Of a stretch of DNA of 64,000 bases, positions 1 through 64,000 are shown one piece after another (the stretch's first letter is position 1; every line of letters begins with the position of its first letter). The notes under the pieces are model-generated. The model saw only the letters and a list, made by a program, of their open reading frames with translations, searched no databases and had not been told where the DNA came from. The stretch is from Bacteroidia bacterium (lineage in GTDB: Bacteria > Bacteroidota > Bacteroidia > SpSt-205): NCBI GenBank assembly GCA_026414975.1, contig JAOAHZ010000001.1, positions 167,034 to 231,033 on the forward strand. The letters are read 5' to 3'. The translations under genes were made by a program, and so were the position numbers.

Positions 1-12
1 TATAAGAGACAG
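1..12. other. Tn5/Nextera mosaic-end adapter remnant
   Basis: The first twelve bases, TATAAGAGACAG, equal the last twelve bases of the 19-bp Tn5 mosaic end used in Nextera libraries. They sit exactly at the window edge and are followed by a C11 run (20-30) flanked by the repeated word TCAGAC (15-20 and 31-36). This looks like untrimmed adapter plus low-complexity sequence at a contig end, not genomic DNA. A 12-base match could occur by chance, but its position at base 1 makes that unlikely. Confidence 0.85.
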
Positions 13-157
13 TCTCAGACCCCCCCCCCCTCAGACTGCAGCAACCGCCGCTCATCAACAAGAGGACGCGACTAAAGACTCTGTTCTTTCCCCCAATCCC
101 CTAAGCTCAACAGGCTCTTTTCAACACAAGTACACCCAATGAATCTCTTGAGCTCTT
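13..157. other. Non-coding contig-edge stretch downstream of recA
   Basis: This stretch holds a C11 homopolymer at 20-30 and then pyrimidine-rich sequence leading to the recA stop. I see no gene, RNA or convincing terminator hairpin. The part nearest base 1 may be artefactual because it adjoins the adapter-like sequence. Confidence 0.5.
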
Positions 158-1228
158 TTACTCTGCCGTATCCAAATCTTCTATCGGTGTAGCCGCTACT
201 TGGATCACCCCGCTTTGCATCAAAAGCGGACGAAGCTGCTTCTCTATATCCGCTGCCAACTCAGGGTGATCTCTAAGGAATGTCCGCAGATTCTCTCGCC
301 CTTGAGCTAGCTTCTGCCCCCCATAGCTGAACCAAGACCCTGACTTCTGTAGCACGCCTAACTGCACACCCAGGTCTATAATCTCGCCCAGCTTAGAAAT
401 GCCCTCCCCGTACAGAATATCAAACTCAGCCATCTTGAAAGGAGGGGCAACCTTATTCTTGACCACTTTGACACGGACTCGGTGCCCGATTACATCGGCA
501 CCTTCTTTGATGGTAGCGATGCGACGCACGTCCAACCGAATAGAGGAATAAAACTTGAGGGCATTTCCGCCAGTGGTCGTTTCTGAGGGACCGTATATTG
601 CCATGGTGCCTATCTTTTCTCGGAGCTGATTGATAAAGATGGCGATGCAGCGTGTTTTTGAAATAGTTGCCGTGAGCTTACGCAGGGCTTGGGACATTAG
701 GCGTGCCTGAAGCCCCATTTTGGAGTCCCCCATTTCTCCTTCCAACTCGGCTTTGGGGACTAAAGCGGCTACCGAATCTATGACCACTACATCCACCGCT
801 CCAGACCGAATCAGTGAGTCAGCTATCTCCAGGGCTTGCTCACCGTAGTCAGGCTGTGATATGATGAGCGAATGGGTATCTATACCCAGTTTCTGAGCAT
901 ATAAGGGATCAAACGCATGCTCCGCATCTATAAACGCGGCTACGCCTCCCTGTTTATTAGCCTCTGCGATTACATGGAGGGCTATGGTTGTCTTACCTGA
1001 GGCTTCAGGTCCGTAGATTTCTACAATTCGTCCACGAGGTAGTCCTCCCACCCCTAAAGCCACATCTAAAGCCAACGAACCCGTAGAAATCACCTCAACA
1101 CCCTGGTCAGACCGTTCATCTAACTTCATAACCGTGCCTTTCCCATACTCCTTCTCTAACTTTTGCAGGGTGGCTTGGAGGAGCTTCTGCCTCTCCTCAG
1201 ACAAAGACGGCTTCTTTTCCCCAGTCAT
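158..1228 (-). CDS. recA: Recombinase RecA
   Basis: RecA, the ATP-dependent strand-exchange protein of homologous recombination and SOS induction, 356 aa (normal length). Visible motifs are Walker A GPEASGKT near residue 73, the Walker B region [19 protein letters not shown], loop L1 around [18 protein letters not shown], and loop L2 with the conserved [10 protein letters not shown] and [10 protein letters not shown]. The C-terminal domain ends in an acidic tail (EDLDTAE), usual for RecA. The ATG start is supported by a TACCTTTG promoter box ending 8 nt upstream. It is monocistronic here, divergent from the TonB receptor at 1301. No LexA-type operator is obvious in the short gap. Identification is certain. 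Confidence 0.98.
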
Positions 1229-1236
1229 ATACTAAT

Positions 1237-1244
1237 CAAAGGTA
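1237..1244 (-). promoter_or_regulatory. TAnnTTTG -7 box of recA
   Basis: TACCTTTG on the minus strand, ending 8 nt before the recA ATG. It matches the Bacteroidota -7 consensus TAnnTTTG. The implied transcription start lies almost at the ATG, so the leader would be very short. No clear -33 TTTG is visible. Confidence 0.75.
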
Positions 1245-1277
1245 AGAACTTCTCGCTGAGAATCAGGATGAACCTAA

Positions 1278-1285
1278 TATATTTG
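1278..1285 (+). promoter_or_regulatory. TAnnTTTG -7 box of the TonB receptor at 1301
   Basis: TATATTTG ends 15 nt before the ATG at 1301, leaving room for the AAAGGAGG motif between them. This promoter and the recA promoter are divergent and about 35 bp apart. Confidence 0.65.
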
Positions 1286-1286
1286 C

Positions 1287-1294
1287 AAAGGAGG
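1287..1294 (+). promoter_or_regulatory. Strong Shine-Dalgarno-like site AAAGGAGG
   Basis: AAAGGAGG lies 6 nt before the ATG at 1301. A near-perfect Shine-Dalgarno is an exception in this window, where most promoter-proximal genes have their -7 box so close to the start that no SD fits. It supports the chosen ATG. Confidence 0.6.
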
Positions 1295-1300
1295 TAGTTT

Positions 1301-4003
1301 ATGCATCCAGTTCTACTTAGCTTGATCCTTCTTCTCCTGGGCTACGCTCAGGAAGAGCGGCTTACGCGAGGGCTTATTAGTGTAGAACGCCCTCCAGCCT
1401 TGCAGCGTACGGAAGATCTCACCCGAATACAAGGCCGAGTCATAGATAAAGAATCTGGAGAGCCGCTTGTAGGAGCGGTAATACGTCTTGCTGGAACCGA
1501 TATAGGGACTCTAACCAAGTTAGATGGGGGGTTCCTTCTCATCGTTGACTCTAAGGAAGTATCAGGAGATGCTCGCCTCCTAATATCCTACGTCGGCTAT
1601 GAAGAGAAAGCACTGCCCCTAAACGAGCTAGAAAAAAGCGGCAATATCGCTCTGGCCCCATTGGGTGTGTCCTTGCGAGAGGTGCTGATTTTGGCTTCCA
1701 CAGCTAATTCGCTCTTGACCCCTCTAAATTTTACTAAGATGGAGTCTAAGCAGATTTTAGAGCTGCGTGGTTCCCAGGAATTGACAGAGGCAATACGATT
1801 CTCCCCATCGGTTTATGCTTCAAGAGAAGGCGGGGGGTGGGGTGACTCTCGGCTAAACCTGCGCGGCTTTGAGCAGGAGAATCTCGCCGTACAAATCAAT
1901 GGCATTCCTGTAAATGACATGGAAAACTCCCGAATTTATTGGTCCAACTGGATTGGTCTCTCGGACGTCTTAGAAGAGGTACAAGTCCAGAAAGGACTGG
2001 GTAACGCTCGGATTGTCCTTCCCTCTATTGGAGGGACACTCAACTTACGCACGATATCACCCCAAGCTGAACGCCGTTTTATCTTCACCAGTGAAGCATC
2101 TAATGTGTATAGTGCTCGTTTGAGCCTCTTGTATCATTCAGGTCTTACTACGAACGGCTGGGCTATCACACTTGCTGGCAACCGCGCGGTAGGTCCCGGT
2201 TATGTGCCGGGCACTGATTTTAGCTCATGGACCTACTATGCCACTGTATCCAAGAACATCGGCGATCGGCATCGTCTCCTTCTCCAGGGCTTCGGTGCGC
2301 CGCAGTGGCACTATCAGCGCTTTACTTACCTTACCCAGCGGGACATAGACACACTCTACCGCAGCCCTTTTCATAACTACGACTACGGGTACCTAGATGG
2401 ACAGCGATATGGCAACTTTCGCAACTTTTACCATAAACCCCTCATTAGCCTGAGTCACTTCTGGACGATTTCAGAACGGGTCAGCCTACTCAGCTCAGCT
2501 TATGTGTCTTTTGGACGAGGTGGAGGTTCTGGTATTCTCAGCGTGCGACGAGAATGGGATCGACTTCAATCCACTTACCGACTGCCAGTTCGCTTTGACG
2601 GAATTATACAGTGGGAACAGATACGAGCGGATAACCGAGCCAAACGCGACACCTTGATTCAACCCAACGGCGATACTCTTGTGGGCTTCGTAGCGAATCT
2701 GATCCATCGCAATTCCGTCAATTCTCATAACTGGTATGGGATCGTCTCAGCTCTCAACTTAAACTGGGATCGCATACAAATAAATGTCGGCATAGACCTG
2801 CGATATTACGTGGCATTCCACTACCGAGTAGTTACGAATCTCTTTGGAGCGGATTTTTGGATAGATACGTTTGATGTGCGACGAGGGGAGCGAATCCAGC
2901 TGATCCTGCGTGACACGGCCCGCCCTATTCCACATGCTCGTCTCACCCGAGTGGGAGACAGGGTGAATTACGATTATGACTCGTTTATTAGCTGGCTGGG
3001 CGGCTTCTCTGAGATTAAGTATCAAAGTGGGCCTCTGACTGCTACGCTTGTTTTAGCCGCAGCGAACACGGGCTTTCAGCGACGCGAGAACTTCCGGTAT
3101 CGCCCAGAGGAGCGTCCGCTCCTCTCGCCTGTCATCCGTATCTTTTCATACACAGCCAAAGGAGGGATCGGCTTGCGCCTGACAGACCAGAGTTTGCTGT
3201 ACATAAGCGGAGGATACTTTACTCGACCCCCGTTTTTTCAGTTTATCTTTATCAACGATAGAGCAGGCAACGAAATCGCTCAAAACTACGATGTGGAGAA
3301 AGTGCTTCAGGGAGATGTGGGCTTCCGATGGCAGAGCTCTGGGTTAGTCGCTCAGTTTTCTGCCTATTGGATTCGGTGGAAGGACAAGGTACTTATGTCC
3401 CCCAACATCTCCTTACCTGACGGAAGCTTTACGCAGGTCCGACTCAATGGATTATCTGCCCTGCATCGAGGGTTGGAAGCCGAGATAGGCATGCAGCCAC
3501 TCGCTTGGCTCAAGGTTTCATTCGCAGGAAGCTTAGGGGATTGGCGCTGGGAGCGGGATGTATTTGGGATCGTGCGAGATAACAATCAGCAAATTGTAGA
3601 TACTCTTCAGCTATTTGTGGGCGGATTAAGAGTAGGGAGTGCACCCCAGACGCAGCTCGGTGGCATCCTAAGGCTTGCCCCGACTCCTAATCTGTATTTC
3701 ACGGCGAGCTATTTCTACTACGACCGTTTCTGGGCAACTTTTGACCCAGAGAGCCGAACCAATCCCGTAGACCGCGCCCAGCCCTGGCGGCTTCCCGCCT
3801 ATGGACTCATGGATGTAGCGGCAGGCTATGAAACGTCTATTAGCTCCGATATGCGTCTCCGACTCTTCGGTAACCTCCACAACCTGTTAGATACCCGATA
3901 CATTGTTACAGCCATAGATGGGCCCTCACACGATAGACGCACCGCTCGCTTTTTCTATGGTTTCGGCCGCACCTGGAATATCGGCCTAAGTCTCCTTTGG
4001 TAG
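1301..4003 (+). CDS. TonB-dependent outer-membrane receptor with carboxypeptidase-regulatory-like domain
   Basis: A 900-aa outer-membrane receptor expected to import a ligand with energy from TonB/ExbBD. The order is: signal peptide (MHPVLLSLILLLLGYAQ); a carboxypeptidase-regulatory-like beta-sandwich around residues 42-125 (GRVIDKESGEPLVGAVI); a plug domain about 135-250 (RFSPSVYASREGGGWGDSR, then LNLRGF); and a long beta-barrel ending in an aromatic residue (SLLW). The fold resembles iron-siderophore-type receptors of the FecA group, but the ligand cannot be read from the sequence. The start has a strong SD and a -7 box. Its 3' end overlaps the convergent glycosyltransferase by 18 nt. Confidence 0.93.
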   Translation: MHPVLLSLILLLLGYAQEERLTRGLISVERPPALQRTEDLTRIQGRVIDKESGEPLVGAVIRLAGTDIGTLTKLDGGFLLIVDSKEVSGDARLLISYVGYEEKALPLNELEKSGNIALAPLGVSLREVLILASTANSLLTPLNFTKMESKQILELRGSQELTEAIRFSPSVYASREGGGWGDSRLNLRGFEQENLAVQINGIPVNDMENSRIYWSNWIGLSDVLEEVQVQKGLGNARIVLPSIGGTLNLRTISPQAERRFIFTSEASNVYSARLSLLYHSGLTTNGWAITLAGNRAVGPGYVPGTDFSSWTYYATVSKNIGDRHRLLLQGFGAPQWHYQRFTYLTQRDIDTLYRSPFHNYDYGYLDGQRYGNFRNFYHKPLISLSHFWTISERVSLLSSAYVSFGRGGGSGILSVRREWDRLQSTYRLPVRFDGIIQWEQIRADNRAKRDTLIQPNGDTLVGFVANLIHRNSVNSHNWYGIVSALNLNWDRIQINVGIDLRYYVAFHYRVVTNLFGADFWIDTFDVRRGERIQLILRDTARPIPHARLTRVGDRVNYDYDSFISWLGGFSEIKYQSGPLTATLVLAAANTGFQRRENFRYRPEERPLLSPVIRIFSYTAKGGIGLRLTDQSLLYISGGYFTRPPFFQFIFINDRAGNEIAQNYDVEKVLQGDVGFRWQSSGLVAQFSAYWIRWKDKVLMSPNISLPDGSFTQVRLNGLSALHRGLEAEIGMQPLAWLKVSFAGSLGDWRWERDVFGIVRDNNQQIVDTLQLFVGGLRVGSAPQTQLGGILRLAPTPNLYFTASYFYYDRFWATFDPESRTNPVDRAQPWRLPAYGLMDVAAGYETSISSDMRLRLFGNLHNLLDTRYIVTAIDGPSHDRRTARFFYGFGRTWNIGLSLLW

Positions 4004-5203
4004 CTCATCGCCCCTTAGGCGAAGCACTCCCTCGATCGCTATTGCGCACACATACAATTGAAGCCACTCTACATCTAACCGATAGCGGGTATTCGCCACT
4101 TGATTCAGGGCGTAAAAGAGCGTGAAGACTAAGCTGGACATTAGAACATATAAAGTCAAGCGAGGATAAAAGCGTAGCCCGTATAAGGTTCCTATGAGAA
4201 AGAGGGTATTTATGAGTATGACGGGTAGCTTTCTCACAACCCAAAATTTTAGCGATTGGTCATTCCAGTAACGGGGCACAATCCACCAGAATATGGCGGC
4301 TTGTAGCAAGGTGCGACGGACCAACTTAGGTAGGCCTTGTTGAGTCAAAATTTCCCGGCTAAGTTTTTCAAAAGCAGGGCCACTTACCGACTCAGGCAGG
4401 CGGAGAAGAGAGTCCATCGCACAAGCCAACGAGTCAGAAACGACATAGTCTGGCGATACAGCGATGCCGAAACACCACGAGACCGCAAAGGTATGCTGTC
4501 CTGCATACGTTTTCGTCCAAGTAAAATAGCCAAATGTTGAGTAACCGCGCAGCGCCCATGCAAAGATAGGCAAAAAACCCACTAAAACAGTCCGCCAAAG
4601 CAGTCGCTGCGGCAAAACCCAGATTAGCCCTATAGCCATGGGCAAAAATGCCATAGGCTTTTCTATCCACATGAGTCCCCACCACACTCCTACAAAAGCG
4701 AGCCAACCCCAGCTTAACTTCTCTCTCAGTCTATACACTCCGATCCCCCACAACGCTGTGAAAAAGATAAACAGAACTGTATTCTCCAGCACCGTAGGGT
4801 AATACAAGAACGAAGGATGTAAAGCAAAGAGCAGGCCAGCCAACTTACCAATCGTAGGTGAAGCGATGTGGCTCCCTAGGCGATACATGATAAAAGGCAT
4901 CCATGATAAGAGCAGATGTTGAACTATCACAGGTTGCCACAAATACGACGGATCCCCACCAAGCCATAAAAACAGAGCTAAAAAGAAGGGATAAATAGGA
5001 CCTTTCGCTGTGGTCGGACCGCGCTCGCCAATGCTAAATCCTTCACCTCTGACTAAGTGTAAAGCGATATCCAGGTCCTCAAATCCATTGATAGGCAAGC
5101 GTGCTATAAACTGGAGGGCCACACGAATGGGGAACTGTAAAACAGCTATGAGCACGAATAGCCGTTCGGGCTGACCCCACAACCTACGAAGCCAGTCTAT
5201 CAT
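3986..5203 (-). CDS. Polytopic membrane glycosyltransferase, GT-C (ArnT/PMT-like) type
   Basis: A 405-aa integral membrane protein with about ten hydrophobic segments. Near the N-terminus, an acidic pair in the first periplasmic loop (NGFEDLDIALHLVRGEG) followed by GPIYPFFLALFLWLGG and a Q/H-rich stretch resembles GT-C glycosyltransferases. These move a sugar from a polyprenyl-phosphate donor on the outer face of the membrane. The acceptor is unknown; protein or envelope polysaccharide are both possible. The ATG overlaps the stop of the MazG-like gene by 4 nt (ATGA), so the two are probably translationally coupled. The family call is by fold features, not a signature motif. Confidence 0.75.
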   Translation of the reverse strand: MIDWLRRLWGQPERLFVLIAVLQFPIRVALQFIARLPINGFEDLDIALHLVRGEGFSIGERGPTTAKGPIYPFFLALFLWLGGDPSYLWQPVIVQHLLLSWMPFIMYRLGSHIASPTIGKLAGLLFALHPSFLYYPTVLENTVLFIFFTALWGIGVYRLREKLSWGWLAFVGVWWGLMWIEKPMAFLPMAIGLIWVLPQRLLWRTVLVGFLPIFAWALRGYSTFGYFTWTKTYAGQHTFAVSWCFGIAVSPDYVVSDSLACAMDSLLRLPESVSGPAFEKLSREILTQQGLPKLVRRTLLQAAIFWWIVPRYWNDQSLKFWVVRKLPVILINTLFLIGTLYGLRFYPRLTLYVLMSSLVFTLFYALNQVANTRYRLDVEWLQLYVCAIAIEGVLRLRGDELPKET

Positions 5204-5562
5204 GAGTTATGCTGATTGGACCGCTGGAGGTGCCTTTCTCTATCGCGCTCCGTTTTTTTCCTAAGCTTCTGCTGAAAGGCTTGATTGAGGTCAACATGAG
5301 TCTGATTGGCCAAGCAAACCAATACGAAAAGTATATCAGCGAACTCCTCAGCCAAAGCCTCTTTAGAGGAGTCTTCACCTGGTTTGAAGGTCTGCTCGCC
5401 GTAGTGTCGAGCCAGAAGCCGAGCCAGCTCTCCAACCTCCTCTATGAGGAGCGCCATATTAGTCAGAACACCATAGTACCCTTTTCCCACGGTTTTTATC
5501 CAATCATCCACGACCCTTTGGAGCTCGGGGATGGACAACAGGTTATTCTCGGAGGGAGTCAT
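5200..5562 (-). CDS. MazG-like nucleotide pyrophosphohydrolase
   Basis: A 120-aa all-alpha NTP pyrophosphohydrolase of the MazG type, which hydrolyses (d)NTPs to NMP plus PPi. The metal-binding signature is visible as EEVGEL (EExxE) around residue 42 and EEFADILFVL (ExxD) around residue 73. A single MazG domain of this length is typical of short bacterial and phage forms, in contrast with the two-domain E. coli MazG. Its start overlaps the end of the outer-membrane gene by 20 nt, and its stop overlaps the glycosyltransferase start by 4 nt, so all three probably share one transcript. Confidence 0.88.
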   Translation of the reverse strand: MTPSENNLLSIPELQRVVDDWIKTVGKGYYGVLTNMALLIEEVGELARLLARHYGEQTFKPGEDSSKEALAEEFADILFVLVCLANQTHVDLNQAFQQKLRKKTERDRERHLQRSNQHNS

Positions 5563-6196
5563 CGTACCAATACGCTAAGGTCATAAGCACTCCGTAGTTG
5601 TGCCAGCGTTGGAACAATCCAGAGGCCACATTATTGACTCCATGCCAGAAGCGCAGTCCGAAAGTTAGATAACCTGGACCCGCTAAATAGCCGGCTCCCA
5701 AGCCAAGGTTTAGCGCCAGTTCTGCCCGGCGGACGTCGCTGGCTTCCCTACGGCCAAACCGAACCTGCCGAGTCTCCACCTCGCCTGTGAGATTGTCTCG
5801 CTTCCAGTATTTACCATGGACCAATAGTCCAGAAGAAGGGCCGGCTTCTATGAAAAGGGCCTCAAACTTTCGCATCCAACGCCACACTCCTAACAAGGCT
5901 ATGTCGGTGCTCCATATAGTGTAGCGGTAGTCATACAGCAAGTTGCGGTCTGTAGAGCGTCGCTGAGTAACACCGATTTCGCCCTGAATAGCCCACCAGC
6001 CCTTCGCATCCAACTGCTGTTGAAATGCTAATGCGCTATGAAATCCTCCACCCCAATAGGACCGGGAAACGATATTATCAGCCTGAGTCTGATACTGACC
6101 CCAGTTCAGTCCAACTCGGGGCGCAAACAGCGTCCTTTTCGCTTGTTGAGCTAATACAGCACTCAGATAGAGATACGGTATAATGTACAGGCGCAT
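5543..6196 (-). CDS. Small outer-membrane beta-barrel protein (PorT-like)
   Basis: About 217 aa from the ATG at 6196, with a signal peptide (MRLYIIPYLYLSAVLAQQ) followed by alternating aromatic and polar strands (GGGFHSALAFQQQL, GGYLTFGLRFWHG type patterns, final LAYWY). This resembles PorT-type 8-stranded barrels of Bacteroidota. No enzyme motif is seen. A longer reading from TTG at 6202 is possible but would start inside the TACCTTTG box, so the ATG is preferred. It heads a probable operon with the MazG-like gene and the GT-C gene. Function unknown. Confidence 0.75.
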   Translation of the reverse strand: MRLYIIPYLYLSAVLAQQAKRTLFAPRVGLNWGQYQTQADNIVSRSYWGGGFHSALAFQQQLDAKGWWAIQGEIGVTQRRSTDRNLLYDYRYTIWSTDIALLGVWRWMRKFEALFIEAGPSSGLLVHGKYWKRDNLTGEVETRQVRFGRREASDVRRAELALNLGLGAGYLAGPGYLTFGLRFWHGVNNVASGLFQRWHNYGVLMTLAYWYDDSLRE

Positions 6197-6199
6197 GAA

Positions 6200-6207
6200 C
6201 AAAGGTA
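6200..6207 (-). promoter_or_regulatory. TAnnTTTG -7 box of the small barrel gene
   Basis: TACCTTTG on the minus strand ends only 3 nt before the ATG at 6196, in the 35-nt gap after the SpoIIE-type gene. A transcript starting a few bases later would begin at or inside the start codon. Confidence 0.75.
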
Positions 6208-6231
6208 CGAAACTCGCCCTTCTTATAGCCT

Positions 6232-7797
6232 TCAGAGAGAAAATGCCAAAAGGAGTATATCATCGGTCTGCTCCACACCTTCGGTTTTCCAGGCCTGCCA
6301 CTTTTGTGTGAGGTGGCGGGTCTGAGAGCGTGGATCACCCAAAAACAAGGCACACTCTGTAAGCCAAGACACGAATGTTTTTCGCCCGAGGCGCTTTCCT
6401 CTTGGGTCTAACTGATCCGTAATCCCATCCGTGAAAAGAAACAGGGTAGCCTTTGTTGGATAAGGCAGAGCTATAGTCGTATAGGACTCAGGGGCTTGGC
6501 CGGGAACAGACCAGCCCAAGGCACGCCGTCCGGAGAGATTTTCGTCTATGCGCCCATCGGGCTGGAGAATATAAACAGGGCGCCCAGCTGTGGCGATGTA
6601 AATCGTCTCTTGCTGGCGAAGGGGTAGAGCAACAAGGGCCACTTCAGCCCCTTCATTAGAAAGCTGCTCCCCCAGACGGATGTCCCAGATGTCCGCCAGC
6701 TCCACTCGGACCTCCTCCAGAGCTTGATGAAGAAGCGCAGGCGAGGCCAGCTGCATAAGCGCTTGATGAAGCATAGACTGAATCGTAACGGCAAGCAGAG
6801 CTCCACTACTCCCGTGCCCCGTCGCATCTCCGATTCCAACGTATAGCCAATCCCCCACTCGTCGGGCGACGATGAAATCACCTCCTACGAAGGCATGAGG
6901 CCGTGCCACGGCCGAGACACGTTCATACCCCCATGTATCGTACAAAACCTTTGTTCGGAATAAAATAGTGCGCTGGTACCGCTGAGCCGCTCTAAGCGAG
7001 TCTTCTAACTCTTGACGACGAGAGTCAGACTCAGCCCTTGCTGCTTCCAATGCTTCATTGACCGCTATCAGCTCCTCCTGGTTCTGACGCAGCTCCTCCG
7101 CCTGCACTTGAAGCTCCTGATAAGCCTCCGCCAGCTGTCGCTCCTGTTCCTTTTCTCTCGTCAGGTCTATGATCCCCACCATAATACCGCTTAAGGAGGG
7201 AGACTCAAATGGAAACGCTCTCAGCAACCAGTACTTAGGACCATCTGGACCGTGGCGCTCTATGGTTTCCTGTACAGGAGCCTGAGCCTGTTGAGCCTGA
7301 GTTATTAAGGCTTCTCCTACCTGTACCGCATCTCCCAGTATATCTTGAATGGAGAGTCCTTCGTAGAGTTTCTTGAGAGGAAGCTGCAGGGTCTCCATTA
7401 GAAGTTTATTGGCGAAAGTGATACGCCCCATCTTAGATGAATCATTCGTCTGGAGTACGAAAAGAGGGAGAGGCACATTCTGCACAAAGGCATGCAACTG
7501 CTCTCGAAGAGTCTTAGCCTCGCTCTGAGCTTTCTCCAACCGCTGGATGACATCGTAGTAAGCCTCGGCAGGTAAAAGAAAAAATGTCTCTATGCCATCG
7601 TTTTCCTCTATTATGTGCTTAGACCAGATGCGGCCATTTTCGTGGAGAAAGTCCCATGGAGGTATTAGGAGGGCCTGCTCTTGAATCTCAGGAGAAAGCA
7701 ACTCCCAGGCCTCGTTCTTGGCTAATACCTTACCCTTGTCCTTATGCCATCGCACGCCTGGAAAAGGGGCTTTTAGAGCCGCTCCAAGTCCCAACAT
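6232..7797 (-). CDS. PAS-domain SpoIIE/PP2C-type serine phosphatase
   Basis: A 521-aa cytoplasmic signalling protein. Residues 1-90 are unassigned. A PAS-like domain follows at about 100-215 (PLPLFVLQ, ITFANKLLMETLQLP, then a PAC-like end FPFESPSLSGIMVGIIDLTRE). A long coiled coil spans about 215-275, and a PP2C/SpoIIE phosphatase domain runs from about 280 to the end. The phosphatase shows VGGDF and GIGDATGHG (metal-binding Asp) and FLFTDGITDQ. Such proteins dephosphorylate anti-sigma antagonists or other Ser/Thr-phosphorylated partners in response to a PAS signal. No partner STAS or kinase gene is present here. It starts 7 nt after the YceI gene and is probably cotranscribed with it. Confidence 0.9.
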   Translation of the reverse strand: MLGLGAALKAPFPGVRWHKDKGKVLAKNEAWELLSPEIQEQALLIPPWDFLHENGRIWSKHIIEENDGIETFFLLPAEAYYDVIQRLEKAQSEAKTLREQLHAFVQNVPLPLFVLQTNDSSKMGRITFANKLLMETLQLPLKKLYEGLSIQDILGDAVQVGEALITQAQQAQAPVQETIERHGPDGPKYWLLRAFPFESPSLSGIMVGIIDLTREKEQERQLAEAYQELQVQAEELRQNQEELIAVNEALEAARAESDSRRQELEDSLRAAQRYQRTILFRTKVLYDTWGYERVSAVARPHAFVGGDFIVARRVGDWLYVGIGDATGHGSSGALLAVTIQSMLHQALMQLASPALLHQALEEVRVELADIWDIRLGEQLSNEGAEVALVALPLRQQETIYIATAGRPVYILQPDGRIDENLSGRRALGWSVPGQAPESYTTIALPYPTKATLFLFTDGITDQLDPRGKRLGRKTFVSWLTECALFLGDPRSQTRHLTQKWQAWKTEGVEQTDDILLLAFSL

Positions 7798-7804
7798 CTC
7801 TAAC

Positions 7805-8479
7805 TTATGAACCGCCCACCTGAGCCGCCATTTGCCGCAAGGCCTCTAAACTCTGAGGAGTAGCGATCTCAGCGGCAATCTCCAAGTTAACAATAGGGTC
7901 AACGACAATACTTCCATCTTCGGTTTCCATATGCCAAGTAAGCCCCCAGGCTCGGCGATCGATTTGCGCCGTGAGCGTAAAACTGGCTCGGGGTTGTCCA
8001 ACTATATCCTTAAGAACGAGCCCTTTGAGCTCTCCCTCTAACCGTATTCTGTGCGTAACGCCTTTTATCATAAGGTCTCCTTCTAAGACAAACCGCTTGA
8101 GGGGCCTCCACCGTATTGCTGTACTGCGGAAAGAGATGTGAGGGTACCGCTCTACATCCAGAAAATCAGGGCTGCGAAGATGTGCATCTCGCGCCGGCAA
8201 GTCTGTATCTATACTGGCCGCTTCCACTTGAACTTCTACCTGGAGGTCAGAGAAGTCGGGAGAGCTACCCTTCACCGAGGCAGTATATCGCTTGAAGCGC
8301 CCAGACACCTCCACCAGTCCCATGTGCATAATCCGAAAGCCTACTGTCGTGTGAAAGGGGTCCAACTCCCAAGTAGAAATCCGAGGAAAAGTAGCCGCCT
8401 TCCGCTCTAACTGACGGCTCTTCACCGCCTTTCCATCGGCGAATCCAAGCCAGCTAACTATACGCTGAATCAAACTCAT
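7805..8479 (-). CDS. YceI family lipocalin-like protein
   Basis: A 224-aa protein whose core (about residues 33-210) matches the YceI lipocalin-like fold. It shows WELDPFHTTVGFRIMHMG at the start, VEAASIDTD and HLRSPDFLDVERYPHISFRS in the middle and VTHRIRLEGEL later. Members bind isoprenoid-like or other amphiphilic lipids. The N-terminal 30 residues show no convincing signal peptide, so a cytoplasmic location is possible. It is the first gene of a probable two-gene operon with the phosphatase. A TATCTTTG box lies 47 nt upstream. Confidence 0.9.
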   Translation of the reverse strand: MSLIQRIVSWLGFADGKAVKSRQLERKAATFPRISTWELDPFHTTVGFRIMHMGLVEVSGRFKRYTASVKGSSPDFSDLQVEVQVEAASIDTDLPARDAHLRSPDFLDVERYPHISFRSTAIRWRPLKRFVLEGDLMIKGVTHRIRLEGELKGLVLKDIVGQPRASFTLTAQIDRRAWGLTWHMETEDGSIVVDPIVNLEIAAEIATPQSLEALRQMAAQVGGS

Positions 8480-8526
8480 ATTCCTAAGCTTAGAGACTTC
8501 TTACGCTATGGCAGTAAGTTTAGGCC

Positions 8527-8534
8527 CAAAGATA
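8527..8534 (-). promoter_or_regulatory. TAnnTTTG -7 box upstream of the YceI gene
   Basis: TATCTTTG on the minus strand, 47 nt before the YceI ATG. This gives a normal-length leader of roughly 40 nt, unlike most promoters here. Confidence 0.55.
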
Positions 8535-8577
8535 CGCCATTTATACAGAACTCTCAGGCCGAAGGGCTTTGTCCTCC

Positions 8578-8585
8578 TACCTTTG
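8578..8585 (+). promoter_or_regulatory. TAnnTTTG -7 box of the second TonB receptor
   Basis: TACCTTTG ends 4 nt before GTG 8590 and 16 nt before ATG 8602. The box overlaps the in-frame TTG-initiated extension (8569), which argues that the extension is not translated. Confidence 0.7.
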
Positions 8586-8589
8586 GAGG

Positions 8590-10869
8590 GTGAGATACTT
8601 GATGGGGCTATGCCTTCTTTGGGCTCAAGGGACGATTCGTGGCTCTGTGATAGATAACGAAGGGGAGCCAGTAATAGGAGCTCAGGTTGTAGTTTTCCCC
8701 TTGCAGAAGGGGACTCTAACGAACAATGAAGGGCTTTTTTCCCTGACGGGAATTCCGTACGGCAAGTATCGGCTACGGGTTTCAGCTATCGGTATAGATA
8801 CACTTTGGCAGGAAGTAGAAGTCTCTGCTCGGCGACCGGTAGCTACACTCAAGCTCCAGCCGACGGTTAGTGCTGTGGCATTAGAGGCTGTAGAGATCAT
8901 AGAAAGTGTCGCTCCAGCTCGCATAGACCCGACTCGGGTAACGATAGCGGTTACGCCTATCTCGCCGAGACAGATTCTACAGCTTCCCAGCTTTGGAGTG
9001 CCAGATGTAGCTCAATATCTCCAGGTCCTCCCCGGTGTCGTTTTTACAGGCGATCAGGGCGGCCAGCTTTATATCCGAGGCGGTACCCCTATTCAAAATC
9101 TGACATTATTGGACGGGGCTATCGTATACAGCCCTTTCCACACTCTATCGCTCTTTAGCGTTTTTGAGACAGATATTTTGCGTCAGGTAAATGTGTATTC
9201 GGCTGGGTTTGGAGCAGAGTACGGCGGGCGGATTTCCTCTGTTATAGACCTGCGCACTCGCCCCGGCGACTTTGAGAGGGTGGGGGGGCGAGTATATACA
9301 ACACCTTTTGTAAGCGGTGGCCTCGTAGAAGGTCCGGCCCCATTTCCAAAGAACTCCTCATGGATGGTTTCAGCTCGTCAGGGCCATATTCAGCCTGTAG
9401 CCCCCCGGCTCTACCCCTATTTGAGAGACTCTTTGCCTTTTCAGTTCCAAGACCTGTATGGAAAAGTTACATTCGGACGAGGCCCTGACCAGCTTAATCT
9501 TTGGGGTTTCCGTCAGGTAGATCAGGTGGATTTAGGGCAAAATGGCCTTAATCGCTGGACCCAGTGGGGAGCTGGCTTGAACTTTTCCAATCTCCCCTCC
9601 AATACTCGCGTTCGCATTACGGGGAACCTTGCTTACACGCGCTTTGCTAATACCTTTGAAGACCCTCGGGAGCTGCGACCCCGTTATAGCGAGATTGGCG
9701 GCTTCAACGGGGGTTTTACCTTTTCCTACCTATTTGGAGCGGATGAACTTGCCTATAGCGTGGATGTACGCGGCTTCTCTACGGACTTCCTCTTTACCAA
9801 CGCTTTGGGTTTCATAACCCAGCAGCGCCAGAGCAACACAGAGTTCGCTGGCTGGTTTCGCTACCAGAAGACTTTTCGGGAAGTGCAGCAAGATGAGGCT
9901 GGAGAGCTTCGTTTTCGTACTCGGGCGGTCTTGGAACCCAGTCTGCGATTGCATTTCTACAACACCTACGGTTACATTTCTGTAGAGCCCCGCTTGCGAG
10001 CCAAGTACAACGGAACCCATTGGAGCCTTCAAGCCGCCGCTGGACGCTATGTTCAAAACTGGGTGGCTGCAGTTTCGGACCGGGATGTGGTGATCCTTTT
10101 CCAAGGATTCCTCACCGCTCCTGAAGTACCAGCGAACCAGCAGCTTCGCCACCCTCTGCAAGAGGCCTATCATCTTACTTTCGGGGGAGAATACCAACTC
10201 AAAGATTGGCTCCTCGGCGCTGAAGGGTGGTACAAGCGATTCACTCAGCTTACTATCATCAATAGAGATCGTCTATTACCTGAGGATCCGCCTTTCCTTA
10301 CGGAGGTAGGATACGCTTATGGGGCAGACTTTACCGTGCGATACCAGAGCCCTCGCTGGAGCCTTTACAGCACTTACAGCTATCAGTACAACTGGCGAAG
10401 TGATTTTCGGATAGAGTACTTCCCGCTGTGGGATCGGCGCCATACGGCAAACTTTCTTGGTACTTACCGCTGGGGCGGATGGCTGAGCACACCTCGCTTG
10501 CGAGAGAGCACTTGGGAAGCATCCCTACGATGGACCCTCGGCTCTGGCCTCCCCTTCACCCAGACCCTTGGGTTTTTTGAGAAACTCCTTTTGCTGCAAG
10601 GTTCTCAATCGCCTTACACGATCCAACAGGGACAGCTTGCTGTCCTTCTGAGTCCTAACTATAATGCTGCTCGCCTTCCGGCTTACCACCGCTTGGACCT
10701 CACCCTCAAACGGCGCTGGAAGTTCGGAGCTACTTTCCTGTTAGAAGGCAACTTTACGCTCCTCAATGCCTACAACCGCCCCAACCTTTTCTATGTAGAT
10801 AGAATCACCGCCCGGCGGTACAATCAGCTTCCTATCTTGCCAACTTTGGGAGTAACGGGTATCTGGTAG
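8590..10869 (+). CDS. TonB-dependent receptor with carboxypeptidase-regulatory-like domain
   Basis: About 759 aa from GTG 8590, giving a compact signal peptide (MRYLMGLCLLWAQ). The carboxypeptidase-regulatory-like domain follows (GSVIDNEGEPVIGAQVVVF), then a plug (VPDVAQYLQVLPGVVFTGDQ, QLYIRGG, GFGAEYGGRISSVIDLRTR) and a 22-strand-type barrel that ends cleanly in TLGVTGIW. It should take up a ligand across the outer membrane with TonB; the ligand is unknown. GTG 8590 is preferred because the -7 box ends 4 nt upstream, as at other genes here; ATG 8602 would leave no positive charge before the hydrophobic core. The neighbour downstream is a decayed receptor on the other strand. Confidence 0.9.
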   Translation: MRYLMGLCLLWAQGTIRGSVIDNEGEPVIGAQVVVFPLQKGTLTNNEGLFSLTGIPYGKYRLRVSAIGIDTLWQEVEVSARRPVATLKLQPTVSAVALEAVEIIESVAPARIDPTRVTIAVTPISPRQILQLPSFGVPDVAQYLQVLPGVVFTGDQGGQLYIRGGTPIQNLTLLDGAIVYSPFHTLSLFSVFETDILRQVNVYSAGFGAEYGGRISSVIDLRTRPGDFERVGGRVYTTPFVSGGLVEGPAPFPKNSSWMVSARQGHIQPVAPRLYPYLRDSLPFQFQDLYGKVTFGRGPDQLNLWGFRQVDQVDLGQNGLNRWTQWGAGLNFSNLPSNTRVRITGNLAYTRFANTFEDPRELRPRYSEIGGFNGGFTFSYLFGADELAYSVDVRGFSTDFLFTNALGFITQQRQSNTEFAGWFRYQKTFREVQQDEAGELRFRTRAVLEPSLRLHFYNTYGYISVEPRLRAKYNGTHWSLQAAAGRYVQNWVAAVSDRDVVILFQGFLTAPEVPANQQLRHPLQEAYHLTFGGEYQLKDWLLGAEGWYKRFTQLTIINRDRLLPEDPPFLTEVGYAYGADFTVRYQSPRWSLYSTYSYQYNWRSDFRIEYFPLWDRRHTANFLGTYRWGGWLSTPRLRESTWEASLRWTLGSGLPFTQTLGFFEKLLLLQGSQSPYTIQQGQLAVLLSPNYNAARLPAYHRLDLTLKRRWKFGATFLLEGNFTLLNAYNRPNLFYVDRITARRYNQLPILPTLGVTGIW

Positions 10870-10897
10870 AGAAGAGACGCGCCCTAAGGGAATACAC

Positions 10898-12045
10898 TCA
10901 ATTCACATAATAGCGGATGGTAAAGTAAAACCGGTATGCCCACCTCTCCCAGACCGGCATAGCATCGCGTTGAGGGTTATAGTAAATCTCGTTTTGAACA
11001 TTGCGAGAGCGGCGGTAAGGCTGATTCACGAAGTCCCACACCGCCAACCTTAACTCCAGTCTTTCGGAAAGGTAATATGTAACTTGAGCCTCTCCTATTA
11101 GCCAGCCATAGACTGCCCCGATTTTAGTATGAACCCCTATGATTAGGATAATCGCCCGTTCGGTCTATCAAATACCAGCCTCGGGGGCGTATGTACTGAG
11201 GACTATAGATGGTGCGAGCTTGCTGAGGTAAAAAAATAGCAGGGTTTAGATCACTCGGTCCTCCGGTCGTGTCTATCATGAAACCCAACTGTCTCCCCCT
11301 GAGCGCCTGCTCTTCCGCAGAATACCAGAGTCCTTCCTCTGGCTTGCAACCATCCTCCCTTCCAGTCCCATCTCTTCTCTGCGTAGGGATGCAGATATTA
11401 CCTGAAAAGCTCGGCTCTCTGTAGAAAGCACCTGAGCGTATATCTCATTGGGTCCATATAGGTCTCGTTTGTATTGTAGTTGCCCACTTTGGGTAGAGTC
11501 AGTGTACCACATACATCCGCTTTGGGGTATATGGTTTTGCTGCTATACTAAGCCCACTTGTAATCGAGCTTGCCACTTCTGACCTTGAAGGACCCAAGCA
11601 GGACGCAGAATGCTTAGTAAAGAGCGTTGTATGAGAAAGTTGGAGTAGAAGTTATCCACAAAACCCTGACTTTGTGCGTCTATTCGCTGCTGACCTCGCT
11701 GAGCGGAGATTTTATGGCTCTGATTAAGTAAGCTAATACCCTCTACTATGATCAAGTGTCGGCTGGAGAAGAGGTGGGCTATGTTCCGAGAGACCCCCCT
11801 CCTCGGCTGAATAGGTTAGTCTGGCCTGAGCTCGTTAGGAGGGGCCTGAAACGCCACTCTCCCGTCAAGCTGTCAAAGTCTCTGTTTGAAACCGGGCTTT
11901 TACATATTACTCCGAGGCGGGTATAACCTAAACCACACGCACAAAGTTTAGGAAAGAAAGCAGACCTTGATAAACATAAGCTCATTAGGCCCCGACTAGG
12001 AAAGTAAGAACTCTTAGCCACAAATAGCCATAGCACAACATGCAT
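10898..12045 (-). pseudogene. Decayed outer-membrane receptor (TonB-dependent barrel) remnant
   Basis: No single frame is open, but minus-strand translation gives barrel-like protein in successive frames. The end reads ELRLAVWDFVNQPYRR and then NEIYYNPQRDAMPVWERW, RFYFTIRYYVN, stop at 10898. Upstream come ARTIYSPQYIRPRGWYLIDR, an acidic loop EEQALRGRQLGF, QGFVDNFYSNFLIQRSLLS and, near 11780-12045, a piece starting at ATG 12045. Frame changes occur near 11130, 11400-11530 and 11770. The remnant is about 1.15 kb, shorter than the intact receptors (2.3-2.7 kb), so it is both truncated and frameshifted. It lies directly downstream of an intact binding-protein gene, which suggests a former uptake pair. 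Confidence 0.75.
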
Positions 12046-12111
12046 ATACTTAGCCAGATGAAGAGGCGACTGGGAGAAAAGACGAGGGCGCTATGGACGG
12101 GAAGCTATGTA

Positions 12112-13011
12112 CTACGGATTAGGGGATGCTTTTGCTATTTCGGGATGTAGGATATACAGCAAGGTATACAGAGTCTGAAGCGGATCGGCGTAGGGAATGC
12201 GAATCATCGCCTCTGGTACTGTAAATATCCGCTTATACTGCACGGCTGGGCTATTATAGACTTCTGGGCAAATCCGAATCAAATCATTCACTGCTTCCTG
12301 AGCATTCTCTGGCAGGATAATAACTTCAGGGAGGGCTTGGATTAATGAGTCGGGTGGGAGGAGGGCTACAGGTCGGTTATCAGCTGCTTTATAGATAACT
12401 GTGCCCCCGGCTTGTTCTATGAGAGGGACTAAGGGATGAGACTGCGTAAGCACACCTCCTGGGAGCTCAGGGGATAAAACAGCCACCCTAAATCGCCGAG
12501 CATCCTGAATCTGGTTTTTATGGAACTGAAGCACCTGCATTAGACTATCAGCGATGTGTAAGATGGCTTTGCTATCATACACCTCCCCCAGTAAGCGGAA
12601 GTGGCGCAGCCAAGCCTCAGGAGACGTCGGGTGATAGACGTAGACTTTGGATTCTGGAAAGGTAGAGATTTGGGATAAATGCGTTACCCAGACCCAGTCT
12701 ATTTGAGCTCGGTAGAGTGCCTCGGTCAGAGATAAAGAGTCGTCGCAGCGTAGAAAAAAAATCCGAGTGTTCTCCCCCGTACCGTAGCAGCCCGCCACAA
12801 CGCGCTCAGCTAATCCAGCTTTTTCCCATAAGGGAAACGCCTCAGGTGTAGCAAGGGCCACGCGTTTGGGAGCAGTAGGCAAATACAATTTCCGCCCTTT
12901 ATCATCTGTAACCTGTATGCCGATTAGGGGGGCTTCGCTGAGCCAAGAAGGAACCATTTTACACCCTCCCAGTAATAGGATTCCCCACAGGATGCCCACG
13001 AGCCGCAGCAT
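12112..13011 (-). CDS. Substrate-binding lipoprotein, iron/cobalamin (TroA-like) type
   Basis: About 299 aa from ATG 13011. The signal is MLRLVGILWGILLLGGCK with lipobox LLGGC, so it is a lipoprotein. The rest resembles class III periplasmic binding proteins of siderophore, haem or B12 importers: DDKGRKLYLPTAPKRVALA at the N-terminus, VVAGCYG, then IDWVWVTH, a helical backbone, and ALPEVIILPENAQEAV near the C-terminus. A reading from 13068 is open, but the TACCTTTG box ends 5 nt before ATG 13011 and decides the start. No permease or ATPase gene is adjacent. The receptor remnant downstream suggests that it once supplied a ligand to this protein. Confidence 0.8.
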   Translation of the reverse strand: MLRLVGILWGILLLGGCKMVPSWLSEAPLIGIQVTDDKGRKLYLPTAPKRVALATPEAFPLWEKAGLAERVVAGCYGTGENTRIFFLRCDDSLSLTEALYRAQIDWVWVTHLSQISTFPESKVYVYHPTSPEAWLRHFRLLGEVYDSKAILHIADSLMQVLQFHKNQIQDARRFRVAVLSPELPGGVLTQSHPLVPLIEQAGGTVIYKAADNRPVALLPPDSLIQALPEVIILPENAQEAVNDLIRICPEVYNSPAVQYKRIFTVPEAMIRIPYADPLQTLYTLLYILHPEIAKASPNP

Positions 13012-13016
13012 CAACT

Positions 13017-13024
13017 CAAAGGTA
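13017..13024 (-). promoter_or_regulatory. TAnnTTTG -7 box of the binding lipoprotein
   Basis: TACCTTTG on the minus strand, ending 5 nt before ATG 13011 and lying inside the longer reading from 13068. This makes the shorter, lipobox-bearing product the likely one. Confidence 0.75.
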
Positions 13025-13223
13025 TAGCATACTGTCTTAGCAATCCAGCTTCGTGAGAATAAGCTCATCTGATGGGGAAAGCGTTTATTCTTCGTACGTT
13101 TTCACGCCCCGTATGATCTGTACTGCTCAAGCCTATAAACCTTAGGACTGAAAAAGAATGTGTTGAAAGAAAAGTTGATCCCAAACTTAGGCATACTTCC
13201 TTTTGCCGTTAATTATACCGCCC

Positions 13224-13231
13224 TACATTTG
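13224..13231 (+). promoter_or_regulatory. TAnnTTTG -7 box of the broken SBBP-repeat gene
   Basis: TACATTTG ends 6 nt before ATG 13238. The promoter and start codon are intact even though the gene behind them is not. Confidence 0.65.
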
Positions 13232-13237
13232 ACGCCT

Positions 13238-15948
13238 ATGACCCCTCTTAGATGTGGTGCTATCATCTTAAGGCTTTTATGTTAGGGCATGGGCCCAAGC
13301 GAACCTGGGCTTCCAACAGCTCCATCTACAGAATGGTTTTATAGAGAATAGAGGACAGTGGCCTTGGAAGCTCTATTTCTTCTTCGTGCCCCTGGAGCAG
13401 ATTTCTGGATCACCCAATACGGTTTAAACCTAACTTACTGGCGCATAGAAGCCTCTCCAGAAGCCCTCTGGTATCTCATACCCGGAGGGAAACAAAGTAG
13501 CCAGTTAGGGAAGGAACCTGTGCTCTTAGGTCACAGAATACGGATAGATTTGGAAGATCATGCCCCTTTGCCTCTACCCGAGGGGCGACATCCACTGCCA
13601 GGCTTTCATCACTACCTCAAAGGGAACGACCCAAATAGATACATACGATTTGTCAGCTTTTACAAGGAAGCCTATCTGAGAAACGTCTACATTGGGATAG
13701 ACTTGCGATTCTACTTAGACAATGGGTTGCCTCGATTTGATTTTTTAGTGAGTCCCTGGGCGGACCCGAAACAGATTCGCCTTCGCATCTCTGGAGCGGA
13801 TACGATTCATTTATCAAGGAAAGCCCTCGTGCTGGGCACCCGCTTCGGGACAGTGCAGCTCTGCGACTTGCGGGCCTATCAAGAAGGAAAGGAAATAGAA
13901 AGTTATTTTGTAAAACGGGGGGAGGTCTATGAGATAAATCTTGGAGCTTACGATCCCAGCAAGCCACTGGTCATAGACCCCTTGGTGTTTTCCACATACG
14001 TGGGGGGGAGTGGGTTTGACATCGGTACAGGGATAGCTGTAAATGCTGCAGGCGAACCTTACATCTGTGGATGGACAGCGAGTCCTAACTACGATATAAC
14101 GGCTGGGGCATTTCAAAACACCTTCGGAGGGGTGGATTGGGATGCCTTTGTCACGCGTCTCACGGCTTCGGGTAATGGGCTGATTTACTCCACCTACTTA
14201 GGCGGGACAGCCTTAGACCAAGCTGGCAACCTAGCTATAGATAGCGATGGCAACGCTTACATAACTGGCACTACCAAAAGCATGGACTTTCCTGTCACGG
14301 CTGCAGCCCGCCAAACAACCCATGCGGGTGGCCCATTTATGTACGATGGGTTTGTAACCAAGTTAGACCCTACAGGGGCAAGCCTTGTATATTCTACCTA
14401 CTTAGGAGCTACTGGAGATGATGGCGGAATCGGTATTGCTTTAAACAGTCTAAATGAAGCATTTATCTCCGGCTGGACTGGGTCTTCTTCTAGTTTGAAC
14501 GGTTTTCCAGCTACACCGGGAGCTGTACAGGGTACTTATGGCGGGTCTGTCCATGACGCATTTGTCAGCCGGCTTAGTTCAGATGGTAGCATGCTGATCT
14601 TCTCCACCTACATTGGGGGGAATGGAGATGATAGAGGTTTGGGTATCGCCCTCGATGCCTCCGGCAATCCATACACCACGGGCTGGACAAGTAGCACTAA
14701 CTTTCCTCTAAACACCCCCTTTCAAAACACATATGATGGAGGAGCTTACGATGTATTTGTGGTCAAGCTCAACTCAGCCGGTAATACTCGCTTATATTCC
14801 ACTTATATCGGGGGTAGTGGGGACGATCGCGGTTATGGGATAGCTGTAGATCAGAGTGGTTCAGCTTATGTAACGGGGTGGAGCAACAGCCCTAACTATG
14901 ACGTCACAGCTGGTGCCCTGCAAACGACTTACGGCGGAGGCTCATACGATATAGTCGTATAATCCTTCGGGGAACACCCTGTCTTACTCCACCTACATCG
15001 GAAAGACTGGGGACGACAGAGCTTTAGGCATAATCGTTGACAACTCCCAGAGAGCTTATATTGCTGGTGGCACCAACTCTGCTGCCTATCCTACCTCACT
15101 AAGCGCTTTCCAGACGGCGATCGGAGGGGGTTACGATGCTATCGTTACAGCCCTTAACCCAACAGGAAATGGGATTGTTTATTCCACCTTTATTGGAGGG
15201 AATAACACAGATATAGGTATAGTAACTGCTTTAGACCCTAGTGGAAATCTATACCTCGCTGGTGGGGCAGGTCCATGTTTTCCTGTAACCCAAGGTGCCT
15301 TTCAAACAACCTGGGAAGGGGGATTGGCTTCGTTTTTAGGAGTTCCCTTTGCGTCGGATGCCTATGTGTCTAAGTTTTGTCTCACGGCTGGATGTGGGAT
15401 AGCCTGTGGCGGAAGCTGCAACTCTTGCAGCCCCTTGAGTGCGCAAAGCCTACATTTAGAAGCGGCAGAATGGAGCGGTAATCTGGCGCTGCTTCGCTGG
15501 GAGTGGCGAGGCGGTTATCCTCATCCTCTGGAATCCTTTATCGTGGAACGATTAGAACCCGCAGGCTGGCGTCCAGTCATCCGATTAGAGCCAGCCACGA
15601 CCACTTACTTATGCGAGGCCTATCTGGATCGGATAACTTACTTTCGCCTTCGTGCTCATAGCCCAGAAGGGCATAGCACTCTCTCTAATATAGCTGCTCT
15701 CTATCCGAGAATGGAAGAATCCCCTTTTTCCGTAGTTCCTAACCCAGCCACCGATGCCATTACTATTTTTACAAATCGCCCTGGGGAGCATCAATACGAA
15801 GTGCTGAATGGGCAAGGCCAAGTGGTCAAGTCCTGGCTGATTGTAGGTGAGTCAGCTCACCTTAGTATAGACTTACCGGCGGGGCTTTACTGGATACGCC
15901 ATAAAAAAAAGCGGGATGGTCCAGAAGCTCCTCGTAGCTAAACCTTGA
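13238..15948 (+). pseudogene. SBBP-repeat surface protein with T9SS sorting domain, frame-disrupted
   Basis: A gene of about 2.7 kb broken by at least four frame disruptions. ATG 13238 gives MTPLRCGAIILRLLC and stops at 13283. Another frame then gives RAWAQANLGF and the family hallmark GFIENRGQWPW (13335-13367), which needs one extra base to enter the long frame 13358-14962 (EALFLLRAPG). That frame carries SBBP beta-propeller-like repeats (FSTYVGGSGFD, YSTYLGG, FSTYIGGNGDDRG). Near 14957 about eight bases seem missing; a third frame then runs to 15941 with more repeats, a Cys-rich loop and a Por sorting domain (PNPATDAITIF to GLYWIRH). An A8 tract (15903-15910) causes the last shift; with A7 the end would read VQKLLVAKP and stop at 15948. 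The intact form would be a secreted, surface-attached T9SS cargo protein. Confidence 0.85.
15903..15910 (+). repeat. A8 homopolymer inside the T9SS sorting domain
   Basis: Eight A residues follow WIRH in the C-terminal domain. In the present frame the protein ends KKKRDGPEAPRS. Removal of one A gives KKSGMVQKLLVAKP, the expected kind of Por-domain end. The tract is either a mutation site, an assembly error or a slippage switch. Confidence 0.7.
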
Positions 15949-16064
15949 GCCCTACGCCAAGGAGGCATACCTGAACCGCAGGGCAATTGGCATCCATACA
16001 ACATTGGTAGCCAACGGCAAGTTGTAGCTCTCCTTTTCACCCTAACGTTGCGAAAGTCTATCAG

Positions 16065-16087
16065 AATAGGCGGCGGCAGCGCCTATT
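16065..16087 (-). terminator. Inverted repeat at the 3' end of mnmA
   Basis: Arms AATAGGCG (16065-16072) and CGCCTATT (16080-16087) form an 8-bp stem with a 7-nt loop and touch the mnmA stop codon. There is no T-run after it on the minus strand, so it is only a possible terminator. Confidence 0.45.
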
Positions 16088-17172
16088 TAGGGCCGTTCTA
16101 TCCAGCCCCCTACAACTACGCTGTCTCCCTCATAAGCCACAGCAGCTTGGCCGGGTGTGATAGCCTTGACGCCTTCAGCAAAAACAGCTTTGATTCGACC
16201 GTCAGACAAGGTATATAATCGCCCTTCATGTCCAGGGTCCATGTGCCTAACTTTTATCCGCACTGGGTAGCCTTCATAAGGGAGCGAAGGATACCGGTGC
16301 CAGACAACTTCCCGCATGATCAAGACGCGCTGGGTTAGGTACTCTTCAGGTCCGATGACGATGGTATTGGTCTCAGGCTGTATATCTATGACATAGTGAG
16401 GCCTTCCTAAGGCGGGAAGCCGGCGGCGCTGCCCGATCGTATAGAAAGGATACCCTTCATGCGTACCCACTACATACCCCTCTACATGACGGATCACTCC
16501 TCCCTTGAGCGACTCTATAAAGGATGGAGCTTTTTTTCGTAGAAACTGCCTGTAATCTCCCTCTGGAATAAAGCAAATCTCATAAGAGTCCTTTTTGTCA
16601 GCGACTCGACTAAGCCCCCATTCTGCAGCCAAGGCGCGTGTGCGAGCTTTAGTAAGTTCTCCTAAAGGAAATAGCGTCTGCGACAGAACCTCTTGGGAGA
16701 GGCCCCACAGCACATAAGACTGATCCTTGGTTAGGTCTACTGCCCGCTGAACAAAGTATCTTCCCCCTTCATAGCCAATCCGAGCGTAATGGCCTGTGGC
16801 TATAGCCTCGCACCGAAGCTGTTTAGAGCGCCTAAGAAGGGCATCCCACTTGATGTAGGTGTTACACAAAATGCATGGATTGGGGGTTCGTCCAGCTAGG
16901 TACTCCGAGACGAAGTGGTCTATAACAGCTTGTCCAAACTCCTCTTGCAGGTCTAAGATATAATGAGGAAATTCGTAGGCCACCCCCACACTACGGGCAT
17001 CGTTGATATCGTCTAAGTTACAGCAGCCCGTATTTTTCCGCTTTGATAGGTCAGCGCTGTCATAACTCCACGTCTTCATCGTCAGTCCGATAACTTCGTG
17101 TCCCGCCTTCTTCAAGAGAACAGCGGCTACACTACTATCTACGCCTCCACTCATCGCTACGAGTATCCGCAT
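16087..17172 (-). CDS. mnmA: tRNA-specific 2-thiouridylase MnmA
   Basis: A 361-aa enzyme that thiolates U34 of tRNA Lys/Glu/Gln, taking sulfur from a persulfide carrier. The ATP pyrophosphatase loop SGGVDSS is at residues 9-15. One catalytic Cys lies in TPNPCILCN (about 105) and the other in SYEICFIPEGDY (about 205), followed by TIGQRRRLP. The length is normal. The ATG is supported by a TAGATTTG box ending 11 nt upstream. It stands alone on the minus strand with a hairpin at its end. Identification is firm. Confidence 0.97.
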   Translation of the reverse strand: MRILVAMSGGVDSSVAAVLLKKAGHEVIGLTMKTWSYDSADLSKRKNTGCCNLDDINDARSVGVAYEFPHYILDLQEEFGQAVIDHFVSEYLAGRTPNPCILCNTYIKWDALLRRSKQLRCEAIATGHYARIGYEGGRYFVQRAVDLTKDQSYVLWGLSQEVLSQTLFPLGELTKARTRALAAEWGLSRVADKKDSYEICFIPEGDYRQFLRKKAPSFIESLKGGVIRHVEGYVVGTHEGYPFYTIGQRRRLPALGRPHYVIDIQPETNTIVIGPEEYLTQRVLIMREVVWHRYPSLPYEGYPVRIKVRHMDPGHEGRLYTLSDGRIKAVFAEGVKAITPGQAAVAYEGDSVVVGGWIERP

Positions 17173-17183
17173 GATGTGCCTAA

Positions 17184-17191
17184 CAAATCTA
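17184..17191 (-). promoter_or_regulatory. TAnnTTTG -7 box of mnmA
   Basis: TAGATTTG on the minus strand ends 11 nt before the mnmA ATG, the longest gap among the close-set promoters. Confidence 0.65.
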
Positions 17192-17545
17192 TCCTCACCG
17201 CTAAGGAAGGATTTTTTTCCTCTTAGGAGCTAAACTCTACCATTCAGGTAGAACAGCCGTAAAAAGAACGGCTTAGGTCTGCACCTTTGTTACCAAAGTA
17301 GCCGCCCACACGAAGCAAGCCCAGGCGGTAGAGCTCCCTTCGGGTTGAGCTCCCGCCTGTTTCGTTTTAATGGAGCGGCAATCGCCAACGCCTTTTGGAT
17401 AGAGGGTAAGCTGCCCAGACTCTTTAGGCCCATTTGTCTGAATGAGCTCTCGCCTGGCTTCTTTCCTTCAGGCATTCCCTATCTATAGGGTCAGGGGTAT
17501 GCTCTATGCCCTTTACGCAGGGTTAGGAGCCGCCCTGGGTTGATT
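17192..17545. other. Intergenic stretch between mnmA and holA
   Basis: About 350 nt without a supported gene. It contains a small hairpin AGCCGT (17255-17260) / ACGGCT (17268-17273) with an A-rich loop, and an imperfect inverted repeat around the T7 run near 17205-17230. The hairpin could end holA transcription. A 61-codon open frame here has no family resemblance and I do not call it. Confidence 0.4.
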
Positions 17546-18496
17546 TCAGCCCACGAGCTTCTGGATCAGCCCTAAAATCAACTGCCCATCTCGTTGTCGG
17601 GAAGGGAGAATGCCTTTCTGCCGAGCTTCTGTTTCGCGGAGAAGCTGGAGAGATTTTAGACACCTGTCAAGGGGTATGTGCCGCATGGCTCGTTCGTATA
17701 CCTTGGCTTGAAAGGGGAAGCGCAATCCTAATCTATCCTGTATTGCTCTTGTTATGGGGGGAGTGCGGGTAAGGTGAAGCCGAGCGACATTCTGGTAAAA
17801 CACGCGGAGATGCCCCATAACCTGAGCCAAGGGGTAGTTCCTTACATCCTCTGCAAAAGCTGCCCCCACTTGTAGAGCTTTTCCTTTGTCTCCGTCCGCC
17901 AAAGCCTCGGTTAGCTTGTAGGGGGTATATTGGGGAGACAGCCCCAGCGCCTCTGCCACTTCATCAGGAGTTAGGGGGACAGCCCCATCTTGACCTCGGT
18001 ATAAGCTGAGAAGCTCTAAGGTCTGATAGAGAAGGCGTAGGTCAGACCCTAAAACTTCCACGAGTAGAGCCGCTGACTCAGGCGGAAGAGAAAGTCCCCA
18101 TCTTTCAGCTTGATTCAGCACCCAATCCACGACCTCTTTGGGCCGAAGGGAAGAAAAAGATTCATAGCTAATCGCTGAACCTGCGGGCAGCTTGGGCTTG
18201 TCTGCTTGTGAGAACTCCAAGATAAGCCGAGTGGTAGGAGCCGGGTTCTGGAGGTAGTGCTCCAATAGCTTAAGCTCAGCTACACCTAAGGTCTCTGCTT
18301 CCAGTAGGAGAACCACCTTATACGGAGCGAGAAAGGGGGGTTCATAGAGCTGAGGAAAAGTAGATTCTCCAAAGGTTTTGCCTCGCCAGATAGTCAGGGC
18401 GAAATCGGCTGGCAGGCCTTGTAAAAGTTCGTCTATGAGGGCTTTTCGGCGCTGGGTGCGCCGAAATTCATCTTCCCCATAGAGTATCCAAATCAT
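17546..18496 (-). CDS. holA: DNA polymerase III delta subunit HolA
   Basis: A 316-aa clamp-loader delta subunit, which opens the beta clamp during loading. The N-terminal AAA-like domain starts MIWILYGEDEFRRTQR, a typical HolA opening without a working Walker A. The middle holds YSLSRLRPKEVVDW-like and VEVLGSDLRLLYQTLELLSLY segments typical of domain II. The C-terminal helical part is about 200-316 (TPYKLTEALADGDKGKALQ). The ATG overlaps the mfd stop by 4 nt, so it is likely coupled to mfd. The family is weakly conserved but the pattern and length fit well. Confidence 0.9.
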   Translation of the reverse strand: MIWILYGEDEFRRTQRRKALIDELLQGLPADFALTIWRGKTFGESTFPQLYEPPFLAPYKVVLLLEAETLGVAELKLLEHYLQNPAPTTRLILEFSQADKPKLPAGSAISYESFSSLRPKEVVDWVLNQAERWGLSLPPESAALLVEVLGSDLRLLYQTLELLSLYRGQDGAVPLTPDEVAEALGLSPQYTPYKLTEALADGDKGKALQVGAAFAEDVRNYPLAQVMGHLRVFYQNVARLHLTRTPPITRAIQDRLGLRFPFQAKVYERAMRHIPLDRCLKSLQLLRETEARQKGILPSRQRDGQLILGLIQKLVG

Positions 18497-21400
18497 ACTC
18501 GGGTGGGATGGGGTTGGCGCAGGACGTCAGCAAGCCCTTCTAAAAACACAAGCAAACGTTTAGGCGAATGCATGCCTCCGACCTCTAAAAGTAGGGCTTT
18601 GTCTGCCGGACTAAACTGAAAAGGAAGGCGAGGTCGCTGCTGATCCATGTATTCCAAAAGGGGCTGAAGGGGTACTTCAGGGGAGAGAGGCAGACGGGCT
18701 TTCTGACGGCGCACCTGGATGTAAGGCAATCCCAGCTCATCCCCAAGCCAGCGTAGTCTCATCACATCGGCTAAAAGGAGAACCTCTGCCGGGGGAGGAC
18801 CAAATCGATCTAATATCTCCCGCAATACCGCTTGAAGACTCGCTTCATCCGAGCTACTGCTCAGCTTTTGGTATATCTCTAACCGAGTCGCTGCGTAAGG
18901 GATCCAAGTCTCTGGGATTCGGATCATCCAATCGCAGTCAACTGTGCAGCGAGGTTGTCTTTTTCCGGAGGATGTCTGAAGGGTCAGACCTTCTTCCTCT
19001 TGGATTTGAGCGATGGCTTCTTCTAAGTACTCTTGAAAGAGATCATAGCCTACTTCGGCGATGAACCCACTCTGCTCTCGTCCAAAAAGGTCCCCCGCTC
19101 CACGCAACTCTAAATCTCGCATGGCGATTTGAAAGCCGCTACCCAAATCGCTAAACTCTTCCAGAGCCTCCAAGCGCCGTAGCGCTTCTGGACTCAGAAA
19201 ATGTAGGCCCGGCACTAAGAAGTAACAATAAGCCCGCCTCCCACTGCGTCCTACGCGCCCCCGAAGCTGGTGTAGATCGCTTAAGCCAAAGCGATGAGCG
19301 TGATGAACGATTATGGTATTCACATTCGGAATATCCAAGCCAGACTCCACGAGATTCGTGCTAACCAGCACATCTATCTGCTGATAGATGAAAGCAAGCA
19401 GAATGTCCTCCACTTGTTTAGCAGGCATTTGAGCATGAACAAACGCTATCTCGGCTTGAGGGAGAAGCTGTCTCAGCTCCTGGGTAATTTTCGGTAGCTC
19501 CTGTATCTGGTTATGGACAAAGAAGGCTTGTCCCTCCCGACTGAGTTCGCGTTCAAGGGCTTCCTTTACCAGCTCCCAAGAGAATGGCAGGACATGCGTC
19601 TCTACGGGTAGACGATTTTTAGGGGGCGTGGTAATAAGAGAAATGGAGCGAATGCCATGTAGCGCCATCTGAAGGGTACGCGGAATAGGCGTAGCACTCA
19701 TGGAGAGCGTATCCACCGTAGGGTACTTCTCCCGCAGCTTTTCTTTCGCCATGACACCAAACTTGTGCTCCTCGTCTATGATCAGTAATCCCAAGTCATG
19801 AAACTGCACATCATCGGACAGCAGGCGATGCGTACCTATGATGATATCTATCTCCCCTTGAGCCAGCTTTTGAAGAAGGCGTTTTTGTTCCTTGGGGGAC
19901 TGGAGGCGACTCAGAGCGCCCAAACGAACCGGGAAGCCTTCCAGCCGAGCTTCCATGGTGCCCAAATGCTGCATGACAAGTACCGTGGTAGGAGCTAAGA
20001 AGGCCACCTGCTTACCCTCCTGGACCGCCTTGAACGCCGCACGGATTGCTACCTCTGTCTTGCCGAAGCCCACGTCCCCACATAAAAGGCGATCCATCGG
20101 ATGAGGGCTCTCCATATCCTTTTTTATCTCAGCGATTGCCTGTAGCTGGTCGGGAGTCTCCTCATAAGGGAAGCGTGATTCCATTTCAAGCTGTTGTAAT
20201 GTGTCGCTACTATAGGCGTAGCCGGGTAGCAGACGCCGTTTCGCATAAAGACGGACCAAATCTATGGCCATCTCACGCAAGCGGCGGCGAACTCGCTCGG
20301 TTGTACGCTGCCAGTCTGAGCTTCCCAGTCGGCTAAGCTTAGGTTCAGCCTCCCCTATAGCCCGATAGCGCCCAATCTCGTTAATCTGAGTAATCGGCAC
20401 ATACACCACCGCATCATCAGCGAAAATAAGTCTCACCCCTTCCTGGGGGGGGTCTGACTTGGGAATCGTAACTAAACCCCCAAAGCGAGCTATACCGTAT
20501 TGCCTATGGACGACATAGTCGCCAGGTTGAAGTTCATACAGCTCTCGCAGCGCCAGCGCCTCACTTCGTCTAAAGCTACGATGAGTTGGAGGGGCATAAA
20601 ACCGCCGAAATATCTGATGGTCTGAATAAAAAGCCCGCTGAGTCTGGGGATCATAAAACCCCGCTGATAAACTGCCTAAGTGATAGACTACAGGGTAAGG
20701 GAGCTCCGCTTGTCTTAGGAGACGCTCTATACGCGCCTGCTGCTTTTCATTTTCCGCATATAAGTGAAGCGTCTCCAAGGGCAGCCCCCGTAAATGGTCA
20801 TACAAGAGAGCCAAGTTATGGGGGAAACTGGGCTGGGGATGTGTAGGATAAGCCAGCACCTCCGTGGGAGCTAAAGCTGGCTCATGGCCGAGCTCCACCC
20901 CTCGACCAGCTAAAGACAGAAAGGTTGTTTCAGCGGCCTCATCTCCGAGGCGCTTTAGCTGAGCCAAACAGCCCTGCCCCTCTATTAGAATAATCTCGGC
21001 CTCCGAGGGCAAAAACTGATCTACCGTGGCTATGGGCTCAGCCTCTATAGCCGTAGGAGCTGGGAGCAGGTAGGCTTGGGTCAGCTCACCTTCTGACAGT
21101 TGGGTGTCAGGGTCGAAGCGCTGGATGCGGACGAGCTTATCCCCTTCAAATCGCAGACGCAGAGGGTGTACATGAGCATAACTGAAGACGTCCAAGACCG
21201 ACCCGCGCCATGCGTATTCGCCTGGCATACTGACGGTATCCGTTTCGCTAAAATCGTATGCGCTCAGAAGCTCCAAAAGGAAGTCTCGATCAGCCGTACC
21301 GCCAGCATCCAATCGGAATACATGAGACCGCCACCTTTCAGGACTAGGCAGCTTCTCGGCTAAGAGAGAGGCCGGGCCTACGATTAGCCAGACTTGACCC

Positions 21401-21693
21401 GCTAAAAGCTGAGTGATATAGTAGCTGCGCTCTAAGGCGAGAGCATTCTGCACAGAGGGGGAGGCTTTGGGGGAATGGGAAAGCACAGCTATGGGGGCTT
21501 CAGCTCCTGAGAAGAGCCTTAGGTCAGCGGCCACGGTCTGAGCCATTTCATCATGGGGTAAGAGGATAAAAAAGGTTCTTGGGCGCTTCTGGAAGGCGTA
21601 GGCTATCCAAAGCGCAGCCGCTGCACCCCGCAGCCCTTGGACGTGGGCAGGCCGCTTGAGGGCTTGAACTTCTGGGAGATTTAGCTCCATCAT
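18493..21693 (-). CDS. mfd: Transcription-repair coupling factor Mfd
   Basis: A 1066-aa ATPase that removes RNA polymerase stalled at lesions and recruits UvrA. Residues 1-370 form the UvrB-like and species-specific domains. The RNA polymerase-interacting CarD-like domain is near 395-460 (LQPGDYVVHRQYGIARFGG). The helicase core follows, with Walker A GDVGFGKT, DEEH box IIDEEHKFGV, SATPIPRTLQMAL, and motif VI region QLRGRVGRSGRRAYCYF. The TRCF C-terminal domain closes the protein. The start reads ATG ATG; either may be used. It lies 6 nt after the TIGR01777 gene and overlaps holA, forming a three-gene operon. Confidence 0.97.
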   Translation of the reverse strand: MMELNLPEVQALKRPAHVQGLRGAAAALWIAYAFQKRPRTFFILLPHDEMAQTVAADLRLFSGAEAPIAVLSHSPKASPSVQNALALERSYYITQLLAGQVWLIVGPASLLAEKLPSPERWRSHVFRLDAGGTADRDFLLELLSAYDFSETDTVSMPGEYAWRGSVLDVFSYAHVHPLRLRFEGDKLVRIQRFDPDTQLSEGELTQAYLLPAPTAIEAEPIATVDQFLPSEAEIILIEGQGCLAQLKRLGDEAAETTFLSLAGRGVELGHEPALAPTEVLAYPTHPQPSFPHNLALLYDHLRGLPLETLHLYAENEKQQARIERLLRQAELPYPVVYHLGSLSAGFYDPQTQRAFYSDHQIFRRFYAPPTHRSFRRSEALALRELYELQPGDYVVHRQYGIARFGGLVTIPKSDPPQEGVRLIFADDAVVYVPITQINEIGRYRAIGEAEPKLSRLGSSDWQRTTERVRRRLREMAIDLVRLYAKRRLLPGYAYSSDTLQQLEMESRFPYEETPDQLQAIAEIKKDMESPHPMDRLLCGDVGFGKTEVAIRAAFKAVQEGKQVAFLAPTTVLVMQHLGTMEARLEGFPVRLGALSRLQSPKEQKRLLQKLAQGEIDIIIGTHRLLSDDVQFHDLGLLIIDEEHKFGVMAKEKLREKYPTVDTLSMSATPIPRTLQMALHGIRSISLITTPPKNRLPVETHVLPFSWELVKEALERELSREGQAFFVHNQIQELPKITQELRQLLPQAEIAFVHAQMPAKQVEDILLAFIYQQIDVLVSTNLVESGLDIPNVNTIIVHHAHRFGLSDLHQLRGRVGRSGRRAYCYFLVPGLHFLSPEALRRLEALEEFSDLGSGFQIAMRDLELRGAGDLFGREQSGFIAEVGYDLFQEYLEEAIAQIQEEEGLTLQTSSGKRQPRCTVDCDWMIRIPETWIPYAATRLEIYQKLSSSSDEASLQAVLREILDRFGPPPAEVLLLADVMRLRWLGDELGLPYIQVRRQKARLPLSPEVPLQPLLEYMDQQRPRLPFQFSPADKALLLEVGGMHSPKRLLVFLEGLADVLRQPHPTRV

Positions 21694-21699
21694 TTCGGA

Positions 21700-22581
21700 C
21701 TAAGGTAGAAGGTCTCGGACAGCTTCGTCAAGAGTCGGATAAGTGAAAGAGAACCCTTCGGATAAGAGACGCTGAGGCACCGCATAGACCCCACGCGTGA
21801 GAGTGAGTGCCATCTCACCAAAAGCGAAACGGAGCGCCGACTCGGGAATGGGGACTAAGAGAAGCCCCTTTTTGCGGCGGAGGATAACTTCTGCCAGCTC
21901 CTTAGCGCTTACAGGCTGGGGAGCTGTGAGGTTATACACCCCCGTTTTAGCAGGCTGTTCCATAATCCATAGGAAGGCCCGCACCACATCTGTTAGATGA
22001 ACCCACGAAAATCCCTGCACCCCGGGAAGGAAGTAACTACCTATTCCGAACCAGAAGGCGCGGCGCAGCTGAATCCAAGCTCCACCCGTGCGAGCCAAGA
22101 CGACCCCCAACCGCAAGATAACCGCAGAGGGAGAGGCTTCTTGCGCGGCCTTTTCCCAGGCTTGGGCCAAGCCAGCCAGAAAGTCTGTCCCCGGTGGGCT
22201 CGTCTCAGCAAGCCGCTCCATGGAGAGGGTGTGCCCGTAGTACCCCACCGCAGAGGCAGATAAGAGCCGCGCCTGAGGGACATAGCGCTGCATCCATTGG
22301 CTCAACTGATGGGTAAGTTCCACCCGACTCTCCCAGAGCTCTCGCTTGTAAGTCTCTGTCCAGCGCCTTGCGGCTATATTAGCCCCAGCTAAGTTTATTA
22401 CCGCCTCTATCTTCTCTTCCGAAAGGTGGGGCGGGATGTGACGACCATCCCACTGAATAAAGGCGGGGGACTGTGGAGCCTGACGAGTCAAGACAAGCGG
22501 CTCATATCCCGCTTTCCGTAAAGCTGGGATTAGAGCTTGCCCGATAAGTCCTGTACCCCCCGTCAAAAGTACCTTTCGCAC
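21700..22581 (-). CDS. TIGR01777-type NAD-dependent epimerase-like protein (YfcH family)
   Basis: About 293 aa from GTG 22581 (or 298 from TTG 22596). An extended short-chain dehydrogenase/reductase fold is shown by the nucleotide-binding loop LLTGGTGLIGQALIPAL at the N-terminus and INLAGANIAARRW. The catalytic-type region SASAVGYYG follows, then FSWVHLTDVVRAFLW. The C-terminal DUF1731-like end (VPQRLLSEGFSFTYPTLDEA) is characteristic of the family. The substrate is unknown. An AGGAGG sequence lies 3 nt before the GTG, which favours that start. It leads the operon with mfd and holA. Confidence 0.9.
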   Translation of the reverse strand: MRKVLLTGGTGLIGQALIPALRKAGYEPLVLTRQAPQSPAFIQWDGRHIPPHLSEEKIEAVINLAGANIAARRWTETYKRELWESRVELTHQLSQWMQRYVPQARLLSASAVGYYGHTLSMERLAETSPPGTDFLAGLAQAWEKAAQEASPSAVILRLGVVLARTGGAWIQLRRAFWFGIGSYFLPGVQGFSWVHLTDVVRAFLWIMEQPAKTGVYNLTAPQPVSAKELAEVILRRKKGLLLVPIPESALRFAFGEMALTLTRGVYAVPQRLLSEGFSFTYPTLDEAVRDLLP

Positions 22582-22718
22582 AGCCCTCCTAAACAAATAG
22601 CACGCCCGACCCCAGTTCTACAGCTCCAGCCTTCATTGATACCCATCTGACTATCTTGCCGGCTTATTTAGGCTATCCGATTCGCCCCCACGGCCTAAGT
22701 CCAGAAGAGCTTTCCCCA

Positions 22719-23261
22719 TTACTGAGGCGGCAAGGTTAGACGACCCTTGAGTATCTCTTGAATGAGCTGCTCAGGGGGCTTGCCCAGGGTCTCAATCGAA
22801 CGGCGAGCGTCTTTGGCTAACTCATGGTCAGGATAGAACCGCAAAAAGTCTTCGTACCGCTCACGCGCCTTGGCTGTGTCCTGCAAGGCCGTCTCATACA
22901 GAAATGCCTCATAAAACAGGGCTTTGGGAGCCAGAGAGGACCGATGTCGGAATCGCTCATCCACCTGCCGTAGAATCCCTACAGCGCGGGAAGCATCGCC
23001 AAAATAAGTCCCGTAAATCTCAGCCGCTTCTATCAAGAGCCGGGGAACTTCAGCGTGATTGGGGTATTTCTTGGCAAATGCTTCTTCCTTGCGCGCAAGT
23101 TCTAAGGCAGTACTCATGAATAAGGAGCTTTGGGCCCCCTGTTTCTCTAACAACACGCGGAGGTCCCTTTGGAGCTTGCTTATTTCATCAAGCTCCGGCA
23201 GGCGTGGCGCACATGCCACGAGCAAGAGTCCTATTTCACTGACAAGCTTCAGCCAGCGCAT
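22719..23261 (-). CDS. TPR-like lipoprotein
   Basis: About 180 aa from ATG 23261, with a signal ending in lipobox LLLVAC (Cys near residue 17). The mature part is helical with tetratricopeptide-like repeats (FAKKYPNHAEVPRLLIEAAE, ALFYEAFLYETALQDTAKA, YEDFLRFYPDHELAKDARRS). This resembles YfgC/BamD-like periplasmic TPR scaffolds. A longer reading from 23330 is open but would bury the lipobox at residue 40. The start lies 26 nt inside the hisS 3' end, so it is probably the last gene of the ribosomal operon. Function unknown. Confidence 0.75.
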   Translation of the reverse strand: MRWLKLVSEIGLLLVACAPRLPELDEISKLQRDLRVLLEKQGAQSSLFMSTALELARKEEAFAKKYPNHAEVPRLLIEAAEIYGTYFGDASRAVGILRQVDERFRHRSSLAPKALFYEAFLYETALQDTAKARERYEDFLRFYPDHELAKDARRSIETLGKPPEQLIQEILKGRLTLPPQ

Positions 23262-24570
23262 GGAGTGGAAGGGTTTGCTGCGTGTGATGATGGAGGTCCT
23301 TGAGCTGAGCTGTTTCGGTTTGTTCTTCATGAGCTCCTACGATGACTATCCAACGAAAGCCCCGACGCTGAGCGTATTCCAACTGTTTAGTGAGCTTTTT
23401 AGGAGCAGGGTAAGCGAAAGCCGATTGACCCGCAGCATGGAGGGTACGCACTATGTGCTGCACGTAGGTAGGAGAAGCATCTATCCAGGCCACAAGGACT
23501 GACGAGGGCCCAGCTTCCGAAGCCCCTGTATCTTCCAGCAAAGCAAAGATTCGCTCAATGCCGAAAGAGAGTCCCATCGCAGGTAAATCAGGCCCTCCGA
23601 AGTCAGACACTAAGCTGGCATAGGCTCCGCCTGCGGCAATGCTTCCTACTCCGCTCCCCGGCACCCGTATCTCATACACATAACCCGTGTAATACTCCAA
23701 GCCCCGCGCAAGTGTAGGGTCCCATTTCACTCGGAGGGCTTCATCCGAGGAGCCTAAAAGAGAAGGTAAAACAGACAGGTCCGACTGCAGAGAAGGCACC
23801 TTCGCTATCTCATTGAAGAGCGCCTCTGAGACATCCAGGCCAGGATTGAGCCAAGCAGGTAAAGTATATCCCTCCTCTCGGAAGAGGGCTTCTACAGTAG
23901 GCCAGCCTATCTTATCGGCCTTATCTAAGCGTGCGCAAAATGTCCCGAACTGTTCGGCAGGCCACTTTACTTCTTGAGCGGCATATTCTAAAAGGGCTCG
24001 GTGATTAAGGTGTAGCACAGCTCCTTGGATTCCGAGAGCCTTTAGCCCGGCCCGAGCGATATCTATCATCTCTAAAAGGGGGACGATACCTTCTGCCCCA
24101 ACAATATCTACATCACACTGATAAAATTCTCGGAAACGCCCGCGCTGAGGGCGATCTGCTCGCCAGACTGGCTGAATCTGATATCGCTTGAAAGGAAATA
24201 CCAGCTCCCCTGCATGCTGGGCCACCCAGCGCGCCATGGGAACGGTAAGATCATAACGAAGCGCTTTGTCTGTAATGTAAGGCAGGAGCGTAGTACTACT
24301 CTGAGTAGCCTCATCAGGCACACCAGCGAGAAAATCACCTGAGTTTAGGATGCGAAAGAGGAGCTTATCCCCTTCCTCCCCGTATTTGCCCAGGAGTACA
24401 GATAGAAGCTCCACGGCGGGGGTCTCCAAAGGCTCATACCCGTATTGTTCAAAGATTTGGGCCAGAGTATGGAGAAGGCGGCGGCGGCGCCTGACCTCAG
24501 CTGGGCCAAAATCCCGAAAACCTGAAGGTAAAGCTGGACGAACTTTTTCAGGCTTCAGGGCCCTTGGCAA
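23236..24570 (-). CDS. hisS: Histidyl-tRNA synthetase
   Basis: A 444-aa class II synthetase charging tRNA-His. Motif 1 region is LPSGFRDFGPAEVRRR, motif 2 is near QPVWRADRPQRGRFREFYQC, the His-specific motif is RGLEYYTGYVYEI, and motif 3 is MGLSFGIERIF. The C-terminal anticodon-binding domain is about 350-444. The only plausible start is TTG 24570, 23 nt inside the rpsB end; the next conserved segment begins at residue 14, so little else fits. It takes the place that tsf usually has after rpsB. Confidence 0.96.
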   Translation of the reverse strand: MPRALKPEKVRPALPSGFRDFGPAEVRRRRRLLHTLAQIFEQYGYEPLETPAVELLSVLLGKYGEEGDKLLFRILNSGDFLAGVPDEATQSSTTLLPYITDKALRYDLTVPMARWVAQHAGELVFPFKRYQIQPVWRADRPQRGRFREFYQCDVDIVGAEGIVPLLEMIDIARAGLKALGIQGAVLHLNHRALLEYAAQEVKWPAEQFGTFCARLDKADKIGWPTVEALFREEGYTLPAWLNPGLDVSEALFNEIAKVPSLQSDLSVLPSLLGSSDEALRVKWDPTLARGLEYYTGYVYEIRVPGSGVGSIAAGGAYASLVSDFGGPDLPAMGLSFGIERIFALLEDTGASEAGPSSVLVAWIDASPTYVQHIVRTLHAAGQSAFAYPAPKKLTKQLEYAQRRGFRWIVIVGAHEEQTETAQLKDLHHHTQQTLPLHALAEACQ

Positions 24571-25270
24571 GGGACTCTACTTTCGCTGCTTCCAATCCCT
24601 CTCGTATCGCTGCCGTGATGACCCCAGTGATTAGCTCTATAGACTTGGTGGAATCGTCATTAGAAGGAATAGGGAAGGTTACCTTAGTGGGGTCAGCGTT
24701 CGTATCCACGATAGCAAACGTAGGGATATTGAGGCGGTTAGCTTCAGCCAAGGCTATCTCCTCTTCTACAATATCCACGATATACACTCCAGCAGGGGGA
24801 AAGTGAGGCATTCGTGCAATGCCCCCGAGAAAGCGCTCCAGTTTCTCCTTTTCACGAAGCTTTTGAAGACGCTCCCGCTTAGAAATCTTCTCAAAGGTAC
24901 CATCGCGCATCATGCGCTCAATAGCTTCCATTTTGGTGATAGAGCGGCGGATGGTCTTATAGTTAGTGAGCATACCACCCAACCAGCGCTCAGTGACATA
25001 AGGCATGCCAACGGACTCAGCCATCTCTTTGAGAATCTCTCTTGCCTGCTTCTTCGTTCCTACGTACAAAATGGAGCGTCCTTGACGAGCAATTTCTCGC
25101 ACCGCTTTGGCCGCATCTTCTAAAAGGCGCTGGGTCTTGAGAACATCTATAAGGTGGATTTTGTCCTTTTCCATGAAAATGTAAGGGCGCATGCGAGGGT
25201 TCCAGCGACTGCGCAAGTGCCCCAAATGAACACGCGCCTCTAAAAGCTGCTCTACTGTAGGGATGTACAT
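24548..25270 (-). CDS. rpsB: 30S ribosomal protein S2
   Basis: A 240-aa small-subunit protein bound near S1 at the neck of the 30S. Family features are LLEARVHLGHLRSRWNPRM at the N-terminus, FVGTK-like ILYVGTKKQAREI, VTERWLGGMLTNYKTI, and the C-terminal AEANRLNIPTFAIVDTNADP followed by VTFPIPSNDDSTKSIEL. It starts 1 nt after rpsI and overlaps hisS by 23 nt. Confidence 0.98.
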   Translation of the reverse strand: MYIPTVEQLLEARVHLGHLRSRWNPRMRPYIFMEKDKIHLIDVLKTQRLLEDAAKAVREIARQGRSILYVGTKKQAREILKEMAESVGMPYVTERWLGGMLTNYKTIRRSITKMEAIERMMRDGTFEKISKRERLQKLREKEKLERFLGGIARMPHFPPAGVYIVDIVEEEIALAEANRLNIPTFAIVDTNADPTKVTFPIPSNDDSTKSIELITGVITAAIREGLEAAKVESLAKGPEA

Positions 25271-25271
25271 A

Positions 25272-25676
25272 CTATCGCTTGGAAAACTGGAAGCTTTTGC
25301 GGGCTTTCTTGTGTCCGTAGTGCTTGCGCTCCACTTGGCGGGAGTCCACGGTTAGAAGGCCGGCTTTGCGGAGGAAAGGACGGCGAGTTTCATCCTCTTG
25401 AACGAAGGCTCGGGCGATAGCCAAGCGTAGGGCTTCAGCTTGTCCCTTTATGCCTCCTCCCTTCGCATAAGCGATAATATCATACCGGCCAGGGTCTAAG
25501 CCTAATACCTCAAAAGGACGCAGAATCTCAAGCTGATAAATCTCCGAGGGAAAGTACTCCTTCCACGGACGGCGATTGACTAAAAACCGACCCGAACCCG
25601 GACGCAGATAGAGCCGAATCACAGCATTTTTTCTGCGCCCTACGGCATGGATATAGCTCTGCAAAGTAGCATTCAT
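25272..25676 (-). CDS. rpsI: 30S ribosomal protein S9
   Basis: A 134-aa protein whose C-terminal tail reaches the P-site tRNA. Shown by AVGRRKNAVIRLYLRPGSG, the GGGIKGQAEALRLAIARAF signature, and the basic end KKARKSFQFSKR. Its start overlaps the rplM stop by 4 nt. Confidence 0.98.
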   Translation of the reverse strand: MNATLQSYIHAVGRRKNAVIRLYLRPGSGRFLVNRRPWKEYFPSEIYQLEILRPFEVLGLDPGRYDIIAYAKGGGIKGQAEALRLAIARAFVQEDETRRPFLRKAGLLTVDSRQVERKHYGHKKARKSFQFSKR

Positions 25677-26116
25677 ACAGGTAGGGTTATAGGTTTAGGT
25701 TGCTGAGCTGCATGCGGATGATGAGCGCCAGTGTATACAAAGAGGTTCCTTAGCATACGGACTTGAAGGCGGTTTTTAGGCAGCATGCCCTTGACTGCAT
25801 GACGAATAACCTGCTCGGGTGTAAGGCGATAGATGGGAATATGACGCTGACCACCCGGATAACCCGTGTGCCGAATATAGACCTTCTGCAAAGGCTTTTT
25901 GCCGCCGAGGACAACCTTTTCTGCATTAATCACAATGACTGCTGCACCCAAATTCCATTGAGGAGCAAAGTAGGGCAAATGCTTGCCCCGCAGCAGACGG
26001 GCTACGCCGCTGGCGAGGCGTCCCAAAGGCATCCCTGTCGCATCTACAACAAACCATTCTCGGACACGACCTTTTGGCCTCACCATTGGCGTCCGGTACA
26101 AGGGTAGGCTTTTCAC
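25673..26116 (-). CDS. rplM: 50S ribosomal protein L13
   Basis: A 147-aa large-subunit protein. Signature stretches are WFVVDATGMPLGRLAS, GKHLPYFAPQWNLGAAVIV and VKGMLPKNRLQVRMLRNL. The start is GTG 26116, supported by TACCTTTG ending 8 nt upstream. It is the first gene of rplM-rpsI-rpsB-hisS-lipoprotein, all overlapping or nearly so. Confidence 0.97.
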   Translation of the reverse strand: MKSLPLYRTPMVRPKGRVREWFVVDATGMPLGRLASGVARLLRGKHLPYFAPQWNLGAAVIVINAEKVVLGGKKPLQKVYIRHTGYPGGQRHIPIYRLTPEQVIRHAVKGMLPKNRLQVRMLRNLFVYTGAHHPHAAQQPKPITLPV

Positions 26117-26124
26117 AGCGGCAG

Positions 26125-26132
26125 CAAAGGTA
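26125..26132 (-). promoter_or_regulatory. TAnnTTTG -7 box of the rplM operon
   Basis: TACCTTTG on the minus strand ends 8 nt before the GTG start of rplM. It drives a ribosomal protein operon with almost no leader, so an L13-type leader regulator would have no room. Confidence 0.75.
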
Positions 26133-26150
26133 TAAACTTCTCTGCATATC

Positions 26151-26158
26151 TACCTTTG
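26151..26158 (+). promoter_or_regulatory. TAnnTTTG -7 box of phhB-dut
   Basis: TACCTTTG ends 4 nt before the phhB ATG. It is divergent from the rplM box, with 18 nt between the two elements. Confidence 0.75.
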
Positions 26159-26162
26159 TAGC

Positions 26163-26468
26163 ATGCAAACCTATACTAAGGAGGAAATTCAGCAGCGTCT
26201 GACTTTTTTCCCTGAATGGCGCTACCAGCAAGGCAGCTTAGTGCGAGAATACGAGTTTGAGGACTTTTTAGGGGCGTGGTCCTTCTTGACACAGGTAGCT
26301 CTCTTAGCGGAACGCCACAATCACCACCCTGAGATTTGGAACGTATATAATCGGGTGCGCCTTAGTTGGAGCACCCATGAGGCAGGGGGTATCACAGAGC
26401 GAGACTTTACTCTCGTGGAAGAGGTAGACCGGGCGTATGCAGCGACTCGCCGTGCGTATAAGAAATGA
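26163..26468 (+). CDS. phhB: 4a-hydroxytetrahydrobiopterin dehydratase (PCD/DCoH)
   Basis: A 101-aa pterin carbinolamine dehydratase, which recycles the pterin product of aromatic amino acid hydroxylases. The active-site pattern is clear: [20 protein letters not shown] (the HHP with paired His) and [16 protein letters not shown]. Length is standard. No aromatic amino acid hydroxylase gene is in the window. It overlaps dut by 32 nt, and both are driven by the promoter 4 nt upstream. Confidence 0.95.
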
Positions 26469-26880
26469 GTCGGGCCTCCCCCTGCCTGAATATGAGACGG
26501 AAGGCGCAGCGGGGATGGACTTGCGGGCAGCGCTTAAGGCTCCTATCACTTTAGCTCCAGGCGAGCGCCGGGCCATCCCCACAGGACTCTACATAGAGCT
26601 CCCCCCTGGCTACGAAGCCCAAGTACGACCCCGCAGCGGCTTAGCTCTTCGCTATGGTATCACCCTGCTCAATAGTCCGGGCACCATAGACTCAGACTAC
26701 AGAGGCGAGATCCAAGTGATTCTCATAAACCTTGGCACAGAGCCCTTTACGATAGAGGCAGGCATGCGGATAGCCCAACTCATCGTGGCGCCTGTGGTCC
26801 GAGTAGACTGGCAGGTAGTTGAGAGTTTGAATTCAACAATGCGGGGAACTGGTGGATTCGGTCATACAGGGGAGTTATGA
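26437..26880 (+). CDS. dut: Deoxyuridine 5'-triphosphate nucleotidohydrolase
   Basis: A 147-aa trimeric dUTPase, hydrolysing dUTP to dUMP and PPi. All five family motifs are visible: [45 protein letters not shown] and the C-terminal [10 protein letters not shown]. It is cotranscribed with phhB, whose end it overlaps by 32 nt. Confidence 0.98.
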
Positions 26881-26947
26881 ATCCCACCCACTCGTTGGCT
26901 AAAAGGATTGAGTAAATGGTTGTAGCCTCCTATCCAAGTCCCCATCC

Positions 26948-29062
26948 ATGAGCCAACTCCGGGCGGTTTTGGGGTGGGTGCTTCGGTTTTATCCCTTTCA
27001 GCTACCCTTGTATCAGCTGCGGCGGCATTTTATTCTCTCCCTTCTGTGGGTCTTCCTCTGGCTAATCGCCTTGGGTCAAGTAGGGCGAGGTTTTGGTGTC
27101 TCGGAGCTGTTCTACAATCCCGCAACTGGCATTTACCCAGATTTTGGCTCTACACTGGCTTGGGGACTATCGTACGGGATTTATGTCATAGCTTACCACC
27201 TTACCACCTACCTTTTAGACGGCCATCACGCTGGATTCCTATTGCGCGAGAAAAATCCCTTTCTCGTCTATGCTCTCAACAATAGCCTTCTACCACTTGC
27301 TTTTTGGCTGTTTTACCTGCATACCTATACTCAGTATCATCACGAAGACCCGAATTTCGCTGAACAGCTTTTAGGCCATGTCGTCGGTGCTCTGGGTATC
27401 ACGAGTGTCTTACTGATAGGGTTAGGGCGCTTTTCTCGGGATATTTTTCGCTTGGGCAAGCTTGGGCTCCTTTCACCTTATCGCATCTATATGGACATAT
27501 CAAAGACTCGCCTCTCTGCCTCAGAAGAGCATTATTACGTTGTGTTTGGCAAAGGGATTCAAAGCACCGCTGACTTCGTTGCCGTAGATAAGAAAGCTCT
27601 GACGAAACTGCTTCTCAAGCATCACCGAAATGCCTTTATTGTGGAAATCGGCTTAGTGGCTCTCATAAGTGTCTGGGGCTACCTTCAGACCTTATTGGAA
27701 ATCTACATGCCCGCTGCGGCTGCTTTCTTGATATTCTGGGGCATCTTATATATGCTCTTTGGAGCGGTGAGCTTTTGGCTAAGGCAGTGGGGCGGCTGGG
27801 CCCTCGTGACCCTGATAGGGGGGCTGGTATTGCTCATTTATCAGAGTAGCCTGTGGGAGAGCCGTTCGGCTTATGGCCTTCGATATACAGGCTATTCCCC
27901 TCCCCCAAGCCATGATACCGAGAGAGACTCTCTTGCCTTGGTAACCTGCGTGGAGGCCTGGCAACAGAAGCAGCAGGATAAATCACCGCCCTTAGTATGG
28001 GTACAAGTATCAGGCGGAGGCTGGCGTTCGGCTTTTTGGACCTTGACGAATCTCCAGCTTCTGGATAGCCTATCGGGGGGACTTCTGTGGCGGCGATGCT
28101 TTGGGATTTCAGGGGCATCGGGCGGGCTAATAGGAGCGGCTGTTTGGAGAGAACTTGGCCTCTTTTACCCAGAGCGGCACTTAGACTTATCGGAAGCGTA
28201 CTTCCTCACGCAAGATGCCCTGAATCCGGTCATAGCTACGGCGGTAACGGGTTTTTTTGTCCCAGCTCTTCGGTTTCGGGATAGCTTGAGCCAGGAGACA
28301 TACCCTAAGGCTCGGGAATATGCCTTTGAGAGGGCGCTTATACGACACAGCCGGGCTTTTGGGGACAGACGCCTTGGGGATTATACGCAACCAGAACGCG
28401 AGGGACGATGCCCTCTTCTTTTCATCACCCCTGCCCTTATCCCAGCGGGCAAACAGCTCCTCATTAGCAGCCAACCCTGCGGACCTCTGCTGAATCAGGG
28501 CTACATAGAAGAGCTGCGTCGCCTTGTGCCCGACAGCGATCACCTGCGTCTGACCACCGCTCTCCGAATGAACGCTTCTTTCCCTTTTGTACTGCCTCCC
28601 GTTCGTTTGCCGACAGCCCCTGGGTTAGAAGCCGTGGATGCGGGCGCCATTGACAATTTCGGAGAGCTCATAGCCCTTCGATTTCTATGGAATATGCGGG
28701 AAGTAGTCGCTCGGCATGCTTCTAAAGTAGTTCTGATAGAGATACGCGATCTGCCTGAAAGTGCACCTCCATCGGCCGAGTCGGGACGATCGGCCTTAGC
28801 TGACTTTGTGAGACGGTTAGGCGGGCTATACTCCTCCTTTACAGGAGCACGACAAATCTTGACCCGATTTTCTTACCAGATTATGCGAGCCAGCTATCCA
28901 ATCCCGATAGAAAAACATGTTTTAGCCTATCAACCTCGCCATGGACGCTATCCGCCCTTAGGCTTCACGCTGCGCCCCTCGGATCAAGCCGTCATGCTAA
29001 GTACGCTAACCGACAGCATTCATGTAAGGCGACTTAAGCAGATCATAGAAGCCATCAAATAG
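26948..29062 (+). CDS. Membrane-anchored patatin-like lipid hydrolase
   Basis: A 704-aa protein with two halves. Residues 1-310 contain about six or seven hydrophobic segments (for example LLWVFLWLIALGQVG and FLIFWGILYMLFGAVSFWL). Residues 330-704 look like a patatin/cPLA2-type hydrolase: oxyanion-hole glycines in VSGGGWRSAFW, a nucleophile elbow GISGASGGLIG, and the catalytic Asp in VDAGAIDNFGEL. It may cleave acyl esters of membrane lipids on the cytoplasmic face. The substrate is not known. There is no exact TAnnTTTG upstream. Its stop is one base before the next gene's promoter box. Confidence 0.8.
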   Translation: MSQLRAVLGWVLRFYPFQLPLYQLRRHFILSLLWVFLWLIALGQVGRGFGVSELFYNPATGIYPDFGSTLAWGLSYGIYVIAYHLTTYLLDGHHAGFLLREKNPFLVYALNNSLLPLAFWLFYLHTYTQYHHEDPNFAEQLLGHVVGALGITSVLLIGLGRFSRDIFRLGKLGLLSPYRIYMDISKTRLSASEEHYYVVFGKGIQSTADFVAVDKKALTKLLLKHHRNAFIVEIGLVALISVWGYLQTLLEIYMPAAAAFLIFWGILYMLFGAVSFWLRQWGGWALVTLIGGLVLLIYQSSLWESRSAYGLRYTGYSPPPSHDTERDSLALVTCVEAWQQKQQDKSPPLVWVQVSGGGWRSAFWTLTNLQLLDSLSGGLLWRRCFGISGASGGLIGAAVWRELGLFYPERHLDLSEAYFLTQDALNPVIATAVTGFFVPALRFRDSLSQETYPKAREYAFERALIRHSRAFGDRRLGDYTQPEREGRCPLLFITPALIPAGKQLLISSQPCGPLLNQGYIEELRRLVPDSDHLRLTTALRMNASFPFVLPPVRLPTAPGLEAVDAGAIDNFGELIALRFLWNMREVVARHASKVVLIEIRDLPESAPPSAESGRSALADFVRRLGGLYSSFTGARQILTRFSYQIMRASYPIPIEKHVLAYQPRHGRYPPLGFTLRPSDQAVMLSTLTDSIHVRRLKQIIEAIK

Positions 29063-29063
29063 C

Positions 29064-29071
29064 TACCTTTG
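29064..29071 (+). promoter_or_regulatory. TAnnTTTG -7 box of the YHS lipoprotein operon
   Basis: TACCTTTG ends 4 nt before ATG 29076 and begins just after the stop of the patatin-like gene. Confidence 0.75.
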
Positions 29072-29075
29072 TTAC

Positions 29076-29333
29076 ATGCGGCTCTTACTCCTCATCAGTG
29101 GAGGTGCAGCCCTGACCCTTTGCAGTCCAAATCCCCCTTCCGCCCCTGAATCCATGCAAGCAAAAGTCAAGTTAGAAATCCCGGTGGAGCAACTGATCTT
29201 ACCTTACTGTCCTGAATGTGAGATGAGCTTTCATCGTTTTCCTATTGCTGATACGCTGACTTATGACGGAAAACTATATGGTTTTTGCAGCGAAGGTTGC
29301 AAGAAGGCCTTCGCTAAACGGATGGGTATCTAA
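29076..29333 (+). CDS. Small YHS/TRASH-type metal-binding lipoprotein
   Basis: An 85-aa protein. The signal MRLLLLISGGAALTLCS ends in a lipobox-like TLC. The mature part carries a YHS/TRASH-like Cys pattern: YCPECEMSFHRFP, then DGKLYGFCSEGCKKAFAKR. Such domains bind heavy metals, often copper, or act as metallochaperones. Here it would be anchored in the envelope. It overlaps the next lipoprotein gene by about 55 nt. Its metal is unknown. Confidence 0.8.
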   Translation: MRLLLLISGGAALTLCSPNPPSAPESMQAKVKLEIPVEQLILPYCPECEMSFHRFPIADTLTYDGKLYGFCSEGCKKAFAKRMGI

Positions 29334-30195
29334 GGTCTTCCTGAGCCTTATCTGGCTTAGTGGATGCTCTTCTCCCTCTTCAACAGACGCTACGGAGGGC
29401 CAGCCTAAGAGGGATACGACTTATGCTGTACCCTGGGAGTTAGTGGAGGTGTATATGAAAGCAGCTCCTTCCCCTGTACAGGTGGCCTTGTGGCTTCGTC
29501 AGGAGAAAGTTCCTTTCATACGAGGCTCTCTTCATGATCCTACTTTGTCTGGGCGTTACGGGGGCCTTCAAGGGGCAGCTAATCTTGGCATTTATCTGAC
29601 TGACATGGCTTACGCTCATGCCACCCAAAACTATCAAGATGCTTATGAGTATCTCTCTTCCGTCAATCGTCTGGCCGCCCGATATGGATTAGACGATATC
29701 CTATCGGTGGAGCGCATACGAACCTTGGACAACCTCCAAGACCAGCCCGATAGCGTTCAAAAGATTTTGACGCAATACTACAGAGAAGTCCAGGAACGCC
29801 TTGAAGAAACAGGCCAGCAGGCTATGCTACGCCATATGATACTGGGTGGCTGGATAGAGAGCTTGCACATCGCTCTGGTCTTGCTGGAAAATAATCCCTC
29901 CAAGCAGCATTTGGCCCAAATGATAAGCCTACAAAAAAGCCTTCTTCCGCTTATTGTGAAGCTGTACGCCGTGGACTCTACAAGCCACTCTACTTCCAGG
30001 CAAATCCTTGGACATCTTTATGAAATTGAGTCCGCTCTACGAGATATACAGACGGAAGCATCTCCCCCCGTCACCCAGGTCAATAAGGGAGTGATTCAGA
30101 TGCAGTTTAGAGAGGGGCCGAGACTCTCTCCAGAACAGATTAGCACTATCAAGCAGCCCGTTCAGAAACTTCGTCAACATGTCATCCAAGTATGA
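29278..30195 (+). CDS. Lipoprotein of unknown function
   Basis: About 305 aa from ATG 29278, or 310 from ATG 29263; both lie inside the preceding gene. A hydrophobic stretch VFLSLIWLSGC gives a lipobox near residue 30. The mature part is mainly helical (YGGLQGAANLGIYLTDMAY, TGQQAMLRHMILGGWIESLH, ENNPSKQHLAQMISLQKS). There is no catalytic motif and I do not recognise the family. The 56-nt overlap with the YHS gene and the 4-nt overlap with the next gene make a coupled trio. Confidence 0.7.
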   Translation: MVFAAKVARRPSLNGWVSKVFLSLIWLSGCSSPSSTDATEGQPKRDTTYAVPWELVEVYMKAAPSPVQVALWLRQEKVPFIRGSLHDPTLSGRYGGLQGAANLGIYLTDMAYAHATQNYQDAYEYLSSVNRLAARYGLDDILSVERIRTLDNLQDQPDSVQKILTQYYREVQERLEETGQQAMLRHMILGGWIESLHIALVLLENNPSKQHLAQMISLQKSLLPLIVKLYAVDSTSHSTSRQILGHLYEIESALRDIQTEASPPVTQVNKGVIQMQFREGPRLSPEQISTIKQPVQKLRQHVIQV

Positions 30196-30611
30196 AAGCC
30201 ACACTCATAGCTACCCCACTGTTATTCCTGTATGCTCAAGTCCCTTGCAAGCAGCTTATCCCGAGCTGCCGGGAAGCGTACTTAGAAGATTTTAGCTGGG
30301 ACGGCCGATACTGGCGCGCTGAGTTATATGGAGGGGAAACGACGGAGATATACTATACCTTTTTCCCGGGACTGCGTTACCGGCTCATTCCCTGTGGCAG
30401 CTCCTCCACGAAAGCGGCTCCTCACCTTCGCATCTATAACGCCAATCGAACCCTACTTTTAGACACCCGCCAACAGGGGGATAGGCGATATTGGGATTTA
30501 GAACTAAGCAGTACTCAGCTCATGGTGATAGAGCTGTACTATCCCAGCGGAGATGGGTGTGCAGCCCTACTGATAGCCCATCGTATTTCTATGGAGGCGT
30601 CCGCCCGCTGA
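30192..30611 (+). CDS. Secreted protein of unknown function
   Basis: A 139-aa protein with signal peptide MKATLIATPLLFLYAQ. The mature part is rich in beta strands and has paired cysteines (PCKQLIPSCREAYLEDF, YRLIPCGSS, GDGCAALL). I recognise no family. Its ATG overlaps the preceding stop by 4 nt, so it is the third member of the YHS lipoprotein operon. Confidence 0.7.
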   Translation: MKATLIATPLLFLYAQVPCKQLIPSCREAYLEDFSWDGRYWRAELYGGETTEIYYTFFPGLRYRLIPCGSSSTKAAPHLRIYNANRTLLLDTRQQGDRRYWDLELSSTQLMVIELYYPSGDGCAALLIAHRISMEASAR

Positions 30612-30617
30612 TAAGCC

Positions 30618-30625
30618 TACCTTTG
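30618..30625 (+). promoter_or_regulatory. TAnnTTTG -7 box of the solitary nuoM
   Basis: TACCTTTG ends 4 nt before GTG 30630, so nuoM has its own promoter. Confidence 0.75.
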
Positions 30626-30629
30626 TAGA

Positions 30630-32144
30630 GTGATAGTCTGGTGGATTGTAGCTGCTTTCGCTGGAGCCGTTGGCGTGCTTCTGGTGCCTTCTCGCTGGGT
30701 CTGGCGGGGGGCATCCCTGATTATAGGTGTAGTAGGTGCCTGGCTTGCTTACGAATACACTCTTCGCGCTCCGCTGGAAGTCACCCATACCCTAAGCACT
30801 CTTTCATTTCGTCTGCCGTGGTGGGGTACTCCTACAACCGAGGGATGGTCTGCGCGGTATCAGGTGCAGCTCTTCTTTGCGTCAGACGGGACTGCTCTCC
30901 TCTTGGCAGGTGGGGTTACGCTCATTCAGCTTATTTTGAGCTTTTGGACGGGCTGGACCTTCTCGCAACCGCGTTTCCAGATGGCAGCTCTGCTCCTCCT
31001 GCAAGGCTTCACCCTATGGACTATTTTCTCATATGACCTTATCGCCTTTTATGTGGGGTTTGAGGCCGTGCTCTTTCCGATGTACTACCTTATTCTGACG
31101 CTTAGTCCGAGCGGTGAAGCGACTCGGCGCGCCGCAATGGAGTTTCTGCTTTACACTTTGGTAGGTTCGGTCCCTATGTTAGGGGGCATTCTGTATGGAG
31201 CCTCTGAAATAAGCCGAATCCATGGGATTCCCTTCACGACAAACTATTACGATTGGCTCAAATACCCCCTGCCAGACAGCGTTCAGTTGGGTATTTATCT
31301 CAGCTTTGTCTTAGCGTTTTGGGTAAAGTTGGGGCTCTTCCCATTGCATGGGTGGGTGCTCAGTTTATACAGGCAGGCTCCCCTTGCCTTGGTGGTGGTT
31401 TCTTCAGCTCTGCTGACTAAGCTGGGGGGTCTGGCATGGCTGCGTTGGGCCCCAGCCTTTCCTCAGGCGCACTTTACCTTAGGTCCCTACATAGGGGCGC
31501 TTGCTGTAATCTCCCTTTTAGGAGCTGGCCTGGGTGCCTATTTTCAAAAGAGTCTACGCTCTTGGCTTGCTTTGGGTACTATATCTCATCTGAGCATGGT
31601 AGCTGTGGGCATAGCGGCCACATCCCCAGCTGGAGGTAGCGGCGCAGCCTGGATGATGATTAGTCATGCTTTGATTGCTGCCCTCCATCTGCTCGTAGTC
31701 GGCGTCCTTATAGAGCGAGTCGGCAGCGATGACATATCTCAGATGGGTGGCTTGGCTCGGACTATGCCCCAGCTCACTGCCTTGTGGATGCTCACGGCCT
31801 TGGCTTCCATAGGGCTACCTGGACTTATACAGTTTCCAGCCGAACTGCTCATTCTTACAGGCGCATACGCCTCTTACACCTTGCAGCGAAGTGTCTTTGT
31901 AGCAGCTCTTTTAGGGGTTCTTGTCTCTGCGGTGTACACCCTTCCCGTGCTTCGTAAAGTTCTCTTTGGCTCGGATAGGGGGGGGTATAAAGACCTTTCA
32001 CCTGCTGAGATAGTCCCGCTTTGGGTTTTGGGTCTATTGGTCCTTGTGTTAGGCTTTGCCTCTGCTCCCTTTCTCTCGGAGATTCAACGCACCGTAAGCC
32101 CCCTAATGCAAGCTATATTATTTCAGAGCTTAGGGGTACGCTGA
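30630..32144 (+). CDS. nuoM: NADH-quinone oxidoreductase subunit M-like proton pump subunit
   Basis: A 504-aa membrane protein with about 14 hydrophobic segments, of the NuoM/MrpD antiporter-like family. Conserved features are the charged residue in VGFEAVLFPMYYLIL (Glu near 145) and the Lys in FVLAFWVKLGLFPLHGWV (near 235), the proton-path residues of complex I antiporter subunits. The length and motif best fit NuoM. No other nuo gene lies beside it, which is unusual since these genes normally form one cluster. The GTG start is supported by the -7 box 4 nt upstream. A separate, Mrp- or formate-linked role is possible. Confidence 0.88.
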   Translation: MIVWWIVAAFAGAVGVLLVPSRWVWRGASLIIGVVGAWLAYEYTLRAPLEVTHTLSTLSFRLPWWGTPTTEGWSARYQVQLFFASDGTALLLAGGVTLIQLILSFWTGWTFSQPRFQMAALLLLQGFTLWTIFSYDLIAFYVGFEAVLFPMYYLILTLSPSGEATRRAAMEFLLYTLVGSVPMLGGILYGASEISRIHGIPFTTNYYDWLKYPLPDSVQLGIYLSFVLAFWVKLGLFPLHGWVLSLYRQAPLALVVVSSALLTKLGGLAWLRWAPAFPQAHFTLGPYIGALAVISLLGAGLGAYFQKSLRSWLALGTISHLSMVAVGIAATSPAGGSGAAWMMISHALIAALHLLVVGVLIERVGSDDISQMGGLARTMPQLTALWMLTALASIGLPGLIQFPAELLILTGAYASYTLQRSVFVAALLGVLVSAVYTLPVLRKVLFGSDRGGYKDLSPAEIVPLWVLGLLVLVLGFASAPFLSEIQRTVSPLMQAILFQSLGVR

Positions 32145-32304
32145 AGCGTAGCATTTATCTTACCACTCAAATGATTAAGCGTAACATGCAGCGCTCCTCG
32201 CAGGGCAGCCTCCTTGAAGGGGATTCAGACGGGCCTCTACACTGCACTAAAAGCCTAAGGACCTGACAGCTTGTTTTCAGGGTCATCCTATAGACAGCAA
32301 AAGG

Positions 32305-33600
32305 TTAGCTGGGCCGAGCATCGGATGCTTCAAGCTGCACCTGAGGCTCCTGCAAAGCACCTACAGCGTTCCAATCCACGGATACCACTGTGCGCAGCAT
32401 GTCCTCTAAGGTTTCAGCCCGCCGAATAAGGAGAGGTTTACCATGATATATCAGGAGTTCTGCAGGACGGGGGCGAGAGTTATAGTTGGAGCTCATGGTG
32501 TATCCGTATGCACCTGCATTCCGTATACCTAATATGTCGCCTTCTCGGACTTCCACGATGAGGCGGTCCGAGCCGAAAGTGTCTGTTTCGCATAGGTATC
32601 CTACGACCGTATAAATGCGCTTAGGCCCCTCTGGTCGGCTGACATTCACTATCTCATGATAGGCATCATACATCATGGGACGGATAAGGTGATTGAAGCC
32701 CGAGTTGACACCGACGAAGACCGTGGCGGGGGTTGGCTTAACCACATTTACACGCACTAAGAGGACGCCCGCTTCGCTCACTATAAACTTTCCCGGCTCA
32801 AACCATAGTTCTATCGTGCGACCCGATTCAGCTGTAAAAGTATGATAAGCCTCCTCCAAACCCTCCGCCAAGCTCTTTAGGTCTGTGGTTACGTCATCAG
32901 AACGATAGGCTACTTTGAAGCCGCTCCCAAGGTCAATAAATTCTAAATCAGGAAAATCCCGCGCTATATCAAACAAGAGCCGCACACCCTGTAAGAAGAC
33001 TTCTGTATCCAGTATGTCCGACCCCGTATGGATGTGTAGCCCATTCACGCGGAGGTTCCAGAGCTGGATAATGCGCGTTAGGTGCCGCAGCTGCAGGATA
33101 GATATGCCAAACTTAGAGTCAATGTGGCCAGTGGAGATTTTAGCGTGCCCACCAGCGTTGATGTGCGGATTGAGCCGGATACAGCAAGGCACCGTATGGC
33201 CATACATTTCGCCGAAGCGCTCCAACATGGGAATGTTATCTATATTTAGTCTGACCCCCAGCTCTATAGCTCGTTTGATTTCCTCAAATCCTACACCATT
33301 CGGCGTAAAGAGGATATCTTTCGGCTGGTATCCAGCCCGCAGAGCCAACTCCACCTCTTGAATAGATACGGCATCAATACCTACGCCCGTTTGTCGGAGC
33401 AGCTCAAGGATGGCGGGTGTGCTCAAAGCCTTCATAGCGTATAGGATTCGCACGGGAAGCCGACTAAAGGCCGACCTGAGAGCCTGAACCTGCCGAGTGA
33501 TAACGCTGGCATCATACACATACAACGGAGTGCCGTATTGCAGAGCCAAGTGTTCTACATCCACGCCTTGTATCACATAGCGTCCATTCTGTAAAATCAT
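32305..33600 (-). CDS. lysA: Diaminopimelate decarboxylase
   Basis: A 431-aa PLP enzyme making lysine from meso-diaminopimelate. The PLP lysine is in VRILYAMKALSTPAIL near residue 55. The family pattern HTGSD is in LHIHTGSDI, with FIDLGSGFK and the C-terminal GYLCETDTFGSDR and GAYGYTMSSNYNSRPRP. It is the last gene of the thrS-acyl-CoA dehydrogenase-lysA series, but is 100 nt from its neighbour. A TACTTTG-like sequence with a one-base spacer lies 19 nt upstream of the ATG and may be its promoter. Confidence 0.96.
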   Translation of the reverse strand: MILQNGRYVIQGVDVEHLALQYGTPLYVYDASVITRQVQALRSAFSRLPVRILYAMKALSTPAILELLRQTGVGIDAVSIQEVELALRAGYQPKDILFTPNGVGFEEIKRAIELGVRLNIDNIPMLERFGEMYGHTVPCCIRLNPHINAGGHAKISTGHIDSKFGISILQLRHLTRIIQLWNLRVNGLHIHTGSDILDTEVFLQGVRLLFDIARDFPDLEFIDLGSGFKVAYRSDDVTTDLKSLAEGLEEAYHTFTAESGRTIELWFEPGKFIVSEAGVLLVRVNVVKPTPATVFVGVNSGFNHLIRPMMYDAYHEIVNVSRPEGPKRIYTVVGYLCETDTFGSDRLIVEVREGDILGIRNAGAYGYTMSSNYNSRPRPAELLIYHGKPLLIRRAETLEDMLRTVVSVDWNAVGALQEPQVQLEASDARPS

Positions 33601-33700
33601 GGGCTATTGTATTTGGGTGCAAAGTAGAGGGTTTTAGCTTAGAGCCAAGCGCTGAGGTTGCCTTAGGGAGACTGAGAGACGCTGGGTGAGGCGATGAAGG

Positions 33701-35161
33701 TTAGGCCAAAACGCTATACGAACGCTGTGTAGCCGTGAGAGCTCCAATAGCTTGGGCCAGCCGAGTCAAAAGCGGCTCTATGAAGGGTATGGCCTCCTCT
33801 TCTGGAAGAGCCAGCGCCCGTTCTAGCTCCCCTAGTAAGTAAGGGTCGACAGCTCCTATATCCCACAGTTCGGGGAGGCGGGGGAGGAGGGGATAGCGGC
33901 GTAAAACCTCCCACGCATCTAAGAGATGCCGATGGCGCGTACCCTCCCAAATATCGGTAACTATTAACTCCCTTACGAGCCGCTCTGGAGGAAATTCTGT
34001 AAGGGTGCCCAAGCCAGCCCATACCTCTAAGTTCCACTGGGCGGCTTGCAGAGCGACTTTAGCTGTCCAAAACTTGGCTAAGTGAGTGAGAAGCCGGAAG
34101 AAGGCATACCTTTCAGAATAAGGAGGCTTCTCCAGCCAGACCGTTTCCAGCCACTGTTCCGTGAGCCATGCCAGCGCCCCTGCCCAGCGGAGCCGTTCAT
34201 AGTGCTGAGCCAGTTCATGGCGAAAGAGCGGCTGCTCAACAAGAAAGCGCCCAAAGAGACGCCGCTGCATAGCGAAATGGTACGCCTGAGCGAGGGCATG
34301 GAGCCCATGAGCCACGACCCCGATGCTATTAGCCACCCGAGACAGATTAAGCACCTCCAGAATGTAGTAAATCCCCTGCCGAGCTTCCCCGATAAGGTAT
34401 CCTTCGGCATCGTGTAGCTCTACCTCGCCAGTAGGAACGCTTCGGGTACCTATCTTATCCTTGAGGCGCCGAACGAGGTAGTTGCGTCCGAGGGCGTAGA
34501 GGCGTTCACGCGGTACAATAAATAGGGCTATTCCTTTGATGCCAGCTGGGGCACCTTCCGGACGAGCCGCCACGACAGCTAAGTCTGCACCTACATTGCT
34601 GGCAAAATACTTTTCTCCCGTCAGATACCATAGCCCATCCACAGCCCGCGCCTGAGTCCCTACATGAGCGCCTAAGTCAGAACCTCCGCCTCGCTCCGTC
34701 ATCCAAGTAGCACCCTGACCAAAAGGCGGCTCTCTACGCGATAAAAGGCTCAGAAACTCCTCTCGCCGAGCCCCCGTATAGTACTTGTAAATAGGTACCC
34801 ACGCAGAGAAGGTAACCGTATAAGGACAATACAGCCCCGGATCGTAGTAGGAGGTAATAAACCCCAGCAGAAAGCTAAGCCTCCAGTCATGCCGCTCGGT
34901 AACTTCGTACAATATCCCGGCAGAATACCCAGCGCTAAGAAGGTATGTGTAGCTCGGAGGATATAGGATTTCATCTACTCGCTCTCCAGCGGAATTGAAT
35001 TGGCGCAAGTGAGGAGTACCCAAGCGATCAATGGCCACAGAAAGAGAAGCGCCTTCGGCTTCCCACCATGCTTGGTACGCCAAAACCCGCTCTGATAGAG
35101 CTAGCCCAAGCTCCTCGGACAAGAAGGCTCCAGGCCCTCCCAATAATATATCTTCTCTCAT
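33701..35161 (-). CDS. Acyl-CoA dehydrogenase, AidB-like
   Basis: A 486-aa FAD-dependent acyl-CoA dehydrogenase-fold enzyme. Motifs: TWMTERGGGSDLG, EKYFASNVGADLAVVAARP, RLKDKIGTRSVPTGEVEL and a C-terminal IWEGTRHRHLLD. The MTERGGGSDLG form and the overall length point to the AidB subgroup rather than the shorter fatty acid beta-oxidation enzymes. The substrate is unknown. It follows thrS by about 30 nt. TATTTTTTG, a -7-like box with a three-base spacer, ends 5 nt before its ATG. Confidence 0.88.
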   Translation of the reverse strand: MREDILLGGPGAFLSEELGLALSERVLAYQAWWEAEGASLSVAIDRLGTPHLRQFNSAGERVDEILYPPSYTYLLSAGYSAGILYEVTERHDWRLSFLLGFITSYYDPGLYCPYTVTFSAWVPIYKYYTGARREEFLSLLSRREPPFGQGATWMTERGGGSDLGAHVGTQARAVDGLWYLTGEKYFASNVGADLAVVAARPEGAPAGIKGIALFIVPRERLYALGRNYLVRRLKDKIGTRSVPTGEVELHDAEGYLIGEARQGIYYILEVLNLSRVANSIGVVAHGLHALAQAYHFAMQRRLFGRFLVEQPLFRHELAQHYERLRWAGALAWLTEQWLETVWLEKPPYSERYAFFRLLTHLAKFWTAKVALQAAQWNLEVWAGLGTLTEFPPERLVRELIVTDIWEGTRHRHLLDAWEVLRRYPLLPRLPELWDIGAVDPYLLGELERALALPEEEAIPFIEPLLTRLAQAIGALTATQRSYSVLA

Positions 35162-35192
35162 ACGGGCAAAAAATACAGCTTTGCAAGCAATA

Positions 35193-37109
35193 TTAGGACG
35201 GGGATTGGACGGCTTTCCATGTCTCTTCTATCGCTTGAGCAAGGGGGATGCCATCGTATCGCCTACGAAAAAGCCGATCTCGTATAGAGACTGTACGATT
35301 CTCAGCCTCCTGCGCGCCGACAACCCAGATTAGCGGTATTTTCTCCTGTTCAGCTTCTCGGATTTTCTTTCCCAGCTTTTCGTCTGACTCGTCTATAGAC
35401 CAACGTACTCCTCGCTGAGCTAAATCCCGGGCAATTTCCCTCGCATATTCTACATACTTTTCACTCACGGGTACGATCTTGACCTGAACAGGGGCAAGCC
35501 ACAGAGGTAGCTCGCCTCCCGTGTGCTCTAAGAGCACACCAATAAACCTCTCAAACGACCCCAAAATCGCCCGGTGTATCATAACAGGGACATGAGGCTG
35601 TCCATCCGGACCGATGTATTCTAACCCGAAGCGCCGAGGCATAGAGAAGTCTAACTGAACCGTCCCAAGCTGCCAACGGCGCCTGAGGCTATCTCGTACA
35701 ATGAAATCTATTTTAGGCCCGTAAAATGCTCCTTCGCCGGGATTTATTTGATAAGAAAGCCCCGCCGATTGAAGCGCTGCAGCTAAGGCTCCTTCTGCTT
35801 GGGCCCATAGTTCTAGCGACCCAATGTACTTCTCTGGGCGAGTGGAGAGATAAATCTCTCTTTGAGTAAAGCCAAAAGCGTCATAAACCTCATTCACAAG
35901 GTGCAGCAAGTCTGTGATTTCAGACTCTATTTGGTCAGGGGTGCAGTAGATGTGGGCATCATCCTGGGTAAAAGCTCGTACCCGAAAAAGACCCGTAAGC
36001 ACGCCTGAGAGTTCATGCCGATGCACCAGTCCAAACTCAAACAGACGCAGAGGCAGGTCCCTGTAAGAGCGTCGCTCGGTCCGATATACAATCGTGCTTC
36101 CCGGACAGTTCATCGGCTTGATGGCATAAGGCTGCTCATCTATTTCCGTGAAATACATGTTTTCTCGGTAGTTCTCGTAATGACCCGACTGCTCCCATAA
36201 GCGCTGTGTGAGGATAAGGGGGGTCTTAATCTCTTCATAGCCGCGTCGCAAGAGCTTCCCTCGCATCCAGTCTTGAAGGGCATTAAGGAGACGCATGCCC
36301 TTAGGGTGCCAGAAAGGAAAGCCCGGCCCCTCCTCATGAAAAGAGAAAAGCCGTAGTACCCTGCCCAGATGCCGATGGTCGCGTTTGGAAGCCTCTTCTA
36401 AGAAGGCTACATACTCATCCAAAAGTTGCTTTTCGGGGAAACTTATCGCATACACTCGGGTGAGTTGAGGCTTGCGGCTATCGCCTCGCCAGTAAGCCCC
36501 CGCTAAGGACAATACTTTCACTGCACGAATAGGGCCAGAGTGCCAGAGATGAGGACCTTTACACAAATCCACGAAGCCACCGGACTCATAAAAAGTGATA
36601 TCATCGGGAGGAAGCTCACGAATGAGCTCTACCTTGTAGGGGTTTTTCTGCTTCTCGTAGTAATCAATCGCTTGCTCCAAGGACACCTTCTTGCGGACAA
36701 AGTACTCGGGCTGACCTGCAAGCTCTAAGAATCGTTCCTCTATGCGTTGGAAATCCTCAGGAGAGATGGGGGAAGAGCCGAAGTCTATGTCGTAATAAAA
36801 ACCATTCTCTATCGGCGGGCCGATGGTGGGTTTAGCCTCAGGACGCAGACTCAAGATAGCTTCCGCAAGAATGTGAGCGCTGGAGTGCCAAAAAACATAC
36901 TTCCCCTCAGGGGCATCCCAACCCAATAGATGGAACTCCGTATGATTTCCAACGGGGGCTTGAAGCTCATGTATTTTACCGTCGGCTTTAGCGGTTAGGA
37001 TAGCGGTGCCAGCGGGGAGTCCCAGATGCTCTAAAATAGCATACAGGGGCTCGTCGGCCTCAGCTTGCACTTCATAGGTTTGGCCTTGCCAGTGGAGGAG
37101 ACGCTGCAT
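35193..37109 (-). CDS. thrS: Threonyl-tRNA synthetase
   Basis: About 638 aa from ATG 37109. The N-terminal TGS domain is residues 1-60, and the editing domain follows with FWHSSAHILAEAIL and its C-terminal part. The catalytic core has IKPMNCPGSTIVYRTERRSY (zinc Cys) and LSGVLTGLFRVRAFTQDDAH (motif 2), with the zinc His nearby. Motif 3 is MIHRAILGSFERFIG. The anticodon domain ends the protein. Two ATGs are in frame: 37115 is only 1 nt after the TAGCTTTG box, while 37109 is 7 nt after it, so 37109 is preferred. Confidence 0.97.
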   Translation of the reverse strand: MQRLLHWQGQTYEVQAEADEPLYAILEHLGLPAGTAILTAKADGKIHELQAPVGNHTEFHLLGWDAPEGKYVFWHSSAHILAEAILSLRPEAKPTIGPPIENGFYYDIDFGSSPISPEDFQRIEERFLELAGQPEYFVRKKVSLEQAIDYYEKQKNPYKVELIRELPPDDITFYESGGFVDLCKGPHLWHSGPIRAVKVLSLAGAYWRGDSRKPQLTRVYAISFPEKQLLDEYVAFLEEASKRDHRHLGRVLRLFSFHEEGPGFPFWHPKGMRLLNALQDWMRGKLLRRGYEEIKTPLILTQRLWEQSGHYENYRENMYFTEIDEQPYAIKPMNCPGSTIVYRTERRSYRDLPLRLFEFGLVHRHELSGVLTGLFRVRAFTQDDAHIYCTPDQIESEITDLLHLVNEVYDAFGFTQREIYLSTRPEKYIGSLELWAQAEGALAAALQSAGLSYQINPGEGAFYGPKIDFIVRDSLRRRWQLGTVQLDFSMPRRFGLEYIGPDGQPHVPVMIHRAILGSFERFIGVLLEHTGGELPLWLAPVQVKIVPVSEKYVEYAREIARDLAQRGVRWSIDESDEKLGKKIREAEQEKIPLIWVVGAQEAENRTVSIRDRLFRRRYDGIPLAQAIEETWKAVQSPS

Positions 37110-37116
37110 ACCCATG

Positions 37117-37124
37117 CAAAGCTA
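37117..37124 (-). promoter_or_regulatory. TAnnTTTG -7 box of thrS
   Basis: TAGCTTTG on the minus strand. It ends 1 nt before ATG 37115 and 7 nt before ATG 37109; the second spacing matches the other genes. Confidence 0.7.
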
Positions 37125-37291
37125 CGCACCTTAGCTCAAGGGGGTAGCTCATTCATCCGCTGGTGTTCATCTACCCCGTAGTATGCGGAGCTTCCAGTGA
37201 TTGATTAAGCTATGGTCAGCACAAAAGAGCCTTTTCTAAGCTGAACAATCCACATAAACCTATACGAAGCGCATATCTTGATTAGGAGTGG

Positions 37292-37299
37292 TATATTTG
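37292..37299 (+). promoter_or_regulatory. TAnnTTTG -7 box of the bactofilin operon
   Basis: TATATTTG ends 5 nt before GTG 37305 and lies inside the longer TTG-initiated reading from 37278, which it therefore argues against. Confidence 0.7.
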
Positions 37300-37304
37300 C
37301 CCCC

Positions 37305-37727
37305 GTGAGCTTGTGGAAAAAAGATCAGCCTGTGAATGGCGCTCTAGAAAAAGCTCTATCGCTCTTAGGAGAAGGGAGCCACACGAACGGAGACCTCTCA
37401 ACACCCGGGAATCTACGAATAGAAGGCTCCTTTCAGGGTAAAATCAAAGTAGAAGGGCGCTTAGTCATTGCGCCCTCGGCTGAAGTCAAAGGAACCATTC
37501 AGGCAGGACAAGTGCATGTTGCAGGACGATTTTCTGGAGAGATTTTAGCTGATGAAAGTATAGAGATAGCTCCCACGGCCCATGTCCAAGGGCAAATAAG
37601 GACGCGCCGCTTGGAATGTGAAAGAGGCGCCGTCCTCCAAGTACATTGCTTGGTAGGGGAAGAGGTATATCAGAAGCCAGCTCCTGAGCCAGCTACTCGC
37701 AGTAGTAATAATAAGAACCACCGCTGA
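37305..37727 (+). CDS. Bactofilin (polymer-forming cytoskeletal protein)
   Basis: About 140 aa from GTG 37305. The bactofilin beta-helix is shown by repeated short turns: GNLRIEGSFQGKIKVEGRL, VIAPSAEVKGTIQAGQVHV, AGRFSGEILADESIEIAPTA. The ends are unstructured and the tail is Pro/Asn/Lys-rich. Bactofilins form filaments at the inner membrane and guide cell-wall or polysaccharide assembly. It leads a tight run with lptC, the CorC-like gene and the flavin reductase. Confidence 0.93.
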   Translation: MSLWKKDQPVNGALEKALSLLGEGSHTNGDLSTPGNLRIEGSFQGKIKVEGRLVIAPSAEVKGTIQAGQVHVAGRFSGEILADESIEIAPTAHVQGQIRTRRLECERGAVLQVHCLVGEEVYQKPAPEPATRSSNNKNHR

Positions 37728-37732
37728 GGCAT

Positions 37733-38290
37733 ATGCCCAGCGGGAGGGGGAGACGTTGGATTAGCTTTTTGATCCTCGTGGGGCTAAGCTGCAAGGAGAG
37801 GATAAATCCAACGCACCCATCGGACTGGATAGAAATACGCCAACGCATACCCCCTTACGAGGCAAGAGGATTCAAACTGGAATGGATAGATACAGCCGGA
37901 CAGAGGCTTTTATTATCAGCCCAGTCTGTCGCTCGCCTCAAAAGAGGAGATACCACGGTATGGCTTATGGAGAATGACATCCGTGCTGTACACCTAAGCA
38001 CTACAGGAGAAACGCTAGAAACCCTCCGCAGTCAGCGAGCTGAAGTGTATCCAGATAAGAGGCGCTTCATCGCTGAAAGGGAGGTTTTACTCACGACGGC
38101 AGAAAGTCTCCGATTAGAGACGGACTTCCTATACTGGGAGCAGGAGCGAAGTCTGATTACGGCTCCAGGATGGGTTCGCCTCCAGACCCCAAAAGAGCTC
38201 TTGAGAGGAGAAGGCTTAGAATATCACACCCAACACCGAACTTATCGGTTGAGGCGCACGAGCGGAACGGTTCAATCTCCCATACCGTGA
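37733..38290 (+). CDS. lptC: LPS export protein LptC
   Basis: A 185-aa protein with an N-terminal hydrophobic segment ending in LVGLSC, a possible lipobox. The remainder fits LptC, the periplasmic bridge between LptB2FG and LptA: FKLEWIDTAGQRLLLSAQ, YPDKRRFIAEREVLLTTA, and LITAPGWVRL followed by GEGLEYHTQHRTYRL. It starts 5 nt after bactofilin. Its stop overlaps the GTG of the CorC-like gene by 4 nt. The lipobox form is typical of Bacteroidota LptC proteins. Confidence 0.88.
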   Translation: MPSGRGRRWISFLILVGLSCKERINPTHPSDWIEIRQRIPPYEARGFKLEWIDTAGQRLLLSAQSVARLKRGDTTVWLMENDIRAVHLSTTGETLETLRSQRAEVYPDKRRFIAEREVLLTTAESLRLETDFLYWEQERSLITAPGWVRLQTPKELLRGEGLEYHTQHRTYRLRRTSGTVQSPIP

Positions 38291-39495
38291 GCTGGGTTGT
38301 TCTAGCGAGCTTGGCTTTAGTACTGAGTGCGTGGGCTTCGGGCGGAGAGATGGCTTGGGTCAGCGCTAATCCTCTGCACTGGGAGGCTTGGCGCGTGCGA
38401 TACCCGCGTCGATGGCGCATAGCACAGTTTTTCTTGAAGCATCCTCGCCGCCTGCTGATTACCCTATTACTGGCGAACAACTTGGCTCTGGTGCTCTTCT
38501 CAGCAGCCCTCAGCCGTCTGGTTTTGCCCTTAGCGGCTTGGGAAGCTGAAATCGGTTTCTGGGCAGAGACTCTAATCGGTTCCTTGGTGCTGCTAATAGC
38601 AGGAGAATACCTACCTAAAGTCCTTTTTCGACGCTGGCAAATAGCTCTACTTCCTCTCATCGTGCCTTTCACCGCTCTGACCTATGCCGTGTTATCGCCA
38701 CTGGTGGAGGCTTTGTACTTTCTGACACAAGGGATGTATGCGCTATTTCGGGTAGAGGAAAAAGCTTTTTTGAAGCCTATTTCACGGGAGAGCTTAGCTC
38801 ACTTTATAGAGGCACCCGAACCGCATTTTCAGGCCGTCTTAAGCAAGGCCTTGGCTCTAAGTGAGACCCCCGTCCGGGAGATAATGGTCCCAAGACGAGA
38901 AGTAGTAGCGATTGAACGCAGCGCTTCCATGGAGATGCTGCGACGCACCTTTATAGAGTCTGAGCGCTCGCGCATTTTGGTATATGAGAGGGATTTAGAC
39001 CATGTCGTTGGATATGTGTATGTCAGGGCCCTGCTAAGACAGGCGTCTTCTATTTCTGAGCTGATTGAGCCCGTCGGTTTCGTGCCAGAAAGCATGCCAG
39101 CTACCCGCTTATTAGAACAGCTTGTCCGAGAGAAGGGATCCTTGGCGGTCGTTGTAGATGCCCGGGGCGGCATGGCTGGATTAGTTACCACTGAAGACTT
39201 AGTTGAAGAGGTATTTGGGGAGATTCAAGACGAGCATGAGGAGCCAGAACACTTAGAACAAACCCTTGCCCCTGGCATCTATGAGCTAGACGCAGCCCTG
39301 GAGATAGATTACCTGAATGAAAAGTATGGCTTAGGGCTACCGTCAGATTTGGCTGTAACGCTCGGTGGGTTAGCCCTCCACTTTTTAGGATACATTCCCC
39401 AAAAAGGCGCCACCTGGGAAGCCTACGGATTGAGATGGGAGGTCTTATCCGCCACCTCTAAGCGTATCGTAACTTTACGACTCCAAAGGATATGA
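38287..39495 (+). CDS. HlyC/CorC family protein (CNNM and CBS domains)
   Basis: About 402 aa from GTG 38287, which overlaps the lptC stop by 4 nt; an upstream ATG (38170) is inside lptC and less likely. The CNNM (DUF21) membrane domain covers about residues 1-165 (SGGEMAWVSANPLHWEAW, LLANNLALVLFSAAL, AGEYLPKVLFRR). Two CBS motifs follow (VREIMVPRREVVAIERSAS, DHVVGYVYVRALLR, DARGGMAGLVTTEDLVEE). The C-terminal CorC/HlyC transporter-associated domain ends the protein. Relatives handle Mg2+/Co2+ or affect the envelope. Confidence 0.92.
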   Translation: MSWVVLASLALVLSAWASGGEMAWVSANPLHWEAWRVRYPRRWRIAQFFLKHPRRLLITLLLANNLALVLFSAALSRLVLPLAAWEAEIGFWAETLIGSLVLLIAGEYLPKVLFRRWQIALLPLIVPFTALTYAVLSPLVEALYFLTQGMYALFRVEEKAFLKPISRESLAHFIEAPEPHFQAVLSKALALSETPVREIMVPRREVVAIERSASMEMLRRTFIESERSRILVYERDLDHVVGYVYVRALLRQASSISELIEPVGFVPESMPATRLLEQLVREKGSLAVVVDARGGMAGLVTTEDLVEEVFGEIQDEHEEPEHLEQTLAPGIYELDAALEIDYLNEKYGLGLPSDLAVTLGGLALHFLGYIPQKGATWEAYGLRWEVLSATSKRIVTLRLQRI

Positions 39496-40355
39496 CAGGC
39501 TATAAAACCATAGACCCGGCGACCCTGAGCTTGGCTGAATGGCACCCCTACCTCATAGGAAGCGTAATTCCACGCCCTATAGCCTGGGTCACCACGATGG
39601 ATAAAGAAGGGCGGTTGAACTTAGCCCCTTTTAGCTACTTCGGTGCATTTAGCAGTAAGCCCCCCGTATTGGCGTTCTCGCCCAGCACCAGCGCCCGAAC
39701 AGGTATGCCCAAAGATACGCACCTAAACCTCTTGGAGGTGCCTGAATGCGTGATTCATATTGTGCCTTACAGCCTGGCAGCGCGCATGAACATCACTACG
39801 GGCGAGTACGAACGAGGCGTAAATGAAATAGAGCAAGCGGGTCTAGAAATACTCCCCTCTGTAGCAGTTCGTCCCCCCCGTATCGCAGGCACCCCTGTAC
39901 AAATAGAAGCCAGCCTCCGGCAGATTATTCCCTTAGGAGAAACGCCCGGGGCAGGTCAGCTCGTGCTGGTGGATGTCTTGAGGCTTCACCTGGCTGAGTC
40001 CATATTAGACGCCAAAGGCTATCCAGACCCACGAAAGATGGACGTGATAGCCCGCTTGGGCGCCTTCTGGTATGCCCGCGTTACCTCGGAGTCTATTTTC
40101 TGGATGAAACAGCCGCGCAACCCTTCAGAGGTCCTTGCATGGCATGAACTCCCCCGGGATATTCGAGAGAGCCGCATCCTATCAGCCTCAGACATCGGGC
40201 ATTTATTAGCCCATCGTCCAGCGGATGCAGAACTGCTCTCTAAGCTCCCTCCTCCAGCAAATCCTCAATCCCTTCACCAAGATATGAAAGCGCTCCTCCC
40301 AGACCGAGCGGCAGAGGCTTGGGCCCTCTACCTACAGCGTGTGCAGTTCGCCTGA
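39492..40355 (+). CDS. Flavin reductase-like FMN-binding protein
   Basis: A 287-aa protein. Residues 10-200 match the flavin reductase-like FMN-binding split barrel: IGSVIPRPIAWVTTMDKEG, NLAPFSYFGAFSSKPPVLAF, DTHLNLLEVPECVIHIV. The C-terminal 80 residues are unassigned. These proteins reduce flavins or act as NAD(P)H-dependent oxidoreductases. Its ATG overlaps the CorC-like stop by 4 nt. The substrate is unknown. Confidence 0.9.
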   Translation: MTGYKTIDPATLSLAEWHPYLIGSVIPRPIAWVTTMDKEGRLNLAPFSYFGAFSSKPPVLAFSPSTSARTGMPKDTHLNLLEVPECVIHIVPYSLAARMNITTGEYERGVNEIEQAGLEILPSVAVRPPRIAGTPVQIEASLRQIIPLGETPGAGQLVLVDVLRLHLAESILDAKGYPDPRKMDVIARLGAFWYARVTSESIFWMKQPRNPSEVLAWHELPRDIRESRILSASDIGHLLAHRPADAELLSKLPPPANPQSLHQDMKALLPDRAAEAWALYLQRVQFA

Positions 40356-40364
40356 ACATTTCCC

Positions 40365-40372
40365 TACCTTTG
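40365..40372 (+). promoter_or_regulatory. TAnnTTTG -7 box of the ALDH7-type gene
   Basis: TACCTTTG ends 4 nt before ATG 40377, in the 21-nt gap after the flavin reductase-like gene. Confidence 0.75.
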
Positions 40373-40376
40373 CTTC

Positions 40377-41933
40377 ATGCCTGCCGCAGAAAAGACTCTT
40401 ATTTATCCTCAATGGGGGGCATTTGGATTAGAAGCGCAAAATGGAGGTGCTTCTACGGGCAGGGCCATTTTGTTGGATGAGTCCTCCTCCCATGCTAACC
40501 TATCCCCGGTGGATGGGCAGCCTCTTCTCGCTGTCCGACACATTTCTCTAAGCACTTACGAAAAAGTCATCCAGCAAGCCGAGCGAGCCTTCCTATCCTG
40601 GCGCTTGACCCCAGCGCCCAAGCGTAGCGAAGTCATACGACTCTTCGGAGAAAAGCTACGCCGTGTCAAGCCTGATCTAGCCAGGGTCATCAGCTATGAG
40701 ATAGGAAAGACCTACCAAGAAGCGCTTGGAGAAGTACAAGAGGTAATAGACATGTGCGACTTTGGCGTGGGATTATCCCGACAGCTCTACGGACTGACAA
40801 TAGCTTCGGAACGGCCTCACCATCGGATGTTCGAGCAATGGCACCCGCTCGGTGTCGTGGGCATTATTACTAGCTTCAACTTTCCCGTGGCAGTTTGGGC
40901 TTGGAACGCTATCATTGCTGCAGTATGCGGCGATACGACCGTTTGGAAGCCTAGCGAAAAGGCCCCCCTATCCGCCTTAGCCATATTCTCTGTGCTGAGA
41001 GAAGCAATAGAAGAAGCTGACACCCCAGAAGGGGTATTTAATCTTATAGTGGGCGATGCCACCCTCGGCCAGCAAATGGCCAGCGATCCCCGCCTACCCC
41101 TTATCTCTGCCACAGGCTCCATACGAATGGGACGCTCCGTGGCTCAGCAGGTTGCTAAAAGACTAGGCCGTTCTATATTAGAGTTAGGCGGCAACAACGC
41201 CGTCATCGTATCACCGCATGCCGACTTAGACCTCGCCCTAAGGGCGGTAACCTTTGCTGCCCTTGGCACCTCGGGGCAGCGATGCACCTCATTACGCCGC
41301 CTTATTTTACATGACTCTATCTACGAGGAATTTACTTCGCGGCTCCTTCGGGTCTATGAACAAGCCTCCCAGCGAATCGGCAATCCCCTCCTTGAAGAGA
41401 CCCTACTGGGCCCGCTTATTGATAGAGCTGCTGTCCAGCTCATGCAGGAAGCCCTAAACGAAGCTAAGGCAGCTGGCGGAAAGCTCCTCTTTGGGGGTGA
41501 AGTCCTCTCTGGCACCGGCTACGAAAGTGGGTGCTACGTACGACCCGCTATAATCACAGCCGAAAACCACTGGCCCGTGGTGCAGCGAGAGACATTTGCC
41601 CCTATCCTGTACTTACTCAGGTACAAGAGCCTGGAGGAAGCCATAGCCATGCAGAATGGAGTGCCTCAAGGACTCTCCTCCAGCATTTTCACAAACAACC
41701 TTAGAGAAGCCGAGTTCTTCCTAAGCCCCGCTGGATCCGATTGCGGCATTGCCAACGTAAATATAGGCCCCTCTGGGGCAGAAATAGGCGGTGCCTTCGG
41801 CGGAGAGAAAGAAACAGGCGGCGGACGCGAGGCAGGGTCCGACGCATGGAAAGCCTATATGCGCCGCCAAACCGTAACTATCAACTACGGCTCCGACCTT
41901 CCCTTAGCGCAGGGCATTCAGTTTGAGGTTTAA
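40377..41933 (+). CDS. Aldehyde dehydrogenase, ALDH7 (aminoadipate semialdehyde) type
   Basis: A 518-aa NAD(P)-dependent aldehyde dehydrogenase. Catalytic Glu is in ILELGGNNAVIV and catalytic Cys in GTSGQRCTSLRRL. Nucleotide-binding features include ITSFNFPVAVWAWN and ISATGSIRMGR. The NNAVIV form and the end GGAFGGEKETGGGREAGSD match ALDH7A1/AmaB-like alpha-aminoadipate semialdehyde dehydrogenases, which act in lysine breakdown. It has its own promoter. The GT2 gene follows 2 nt after its stop. Confidence 0.93.
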   Translation: MPAAEKTLIYPQWGAFGLEAQNGGASTGRAILLDESSSHANLSPVDGQPLLAVRHISLSTYEKVIQQAERAFLSWRLTPAPKRSEVIRLFGEKLRRVKPDLARVISYEIGKTYQEALGEVQEVIDMCDFGVGLSRQLYGLTIASERPHHRMFEQWHPLGVVGIITSFNFPVAVWAWNAIIAAVCGDTTVWKPSEKAPLSALAIFSVLREAIEEADTPEGVFNLIVGDATLGQQMASDPRLPLISATGSIRMGRSVAQQVAKRLGRSILELGGNNAVIVSPHADLDLALRAVTFAALGTSGQRCTSLRRLILHDSIYEEFTSRLLRVYEQASQRIGNPLLEETLLGPLIDRAAVQLMQEALNEAKAAGGKLLFGGEVLSGTGYESGCYVRPAIITAENHWPVVQRETFAPILYLLRYKSLEEAIAMQNGVPQGLSSSIFTNNLREAEFFLSPAGSDCGIANVNIGPSGAEIGGAFGGEKETGGGREAGSDAWKAYMRRQTVTINYGSDLPLAQGIQFEV

Positions 41934-41935
41934 TC

Positions 41936-42772
41936 ATGATAGCCGGGAAGAAGGTTGTTGTCGTCCTTCCCGCTTACAACGCCGAAGTTACCTTAGAAGC
42001 TACCCTGCGAGAGATAGACCGTAGCTTAGTAGACGAGATTGTACTCGTGGATGACGCCAGTCAAGACCTCACAGTCAAATTAGCTCAGCAGCTGGGCATC
42101 AAGCATATTATCGTGCATGAGTGCAACAAAGGTTACGGAGCTAACCAAAAAACCTGCTACAAGTACGCCCTTGATCTGGGAGGAGACATCATTATCATGC
42201 TACACCCTGATTATCAGTACACCCCTAAGCTTCTCCCGGCTATGGCCTCCCTAGTCGCTTCAGGATTCTATCCGGTCGTGCTGGGCTCCCGCATATTGGG
42301 AGGAGGCGCCCTAAAGGGAGGTATGCCCCTCTATAAATACATCGCTAATCGCTTGCTTACGGCTTTCCAGAACTTCTTCATGGGCGCTAAGCTCTCCGAA
42401 TACCACACTGGTTACCGAGCCTACAGCCGAGAAGTTCTAACAACGATTCCTTGGTGGAGAAATAGCGATAACTTCGTCTTTGATAATGAGTTTCTCTCTC
42501 AGGTTATATACGCAGGCTTCCCAGTAGGCGAGATATCTTGCCCGACGCGATACTTCCCCGAAGCCTCTTCTATTAACTTCTACCGGAGTATCCAGTATGG
42601 CCTTGGTGTGATCCGAGTGACAATCCAGCACATCTTGGCCAAGCTAAGGATATATGTCCATCCCCGCTATAAGATGGAACCAAAAGAACGATTAGGAAAG
42701 CTACCGGCAGGAAACAAGCCGTTCATAATACCATCCTCACCAGCTACCCGCCACGCTGGCTTATCCTCGTAA
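41936..42772 (+). CDS. Family 2 glycosyltransferase
   Basis: A 278-aa GT-A enzyme of family 2. It starts with KKVVVVLPAYNAEVTLEAT and has the first Asp motif IVLVDDASQD, the metal-binding region MLHPDYQYTP (DXD-like) and an acceptor segment EYHTGYRAYSREVL. No membrane segments are seen. The form resembles polyprenol-phosphate mannose/glucose synthases and polysaccharide transferases. It is tightly linked to the ALDH gene but the functional connection is unclear. The donor sugar cannot be read. Confidence 0.88.
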   Translation: MIAGKKVVVVLPAYNAEVTLEATLREIDRSLVDEIVLVDDASQDLTVKLAQQLGIKHIIVHECNKGYGANQKTCYKYALDLGGDIIIMLHPDYQYTPKLLPAMASLVASGFYPVVLGSRILGGGALKGGMPLYKYIANRLLTAFQNFFMGAKLSEYHTGYRAYSREVLTTIPWWRNSDNFVFDNEFLSQVIYAGFPVGEISCPTRYFPEASSINFYRSIQYGLGVIRVTIQHILAKLRIYVHPRYKMEPKERLGKLPAGNKPFIIPSSPATRHAGLSS

Positions 42773-42846
42773 GCAGGCTTTACACCCTCTGCCAGTAGGC
42801 ATAGGGAGCTTTTCCAACCGGATTCGCTACGCTGAGAGGTCTATGG

Positions 42847-44031
42847 TCAATCTGAGGGCGACTCACGAAGAATCTGAGTTAACTTCACTATATCACAGCA
42901 GGTCTCAACCGCTTCTTGCTGAGGAAGGGATGCCCCTTCCAGAGCGTATCGGATCCACCTGCGAATGCAAGGAATCTGCCGCTCCCAGTAAAGAGCTTTT
43001 GCTGCTCGCTGCGCGCCCTCTATCCAACAGTCGTAAGAACGAGGCGAAGCAGCTACCCTCTGAAGAGCATCGGCGATTACCCTCGGTTTCCATGAATCTA
43101 CTATCGTACCACACCCGTAATAGCGAACGATCCTCTGTATCAAGGGAGCTTCTCCTGCCAAGACAGGAATGCCTTGCTGCAGGTAATCAAATAGCTTATT
43201 TGGCAGAGCATAGCTATGATTGAGCCCGTGGGGTAGCTCTCCACAGACTCCTAATGTAGCTTGTCTTGTATACCCCTCTAATACCTCAAAGGGCACCATC
43301 CCAAGAAAGCGTACCCGTCCCTCTAAGTGCTGCTGCTTCACAAGTTTTTCTAAGTGCCTCCTTAGGGGTCCGTCCCCTGCTATCCACAGCTTCCAGTCCT
43401 CAGCGTAGCTTAGGGACAGTATGAGTTCCTCTAGTCCTCTGTGAGGATGGAGCATCCCCTGATACAGAAGAAGCCTATTCTCCAACCTCGGGCGGGCAAA
43501 GCCACAGCGGCGCAGAGGGAGGTTATAGACAAGCCATACATTCCTACTGTACTTGCGCTGGAAGTACTCAGCGATGGGAGGACTGACCGTAATAATGTAT
43601 CTGACCCGAGGATATAGAAACCGCTCAAGGGTCTCCCATATTTTGCGAACAACTGGACGATGAATAAGGAAGGGGGTCTGGGTAAACAACTCCCGGCTAT
43701 CTAGCAGAAGCACCTTACGGCGAAGCCGAGCCGCCAGCCATGTGCCCGGCAGCGCTGCCAAATCATTTGCGATGACAGCCTCCCACTCAAGCTTAAAGAG
43801 AAGGTGAAAAAAGAGTCTTAGGTTTGCTAATAGAAAGTATAGAGGTCCTCCCCTCACAGGAACCCAGAGACGCCGAACACGATAGGGTCTGCTTTCTAAC
43901 CCGCCTTTTTTGCCAGGAGCTGTGATTCCCACGACTTCTGTATCACCCAGCTCCATCGTAGAAAGAGCCATCTTGTGAAGACGCTGATCATATATCACAT
44001 TGTGGAGAATACAGTGGATAAGCCGAGGCAT
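42847..44031 (-). CDS. Family 4 (group 1) glycosyltransferase
   Basis: About 394 aa from ATG 44031. A GT-B enzyme: the N-terminal Rossmann domain (VVGITAPGKKGG, AVIANDLAALPGTWLAARL) and the C-terminal donor domain with LLLYQGMLHPHRGLEELIL, WKLWIAGDGPLR, RFLGMVPFEVL and the nucleotide-sugar site ALPNKLFDYLQQGIPVLAGE. Frame is open back to TTG 44124, but the first 31 residues are unlike the family and contain the TACCTTTG box, so 44031 is preferred. The acceptor is unknown; envelope polysaccharide is likely. Confidence 0.88.
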   Translation of the reverse strand: MPRLIHCILHNVIYDQRLHKMALSTMELGDTEVVGITAPGKKGGLESRPYRVRRLWVPVRGGPLYFLLANLRLFFHLLFKLEWEAVIANDLAALPGTWLAARLRRKVLLLDSRELFTQTPFLIHRPVVRKIWETLERFLYPRVRYIITVSPPIAEYFQRKYSRNVWLVYNLPLRRCGFARPRLENRLLLYQGMLHPHRGLEELILSLSYAEDWKLWIAGDGPLRRHLEKLVKQQHLEGRVRFLGMVPFEVLEGYTRQATLGVCGELPHGLNHSYALPNKLFDYLQQGIPVLAGEAPLIQRIVRYYGCGTIVDSWKPRVIADALQRVAASPRSYDCWIEGAQRAAKALYWERQIPCIRRWIRYALEGASLPQQEAVETCCDIVKLTQILRESPSD

Positions 44032-44062
44032 AAGTGAGGGAAACCCAAGTAAAAGCTCCTCA

Positions 44063-44070
44063 CAAAGGTA
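44063..44070 (-). promoter_or_regulatory. TAnnTTTG -7 box of the GT4 gene
   Basis: TACCTTTG on the minus strand lies 31 nt before ATG 44031 and inside the longer open frame from 44124. It predicts a leader of about 25 nt and excludes the TTG start. Confidence 0.55.
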
Positions 44071-44182
44071 GATAGGGTGGACCCATCTCCCTGTTCCTAA
44101 GCCGTATTTGCAAACCTTTCCCAAAGCCTATCCACAAGGAACCTCCTAACTCATTATCCTGTGCATCAGTCGCTTTTTTTGT

Positions 44183-44190
44183 TACCTTAG
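44183..44190 (+). promoter_or_regulatory. Near-consensus -7 box (TACCTTAG) of nadA-thiL
   Basis: TACCTTAG differs at one base from TACCTTTG and ends 4 nt before the nadA ATG, exactly the usual spacing. Confidence 0.5.
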
Positions 44191-44194
44191 AACT

Positions 44195-45232
44195 ATGCTC
44201 CACATATCCACACCCTTGCCATCAAAGGAGGAAGTACATAAGATGGTACTGGAATGGGGATACGTGCCTATACAGCCTCCTGCTGGCATAGACCTTTTTG
44301 CGGAGATAGAGCGACTCAAAAGGGCAAAAAACGCTGTTTTGTTGGCTCACTACTATCAAGATGCGGACATTCAAGATATAGCAGACTTTGTTGGAGATAG
44401 CCTTGGGCTCTCTCAGAAAGCGGCTGAAACGAATGCCGATATGATTGTGTTTGCAGGCGTGCACTTCATGGCGGAAACGGCAAAAATTCTCAATCCTACT
44501 AAGAAGGTAGTAATCCCTGATCTAAATGCCGGCTGCTCTCTCTCAGACAGTTGTCCACCTGAGGCTTTCGCTGCATTCAAGGCGAAGTACCCCGATCATA
44601 AAGTTGTCAGTTACATCAACACCTCTGCTGCTATCAAGGCAATGAGCGATATCATTGTAACCTCTTCTAATGCAGTGCCCATCGTGGGGGCTCTGCCCTC
44701 AGACTGGAAGATAATCTTTGCTCCTGATAAGAACCTTGGGTTATATGTCATGCGGAAGACGGGTCGGGAAATGCTGCTTTGGGAGGGAGTCTGTATGGTA
44801 CATACTATCTTCTCTCATCAGAAGATACGGGCTTTGCGTCTTCAGTATCCAGACGCAGAGCTTATCGCTCATCCTGAGTGTGAGCCGGCTATTTTGGAGC
44901 AGGCGGACTTCATTGGCTCTACGACGGCTTTATTGAACTATGTTATTCAATCTCCGAGAAGTCGCTTTATTGTAGCTACTGAGTCGGGCATACTCCATCA
45001 GATGCGTAAGGCAGCTCCGAGTAAGGAACTTATTCAAGCTCCAGCTGAGTACTCTTGTAGCTGCAATACCTGTCCTCACATGAAGCTGAACACTTTAGAG
45101 AAAATCTACAACGCTTTGCTCTACGAAGCTCCTGAGGTAACCCTCTCGGTGGATATCATGGAAAAAGCGCGCCGTCCTATAGAACAGATGCTGGAGCTGA
45201 GCCGGGATTTAGGACTGCTCTCTAAAGGATGA
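44195..45232 (+). CDS. nadA: Quinolinate synthase NadA
   Basis: A 345-aa 4Fe-4S enzyme that condenses iminoaspartate with DHAP to quinolinate, in de novo NAD synthesis. The three cluster cysteines sit in [30 protein letters not shown] and [19 protein letters not shown]. Other family marks are [20 protein letters not shown] and [10 protein letters not shown]. Its stop overlaps the thiL start by 4 nt. nadB and nadC are not in the window. Confidence 0.97.
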
Positions 45233-46272
45233 GAGAGGCTGAGCTAATTGCCGCTATATCTGCCCAGCTTAGGGGTCAGCATGAGCTTCTCGTCCAGGGA
45301 ATAGGTGATGATGCTGCCGTATGGGTATGGGACGAGAAGTACTATGGGCTTACTTCGGTAGATATCTTGCACGAGCATTGGGATTTTGATAGAGTGTATC
45401 ATGCTCCTCTTTACATAGGGTATAAGGCAGCGACATCGGCTATCAGCGACATATGCGCGATGAATGGGCAGCCTCTCTTTTTACTTGTATCTGTTGGTCT
45501 TCCGAAGGGGCTTGCTGCCTCCTATTTAGAAGACCTCTATAGGGGCTTGCGCCGTGTGGAAGATAAATACGGGGTGGTAGTAGCGGGAGGGGACATTTCG
45601 GCTGCCCGCGATCTCTGGATCAGCGTTACTGTGATAGGGCGGGTAGAGCGAGAACGCATATGCTACCGTAAGGGAGCCTCTCCCAATCAGCTTGTTTGTG
45701 TTACAGGCGACTTAGGTGGGGCTTATGCAGGGCTCAAGATTCTGCAGAGGGAAAAAGCTGTATTCTTGCAGAATCCTGCGGTTCAGCCTGACGTGTCCGG
45801 CTTCACTTACATTGTAAGCCGTCAGCTCAAGCCCGAGGCTCGGTGTGATATAGTGGCACGCTTGAGGGAACTGGATGTGCAGCCTACGAGTATGATAGAC
45901 CTCTCTGATGGATTAGCAGCTGGTCTTCACGCACTGGCTAAAGCTTCGGGGTATGGGATGCATGTATATCTGGATCGTCTGCCCTTTCATGAGCAGACGC
46001 AGAGAGTAGCTGAGCTATATGGTATGCCTCTGACAGCTTTTCTCCTATATGGTGGCGAAGAGTATGAGCTTCTCTTCACGATCCCTCTTTCCTCCTACGA
46101 CAAGATTAGAAAGGCCCCTCAGATACACGTGATAGGGTATGTGCGCTCAGATACGCGGCAGGTTTTGTTAGAGGACCCCTTAGGCGCTGTGCAACCTATT
46201 CAGGAGCTGAGCTGGGATAGTTCCAAGGCTGAATACTCAAGTGAGGGGGCACCGAAAGAGAATCCTTCTTAG
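45229..46272 (+). CDS. thiL: Thiamine-monophosphate kinase ThiL
   Basis: A 347-aa enzyme phosphorylating thiamine monophosphate to the active diphosphate. Motifs: IGDDAAVW near residue 25, [49 protein letters not shown] and [17 protein letters not shown]. The ATG overlaps the nadA stop by 4 nt, joining two cofactor genes in one transcript. The last 30 residues are not conserved in kind. Confidence 0.95.
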
Positions 46273-46381
46273 TCCAGTAGGAGGGCAGAACTACGGACAG
46301 CCTTACAGAGGGAGATTTATCTGCTTTAGGCAAGGGAGTAGGCTTGGTAGTTTTCGTAAAGAATTTGTGTATCTTGCGGGC

Positions 46382-49240
46382 ATGAAACAGCTATCGCTAA
46401 TAAGGGTGGCTTTTGCCCTCGTGTGGGCCCAGCAGCCAAATGGACTTCTGGATACGATAACAGATCTCGTGCAGCATCGGGAGTATAAGGTCTTAATGCG
46501 AGATGGTGTGCCTCTCGCTACGAGTGTCAACTTGCCGATATTTTCTGACACAGCCCAAATTGAAGTAGACCTAAACTCGGTTTGGCCTGGATTGGGTCGG
46601 CGGCGTATACGCTTTGCTTATCCAGGAACTCAGTACTTTGTCTATCCTGACCAGCCTGACCCGTATGCTCTACCTGTCATGTTTACACGAACGCCTTATA
46701 ACAAAGGCGGTACAGAGCTTAGCAAAGGTTATGCTCTTTTAGGATACGCAGGTATAGAACAGGATATGCGGGGTCGCTACCGGTCATCGGGTGTATATCT
46801 CCCTATGTACAGTGACAGCTGGGATAAAACCGCCTATGTTCAGCATATAGGCCCAAATGCAGGACATCCCTTAGATATTACCCCGAATAAACAAGCGAAC
46901 CTGCATGAGGATGGCTGGGATACATACCAGTGGATTCTGAATGGGCTTCTGTATGACCGCGATGGAGACGGGAACGACGACGCTCTTCGTTGCAATGGAA
47001 AGATAGGTATGTTTGGTGGCTCGGCCTTAGGCAATACCCAGTATCAGCTTGCAGCAGCTCATCGTATAGATCCTAATCTTCCAGGCCTCAAGTGTCTTAT
47101 GCCCGTTGTGGCTTCTGGAGAGTTTTATCATAGTGCTGGCCATCATAATGGTGTGTTTCGAGAGCGCTTGATTGACGGGTGGTTACGCGGGCAGGTGGAG
47201 TTTTATGGCCGATGGGTGGCTGGTCCAGCAAATCCATACGATTCTATCCATACTCTTGCTGACTACGGACCGCAGATTCAGGAACCGATTCAGGCGGCGG
47301 AGGCCTGCATAGATTTCTGGACGACCATGAATGGCGCTCATTACCCAAATATGCCGGCTCGGGCCGTTATGGATATTAGTCATGCAACCTTGGATGATAA
47401 TGGAAATCCGCAGTGGAGAGGCTCGAGAAGCCGCTATGAAAACATACAAGTACCCGTGTATAACCTCACGGGATGGTGGGATATATTCATAGATGGGCAG
47501 ATTCAGACTTGGCAATATCTTATGAAATACCTACCCCCCTCGCTCAAGCGGTACCAAAAGATCGTTATAGGTCCTTGGGCTCATCAAACCATAGGGACAC
47601 GCAGTACGGGTGATATGCGGATTTTGCCGGATGGGCGAGACCATCGGTATCCATCAAATGTGATAGAACAGTTCAATGTCCCAGATGTCTCCAGTCTCAA
47701 TGTTCAAGCGGCTTCTAGGCTAGTCACCTCTGAGGTCGTAGGATGGTTCCGATACTTTTTAGGAACGCCTACTTTTCAGTTGCCTCCTGATACAGCTTGG
47801 CAAAGTGTGGGGAATAACATCTTTGTGCGAGTTCCAGCCGATACCTTCCGTGCAGGATTTTACGACTTCTACAACTTTTTGAATGGGACAGCGGGCTTGT
47901 CCAACTTTCCCATAGAGATTAAGATGGGCGCCTCGGGGACACCTCAGCGGTGGACCATTACCATTCCTGCCACGGGACAGTCTGTCTTTGGTGATACCAC
48001 GAGGCAGCCTATTTCTGCACCAAACTATGAGTTTGATGCTACACAGCCCACGGGACGGGCTAATGTGCGCTTTTACGTGGTGGGGCCAGTAGCAGACACG
48101 CTAAATCGTCATGTAGGGAACTATTGGTATAGTACTGATACCTTTCCTTTGCCTAACTTACCTCGTCTACGGCTTTACTTGCATGGAAATGGACGGCTCT
48201 CTGAACATCCCCCCCAATCGGTTGAACCTACAAGGTCTTTCGTAGCCGATCCCGATGATCCTGTCCCTACCCACGGCGGACCCAACATGATCGTGTATAC
48301 TCCCGACCGGGCGCGCCTGAGCCAAGGACAAATGGACTTTACAGACCCTCTCTATAGAGGCCTTGTCTTGGATCGTCCCGCTCGCTATACTATAGATGGA
48401 AAGAACTACTCCGACTTGATCTCGTACGTCTCAGATGCCATTCCCGAATCATTGTGCATAGCTGGCTTTCCCGTAGCCCAGCTCTTTTTAGCTCTTAGGC
48501 CACTCTGGGGAGCTTTTGCTGATTCAGCTAATGGGGACGTAGTGGTGCGAGTCTTAGACGTGTATCCAGATGGGCGTGAGTATTATGTATTTGAGGGAGC
48601 TTGTAATGCTCGCGCTCGGGAATACGCTGAGAGCTGGGCCGATGGACGAGAAGATACCTCCAAACCTTGGTACAATCTCGTCTCGGACAGCGTGTATAAA
48701 TGGCGATTTCGCATGCTGCCTATAGCCTACTGCTGGGGGAAAGGGCATCGTATCAAGGTCCTCATCAGTGCTACCAACTATCCCCGCTACCAACCTTGTC
48801 CAAATGTGCCGCTCATGCCTTATGAGTTTTATCGTCGGCGTCCGTTTGATAACACACCCTATCTGTTCCGTGGCGTACCGATGCTGCCCCGCCGCAATCT
48901 TCAAACGATTTATTCTGCTCCTGATAAGCATTCCTACATAGAGCTACCTGTCTTGGGGGGACGCTTCGTTTCAAGCCTAACCATAGGAGAGCCAGACAAA
49001 CTACCTCAAGCTATACTCTATCCTAATCCGGCCGGTGAGTACGCTGTTGCAGAAGTAGACTCCCCTGGTGCCTACACCATAGAGGTCTTTACGCTCGCAG
49101 GACAGCGTATATTTTTGGCTTCGTTTGCTCAAAGAATTGCCCTCCCGACTTCGCAGTGGAGCCCAGGTGTGTATATGGTGCGTATAGGGTCGGAGTCAGG
49201 CGTTATTCTCGGTACCCACAAACTTGTGGTAGGGTGGTAA
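46382..49240 (+). CDS. T9SS-secreted S15/CocE-type peptidase or hydrolase
   Basis: About 952 aa from ATG 46382; the frame is open back to 46241, but only the later ATG gives a signal peptide (MKQLSLIRVAFALVWAQ). The catalytic domain is X-Pro dipeptidyl-peptidase/CocE-like: DGVPLATSVNLPIF opens it, GGSALGNTQYQLAAAH holds the likely Ser, NLTGWWDIFIDGQ the Asp and VIGPWAHQTIG the His. A jelly-roll C-terminal domain follows, then a Por sorting domain (ILYPNPAGEYAVAEV to YMVRIGSESGV) ending KLVVGW. It would be secreted and attached at the surface, cutting peptides or esters. TATCTTGC, a weak -7-like box, lies 5 nt before the ATG. Confidence 0.9.
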   Translation: MKQLSLIRVAFALVWAQQPNGLLDTITDLVQHREYKVLMRDGVPLATSVNLPIFSDTAQIEVDLNSVWPGLGRRRIRFAYPGTQYFVYPDQPDPYALPVMFTRTPYNKGGTELSKGYALLGYAGIEQDMRGRYRSSGVYLPMYSDSWDKTAYVQHIGPNAGHPLDITPNKQANLHEDGWDTYQWILNGLLYDRDGDGNDDALRCNGKIGMFGGSALGNTQYQLAAAHRIDPNLPGLKCLMPVVASGEFYHSAGHHNGVFRERLIDGWLRGQVEFYGRWVAGPANPYDSIHTLADYGPQIQEPIQAAEACIDFWTTMNGAHYPNMPARAVMDISHATLDDNGNPQWRGSRSRYENIQVPVYNLTGWWDIFIDGQIQTWQYLMKYLPPSLKRYQKIVIGPWAHQTIGTRSTGDMRILPDGRDHRYPSNVIEQFNVPDVSSLNVQAASRLVTSEVVGWFRYFLGTPTFQLPPDTAWQSVGNNIFVRVPADTFRAGFYDFYNFLNGTAGLSNFPIEIKMGASGTPQRWTITIPATGQSVFGDTTRQPISAPNYEFDATQPTGRANVRFYVVGPVADTLNRHVGNYWYSTDTFPLPNLPRLRLYLHGNGRLSEHPPQSVEPTRSFVADPDDPVPTHGGPNMIVYTPDRARLSQGQMDFTDPLYRGLVLDRPARYTIDGKNYSDLISYVSDAIPESLCIAGFPVAQLFLALRPLWGAFADSANGDVVVRVLDVYPDGREYYVFEGACNARAREYAESWADGREDTSKPWYNLVSDSVYKWRFRMLPIAYCWGKGHRIKVLISATNYPRYQPCPNVPLMPYEFYRRRPFDNTPYLFRGVPMLPRRNLQTIYSAPDKHSYIELPVLGGRFVSSLTIGEPDKLPQAILYPNPAGEYAVAEVDSPGAYTIEVFTLAGQRIFLASFAQRIALPTSQWSPGVYMVRIGSESGVILGTHKLVVGW

Positions 49241-49309
49241 AACGGTCAGGGAATGGGGGGCTTGCGTGGAAAGTCGTGAGTTCTGAAAGTCCTTTGCGGT
49301 CCAGGAAGC

Positions 49310-49344
49310 GGGGGGTCTGAGGGTTTTCGGGCCTATTGGGTGGG
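49310..49344 (+). other. G-rich tract with G-quadruplex pattern
   Basis: Five runs of at least three G (49310-49315, 49321-49323, 49329-49331, 49338-49340, 49342-49344) are separated by loops of 5, 5, 6 and 1 nt. This fits the standard G3+N1-7 quadruplex pattern on the plus strand. The last run is also the edge of the adjoining palindrome. Confidence 0.6.
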
Positions 49345-49386
49345 CGCGGGGCGGCAGCTACCTCAGGTAGCTGCCGCCCCGCGCCC
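49342..49386. repeat. 45-nt perfect palindrome, 22-bp arms
   Basis: Arms 49342-49363 and 49365-49386 are exact reverse complements around a single central C (49364). The outer part is almost pure G+C and the inner part reads GGCAGCTACCT and its mirror. It lies about 100 nt after the secreted peptidase gene and 220 nt after the convergent GT2 gene. There is no T-run on either side, so it is not a classic intrinsic terminator, though it could end transcription both ways. Confidence 0.85.
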
Positions 49387-49606
49387 CTGACCTATAACCG
49401 TACAGCCTTAGAGGATACGGAGGATTCCGGGGATGAAAGGCATCTCTCAGACTAAAATCTCCTGCTTCATAGAGAACCCAACCGACTCTCTATCCAGTCT
49501 AAGAGCTCTTCTGGGCACCGATAGGCATCGCAGGCCTGACTTTCTGAGAAGGCGATCTAGTTATTAGGCTTGCATTCAGCCCTCGGGTAGACTGGGCCTC
49601 CCAAGT
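49387..49606. other. Convergent intergenic stretch after the palindrome
   Basis: About 220 nt between the palindrome and the stop of the GT2 gene. I see no open frame with family features, no tRNA-like fold and no promoter box. Confidence 0.4.
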
Positions 49607-50416
49607 CTAACTCTTAGAAGACACCGCATCATGTAGCAAAGGTATAGACGGCCGATGGGCTTTTCGGCGATCTAAGAGATAGGCCAGATGAATCTCACGC
49701 AAGATGTAGAACATAGACCCGATAAAAGCTATGCTTACGCCCCGCCAGCCTAATCGCCAACCTCCCTTGACGAATAGACTCTTGATGAAGCGAAAGCTGA
49801 AGCGGAGAAACCCCCGAATCCAGCTGGGTTTACGTCCTGCTTTGTACAAGGCTTCTGCTTGAAGCCGAGCGTATTGGCTTGTGCGGAGGAGATTCTCTTC
49901 GGGAGTGTTGTAGGTGTAGTGCCACAGCTCTCCATGTAGGGTGTAGATTTTGGCAGTAGGGGGCAGCAGCAGTTTTTCGTGGACGGGGTCTTCACTCCAT
50001 CGGGCTATATCGCGCTGAAAGAGGCGAATCTTCCAGTCAGGGTACCAGTCCCCCGAGCGAATCTCGGCGCCGCAGTATATCCCTATCCGAAGCATTCGGT
50101 ACGCATCGGCTTGCCACTGCCCTTTTTCCCGGAGAATAGACTGCTGCAGTTCAGGAGATAGGATTTCGTCGGCGTCTACAGAGAGGATGTATCGGCCTCG
50201 GGCAAGAGAGTTAGCGAAGTTTTTCTGACACCCATAGCCGTCAAAAGGGCGTTCATACCATCGAATACCCTCAATGGTATGAGCGATTTCCTTGGTACGG
50301 TCCGTAGAACCACTATCTACGATGATAATCTCATCGGCTACGCCTTGGAGAGCTCGCAGAGTGAAGAGAAGGTAGCGTTCAGCGTTGTAGGTGATGAGGA
50401 CTGCAGAGAGCTCCAT
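49607..50416 (-). CDS. Family 2 glycosyltransferase, WaaE/KdtX-like
   Basis: About 269 aa from ATG 50416, whose A is also the last base of the permease stop (TGATG). The GT-A domain begins ELSAVLITYNAERYLLFTL and has IIIVDSGSTDRTKEIA and the DXD-like LSVDADEILSPEL. EDPVHEKLLLP and LHGELWHYTY follow, as in lipopolysaccharide core glucosyltransferases of the WaaE/KdtX group. The C-terminus has one amphipathic or hydrophobic segment. The longer reading from 50572 adds 52 unlike residues inside the permease gene. Confidence 0.9.
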   Translation of the reverse strand: MELSAVLITYNAERYLLFTLRALQGVADEIIIVDSGSTDRTKEIAHTIEGIRWYERPFDGYGCQKNFANSLARGRYILSVDADEILSPELQQSILREKGQWQADAYRMLRIGIYCGAEIRSGDWYPDWKIRLFQRDIARWSEDPVHEKLLLPPTAKIYTLHGELWHYTYNTPEENLLRTSQYARLQAEALYKAGRKPSWIRGFLRFSFRFIKSLFVKGGWRLGWRGVSIAFIGSMFYILREIHLAYLLDRRKAHRPSIPLLHDAVSSKS

Positions 50417-51654
50417 CAGTAGGTACTTCGGATAGCTTCTATGGGATGGAGACGAGCAGCGCTCCAAGCCGGAGCCAGAGCACTTAAGAGTCCTACGGTT
50501 ACAGTAACCCCTACGCTCCAAAGTAAGTCTTGCGGGGCTATGGCTAAAGAAAGCCCCTCTTTCGCTGCCCACTCAGATAGAGCCATGGTTAGAGTGCTTG
50601 TTAGGCCTAAGCCTACTATTCCGCCAATGCCTGTTAGCAGAACGCCCTCTATCAGAAAAAGCCCAAGAATGAATGACTGCGGGGCTCCCATAGCGCGCTG
50701 AATCCCAATCTCTCCCCGACGCTCTCTTACAGCTACATATAAGATATTCGCAACGCCAAATCCCCCAACCAGCAGGGCAAAGCCAGCAATGAATAATCCC
50801 ACGGTTGCTACATACCCAGAGACTTGGCGCACTTGGTCAAGGAGAGCGTCCTGTCTGTTGATGGAGAAGTTATCGGGCACCCGGGGAGGCAGATGGCGGG
50901 TCTGGCGGAGTATCCCTCGCACTCGTAGTTCTAAAAGGTCTATGGGCAGAGCTTCAGGGTTTTTAGCCCGAACAAGTATGGTTCTATCCCCTTGAAATCG
51001 TTCTAAACCGCGTAACCGATACATAATCGGAAAGGGAATGATCATGGCTTGATCCATGTCTCCACCAAAGCTCCCTTGCATTCGTAGAACACCGATAATC
51101 TGAAAGGTCTGTCCTGAATATCGGAAAGAGAGCCCTACGGCTTCTTCACTGCCCGAGAGAGAACGAGCCAAACGGCTTCCTACGACGGCTAAAGCCAGAC
51201 CTCGCTTTAGTTCCTCCCTCGTAAAAAATCGTCCTGACCGCAGCTCTAAGGGAAAGACGGCTTGGAAATCCCCTGTGATACCTATGACGCGGGCTTCCTC
51301 TGTGCGATTTTTGAAGGTAATCTTCTCTAAGGACCGATCATACCGAAGAGCAACCCAAGCTTGATCGCCCAACCCACTTTGGAGAGCTTCATAGTCTACG
51401 AGGCTCATTCGGGGACGGCGGAAATACACACCCCAGTCCTCTGCAGAAAATCGCCATGGCAAATGATGAACATACACGGTAGAAGCCCCCAATCGCTCAA
51501 ATCGGCCAACGATAGAGCGCTCCATAGAGTAGGTGAAAACCCGCACAGAGGATACAGAGAATATACCCACAGCGATCGTGAGAAGGGTGAGCAAAGAGCG
51601 GCGTCGGTGGGCACTCATATTGCGGACCGCTTGGCGAAAGGCTTCTCCGAACAT
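50416..51654 (-). CDS. MacB/FtsX-type ABC transporter permease
   Basis: A 412-aa membrane protein of the MacB family. TM1 is at about 20-40 (RRSLLTLLTIAVGIFSV), then a large periplasmic MacB_PCD-like domain, then FtsX-type TMs 2-4 at the C-terminus (VATVGLFIAGFALLVGGFG, GLFLIEGVLLTGIGGIVGLG, LLSALAPAWSAARLHPIEA). The partner ATPase gene is not adjacent, so it must be encoded elsewhere. It is translationally linked to the GT2 gene after it. The promoter region is shared with divergent queA. Confidence 0.9.
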   Translation of the reverse strand: MFGEAFRQAVRNMSAHRRRSLLTLLTIAVGIFSVSSVRVFTYSMERSIVGRFERLGASTVYVHHLPWRFSAEDWGVYFRRPRMSLVDYEALQSGLGDQAWVALRYDRSLEKITFKNRTEEARVIGITGDFQAVFPLELRSGRFFTREELKRGLALAVVGSRLARSLSGSEEAVGLSFRYSGQTFQIIGVLRMQGSFGGDMDQAMIIPFPIMYRLRGLERFQGDRTILVRAKNPEALPIDLLELRVRGILRQTRHLPPRVPDNFSINRQDALLDQVRQVSGYVATVGLFIAGFALLVGGFGVANILYVAVRERRGEIGIQRAMGAPQSFILGLFLIEGVLLTGIGGIVGLGLTSTLTMALSEWAAKEGLSLAIAPQDLLWSVGVTVTVGLLSALAPAWSAARLHPIEAIRSTY

Positions 51655-51656
51655 GG

Positions 51657-51679
51657 TATCTTTGCCACCTACAAAGATA
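51657..51679. promoter_or_regulatory. Mirror-image divergent -7 boxes between macB-like gene and queA
   Basis: TATCTTTG (51657-51664) and CAAAGATA (51672-51679) form a perfect inverted repeat with a 7-nt spacer. The first is a -7 box for queA (ATG 51679, 14 nt on). The second, read on the minus strand, serves the permease gene (ATG 51654, 17 nt on). Each box would lie in or near the other's start site, so the two promoters should compete. Confidence 0.65.
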
Positions 51680-52728
51680 TGAGCAGTCGCCTCTCAGACT
51701 ATGCTTTTGAACTTCCGGACGGTCAAATCGCCCAGTATCCCCCTGAGCCGCGAGGAAGCAACCGACTAATGGTCTTAGACCGAGAGTCAGGGCATATAAC
51801 CTACCATACCTTTTCGGAGCTGTCTAACTTTTTAGAGGCAGGTGATGTGATTGTCTATAATGACTCGCTTCCATTTCCTTGCCTCCTGATAGGGCATAAG
51901 GAGCGAAGCACCTCGCCTGTAGAGGTCCTTTTGCTGCGGGAGTTGGACGCTGAGACCCACCTATGGAATGCCATGGTAGAGCCTGCTCGTAAAATACGAG
52001 TTGGAAACAAGCTCTACTTCCCTGGGAGTAACCTAACAGCCGAAGTCGTAGATAATACAACTAGTCGAGAGCGTGCCATCCGATTCATCGTGCCGCCTGG
52101 GGAGTCCTTTAGGGCCATGATAGAGAGCATCGGGCTTATGGCGCTGCCTCGGTATATCAAGCGTCCGCATCGCCCTGAGGATTACAGGGACTTTCGTCCG
52201 CTCTGGAATGGCATTCCGGGCTCCGTCCAAGCCTCCGATGCCAGTCTTCCCTTTACACGGGTTATCATCCGCGAGTTAGAGGTAAAAGGCGTTGAGTTTG
52301 TTCCCGTCACCTTGCATGTAGGCGCCGCTAACTTTCGTCAGATAGAGGTAGAGGACCTGTTTAAGTTTTCCATGGATGCGGAGTGGTTTGAAGTAAAGGA
52401 GTCCTCCGCCGTGCGGATCAACGAAGCCCGTCGGGCAGGCAAACGGGTGTTGGTAGTAGGTGCAAGTGTTCTCCGAGCTGTAGAGTCTAGCCTATCTGCC
52501 TATAATGACCTCAAAGCCACCGAAGATTGGACGGTGAAGTTTATTTTTCCCCCCTACAAGCCTGTTATCCCAGACGCCTACCTGACCCAGCTTCACCTGC
52601 CCAAATCGGCAGGCTATATTGCCACAGCCGCCTTTGGAGGCTATTCGCGCGTTCGGAAGGCTTATGAGACCGCTCTTGAGAAAGGGTTCCGATGGGGGTG
52701 TTATGGAGACCTTCTCCTAATCATATAG
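51679..52728 (+). CDS. queA: QueA-like S-adenosylmethionine:tRNA ribosyltransferase-isomerase
   Basis: About 349 aa from ATG 51679; the frame is open back to 51361 inside the permease gene. QueA transfers ribose from SAM to preQ1 in tRNA to form epoxyqueuosine. N-terminal ELPDGQIAQYPPEPRGSNRL, FLEAGDVIVYNDS and the C-terminal TQLHLPKSAGYIATAAFGG and GCYGDLLLI are typical. The core motif normally near GSVAAPTAGLHFT reads GSVQASDASLPFT, and VGTTSVRALE is VGASVLRAVE, so the active site has diverged. It could be a Bacteroidota subtype or a related activity. Confidence 0.85.
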   Translation: MSSRLSDYAFELPDGQIAQYPPEPRGSNRLMVLDRESGHITYHTFSELSNFLEAGDVIVYNDSLPFPCLLIGHKERSTSPVEVLLLRELDAETHLWNAMVEPARKIRVGNKLYFPGSNLTAEVVDNTTSRERAIRFIVPPGESFRAMIESIGLMALPRYIKRPHRPEDYRDFRPLWNGIPGSVQASDASLPFTRVIIRELEVKGVEFVPVTLHVGAANFRQIEVEDLFKFSMDAEWFEVKESSAVRINEARRAGKRVLVVGASVLRAVESSLSAYNDLKATEDWTVKFIFPPYKPVIPDAYLTQLHLPKSAGYIATAAFGGYSRVRKAYETALEKGFRWGCYGDLLLII

Positions 52729-52747
52729 AGGATAGAGTACTAAGTCT

Positions 52748-53476
52748 ATGCACTCTTTGGCTCGAGACCTCCGGCCCGTGTGGGTGCAGTTGGCTGGAGG
52801 AAGTGGAGTCCGATTTGGAGGAACGCTCCCGAAACAGTTCCGGCGTCTGGGACGAAAACCCGTTTTGGTGTATGCTGTGGAGACATTTCTGGAGTTGTAT
52901 CCAGAGGGTATCGTCATCGTTGTCCTGCCTCTGGCGCATTTTAGATATGGAGAGAGACTTCTGCGGAAGGCTTTTCCTCATGCGGCGCTCTATCTTACAG
53001 TTGGTGGTCCTACGCGAAGCGGTTCTACAGAGGCAGCTCTTACTCTTTTGGAGGATTTAGAGCTACTGAGTCAAGAGTATGTTATGGCTTTTCACGATGC
53101 GGTGCGCCCCTTTGTTTCCAAAGAGGTCATAAAACGCGCCATTGAAGCTGGAGCCGAATCAGGAGCAGCGGTGTGTGGCATTCCAGTAAGTTTTTCTGTA
53201 CGGTTAGTAGAAGGTGAGGCATCTCACGCCATTCCGCGGAATAGAGTATGGGAAGTTCAGACGCCTCAGGTGTTTAGAGGGGATATTCTACGGGAGGCTT
53301 GGAGGCGGTTATCTCCCTTGTCGGATGAAAGTTTTACGGATGAGGGCAGCTGGGTGGAGGCGGCGGGCTTTACTGTAAGGCTCGTAGCAGGAGAACCCCA
53401 AAATCTTAAGCTCACTTATCCCATGGATTGGGAGGTAGCACGGAGCTGGCTAAAGCGTCAGAAAACCTCGTCATGA
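52748..53476 (+). CDS. ispD: 2-C-methyl-D-erythritol 4-phosphate cytidylyltransferase
   Basis: A 242-aa enzyme of the MEP isoprenoid pathway. The CTP-binding loop is VQLAGGSGVRFGGTLPKQF near residue 12, with FHDAVRPFVSKEV, VQTPQVFRGD and TDEGSWVEAAG followed by PQNLKLTYPMDW. The first loop has QLAGGSG where AAGGSG is more common. It follows queA by 19 nt and is probably cotranscribed. Together with the polyprenyl synthase at 55.7 kb it suggests that isoprenoids are made by MEP. Confidence 0.95.
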   Translation: MHSLARDLRPVWVQLAGGSGVRFGGTLPKQFRRLGRKPVLVYAVETFLELYPEGIVIVVLPLAHFRYGERLLRKAFPHAALYLTVGGPTRSGSTEAALTLLEDLELLSQEYVMAFHDAVRPFVSKEVIKRAIEAGAESGAAVCGIPVSFSVRLVEGEASHAIPRNRVWEVQTPQVFRGDILREAWRRLSPLSDESFTDEGSWVEAAGFTVRLVAGEPQNLKLTYPMDWEVARSWLKRQKTSS

Positions 53477-53489
53477 AGGGCGCATGTTG

Positions 53490-53497
53490 TACCTTTG
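53490..53497 (+). promoter_or_regulatory. TAnnTTTG -7 box of the tRNA pair
   Basis: TACCTTTG ends 6 nt before the first base of mature tRNA-Met. As the 5' end of the tRNA is known by its acceptor stem, this calibrates the start point as roughly 5-7 nt after the box, or the leader as nearly absent. Confidence 0.75.
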
Positions 53498-53503
53498 TAG
53501 AAA

Positions 53504-53577
53504 GGCGAGATAGCTCAGTAGGTAAGAGCGCAGGATTCATAATCCTGAGGTCGCGGGTTCGATTCCCGCTCTCGCCA
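53504..53577 (+). tRNA. tRNA-Met (CAT)
   Basis: A full cloverleaf of 74 nt: acceptor GGCGAGA/TCTCGCC, D arm GCTC...GAGC, anticodon stem AGGAT/ATCCT with loop TTCATAA (anticodon CAT at 53538-53540), T arm GCGGGTTCGATTCCCGC, discriminator A. CCA is not encoded. It looks like elongator tRNA-Met; a tRNA-Ile with lysidine cannot be excluded by eye. Confidence 0.93.
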
Positions 53578-53580
53578 TAG

Positions 53581-53653
53581 CGGGGCGTGGCGCAGCTGGT
53601 AGCGCGCAGCGTTCGGGACGCTGAGGTCGCTGGTTCGAGTCCAGTCGCCCCGA
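53581..53653 (+). tRNA. tRNA-Pro (CGG)
   Basis: A 73-nt cloverleaf: acceptor CGGGGCG/CGCCCCG, D arm GCGC...GCGC, anticodon stem CAGCG/CGCTG with loop TTCGGGA (anticodon CGG at 53614-53616), T arm CTGGTTCGAGTCCAG, discriminator A. It starts 3 nt after tRNA-Met and is surely on the same transcript. Confidence 0.95.
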
Positions 53654-53928
53654 CGAAACCCCTAAAAGGCAGGGGCACTCTGAGCTTCTTCACCGTTCTA
53701 AAAGGTGATTGCCCTCTTTATCCATGCTGCATAGTCGCAGGACGCCAAAGACTTCCCGTCCGTTCCCTTGGTCGCTTCATTCACTCCTTCAAAGCCGCTA
53801 AAAGGTCGTAGCCCTTTACGAGCATAGGTCTTTATGAGGTGATTTGGAAAAACGAGCTTTTAGATGTCCAAATAGGCTCCTCCCGCTAAGCGGGTTGCCC
53901 CAATGGCCCAAAAAAGGGATAGGGCTTA
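53654..53928. other. Intergenic stretch after the tRNA pair
   Basis: About 275 nt without a supported gene. It holds two short hairpins: CCCCT/AGGGG just after tRNA-Pro (about 53660-53676) and CCCGC/GCGGG near 53883-53895. The first may end the tRNA transcript and the second may end the minus-strand operon. Neither has a clear T-run. Confidence 0.4.
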
Positions 53929-54723
53929 TCATGAAGCAAGCTGAGCGACAAGCTGAGCTAAATATGGAGCGGCTTCCTGCATTCGAACCCCATACCAACT
54001 GAAGTAATCACCCCGAACCAAGTGAATACTGGCTTCAGGCCACCACTGCTGGACTTCGGGAATGTGTTTAGCCTTGAAGGGGTAAGGCTCATCGGATAGC
54101 AAAATAACATCCGGGTGTAATCCAGTTGGGTCTTCTATAATAGGATAGCGCCCTGGGCGTGCTGAGGCTACATTCGCCCAACCTAAGCGTTCTATCAGAC
54201 TACCGATGTAAGTTTTCGCTCCAGCTGCCATGAAGGGCTTTCGCCAGATCAGATACAGCACCTGTAGAGGACGGGTAGCCATCGGAATCCGCTGAAAAGC
54301 GGCTTCTATAGACTCTACAATACGCTGGGCTATACTAGAGGTCCCCGTAATATCCCCCAGCTCCAAAATGCTATGAAGAGCCTCCTGATAGCTTTCTACA
54401 TTTGTTACATAGGTGGGGGCGATAGTAGATAACTTTTCCACATCCTCTCGGGTGTTTTCCTCTTTTTCGGCGATAATAAGGTCAGGCTCTAGCTCCCTCA
54501 CGAGGTCTATATCCACCTTTTTTGTACCGCCGACTACAGGGACGGTCTTCACCGCCTCAGAAGGATGGATGCAGTATCGAGTGCGTCCGACGATGCGTCC
54601 CTGAAGACCGAGAGCAAATAGCGTCTCCGTTTGAGAGGGACATAAGGATACGATCCGCTCAGGATGAACGGGAATCTCTAAAGATCGTCCTAAGCTATCG
54701 GTTACGCTGCGCATCGGCTTCAT
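53929..54723 (-). CDS. Periplasmic-binding-type protein (BtuF/TroA-like) without signal peptide
   Basis: About 264 aa from ATG 54723 (GTG 54741 and ATG 54714 are alternatives). It has the helical-backbone metal-receptor fold: SVTDSLGRSLEIPVHPERIV, SLCPSQTETLFALGLQGRIV, KTVPVVGGTKKVDIDLVREL, EPDLIIAEKEENT and later HPDVILLSDEPYPF. This resembles BtuF-type cobalamin or haem binders. No signal peptide is present at any start, so the protein may be cytoplasmic; similar signal-less forms occur in Bacteroidota. It overlaps phoH and ends the minus-strand run. Confidence 0.82.
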   Translation of the reverse strand: MKPMRSVTDSLGRSLEIPVHPERIVSLCPSQTETLFALGLQGRIVGRTRYCIHPSEAVKTVPVVGGTKKVDIDLVRELEPDLIIAEKEENTREDVEKLSTIAPTYVTNVESYQEALHSILELGDITGTSSIAQRIVESIEAAFQRIPMATRPLQVLYLIWRKPFMAAGAKTYIGSLIERLGWANVASARPGRYPIIEDPTGLHPDVILLSDEPYPFKAKHIPEVQQWWPEASIHLVRGDYFSWYGVRMQEAAPYLAQLVAQLAS

Positions 54724-55663
54724 AAAGCCGTACGATTTCACTCACTAATGGGTGGCGTACAATATCGCTTTCCGTGAGTCGTACTACAGCTATGCCGGCT
54801 ACTCCCTCCAAGAGACGAACTGCATGAAGAAGCCCTGACGCCTCGGGCCGAGGCAGGTCTATTTGACTTAGGTCTCCCGTAATGACGACTTTTGAGTGAT
54901 GACCGAATCGGGTGAGAAACATCTTCATTTGAAGCCGAGTAGCATTTTGGGCTTCGTCCAAAATGATGAAAGCATCATTCAAGGTGCGTCCGCGCATATA
55001 AGCCAGCGGAGCGATTTCTATGACGTTCTGCTCAAGAAGCTGTTGTAGTTTTTCACCTGAGAGCATCTCCTCTAAAGAATCGTACAGGGGACGCAGATAG
55101 GGAGCGACTTTTTCCTTTACGTCGCCTGGGAGGAATCCTAAACTCTCCCCGGCTTCCACGGCAGGGCGGGTGAGGATGATTTTGCGAATCTGCCTTTCTC
55201 TCAAAGCCTTGACGGCAAAGGCCACGGCGGTGTAGGTTTTTCCCGTCCCAGCGGGTCCGATAGCGAAGGTTATGTCGTGTGTCTCTATAGCTTGGGAGAG
55301 GAGGCGCTGCCCTTCTGTACGAGGGGCGACAAGCTGGCCAGATGCAGTGCGCAGGATGGAAGGACCTCGGTCTAATGAAGGCACAGCCTCCCCGCTGCGA
55401 AGGCGACTGACGATTTCCCGCACGCGCTCGCTGGGCAGCCGCCCATGGCGACGCACCTCCTGAACCATAGCCTGAATAATCTCTTCCAACCGCGCCACCG
55501 CTTGAGGGTCGCCTTGCGCCTTGATACTGCTACCGCGAGCTACAAGCTTAACGGAAGGATAGGCACTCCGAAGAAGTTCTATGTTTTCGTTGCCCACACC
55601 GTAAAAGCTCAAAAGGTCTATGCCTTCTAAAAAGATTTCGCTCTCCGTAGTACTCTTCTCCAT
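54695..55663 (-). CDS. PhoH-family ATPase
   Basis: About 322 aa from ATG 55663. The N-terminal 100 residues contain a KH-like nucleic-acid-binding region (LVARGSSIKAQGDPQAVARL). The PhoH ATPase follows, with Walker A IGPAGTGKTYTA, LTRPAVEAGESLGFLPGD, Walker B FIILDEAQNAT and ITGDLSQIDLPR. PhoH proteins are tied to RNA processing and phosphate or stress response. Translation from 55693 would overlap the preceding gene; ATG 55663 has a -7-like TATCTTCG box 6 nt upstream. Confidence 0.92.
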   Translation of the reverse strand: MEKSTTESEIFLEGIDLLSFYGVGNENIELLRSAYPSVKLVARGSSIKAQGDPQAVARLEEIIQAMVQEVRRHGRLPSERVREIVSRLRSGEAVPSLDRGPSILRTASGQLVAPRTEGQRLLSQAIETHDITFAIGPAGTGKTYTAVAFAVKALRERQIRKIILTRPAVEAGESLGFLPGDVKEKVAPYLRPLYDSLEEMLSGEKLQQLLEQNVIEIAPLAYMRGRTLNDAFIILDEAQNATRLQMKMFLTRFGHHSKVVITGDLSQIDLPRPEASGLLHAVRLLEGVAGIAVVRLTESDIVRHPLVSEIVRLYEADAQRNR

Positions 55664-55669
55664 CTTCGG

Positions 55670-55677
55670 CGAAGATA
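55670..55677 (-). promoter_or_regulatory. Near-consensus -7 box (TATCTTCG) before phoH
   Basis: On the minus strand TATCTTCG ends 6 nt before ATG 55663; it differs from TATCTTTG at one base. It also overlaps the last codons before the preceding gene's stop region, so phoH may have its own transcript. Confidence 0.4.
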
Positions 55678-55682
55678 CCCTT

Positions 55683-56660
55683 TTACTGAGCACGGAAGAT
55701 GAGAAAATCTATTAGAGCCCGCATCGGAACTGTGGATATGTGGGGAAGCTGATCCGCTAACGCATAAGCCCGCTGAGCATACTGAAGCAGAACAGACTCA
55801 GTGTATTCAAAGGCGCCTAACGCTTCTAACTCGCGACGGGCTTGGGGAAAGGGCATACGCAGAAGAGCGCGCCGCTGGGCGCCTTTCACCTGAGAAAAAG
55901 CCCACAAAAGAGGAAGCGTAAATCGTTTTTGCTGTCGATCAGCATCGGTGGGCTTGCCTGTAAGCTGGCTATAGCTCCAATCTAAGAGGTCATCGCGTAT
56001 TTGAAAAGCTATCCCGATAGCAGTACCCATCTCTGCCGCAGTATCTATAACCGAAGGAGAGGCCTCAGCACTCCATGCCCCCATGCTACACGCTGCGCGA
56101 AATAGAGCCGCTGTCTTTTTTTCTATCACCTCAAAGTACTGGCTTTCAGAGATGCTTTCTGCTCGCATACGCTTGAGCTGAAGAAGTTCGCCTTCTGCGA
56201 GAGACTCCACCGCCTCAGAGGTGTATTGGAGAAGTTCAGGGGCTTTGTACCGCAGAGCCAAAAGCAGACCTCGTGCTAAAAGCCAGTCGCCAAAAAGTAC
56301 AGCGATACGATTTCCCCACAAAGCTCGGAGCGAAAAAAACCCTCGCCTGTAGTCGGAGTCATCCACTACATCGTCATGAATAAGGGTGGCGTTGTGAAGA
56401 AGCTCTACCAAGGTCGCTCCTAAATGAGACATAAAGCTAATCTGCCCTGCGGCTCGGGCGGTGTAGAGAAGAAGGAGTGGACGAACTTTTTTCCCACCGC
56501 GGCGTAGGATGAAACTCCCGAGCTTCTCCAGAAGCCAGCTATCCCGATAAACAGCACTGCGTAAGGTCCTCGCATAGAACTCCTCAAATGCAGTCCATTC
56601 TGGCAGAGCAGACTGGAGGTCGCGAAGGGAAAGGCGAGACGCTGTGACGGTAGGCGTCAT
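55683..56660 (-). CDS. Polyprenyl diphosphate synthase
   Basis: A 325-aa trans-isoprenyl diphosphate synthase. The first Asp-rich motif is LIHDDVVDDSDYRRG and the second is FQIRDDLLDWSY; RRGGKKVRPLLLLYTARA precedes them. The length and residues before the first motif suggest an octaprenyl-type product, used for quinone side chains. It follows the ABCG gene by 1 nt. Confidence 0.92.
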   Translation of the reverse strand: MTPTVTASRLSLRDLQSALPEWTAFEEFYARTLRSAVYRDSWLLEKLGSFILRRGGKKVRPLLLLYTARAAGQISFMSHLGATLVELLHNATLIHDDVVDDSDYRRGFFSLRALWGNRIAVLFGDWLLARGLLLALRYKAPELLQYTSEAVESLAEGELLQLKRMRAESISESQYFEVIEKKTAALFRAACSMGAWSAEASPSVIDTAAEMGTAIGIAFQIRDDLLDWSYSQLTGKPTDADRQQKRFTLPLLWAFSQVKGAQRRALLRMPFPQARRELEALGAFEYTESVLLQYAQRAYALADQLPHISTVPMRALIDFLIFRAQ

Positions 56661-56661
56661 G

Positions 56662-59451
56662 TCAGGGCTTTCCCCCTAAAAACAAATAGTTCAACACCCG
56701 AAAGACCAGTAAAAGCCATAACCCCAGCCCCATCAAGAGCAGAACGATCTGGTTGAAGGTGGGTGTGGACATACAAAGTCCCGCCACGCACTTAAAAGCC
56801 GTGAAGAAGGGCTCATAGGCCCCCCCCGTAGAGGTAATGTACCCTGGCTCATAGAGCCGGTAGTATCGCTCTCGGCGATAGAGAATCTTCTGAGGACTTT
56901 GCGTAGAGAGGACGAGACGCTCTAAGGCGTCATTATGGTACCGTAAACGAAGCTCAGAGGGCAGAGCGGACTCTTCGAGAGATAAACGCCCTGAAATCTG
57001 ACGCAGCCGTTGGCGCAAGAGCTGCTCTAAACTATCCGCAGAAGGAACCCCCCAGCTACGGAGGTAGCTCGCTAAATCCCCTCGCTGGCGCCGCAAGGGT
57101 AGCTCGTGAAGTAGGTGATATCGCAGGAGAGACTGCTCCGCCTTAAGGGGATACAAGTGACGCTGATAAGGGTTCTCTGTAAAGTGTAAAACAGCCTGGG
57201 CTTCATAAGCCCAGCGAGTAAAAGAAAAGTCCGCCAGAAGGGGTACGGGACGCTCGCCTCGCAGCAGAGGGTTGAACTTATCGTATGGGATCACAGCTCC
57301 GCTTAGAACCAGTTGCGGAATGATTAGGATGGGGATAAGGACATAAATGGGTACGGGCTGGGTAAAAGTGTCGGATAAGTTGAGAGAGAGAAGGTTGCTC
57401 AGAAGCGCTACAATATAGAGAAGCATCCAAGTAGCTCCCCAGTTGGCCTCTATGCCGATAAGTAAAGCGACGACCCCCCAGTATAAGGTTACCTGTATAG
57501 CCGAGAAGAGGGCCACCCAGAATAGCTTGGCGTGGAGGTAGCTAAACCAGCTCAGATGGAGGAAGGCTTCCCGAAGACGAATCTTTCGATCGCGCAGCAG
57601 CTCCTCAGCCGACGAGAGCATGCCCAGGAAAAGGATGGCTAAAATGTTGGTAAACAGAACCGTAGGTAGGTTGTCATTGCCAAAAAGGGTATAGGGCTGG
57701 CCTTCTGGATAATAACGGAGCGTGAGCCCTACGATAAGGCCCAGAAGAGGTGCTGCTAAGACGAGGGCAGCGGTAGATAGACGAGTGCGCCACTTACGCA
57801 GTCCCTCTCGGGCCCAGAGTACCAAGGCCTGCCGCCTTACCGAAGCAGGCGGGCGCGCTCGGGGCGTCGGAACCTCTACCTGGGTCTTTGGAGGCACGTA
57901 GTCCCGCCAGAATATCTGATACCACCGCTCAGGAGGGACATGCCGCTGCTCAGATATGCGTCCTGTTTCATCTATGCGCTTTTGTTGGACAATGTCAAAA
58001 AGCGATTCTGGCTCTACACGACGACAGCTTGGGCATTCCACCTGCTCGCTCTCTACTAAACCTGCAGCCCGACGAAAGTGCTGAAGCGCAGCTATGGGGG
58101 AGCCCCAGTAGATGGTATAACCCCCTTCATCCAAGAAAAGCAAATGGTCCAACTTTTTGTAAATCTCTGATGAAGGCTGATGAAGGGTGAAAAAGACAAT
58201 GCGGCCCTCTCGGGCAAGCGCTTGAAGGAGCTCCACAACCTGTACAGCATCAGAGGAGGAGAGTCCAGAGGTGGGCTCATCTACAAACAGAACCAAAGGC
58301 CCTCGTACCACTTCTAAGGCGATATTTACGCGTTTGCGCTGCCCCCCGCTAATGACTGGATGAAGGGGCGATCCCACGGGAAGGTGGGCTACCCCACCTA
58401 AGCCAAGGAGCTTTAGAGTCTTTTCTGTGGCTTCTCGGGCCTCTGCATCGCTTGGGTAGGCTAAACGAGCTGCGTAATACACATTCTCCCAGACTGTCAG
58501 CTCCTCTATTAGGAGGTCTTCTTGGGGAACATACCCTAAGAGCCCTTGAATGGCTCGGCGCTCCGTGTGAATGTTTCGGCCATTGAGATAGACCTTTCCT
58601 CCAGAAGGGGTGATTTGCCCGCTCAGGAGACGCAGTAGCGTGCTTTTACCCGCTCCGCTTGGACCCATGATGCCTACAAGTCGCCCCTGCACCACTTCAA
58701 AACTGACTGGATGGATAGCCACTCGGCCATCCTTAAACTTATGCGTCAGACGGCGTACCTCCCACAGTAACCTCTCTTGAAAGGGAGCAGGGCGAAACTG
58801 TTCCAGTACCTCCTTGTACGATAAAACGTATCCTTTCACCCTCAATAGCGAACCCTCACTAAAGACCCGTATCACATCGCCATGGACCCAGTGTCCATTC
58901 AGATGGGCTTCCATTTGTACTCCCATCAGCCGCATGAGGATAAGTTCCACTGAAGGCAAATACAGAAATGCCACGTACCCGCTAAGAGGGAGTTTCAGGT
59001 GCCGTACGGAAGGCGCCACTTCTTTATCAGAAGCCCCTACAATTAGAAGCTGAGGGGAGTCTATGTCTCGGATTCGTCCAGCGTGAGCAAATCGCTCTAT
59101 GAGTACCCGCTCTGACGGAGGAATCTCAAACTCTCGCGCCATCTCCTCCAGAAATCGCTCTTCCTCTGGCTGAAAGACCTTGTCAGCGTGAGCAAGCTGC
59201 ATGACATACGCATAAAGGAGGTATCGCAACGATCGCGGAAGCTGTTGGGCAACGGAGCGCAGAATGACTGTAGGGCGCATTTCGTTAGGACGGGCGATAT
59301 ACTGCTGAATCTTCTGAAGTTCCTGCTCGGGGTCCACACCCAGTTCCCGCAGAAGCTGCCTCAGGACAGAGGTCTCCTTTTGAGAGAAACTCCCTTGGAG
59401 GGCAAAGTAAGCTAAAACTCGGGCTAGCCCGTCCAGCAGAACTTCCTGCAT
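56662..59451 (-). CDS. ABCG-type ABC transporter with N-terminal TerB-like domain
   Basis: A 929-aa fusion. Residues 1-130 are helical and TerB-like (VMQLAHADKVFQPEEERFLE). Residues 140-235 are a beta-rich linker. The ATPase is about 250-460: Walker A GIMGPSGAGKSTLLRLL, signature ISGGQRKRVNIAL, Walker B VLFVDEPTSGLSS and the switch His in FTLHQPSSE. A CxxC pair (VECPSCRRVEPES) follows the ATPase. The ABC-2 membrane domain has about six segments and a large loop before the last one. The form resembles eukaryote-like ABCG half transporters, common in Bacteroidota. Substrate unknown. AATCTTTG, a near -7 box, lies 8 nt before the ATG. Confidence 0.88.
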   Translation of the reverse strand: MQEVLLDGLARVLAYFALQGSFSQKETSVLRQLLRELGVDPEQELQKIQQYIARPNEMRPTVILRSVAQQLPRSLRYLLYAYVMQLAHADKVFQPEEERFLEEMAREFEIPPSERVLIERFAHAGRIRDIDSPQLLIVGASDKEVAPSVRHLKLPLSGYVAFLYLPSVELILMRLMGVQMEAHLNGHWVHGDVIRVFSEGSLLRVKGYVLSYKEVLEQFRPAPFQERLLWEVRRLTHKFKDGRVAIHPVSFEVVQGRLVGIMGPSGAGKSTLLRLLSGQITPSGGKVYLNGRNIHTERRAIQGLLGYVPQEDLLIEELTVWENVYYAARLAYPSDAEAREATEKTLKLLGLGGVAHLPVGSPLHPVISGGQRKRVNIALEVVRGPLVLFVDEPTSGLSSSDAVQVVELLQALAREGRIVFFTLHQPSSEIYKKLDHLLFLDEGGYTIYWGSPIAALQHFRRAAGLVESEQVECPSCRRVEPESLFDIVQQKRIDETGRISEQRHVPPERWYQIFWRDYVPPKTQVEVPTPRARPPASVRRQALVLWAREGLRKWRTRLSTAALVLAAPLLGLIVGLTLRYYPEGQPYTLFGNDNLPTVLFTNILAILFLGMLSSAEELLRDRKIRLREAFLHLSWFSYLHAKLFWVALFSAIQVTLYWGVVALLIGIEANWGATWMLLYIVALLSNLLSLNLSDTFTQPVPIYVLIPILIIPQLVLSGAVIPYDKFNPLLRGERPVPLLADFSFTRWAYEAQAVLHFTENPYQRHLYPLKAEQSLLRYHLLHELPLRRQRGDLASYLRSWGVPSADSLEQLLRQRLRQISGRLSLEESALPSELRLRYHNDALERLVLSTQSPQKILYRRERYYRLYEPGYITSTGGAYEPFFTAFKCVAGLCMSTPTFNQIVLLLMGLGLWLLLVFRVLNYLFLGGKP

Positions 59452-59465
59452 AAAGCTGACAAAGA

Positions 59466-61676
59466 TTAGGGATTCGCCTGATACCTCTCTATCCGCAGGA
59501 GGCCTCGCACTTCAGCGAGAGTCCGTATGACGCTCAAGAGGTCAGGTTCGTTATGCACATACAGCTCTATGATGCCTTGGAAATACGAAGCTCGCCCCTC
59601 TATCCGAATGGAGCGGATATTTTTCCGTTTTCGGAGGGAAATGACTTTGACAATATCCAAAAGCATGCCCTGTCGGTCCTCCCCTTCTAAAAGGAGGGCA
59701 GCAAGAAACTCCTTTTGGGGCGTGGGTATCCATCGCAGCGTACGCACCTTTGTGCTGTCTAAAGAGAGGAGTCGCTGGATTTCTTTGCATGTGGTGCGGT
59801 GAATGACCAGTCCATCGGCTGTTACATAACCCATTATGGCGTCAAAAGGTATGGGGTAGCAGCACGAAGCGTAAGTGTGGGGTTCTTCATTTTGGCCTAC
59901 TTCTATTGCTCCGCTTAGCAAGCCAAGTTGCTGGGACAACTGGTCAATGATAGGGGTAGTCCCTTGTGAGAGGCGTTTGAGCCGGATAAAGTCCTGTATG
60001 CGAGTCAGGTCTATCTTATGCTTACCCAGTCGGTACCACAGTTCCTCCAACGATGGTAGGCACAGATACCATAATAGCTCGCGTATCATGGGGTCATCTG
60101 GGCGAATCCCCATGTGGCGCAGGCGCCACTCAAATATGGCTTTTCCGCGCTCTATCGCCTGTTTTCGCTGTTGTTTGAGGTACTCGCGGATTTTGAGACG
60201 AGCGCGAGCGGTCTTCACAAACGAAAGCTGTTCCTCAGAGGGTTCGGCCCGATCGCTGGTGATGATTTCTACTTGGTCAGCGTTTTGGAGAACGGTATTC
60301 AGTAAGACTGGGCGACCGTTGATTTTGGCAGCAATCGCATGCCTTCCAACCTCAGAGTGTATTTCGTAGGCAAAATCCAGCGCCGTAGCTCCGGCGGGCA
60401 GTACGCGTAGCTCACCCTTGGGGGTGAAAACATATACCTCCTCTTGGGCAATATCCAGTTGTAGCTCACTCAAGAGGTCTACCATCGGCAGGTCTGGTGT
60501 CTCCAAGAGACTTCGGATGCGATTGAGCCAGCGTTCCAGCGCCTCATCGTAAGCCGAGGGGTGTCCATTCTGCCGGCCCTTGTATCGCCAGTGAGCTACC
60601 AAGCCATACTCAGCGGCTTCATGCATGCGACGAGACCGAATCTGAACCTCTACCCACTTTCCCTCTGGCCCCATAACGGTGATATGCAGGGCTTCGTAGC
60701 CTGTAGCCTTAGGTTGAGATATCCAGTCGCGAAGGCGATGGAGGTTGGGGCGGTAAAGGCTCGTAATAATAGAATAGGCCCGCCAACAGTCCGCTTTTTC
60801 CGTCTCAGGTAGTGAGTTCAAAATGAACCTTACGGCGAAAATATCATACACCTCTTCAAAGGGTACCCCCTGCCGCTTCATTTTCTGGTAAATAGAGCTG
60901 ATACTCTTGACCCGACTCTCTACTTTGAACGAAACGGGGAGTTCGGTTTTGAATCGTTGCAAGATCGGCTCTATAAATCGCTGGATGTATCGTTCTCGTT
61001 CGCGAGCGGTCTCTTGAAGTTTGCGAGCTATCTCTTCGTACTGCTCGGGCTCTCGGTAACGGAGAATAAGGTCCTCCATCTCCGTCTTGATGGCATAAAG
61101 CCCTAATCGGTGAGCGATGGGCACGTAGATGTACTCTGTTTCGGCAAGAATCTTGGCCTGTTTCTCAGGTTTGAGTCCGGCGAGCGTGCGTAGGTTATGA
61201 AGGCGGTCGGCAAGTTTGATTAGAGCTACGCGGATGTCATCCGCCATCGTGAGCAGAATCTTGCGGAAGGTCTCTGCTTGGACAGAGTCTAACGGGCTTT
61301 GTACGCGAGTGATTTTGGTGAGGGCTTCTACCAGTCGGGCTACGGTTTCACCGAACTGGGCTTGAATCGTCTCTATATCCGTATCGGTGTCCTCTATGAC
61401 ATCGTGCAGGAGGGCCGCTATCACCGCTGATAGGTCCTTGAGCCCAATCTCTCGCACTAAGATGAGAGCCACAGCGATGGGGTGGAGAATGTAGGGTTCG
61501 CCAGAGCGCCGTCTCATATCGCCATGCTGTTCTACGGCGAAACGAAACGCGCGTCGGAGCTCTGTACGGCCGCTTTTGTCTAAAAAGTCCCCACAAGCCC
61601 GCAAGAGTCGTCTATAGGCTAAGAGAATAACCTTCTTTTCTGCTTCGGCAAAGGTCTGCTCCCATCCCCGCGTCAT
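59466..61676 (-). CDS. Bifunctional (p)ppGpp synthetase/hydrolase RelA/SpoT
   Basis: A 736-aa long RSH protein controlling the stringent response. The HD hydrolase domain is about 45-200 with intact SGEPYILHPIAVALIL, ALLHDVIEDTDTD and DRLHNLRTL. The synthetase domain is about 240-370 (VYDIFAVRFIL, KATGYEALHITV, EVQIRSRRMHEAAEYG, VAHWRYK). A TGS domain follows near 400-460 (VFTPKGELRVLPAGATALDF), and a C-terminal ACT-like domain ends it. Both catalytic halves look intact, so it is a Rel-type enzyme. TATCTTTC, one base from consensus, ends 5 nt before the ATG. Confidence 0.95.
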   Translation of the reverse strand: MTRGWEQTFAEAEKKVILLAYRRLLRACGDFLDKSGRTELRRAFRFAVEQHGDMRRRSGEPYILHPIAVALILVREIGLKDLSAVIAALLHDVIEDTDTDIETIQAQFGETVARLVEALTKITRVQSPLDSVQAETFRKILLTMADDIRVALIKLADRLHNLRTLAGLKPEKQAKILAETEYIYVPIAHRLGLYAIKTEMEDLILRYREPEQYEEIARKLQETARERERYIQRFIEPILQRFKTELPVSFKVESRVKSISSIYQKMKRQGVPFEEVYDIFAVRFILNSLPETEKADCWRAYSIITSLYRPNLHRLRDWISQPKATGYEALHITVMGPEGKWVEVQIRSRRMHEAAEYGLVAHWRYKGRQNGHPSAYDEALERWLNRIRSLLETPDLPMVDLLSELQLDIAQEEVYVFTPKGELRVLPAGATALDFAYEIHSEVGRHAIAAKINGRPVLLNTVLQNADQVEIITSDRAEPSEEQLSFVKTARARLKIREYLKQQRKQAIERGKAIFEWRLRHMGIRPDDPMIRELLWYLCLPSLEELWYRLGKHKIDLTRIQDFIRLKRLSQGTTPIIDQLSQQLGLLSGAIEVGQNEEPHTYASCCYPIPFDAIMGYVTADGLVIHRTTCKEIQRLLSLDSTKVRTLRWIPTPQKEFLAALLLEGEDRQGMLLDIVKVISLRKRKNIRSIRIEGRASYFQGIIELYVHNEPDLLSVIRTLAEVRGLLRIERYQANP

Positions 61677-61681
61677 GAGAG

Positions 61682-61689
61682 GAAAGATA
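61682..61689 (-). promoter_or_regulatory. Near-consensus -7 box (TATCTTTC) of relA/spoT
   Basis: TATCTTTC on the minus strand, 5 nt before the RelA/SpoT ATG, differs from consensus only in the last base. It is divergent from the box at 61703. Confidence 0.45.
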
Positions 61690-61702
61690 CAAACTCCTGC
61701 CG

Positions 61703-61710
61703 CATCTTTG
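61703..61710 (+). promoter_or_regulatory. Near-consensus -7 box (CATCTTTG)
   Basis: CATCTTTG, one base from consensus, ends 4 nt before ATG 61715, the most common spacing in the window. Confidence 0.45.
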
Positions 61711-61714
61711 CTAA

Positions 61715-62374
61715 ATGTGGCGCTTGGGGGTAGTTTGGGGACTAATCTTACAAGCCCAACCCCTCCTCCCCTATAAGGAACTGCATCAACGACTTTATCC
61801 TATCGTGCGCGACACTAATCGGCGAGAATGGCTACCCCGACTACGCCAGGAAATGGAAGCTCTACGCCGCATAGAATGGAACGACCGTTTCTTTCGCGAA
61901 ATCGTAACCTTGTATCTCAATCAGAGTGATACAGTATCGGTTTTGGTTCGTACGGCTGCTCGTTATCTTAAGGTAGACAGCGCCGCTTTGACAAGGCTAT
62001 TCCTGCCGACTCATGACCGGTCGGCCGATGTTTCGTCCTTGAGCTCTGCTTATAGTCTTCTTCTGCGGGATGCGAAGGAGGATTCGTCTCATACCGGCTA
62101 CCTCTTGCGTCAGGGTGCCCTGCTAGCGCAAAGCACGATGGAAGCCTGGCTTACTGCCTCTGAACAGCTTCCTCTATCTCTACTCGTAGAAGCCGCCCTA
62201 AAAGGCTATCTGAGGGCTTTGATTGCCGCCTACACCTTCTTTGGATTTGATGAGTCTTCGGAGAGCTGGCGTGAGAAAATGCGCGTCATAGAAGCTATTG
62301 GCCTTTTAGAGTATTACGCCTATGGAGAGAGCGCTAATGCATTTCGGGCTTGGAAGCGGGGCTTATTGCGATGA
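61715..62374 (+). CDS. Exported helical protein of unknown function
   Basis: A 219-aa protein with signal peptide MWRLGVVWGLILQAQ. The mature part is mostly helical (EWLPRLRQEMEALRRIEWN, YLLRQGALLAQSTMEAW, LVEAALKGYLRALIAAYTFF) and has no cysteines or recognisable motif. I do not know the family. It stands alone between divergent relA/spoT and the DUF2752 gene. Confidence 0.7.
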   Translation: MWRLGVVWGLILQAQPLLPYKELHQRLYPIVRDTNRREWLPRLRQEMEALRRIEWNDRFFREIVTLYLNQSDTVSVLVRTAARYLKVDSAALTRLFLPTHDRSADVSSLSSAYSLLLRDAKEDSSHTGYLLRQGALLAQSTMEAWLTASEQLPLSLLVEAALKGYLRALIAAYTFFGFDESSESWREKMRVIEAIGLLEYYAYGESANAFRAWKRGLLR

Positions 62375-62432
62375 TAGCAGGACGGCGCCCTTCCTTCATT
62401 TCAAGCGGTACCCGAGGCAGCCCCATAAGGAC

Positions 62433-62440
62433 TAAGTTTG
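62433..62440 (+). promoter_or_regulatory. TAnnTTTG -7 box of the DUF2752 gene
   Basis: TAAGTTTG ends 10 nt before ATG 62451. Confidence 0.6.
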
Positions 62441-62450
62441 CGGGAGAGAA

Positions 62451-62822
62451 ATGGCTCGTACCCTCTCCCAACCCCCTCATTCTTGGCGAGAAGCTGTAGA
62501 GCTCCTTATGCGCACTGTGGTAGCTGTGGCTCCCTTAGTTCTCCTTATTCTACCGGCTGACTTCTTTGACCAAGGTCCTCCCCTATGCCCTTCCCAGCTC
62601 CTACTACCCATGAACTGCCCGGGCTGCGGTCTCACCAGAGGCACTCAGCACCTCCTTCACTTAGACTGGAAGCAAGCTATGGAATACAACCCTCTTGTAG
62701 TCGTAACTACCCCCATGCTCGCTTGGCTCTGGCTTAAGCTTCTCAGAAGCACTCTATCTTCTTGGGCGGCGATGACTAAGCGACTCTTGTGGTCAGCTTG
62801 TTTTGATAGTTGCTCTAAGTGA
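62451..62822 (+). CDS. DUF2752 membrane protein
   Basis: A 123-aa protein with the DUF2752 hallmark CPGCGLTRGTQHLLHLD followed by AMEYNPLVVV, and two to three hydrophobic segments. The family is common in Bacteroidota; its role is unknown. The C-terminal tail after the last membrane segment is short and Cys-bearing. A -7 box lies 10 nt upstream of the ATG. Confidence 0.85.
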   Translation: MARTLSQPPHSWREAVELLMRTVVAVAPLVLLILPADFFDQGPPLCPSQLLLPMNCPGCGLTRGTQHLLHLDWKQAMEYNPLVVVTTPMLAWLWLKLLRSTLSSWAAMTKRLLWSACFDSCSK

Positions 62823-62992
62823 AGCCCCGAGATTAACTCTGGATCACGATGCGCCTAAGGCTGCAAAAAGAATACCTGCTTGTAGGCTTATCCAAGGCTG
62901 TAAAAGCCCCCCAATCCTTCTGACAGGTTTTTAGCTCGTATCGAAGGGAAAATACCCCAGCTTGTCCTAAGCCCCTGTTACGGTATCGCTAG
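62823..62992. other. Convergent intergenic stretch
   Basis: About 170 nt between the DUF2752 gene and the convergent RND pump gene. No gene, promoter box or strong hairpin is visible. Confidence 0.4.
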
Positions 62993-64000
62993 CTAAGGCT
63001 TATGTATGGACCTTCTAACGAAAAAGGTTGGCAGGGCCCACAAGTTGAAAGCGGCTCCAACCAACAGACCGCCTATGATGGTAGTTGCAAAGGGGCGCTG
63101 AACCTCCGCTCCCGCTTGCTCTGAAAAAGCCATAGGGAGAAGTCCCGCCGCAGCTATCGCACTGGTGGCTAAAATAGGACGGGTTCGTTCATATAACGCG
63201 TACCACATGCGCCTGAGGGGATTAGTGTAAGGCAAGTGGTAGAAACGATTCAGCAGTACAGTGCCATTTAGGGTGGCTAATCCGAAGGAGCCGATTAGCC
63301 CGATAGCCGCTGATAAACTAAAGGGCATGTCTCTCACTAAGAGAGCTAACATGCCACCGGCTGGGGCCGAAAGAGCTATAAGTAAGATTAGGCCGATGGC
63401 CTGCATTCTGCGCAAGGTAAGGTACATCAGAAGGGTTATGAGACTGACGGTAGCAGGCACAACCCAAAGTAGCCTTTGTTGAGCTGACTGGTAATTTTCC
63501 CAAGCCCCCCCGAAGCGCACACGGTAACCTGCGGGTAGAGGGAGGCGCCGAATGTACTCGTCTAACTCTTTTACCACTGAAATGACGCCGCGTCCTCGCA
63601 CATTGATCCCTATCTGATAAGTGCGCTCGCCCTCTGCGTGAGGAATTTCATTATAGGAAGGAACGAGGTGGACTTCGGCAACGCGTTCCAAAGGCACCCA
63701 TCCCCCTTGCTGAGTAGGAAGGACTAACGATTGGGGGTCTAGAGGTAGCGTTTGAGGAGATAGCTTAAGAGCTGTAGCAAATCGCCATCCCTCTTCGGTG
63801 ATTACTGGTTTGAGAGGAATACCCACTCGGTAGGCTTGCACCCAGTTTAGGGCTTCTCTAAGGTCCACTTTGTAAAAGGCCATGGCTTCAGGCTTCCACC
63901 GAATAACAACCTGCTGAGAGCCGTAAAAGAGCGGACGAGACAAATCCGCCACGCCGCTTACCTTTTCGCAGTACTGGGCAATCAGCTCCCCCCAGTACCG
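62993..64000 (-). CDS. RND efflux pump, CusA/CzcA-like (C-terminal part)
   Basis: The frame runs off the window edge at 64000, so only the last 336 residues are seen. They cover the end of a porter domain (KVDLREALNWVQAYRVGIP, VPLERVAEVHLVPSYNEIP, EGERTYQIGINVRGRG) and transmembrane helices 8-12 of the inner-membrane subunit. The helices show LALLVRDMPFSLSAAIGLIG, RRMWYALYERTRPILATSAI and GLLVGAAFNLWALPTFFV. The pattern AYQIGINVRG/GLIG-N fits the heavy-metal efflux (HME) group more than multidrug AcrB. The metal cannot be told. The start given by the first GTG in the window is not the real start. Confidence 0.88.
   Translation of the reverse strand, partial: RYWGELIAQYCEKVSGVADLSRPLFYGSQQVVIRWKPEAMAFYKVDLREALNWVQAYRVGIPLKPVITEEGWRFATALKLSPQTLPLDPQSLVLPTQQGGWVPLERVAEVHLVPSYNEIPHAEGERTYQIGINVRGRGVISVVKELDEYIRRLPLPAGYRVRFGGAWENYQSAQQRLLWVVPATVSLITLLMYLTLRRMQAIGLILLIALSAPAGGMLALLVRDMPFSLSAAIGLIGSFGLATLNGTVLLNRFYHLPYTNPLRRMWYALYERTRPILATSAIAAAGLLPMAFSEQAGAEVQRPFATTIIGGLLVGAAFNLWALPTFFVRRSIHKP

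Follow-up and report, generated by a model that had tools for sequence, protein, structure and literature searches.

Bacteroidota have lost the use of Shine-Dalgarno (SD) sequences, a loss that extends across Bacteroidia, and how their ribosomes find start codons is the question addressed here. For Flavobacterium and Bacteroides, mapping studies rejected leaderless mRNAs as an explanation. We approached the question from a window of 64,000 nt (the whole stretch of DNA that was analysed) in a genome of 2.2 Mb (58 contigs, 52% GC), where copies of the motif TAnnTTTG end a few nucleotides before many start codons.

TAnnTTTG boxes and start codons in the window

The initial annotation had reported 14 exact TAnnTTTG boxes ending 3–11 nt before a start codon. 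All 14 are present where it placed them, and 13 precede a credible start at this distance. The exception is the box ahead of 13238, which had been named as the start of an SBBP gene; this assignment is wrong, as the ATG opens just 15 codons and the SBBP frame opens at ~13358. One-mismatch boxes had also been claimed for nadA, phoH, relA/spoT, the ABCG gene and the gene at 61715; the three checked individually, at nadA, relA/spoT and 61715, were confirmed. The boxes are given below by window coordinates and strand, with the gap, i.e. the number of nucleotides between box and gene start.

1237–1244 (−), TACCTTTG box, 8 nt before the recA ATG (1228); Pfam match
1278–1285 (+), TATATTTG box, 15 nt before the ATG (1301) of a TonB receptor and followed by AAAGGAGGT; leadered exception, absent from the initial list
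6200–6207 (−), TACCTTTG box, 3 nt before the ATG (6196) of an outer-membrane beta-barrel; Pfam match
8578–8585 (+), TACCTTTG box, 4 nt before the GTG (8590) of a TonB-dependent receptor; Pfam match
13017–13024 (−), TACCTTTG box, 5 nt before the ATG (13011) of a lipoprotein-like gene
13224–13231 (+), TACATTTG box, 6 nt before the 15-codon ATG frame (13238); not the SBBP start
17184–17191 (−), TAGATTTG box, 11 nt before the mnmA ATG (17172); Pfam match
26125–26132 (−), TACCTTTG box, 8 nt before the rplM GTG (26116); Pfam match
26151–26158 (+), TACCTTTG box, 4 nt before the phhB ATG (26163); Pfam match
29064–29071 (+), TACCTTTG box, 4 nt before the ATG (29076) of a YHS-like lipoprotein; Pfam score just under cut-off
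30618–30625 (+), TACCTTTG box, 4 nt before the nuoM GTG (30630) and 18 nt after the preceding gene; Pfam match
37117–37124 (−), TAGCTTTG box, 7 nt before the thrS ATG (37109), with an alternative upstream ATG at gap 1; Pfam match
37292–37299 (+), TATATTTG box, 5 nt before the bactofilin GTG (37305); Pfam match
40365–40372 (+), TACCTTTG box, 4 nt before the ALDH ATG (40377); Pfam match, box kept in the family
44183–44190 (+), one-mismatch box TACCTTAG, 4 nt before the nadA ATG (44195)
51672–51679 (−), TATCTTTG box, 17 nt before the ATG (51654) of a MacB-like permease; leadered example, absent from the initial list
53490–53497 (+), TACCTTTG promoter box, 6 nt before tRNA-Met (53504); absent from the initial list
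61682–61689 (−), one-mismatch box TATCTTTC, 5 nt before the relA/spoT ATG (61676)
61703–61710 (+), one-mismatch box CATCTTTG, 4 nt before the ATG at 61715
62433–62440 (+), TAAGTTTG box, 10 nt before the DUF2752 ATG (62451); Pfam match

Pfam backs the names recA, OMP barrel, TonB receptor, mnmA, L13, PhhB, NuoM-type, ThrS, bactofilin, ALDH and DUF2752; gene 13011 has no Pfam match. A repeat search of the region from ~4000 to 9000 returned nothing relevant.

Such boxes had been expected to arise by chance in well under one case. Our own gene caller counts 48 genes in the window, 11 of which have the box 3–11 nt before their ATG or GTG; the other 839 arrangements of its eight letters average 0.58 such genes, with at most 5, and TANNTTTG is the top arrangement of all 840. 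Overall, the window holds 41 copies of TAnnTTTG (26.7 expected).

Two further sites deserve mention. At 49637–49644 (−) an exact box precedes, at gap 4, an ATG with a frame of just 18 codons; this may be a small leaderless protein or a coincidence. The TonB-receptor gene at 1278–1303 has a perfect SD (AAAGGAGGT) close to its ATG, which is rare in a genome without SD enrichment.

Spacing, promoter function and the start of transcription

The analysis was extended by 400 kb to a sample of 464 kb of the 2.2 Mb; the draft genomes used here are partly masked. Start codons were called by a home-made codon-pair coding model that is blind to the box, and genes were classed heuristically as first-of-unit if divergent from, or > 20 nt away from, the upstream gene. 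Exact boxes precede the called start at gap 4 in 37–38 genes, at gap 5 in 9–11, at gap 6 in 3 and at gap 7 in 7–8. With the first caller there were none at gaps 8–12 and ~0.6 genes per position further out. Control motifs gave ~0.05 per position, and a refined gene caller returned the same profile. The count by distance to start, which the initial annotation had proposed to run genome-wide as a check, peaks at 4 nt in this sample, with the signal concentrated at 4–7 nt and little coming from 8–11 nt. TANNTTTG also ranks first of the 840 arrangements at starts in this sample (88 of 356 genes, as against an average of 2.4 for the others), where TAnnTTTG occurs 322 times in total (control motifs 121–201). 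The box is found at 74 of 195 first-of-unit genes (38%) versus 11 of 154 internal genes (p = 4e-12), and control motifs at 0.5–1% of first-of-unit genes.

Within the sampled stretches of this genome and one congener, all eight leading tRNA genes carry an exact box 6–10 nt before the mature 5′ end, and the second and third tRNAs of clusters there have none. Since tRNA genes are untranslated, the box is a promoter. Its enrichment at starts and its presence at tRNA genes agree with the initial identification of TAnnTTTG as the Bacteroidota −7 element. RNase P RNA was of no use as a start-site yardstick: there was no consistent box, and its gene closely follows another gene. No enriched column was seen at −30 to −36 in 60 gap-4 promoters, where a −33 element (TTTG, ~19–21 nt upstream) was sought; this element is not evident in F. 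johnsoniae either (PMC6847099), so its absence here does not disqualify the promoters from the sigma-ABfr class.

A fixed distance between box and start codon would also be produced by an SD-like translation signal located in the mRNA 5′ of the start codon, with transcripts beginning further upstream. We regard this as very improbable, because the same box precedes every leading tRNA gene, because it is a known −7 promoter element and because it is common before first-of-unit genes but scarce before internal ones, although these need translation too. The exclusion of TTG starts (below) argues in the same direction.

The tRNA spacing, with its minimum of 6 nt, places the start of transcription within 6 nt downstream of the box. 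In F. johnsoniae the element is numbered T−12 to G−5, which puts +1 four nucleotides after the box (PMC6847099); by this numbering, +1 would be the first base (A or G) of the start codon at the gap-4 peak, in agreement with the tRNA bound. From the edge of the ATG distribution and from the tRNA 5′ ends we infer a start 4–6 nt after the box.

Start codons at the peak were counted independently of gene calls, in frames of ≥ 60 codons. At gap 4 there are 45 ATG, 19 GTG and one TTG (depletion of TTG, p = 6e-4), and ATA, ATC and ATT do not occur; at gaps 1–3 ATG and GTG together total just 11. The sharp left edge and the lack of ATA, ATC and ATT at gap 4 mean that the peak needs a start codon and not merely a purine. 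The spacing is also conserved. ALDH orthologues have an exact box 4–10 nt before the ATG in 12 of 12 family genomes (76–85% identity to this genome within the genus, 68% in the sister genus). Although their N-termini vary in both sequence and length, the ATG travels with the box. The ALDH homologue of a comparison genome (G021, called Flavobacteriaceae-like here, a label guessed from how large its group is among the sampled genomes) has no box.

These data bear on the idea that the ATG behind the box only mirrors an initiator preference of RNA polymerase for A or G at +1, the true start codon lying later. Polymerases generally favour a purine at +1, and the near absence of TTG at gap 4 fits it. 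However, ATA, ATC and ATT are absent despite having the same +1 base, the ATG and GTG codons at gap 4 open long frames, and the ALDH ATG shifts with the box while the length of the N-terminus changes. Of the explanations considered we find this the least probable.

Real promoters at the boxes could still be minor ones, if additional upstream promoters made most of the mRNA and the working transcripts were leadered. The nearest exact box within 100 nt of the 195 first genes lies at 3–7 nt in 73, at 8–11 nt in 7 and at ≥ 12 nt in 23, and 92 have none; about half of the first genes thus lack an exact box and 23 have one only at a leadered distance, which speaks for such promoters. Yet the box has no second peak at 12–60 nt. 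The pattern TANNTTTGN{3,6}ATG occurs 375 times in the whole genome (38 for the reversed control), whereas with the box moved to a spacing of 20–23 nt the count is just 92, barely over its control (61). The spacing is moreover kept in orthologues with different N-termini. Dominant upstream promoters are therefore unlikely, though less so than the two preceding explanations.

The best reading, to which we assign a probability of roughly 0.88 on the strength of these sequence patterns, is that the mRNAs are leaderless or have ultra-short leaders. TAnnTTTG (mostly TACCTTTG) is the −7 element that the housekeeping sigma factor of Bacteroidota uses, and in this family (f1) it has become fixed right up against the start codon. 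RNA polymerase would start on the first base of the ATG or GTG or within ~6 nt of it, a site that follows from the Flavobacterium numbering, and would yield mRNAs that are leaderless or have leaders of 1–6 nt. Ribosomes loaded with initiator tRNA would then presumably recognize the 5′-terminal AUG or GUG with no SD pairing and no upstream Kozak-like context. Strictly leaderless transcripts (gap 4) are probably the commonest class, and gaps of 5–10 imply leaders of 1–6 nt; some gaps of 8–11 correspond to leaders of 4–7 nt and are not strictly leaderless.

The initial annotation had proposed widespread leaderless mRNAs. The gap-4 peak, its sharp left edge, the specificity for ATG and GTG, the tRNA calibration and the conservation in the family all point to leaderless or ultra-short-leader transcripts being widespread. 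Its extension to ‘most primary transcripts’ fits the first genes with a recognizable box, ~78% of which (exact box within 100 nt) have it at 3–11 nt, as against 7% in the Flavobacteriaceae-like genome; it does not extend to the 92 of 195 first genes without an exact box. The share of all transcription units is estimated to lie between ~38% (exact box at 3–7 nt) and roughly half (one-mismatch boxes added, net of controls), and can only be given as a range, since weak boxes and other sigma factors escape the count.

SD sequences, bS21 and the internal genes of operons

SD-like motifs precede 7 of 196 first genes and 5 of 147 internal genes, the level of control windows. The earlier statement that no SD can act at these starts is right but not specific to this genome, and internal genes also lack SD enrichment. 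For internal operon genes the initial annotation had proposed a reliance on overlap with the preceding stop. Codirectional gene pairs overlap in 96 of 241 cases (37 as ATGA) versus 19 of 193 in the Flavobacteriaceae-like genome, a pattern that would fit such coupling. Searches for 16S in the genus gave no match. In one congener (G400) the 16S gene reads as N except for its 3′ end; its tail is GGCTGGATTACCTCCTTT, so the anti-SD core is intact. The 3′ end of this gene reads GGATTACCTCC where GGATCACCTCC is usual, a C-to-T change just 5′ of the anti-SD.

The ribosomal protein bS21 was detected in 11 of 12 genomes tested; a genus member that is 99% complete (G404) gave no bS21 match, through either a gap in the assembly or a true loss. 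Its gene, rpsU, is the exceptional strong-SD gene of Bacteroidota, where the SD serves autoregulation (PMC9976891). As in that system, rpsU is present in f1, and its AAY motif aligns by eye with the Tyr54 region of F. johnsoniae. Unlike it, the rpsU ATG lies 6–7 nt behind an exact box in seven of the eight f1 genomes read (G000 among the eight) and follows a one-mismatch box in the other, which leaves no space for an SD in the transcript. The Flavobacteriaceae-like rpsU has the expected AAAGGAGGT and a spacing of 29 nt. Given the lack of room, SD-based autoregulation of bS21 appears to have been lost in f1 although bS21 was kept.

Start-adjacent promoters within and beyond the family

In Actinobacteria and Deinococcus-Thermus > 20% of genes are leaderless (PMC3160421), and mycobacterial leaderless translation accepts ATG or GTG at the 5′ end but not TTG (PMC4633059). 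The genome described here resembles the systems of Mycobacterium and Deinococcus-Thermus in having the promoter box directly 5′ of the start codon and in using ATG and GTG but not TTG. It differs in its box, the TAnnTTTG element of Bacteroidota, and in its ribosome, which comes from a phylum with a hidden anti-SD. Mycobacteria translate SD-led mRNAs as well, whereas here not even internal genes show SD enrichment. With the sigma-ABfr promoters of F. johnsoniae, F. psychrophilum and B. thetaiotaomicron it shares the −7 box, the lack of SD and the intact anti-SD core. In those three species, however, leaders are the rule, with medians of 24–32 nt, in contrast to the ~78% of exact-box first genes at 3–11 nt here. 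Leaders < 10 nt make up 3.7% in B. theta (PMC7366714), leaders ≤ 10 nt 13% in F. johnsoniae (PMC6847099), and 5.5% are leaderless in F. psychrophilum (PMC9723704). In the literature searched, the mapped Bacteroidota follow the leadered rule and start-adjacent promoters are rare in studied members. Leaderless mRNA and the promoter are both known; the novelty lies in the two being fused, as the prevailing arrangement of a Bacteroidota family.

Of 396 genomes from the phylum, this one has the highest ratio (375:38). Ratios of ~5–21 were obtained for each of the ten further members of the genus and for one genome of the sister genus, and a genome of another family in the same order has 1.4, so that the trait is weak there. 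Because reversing the pattern is not a perfect control where AT content is high (the Flavobacteriaceae-like genome has 1.3 near and 1.1 far), we drew conclusions from gap profiles and near/far ratios and not from that control alone. Partial samples of each genome, run through the same pipeline, gave first genes with a box at 3–7 nt as 26 of 88 in a congener (G397), 6 of 46 in G407 of the same order, 58 of 200 in G441 of the same class (family f91), 3 of 121 in the GC-rich G415 and 4 of 201 (2%) in the Flavobacteriaceae-like genome. The last value fits the 5.5% mapped as leaderless in F. psychrophilum (PMC9723704), an agreement that supports the method. G415 (GC 66%) was not counted as leaderless, since its ratio is high but its boxes are few. 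The free profile of G407 peaks at gaps of 5–8 with none at 4, as if leaders of 1–4 nt were preferred. G441 has a clear peak at gaps 4–5 and, beside it, many leadered promoters, a mixed state.

Four genomes of family f26, which belongs to another class (G382, G136, G113 and G101), have near/far ratios of 3.1–6.7 (3–6 versus 20–23 nt before ATG); these whole-genome pattern counts suggest an independent leaderless lineage. Together with the gap-4 peak of G441 they indicate that the start-adjacent box may have arisen more than once in the phylum. We speculate further, at somewhat less than even odds, that leaderless initiation is dominant in f1, evolved more than once in Bacteroidota (f1, the separate family f91 and f26) and swept up rpsU in f1, leaving SD and anti-SD without a general client though the anti-SD is kept, and a ribosome that relies on 5′-terminal AUG or GUG.

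If the transcripts are leaderless, most genes would be translated without a leader or a ribosome-binding site, and a family in which most recognizable promoters abut the start codon would show that the phylum has a second way of finding starts, one that keeps the usual promoter element and the anti-SD core. Leaderless f1, mixed f91 and the leadered Flavobacteriaceae would form a comparison set for the roles of the hidden anti-SD, bS21 and the Kozak-like context. The promoters could also serve to annotate start codons in these uncultured genomes. By RecA, the nearest named relative is the MAG ‘Bacteroidia bacterium SKYG92’ (85%), whose recA likewise has the box 8 nt upstream.
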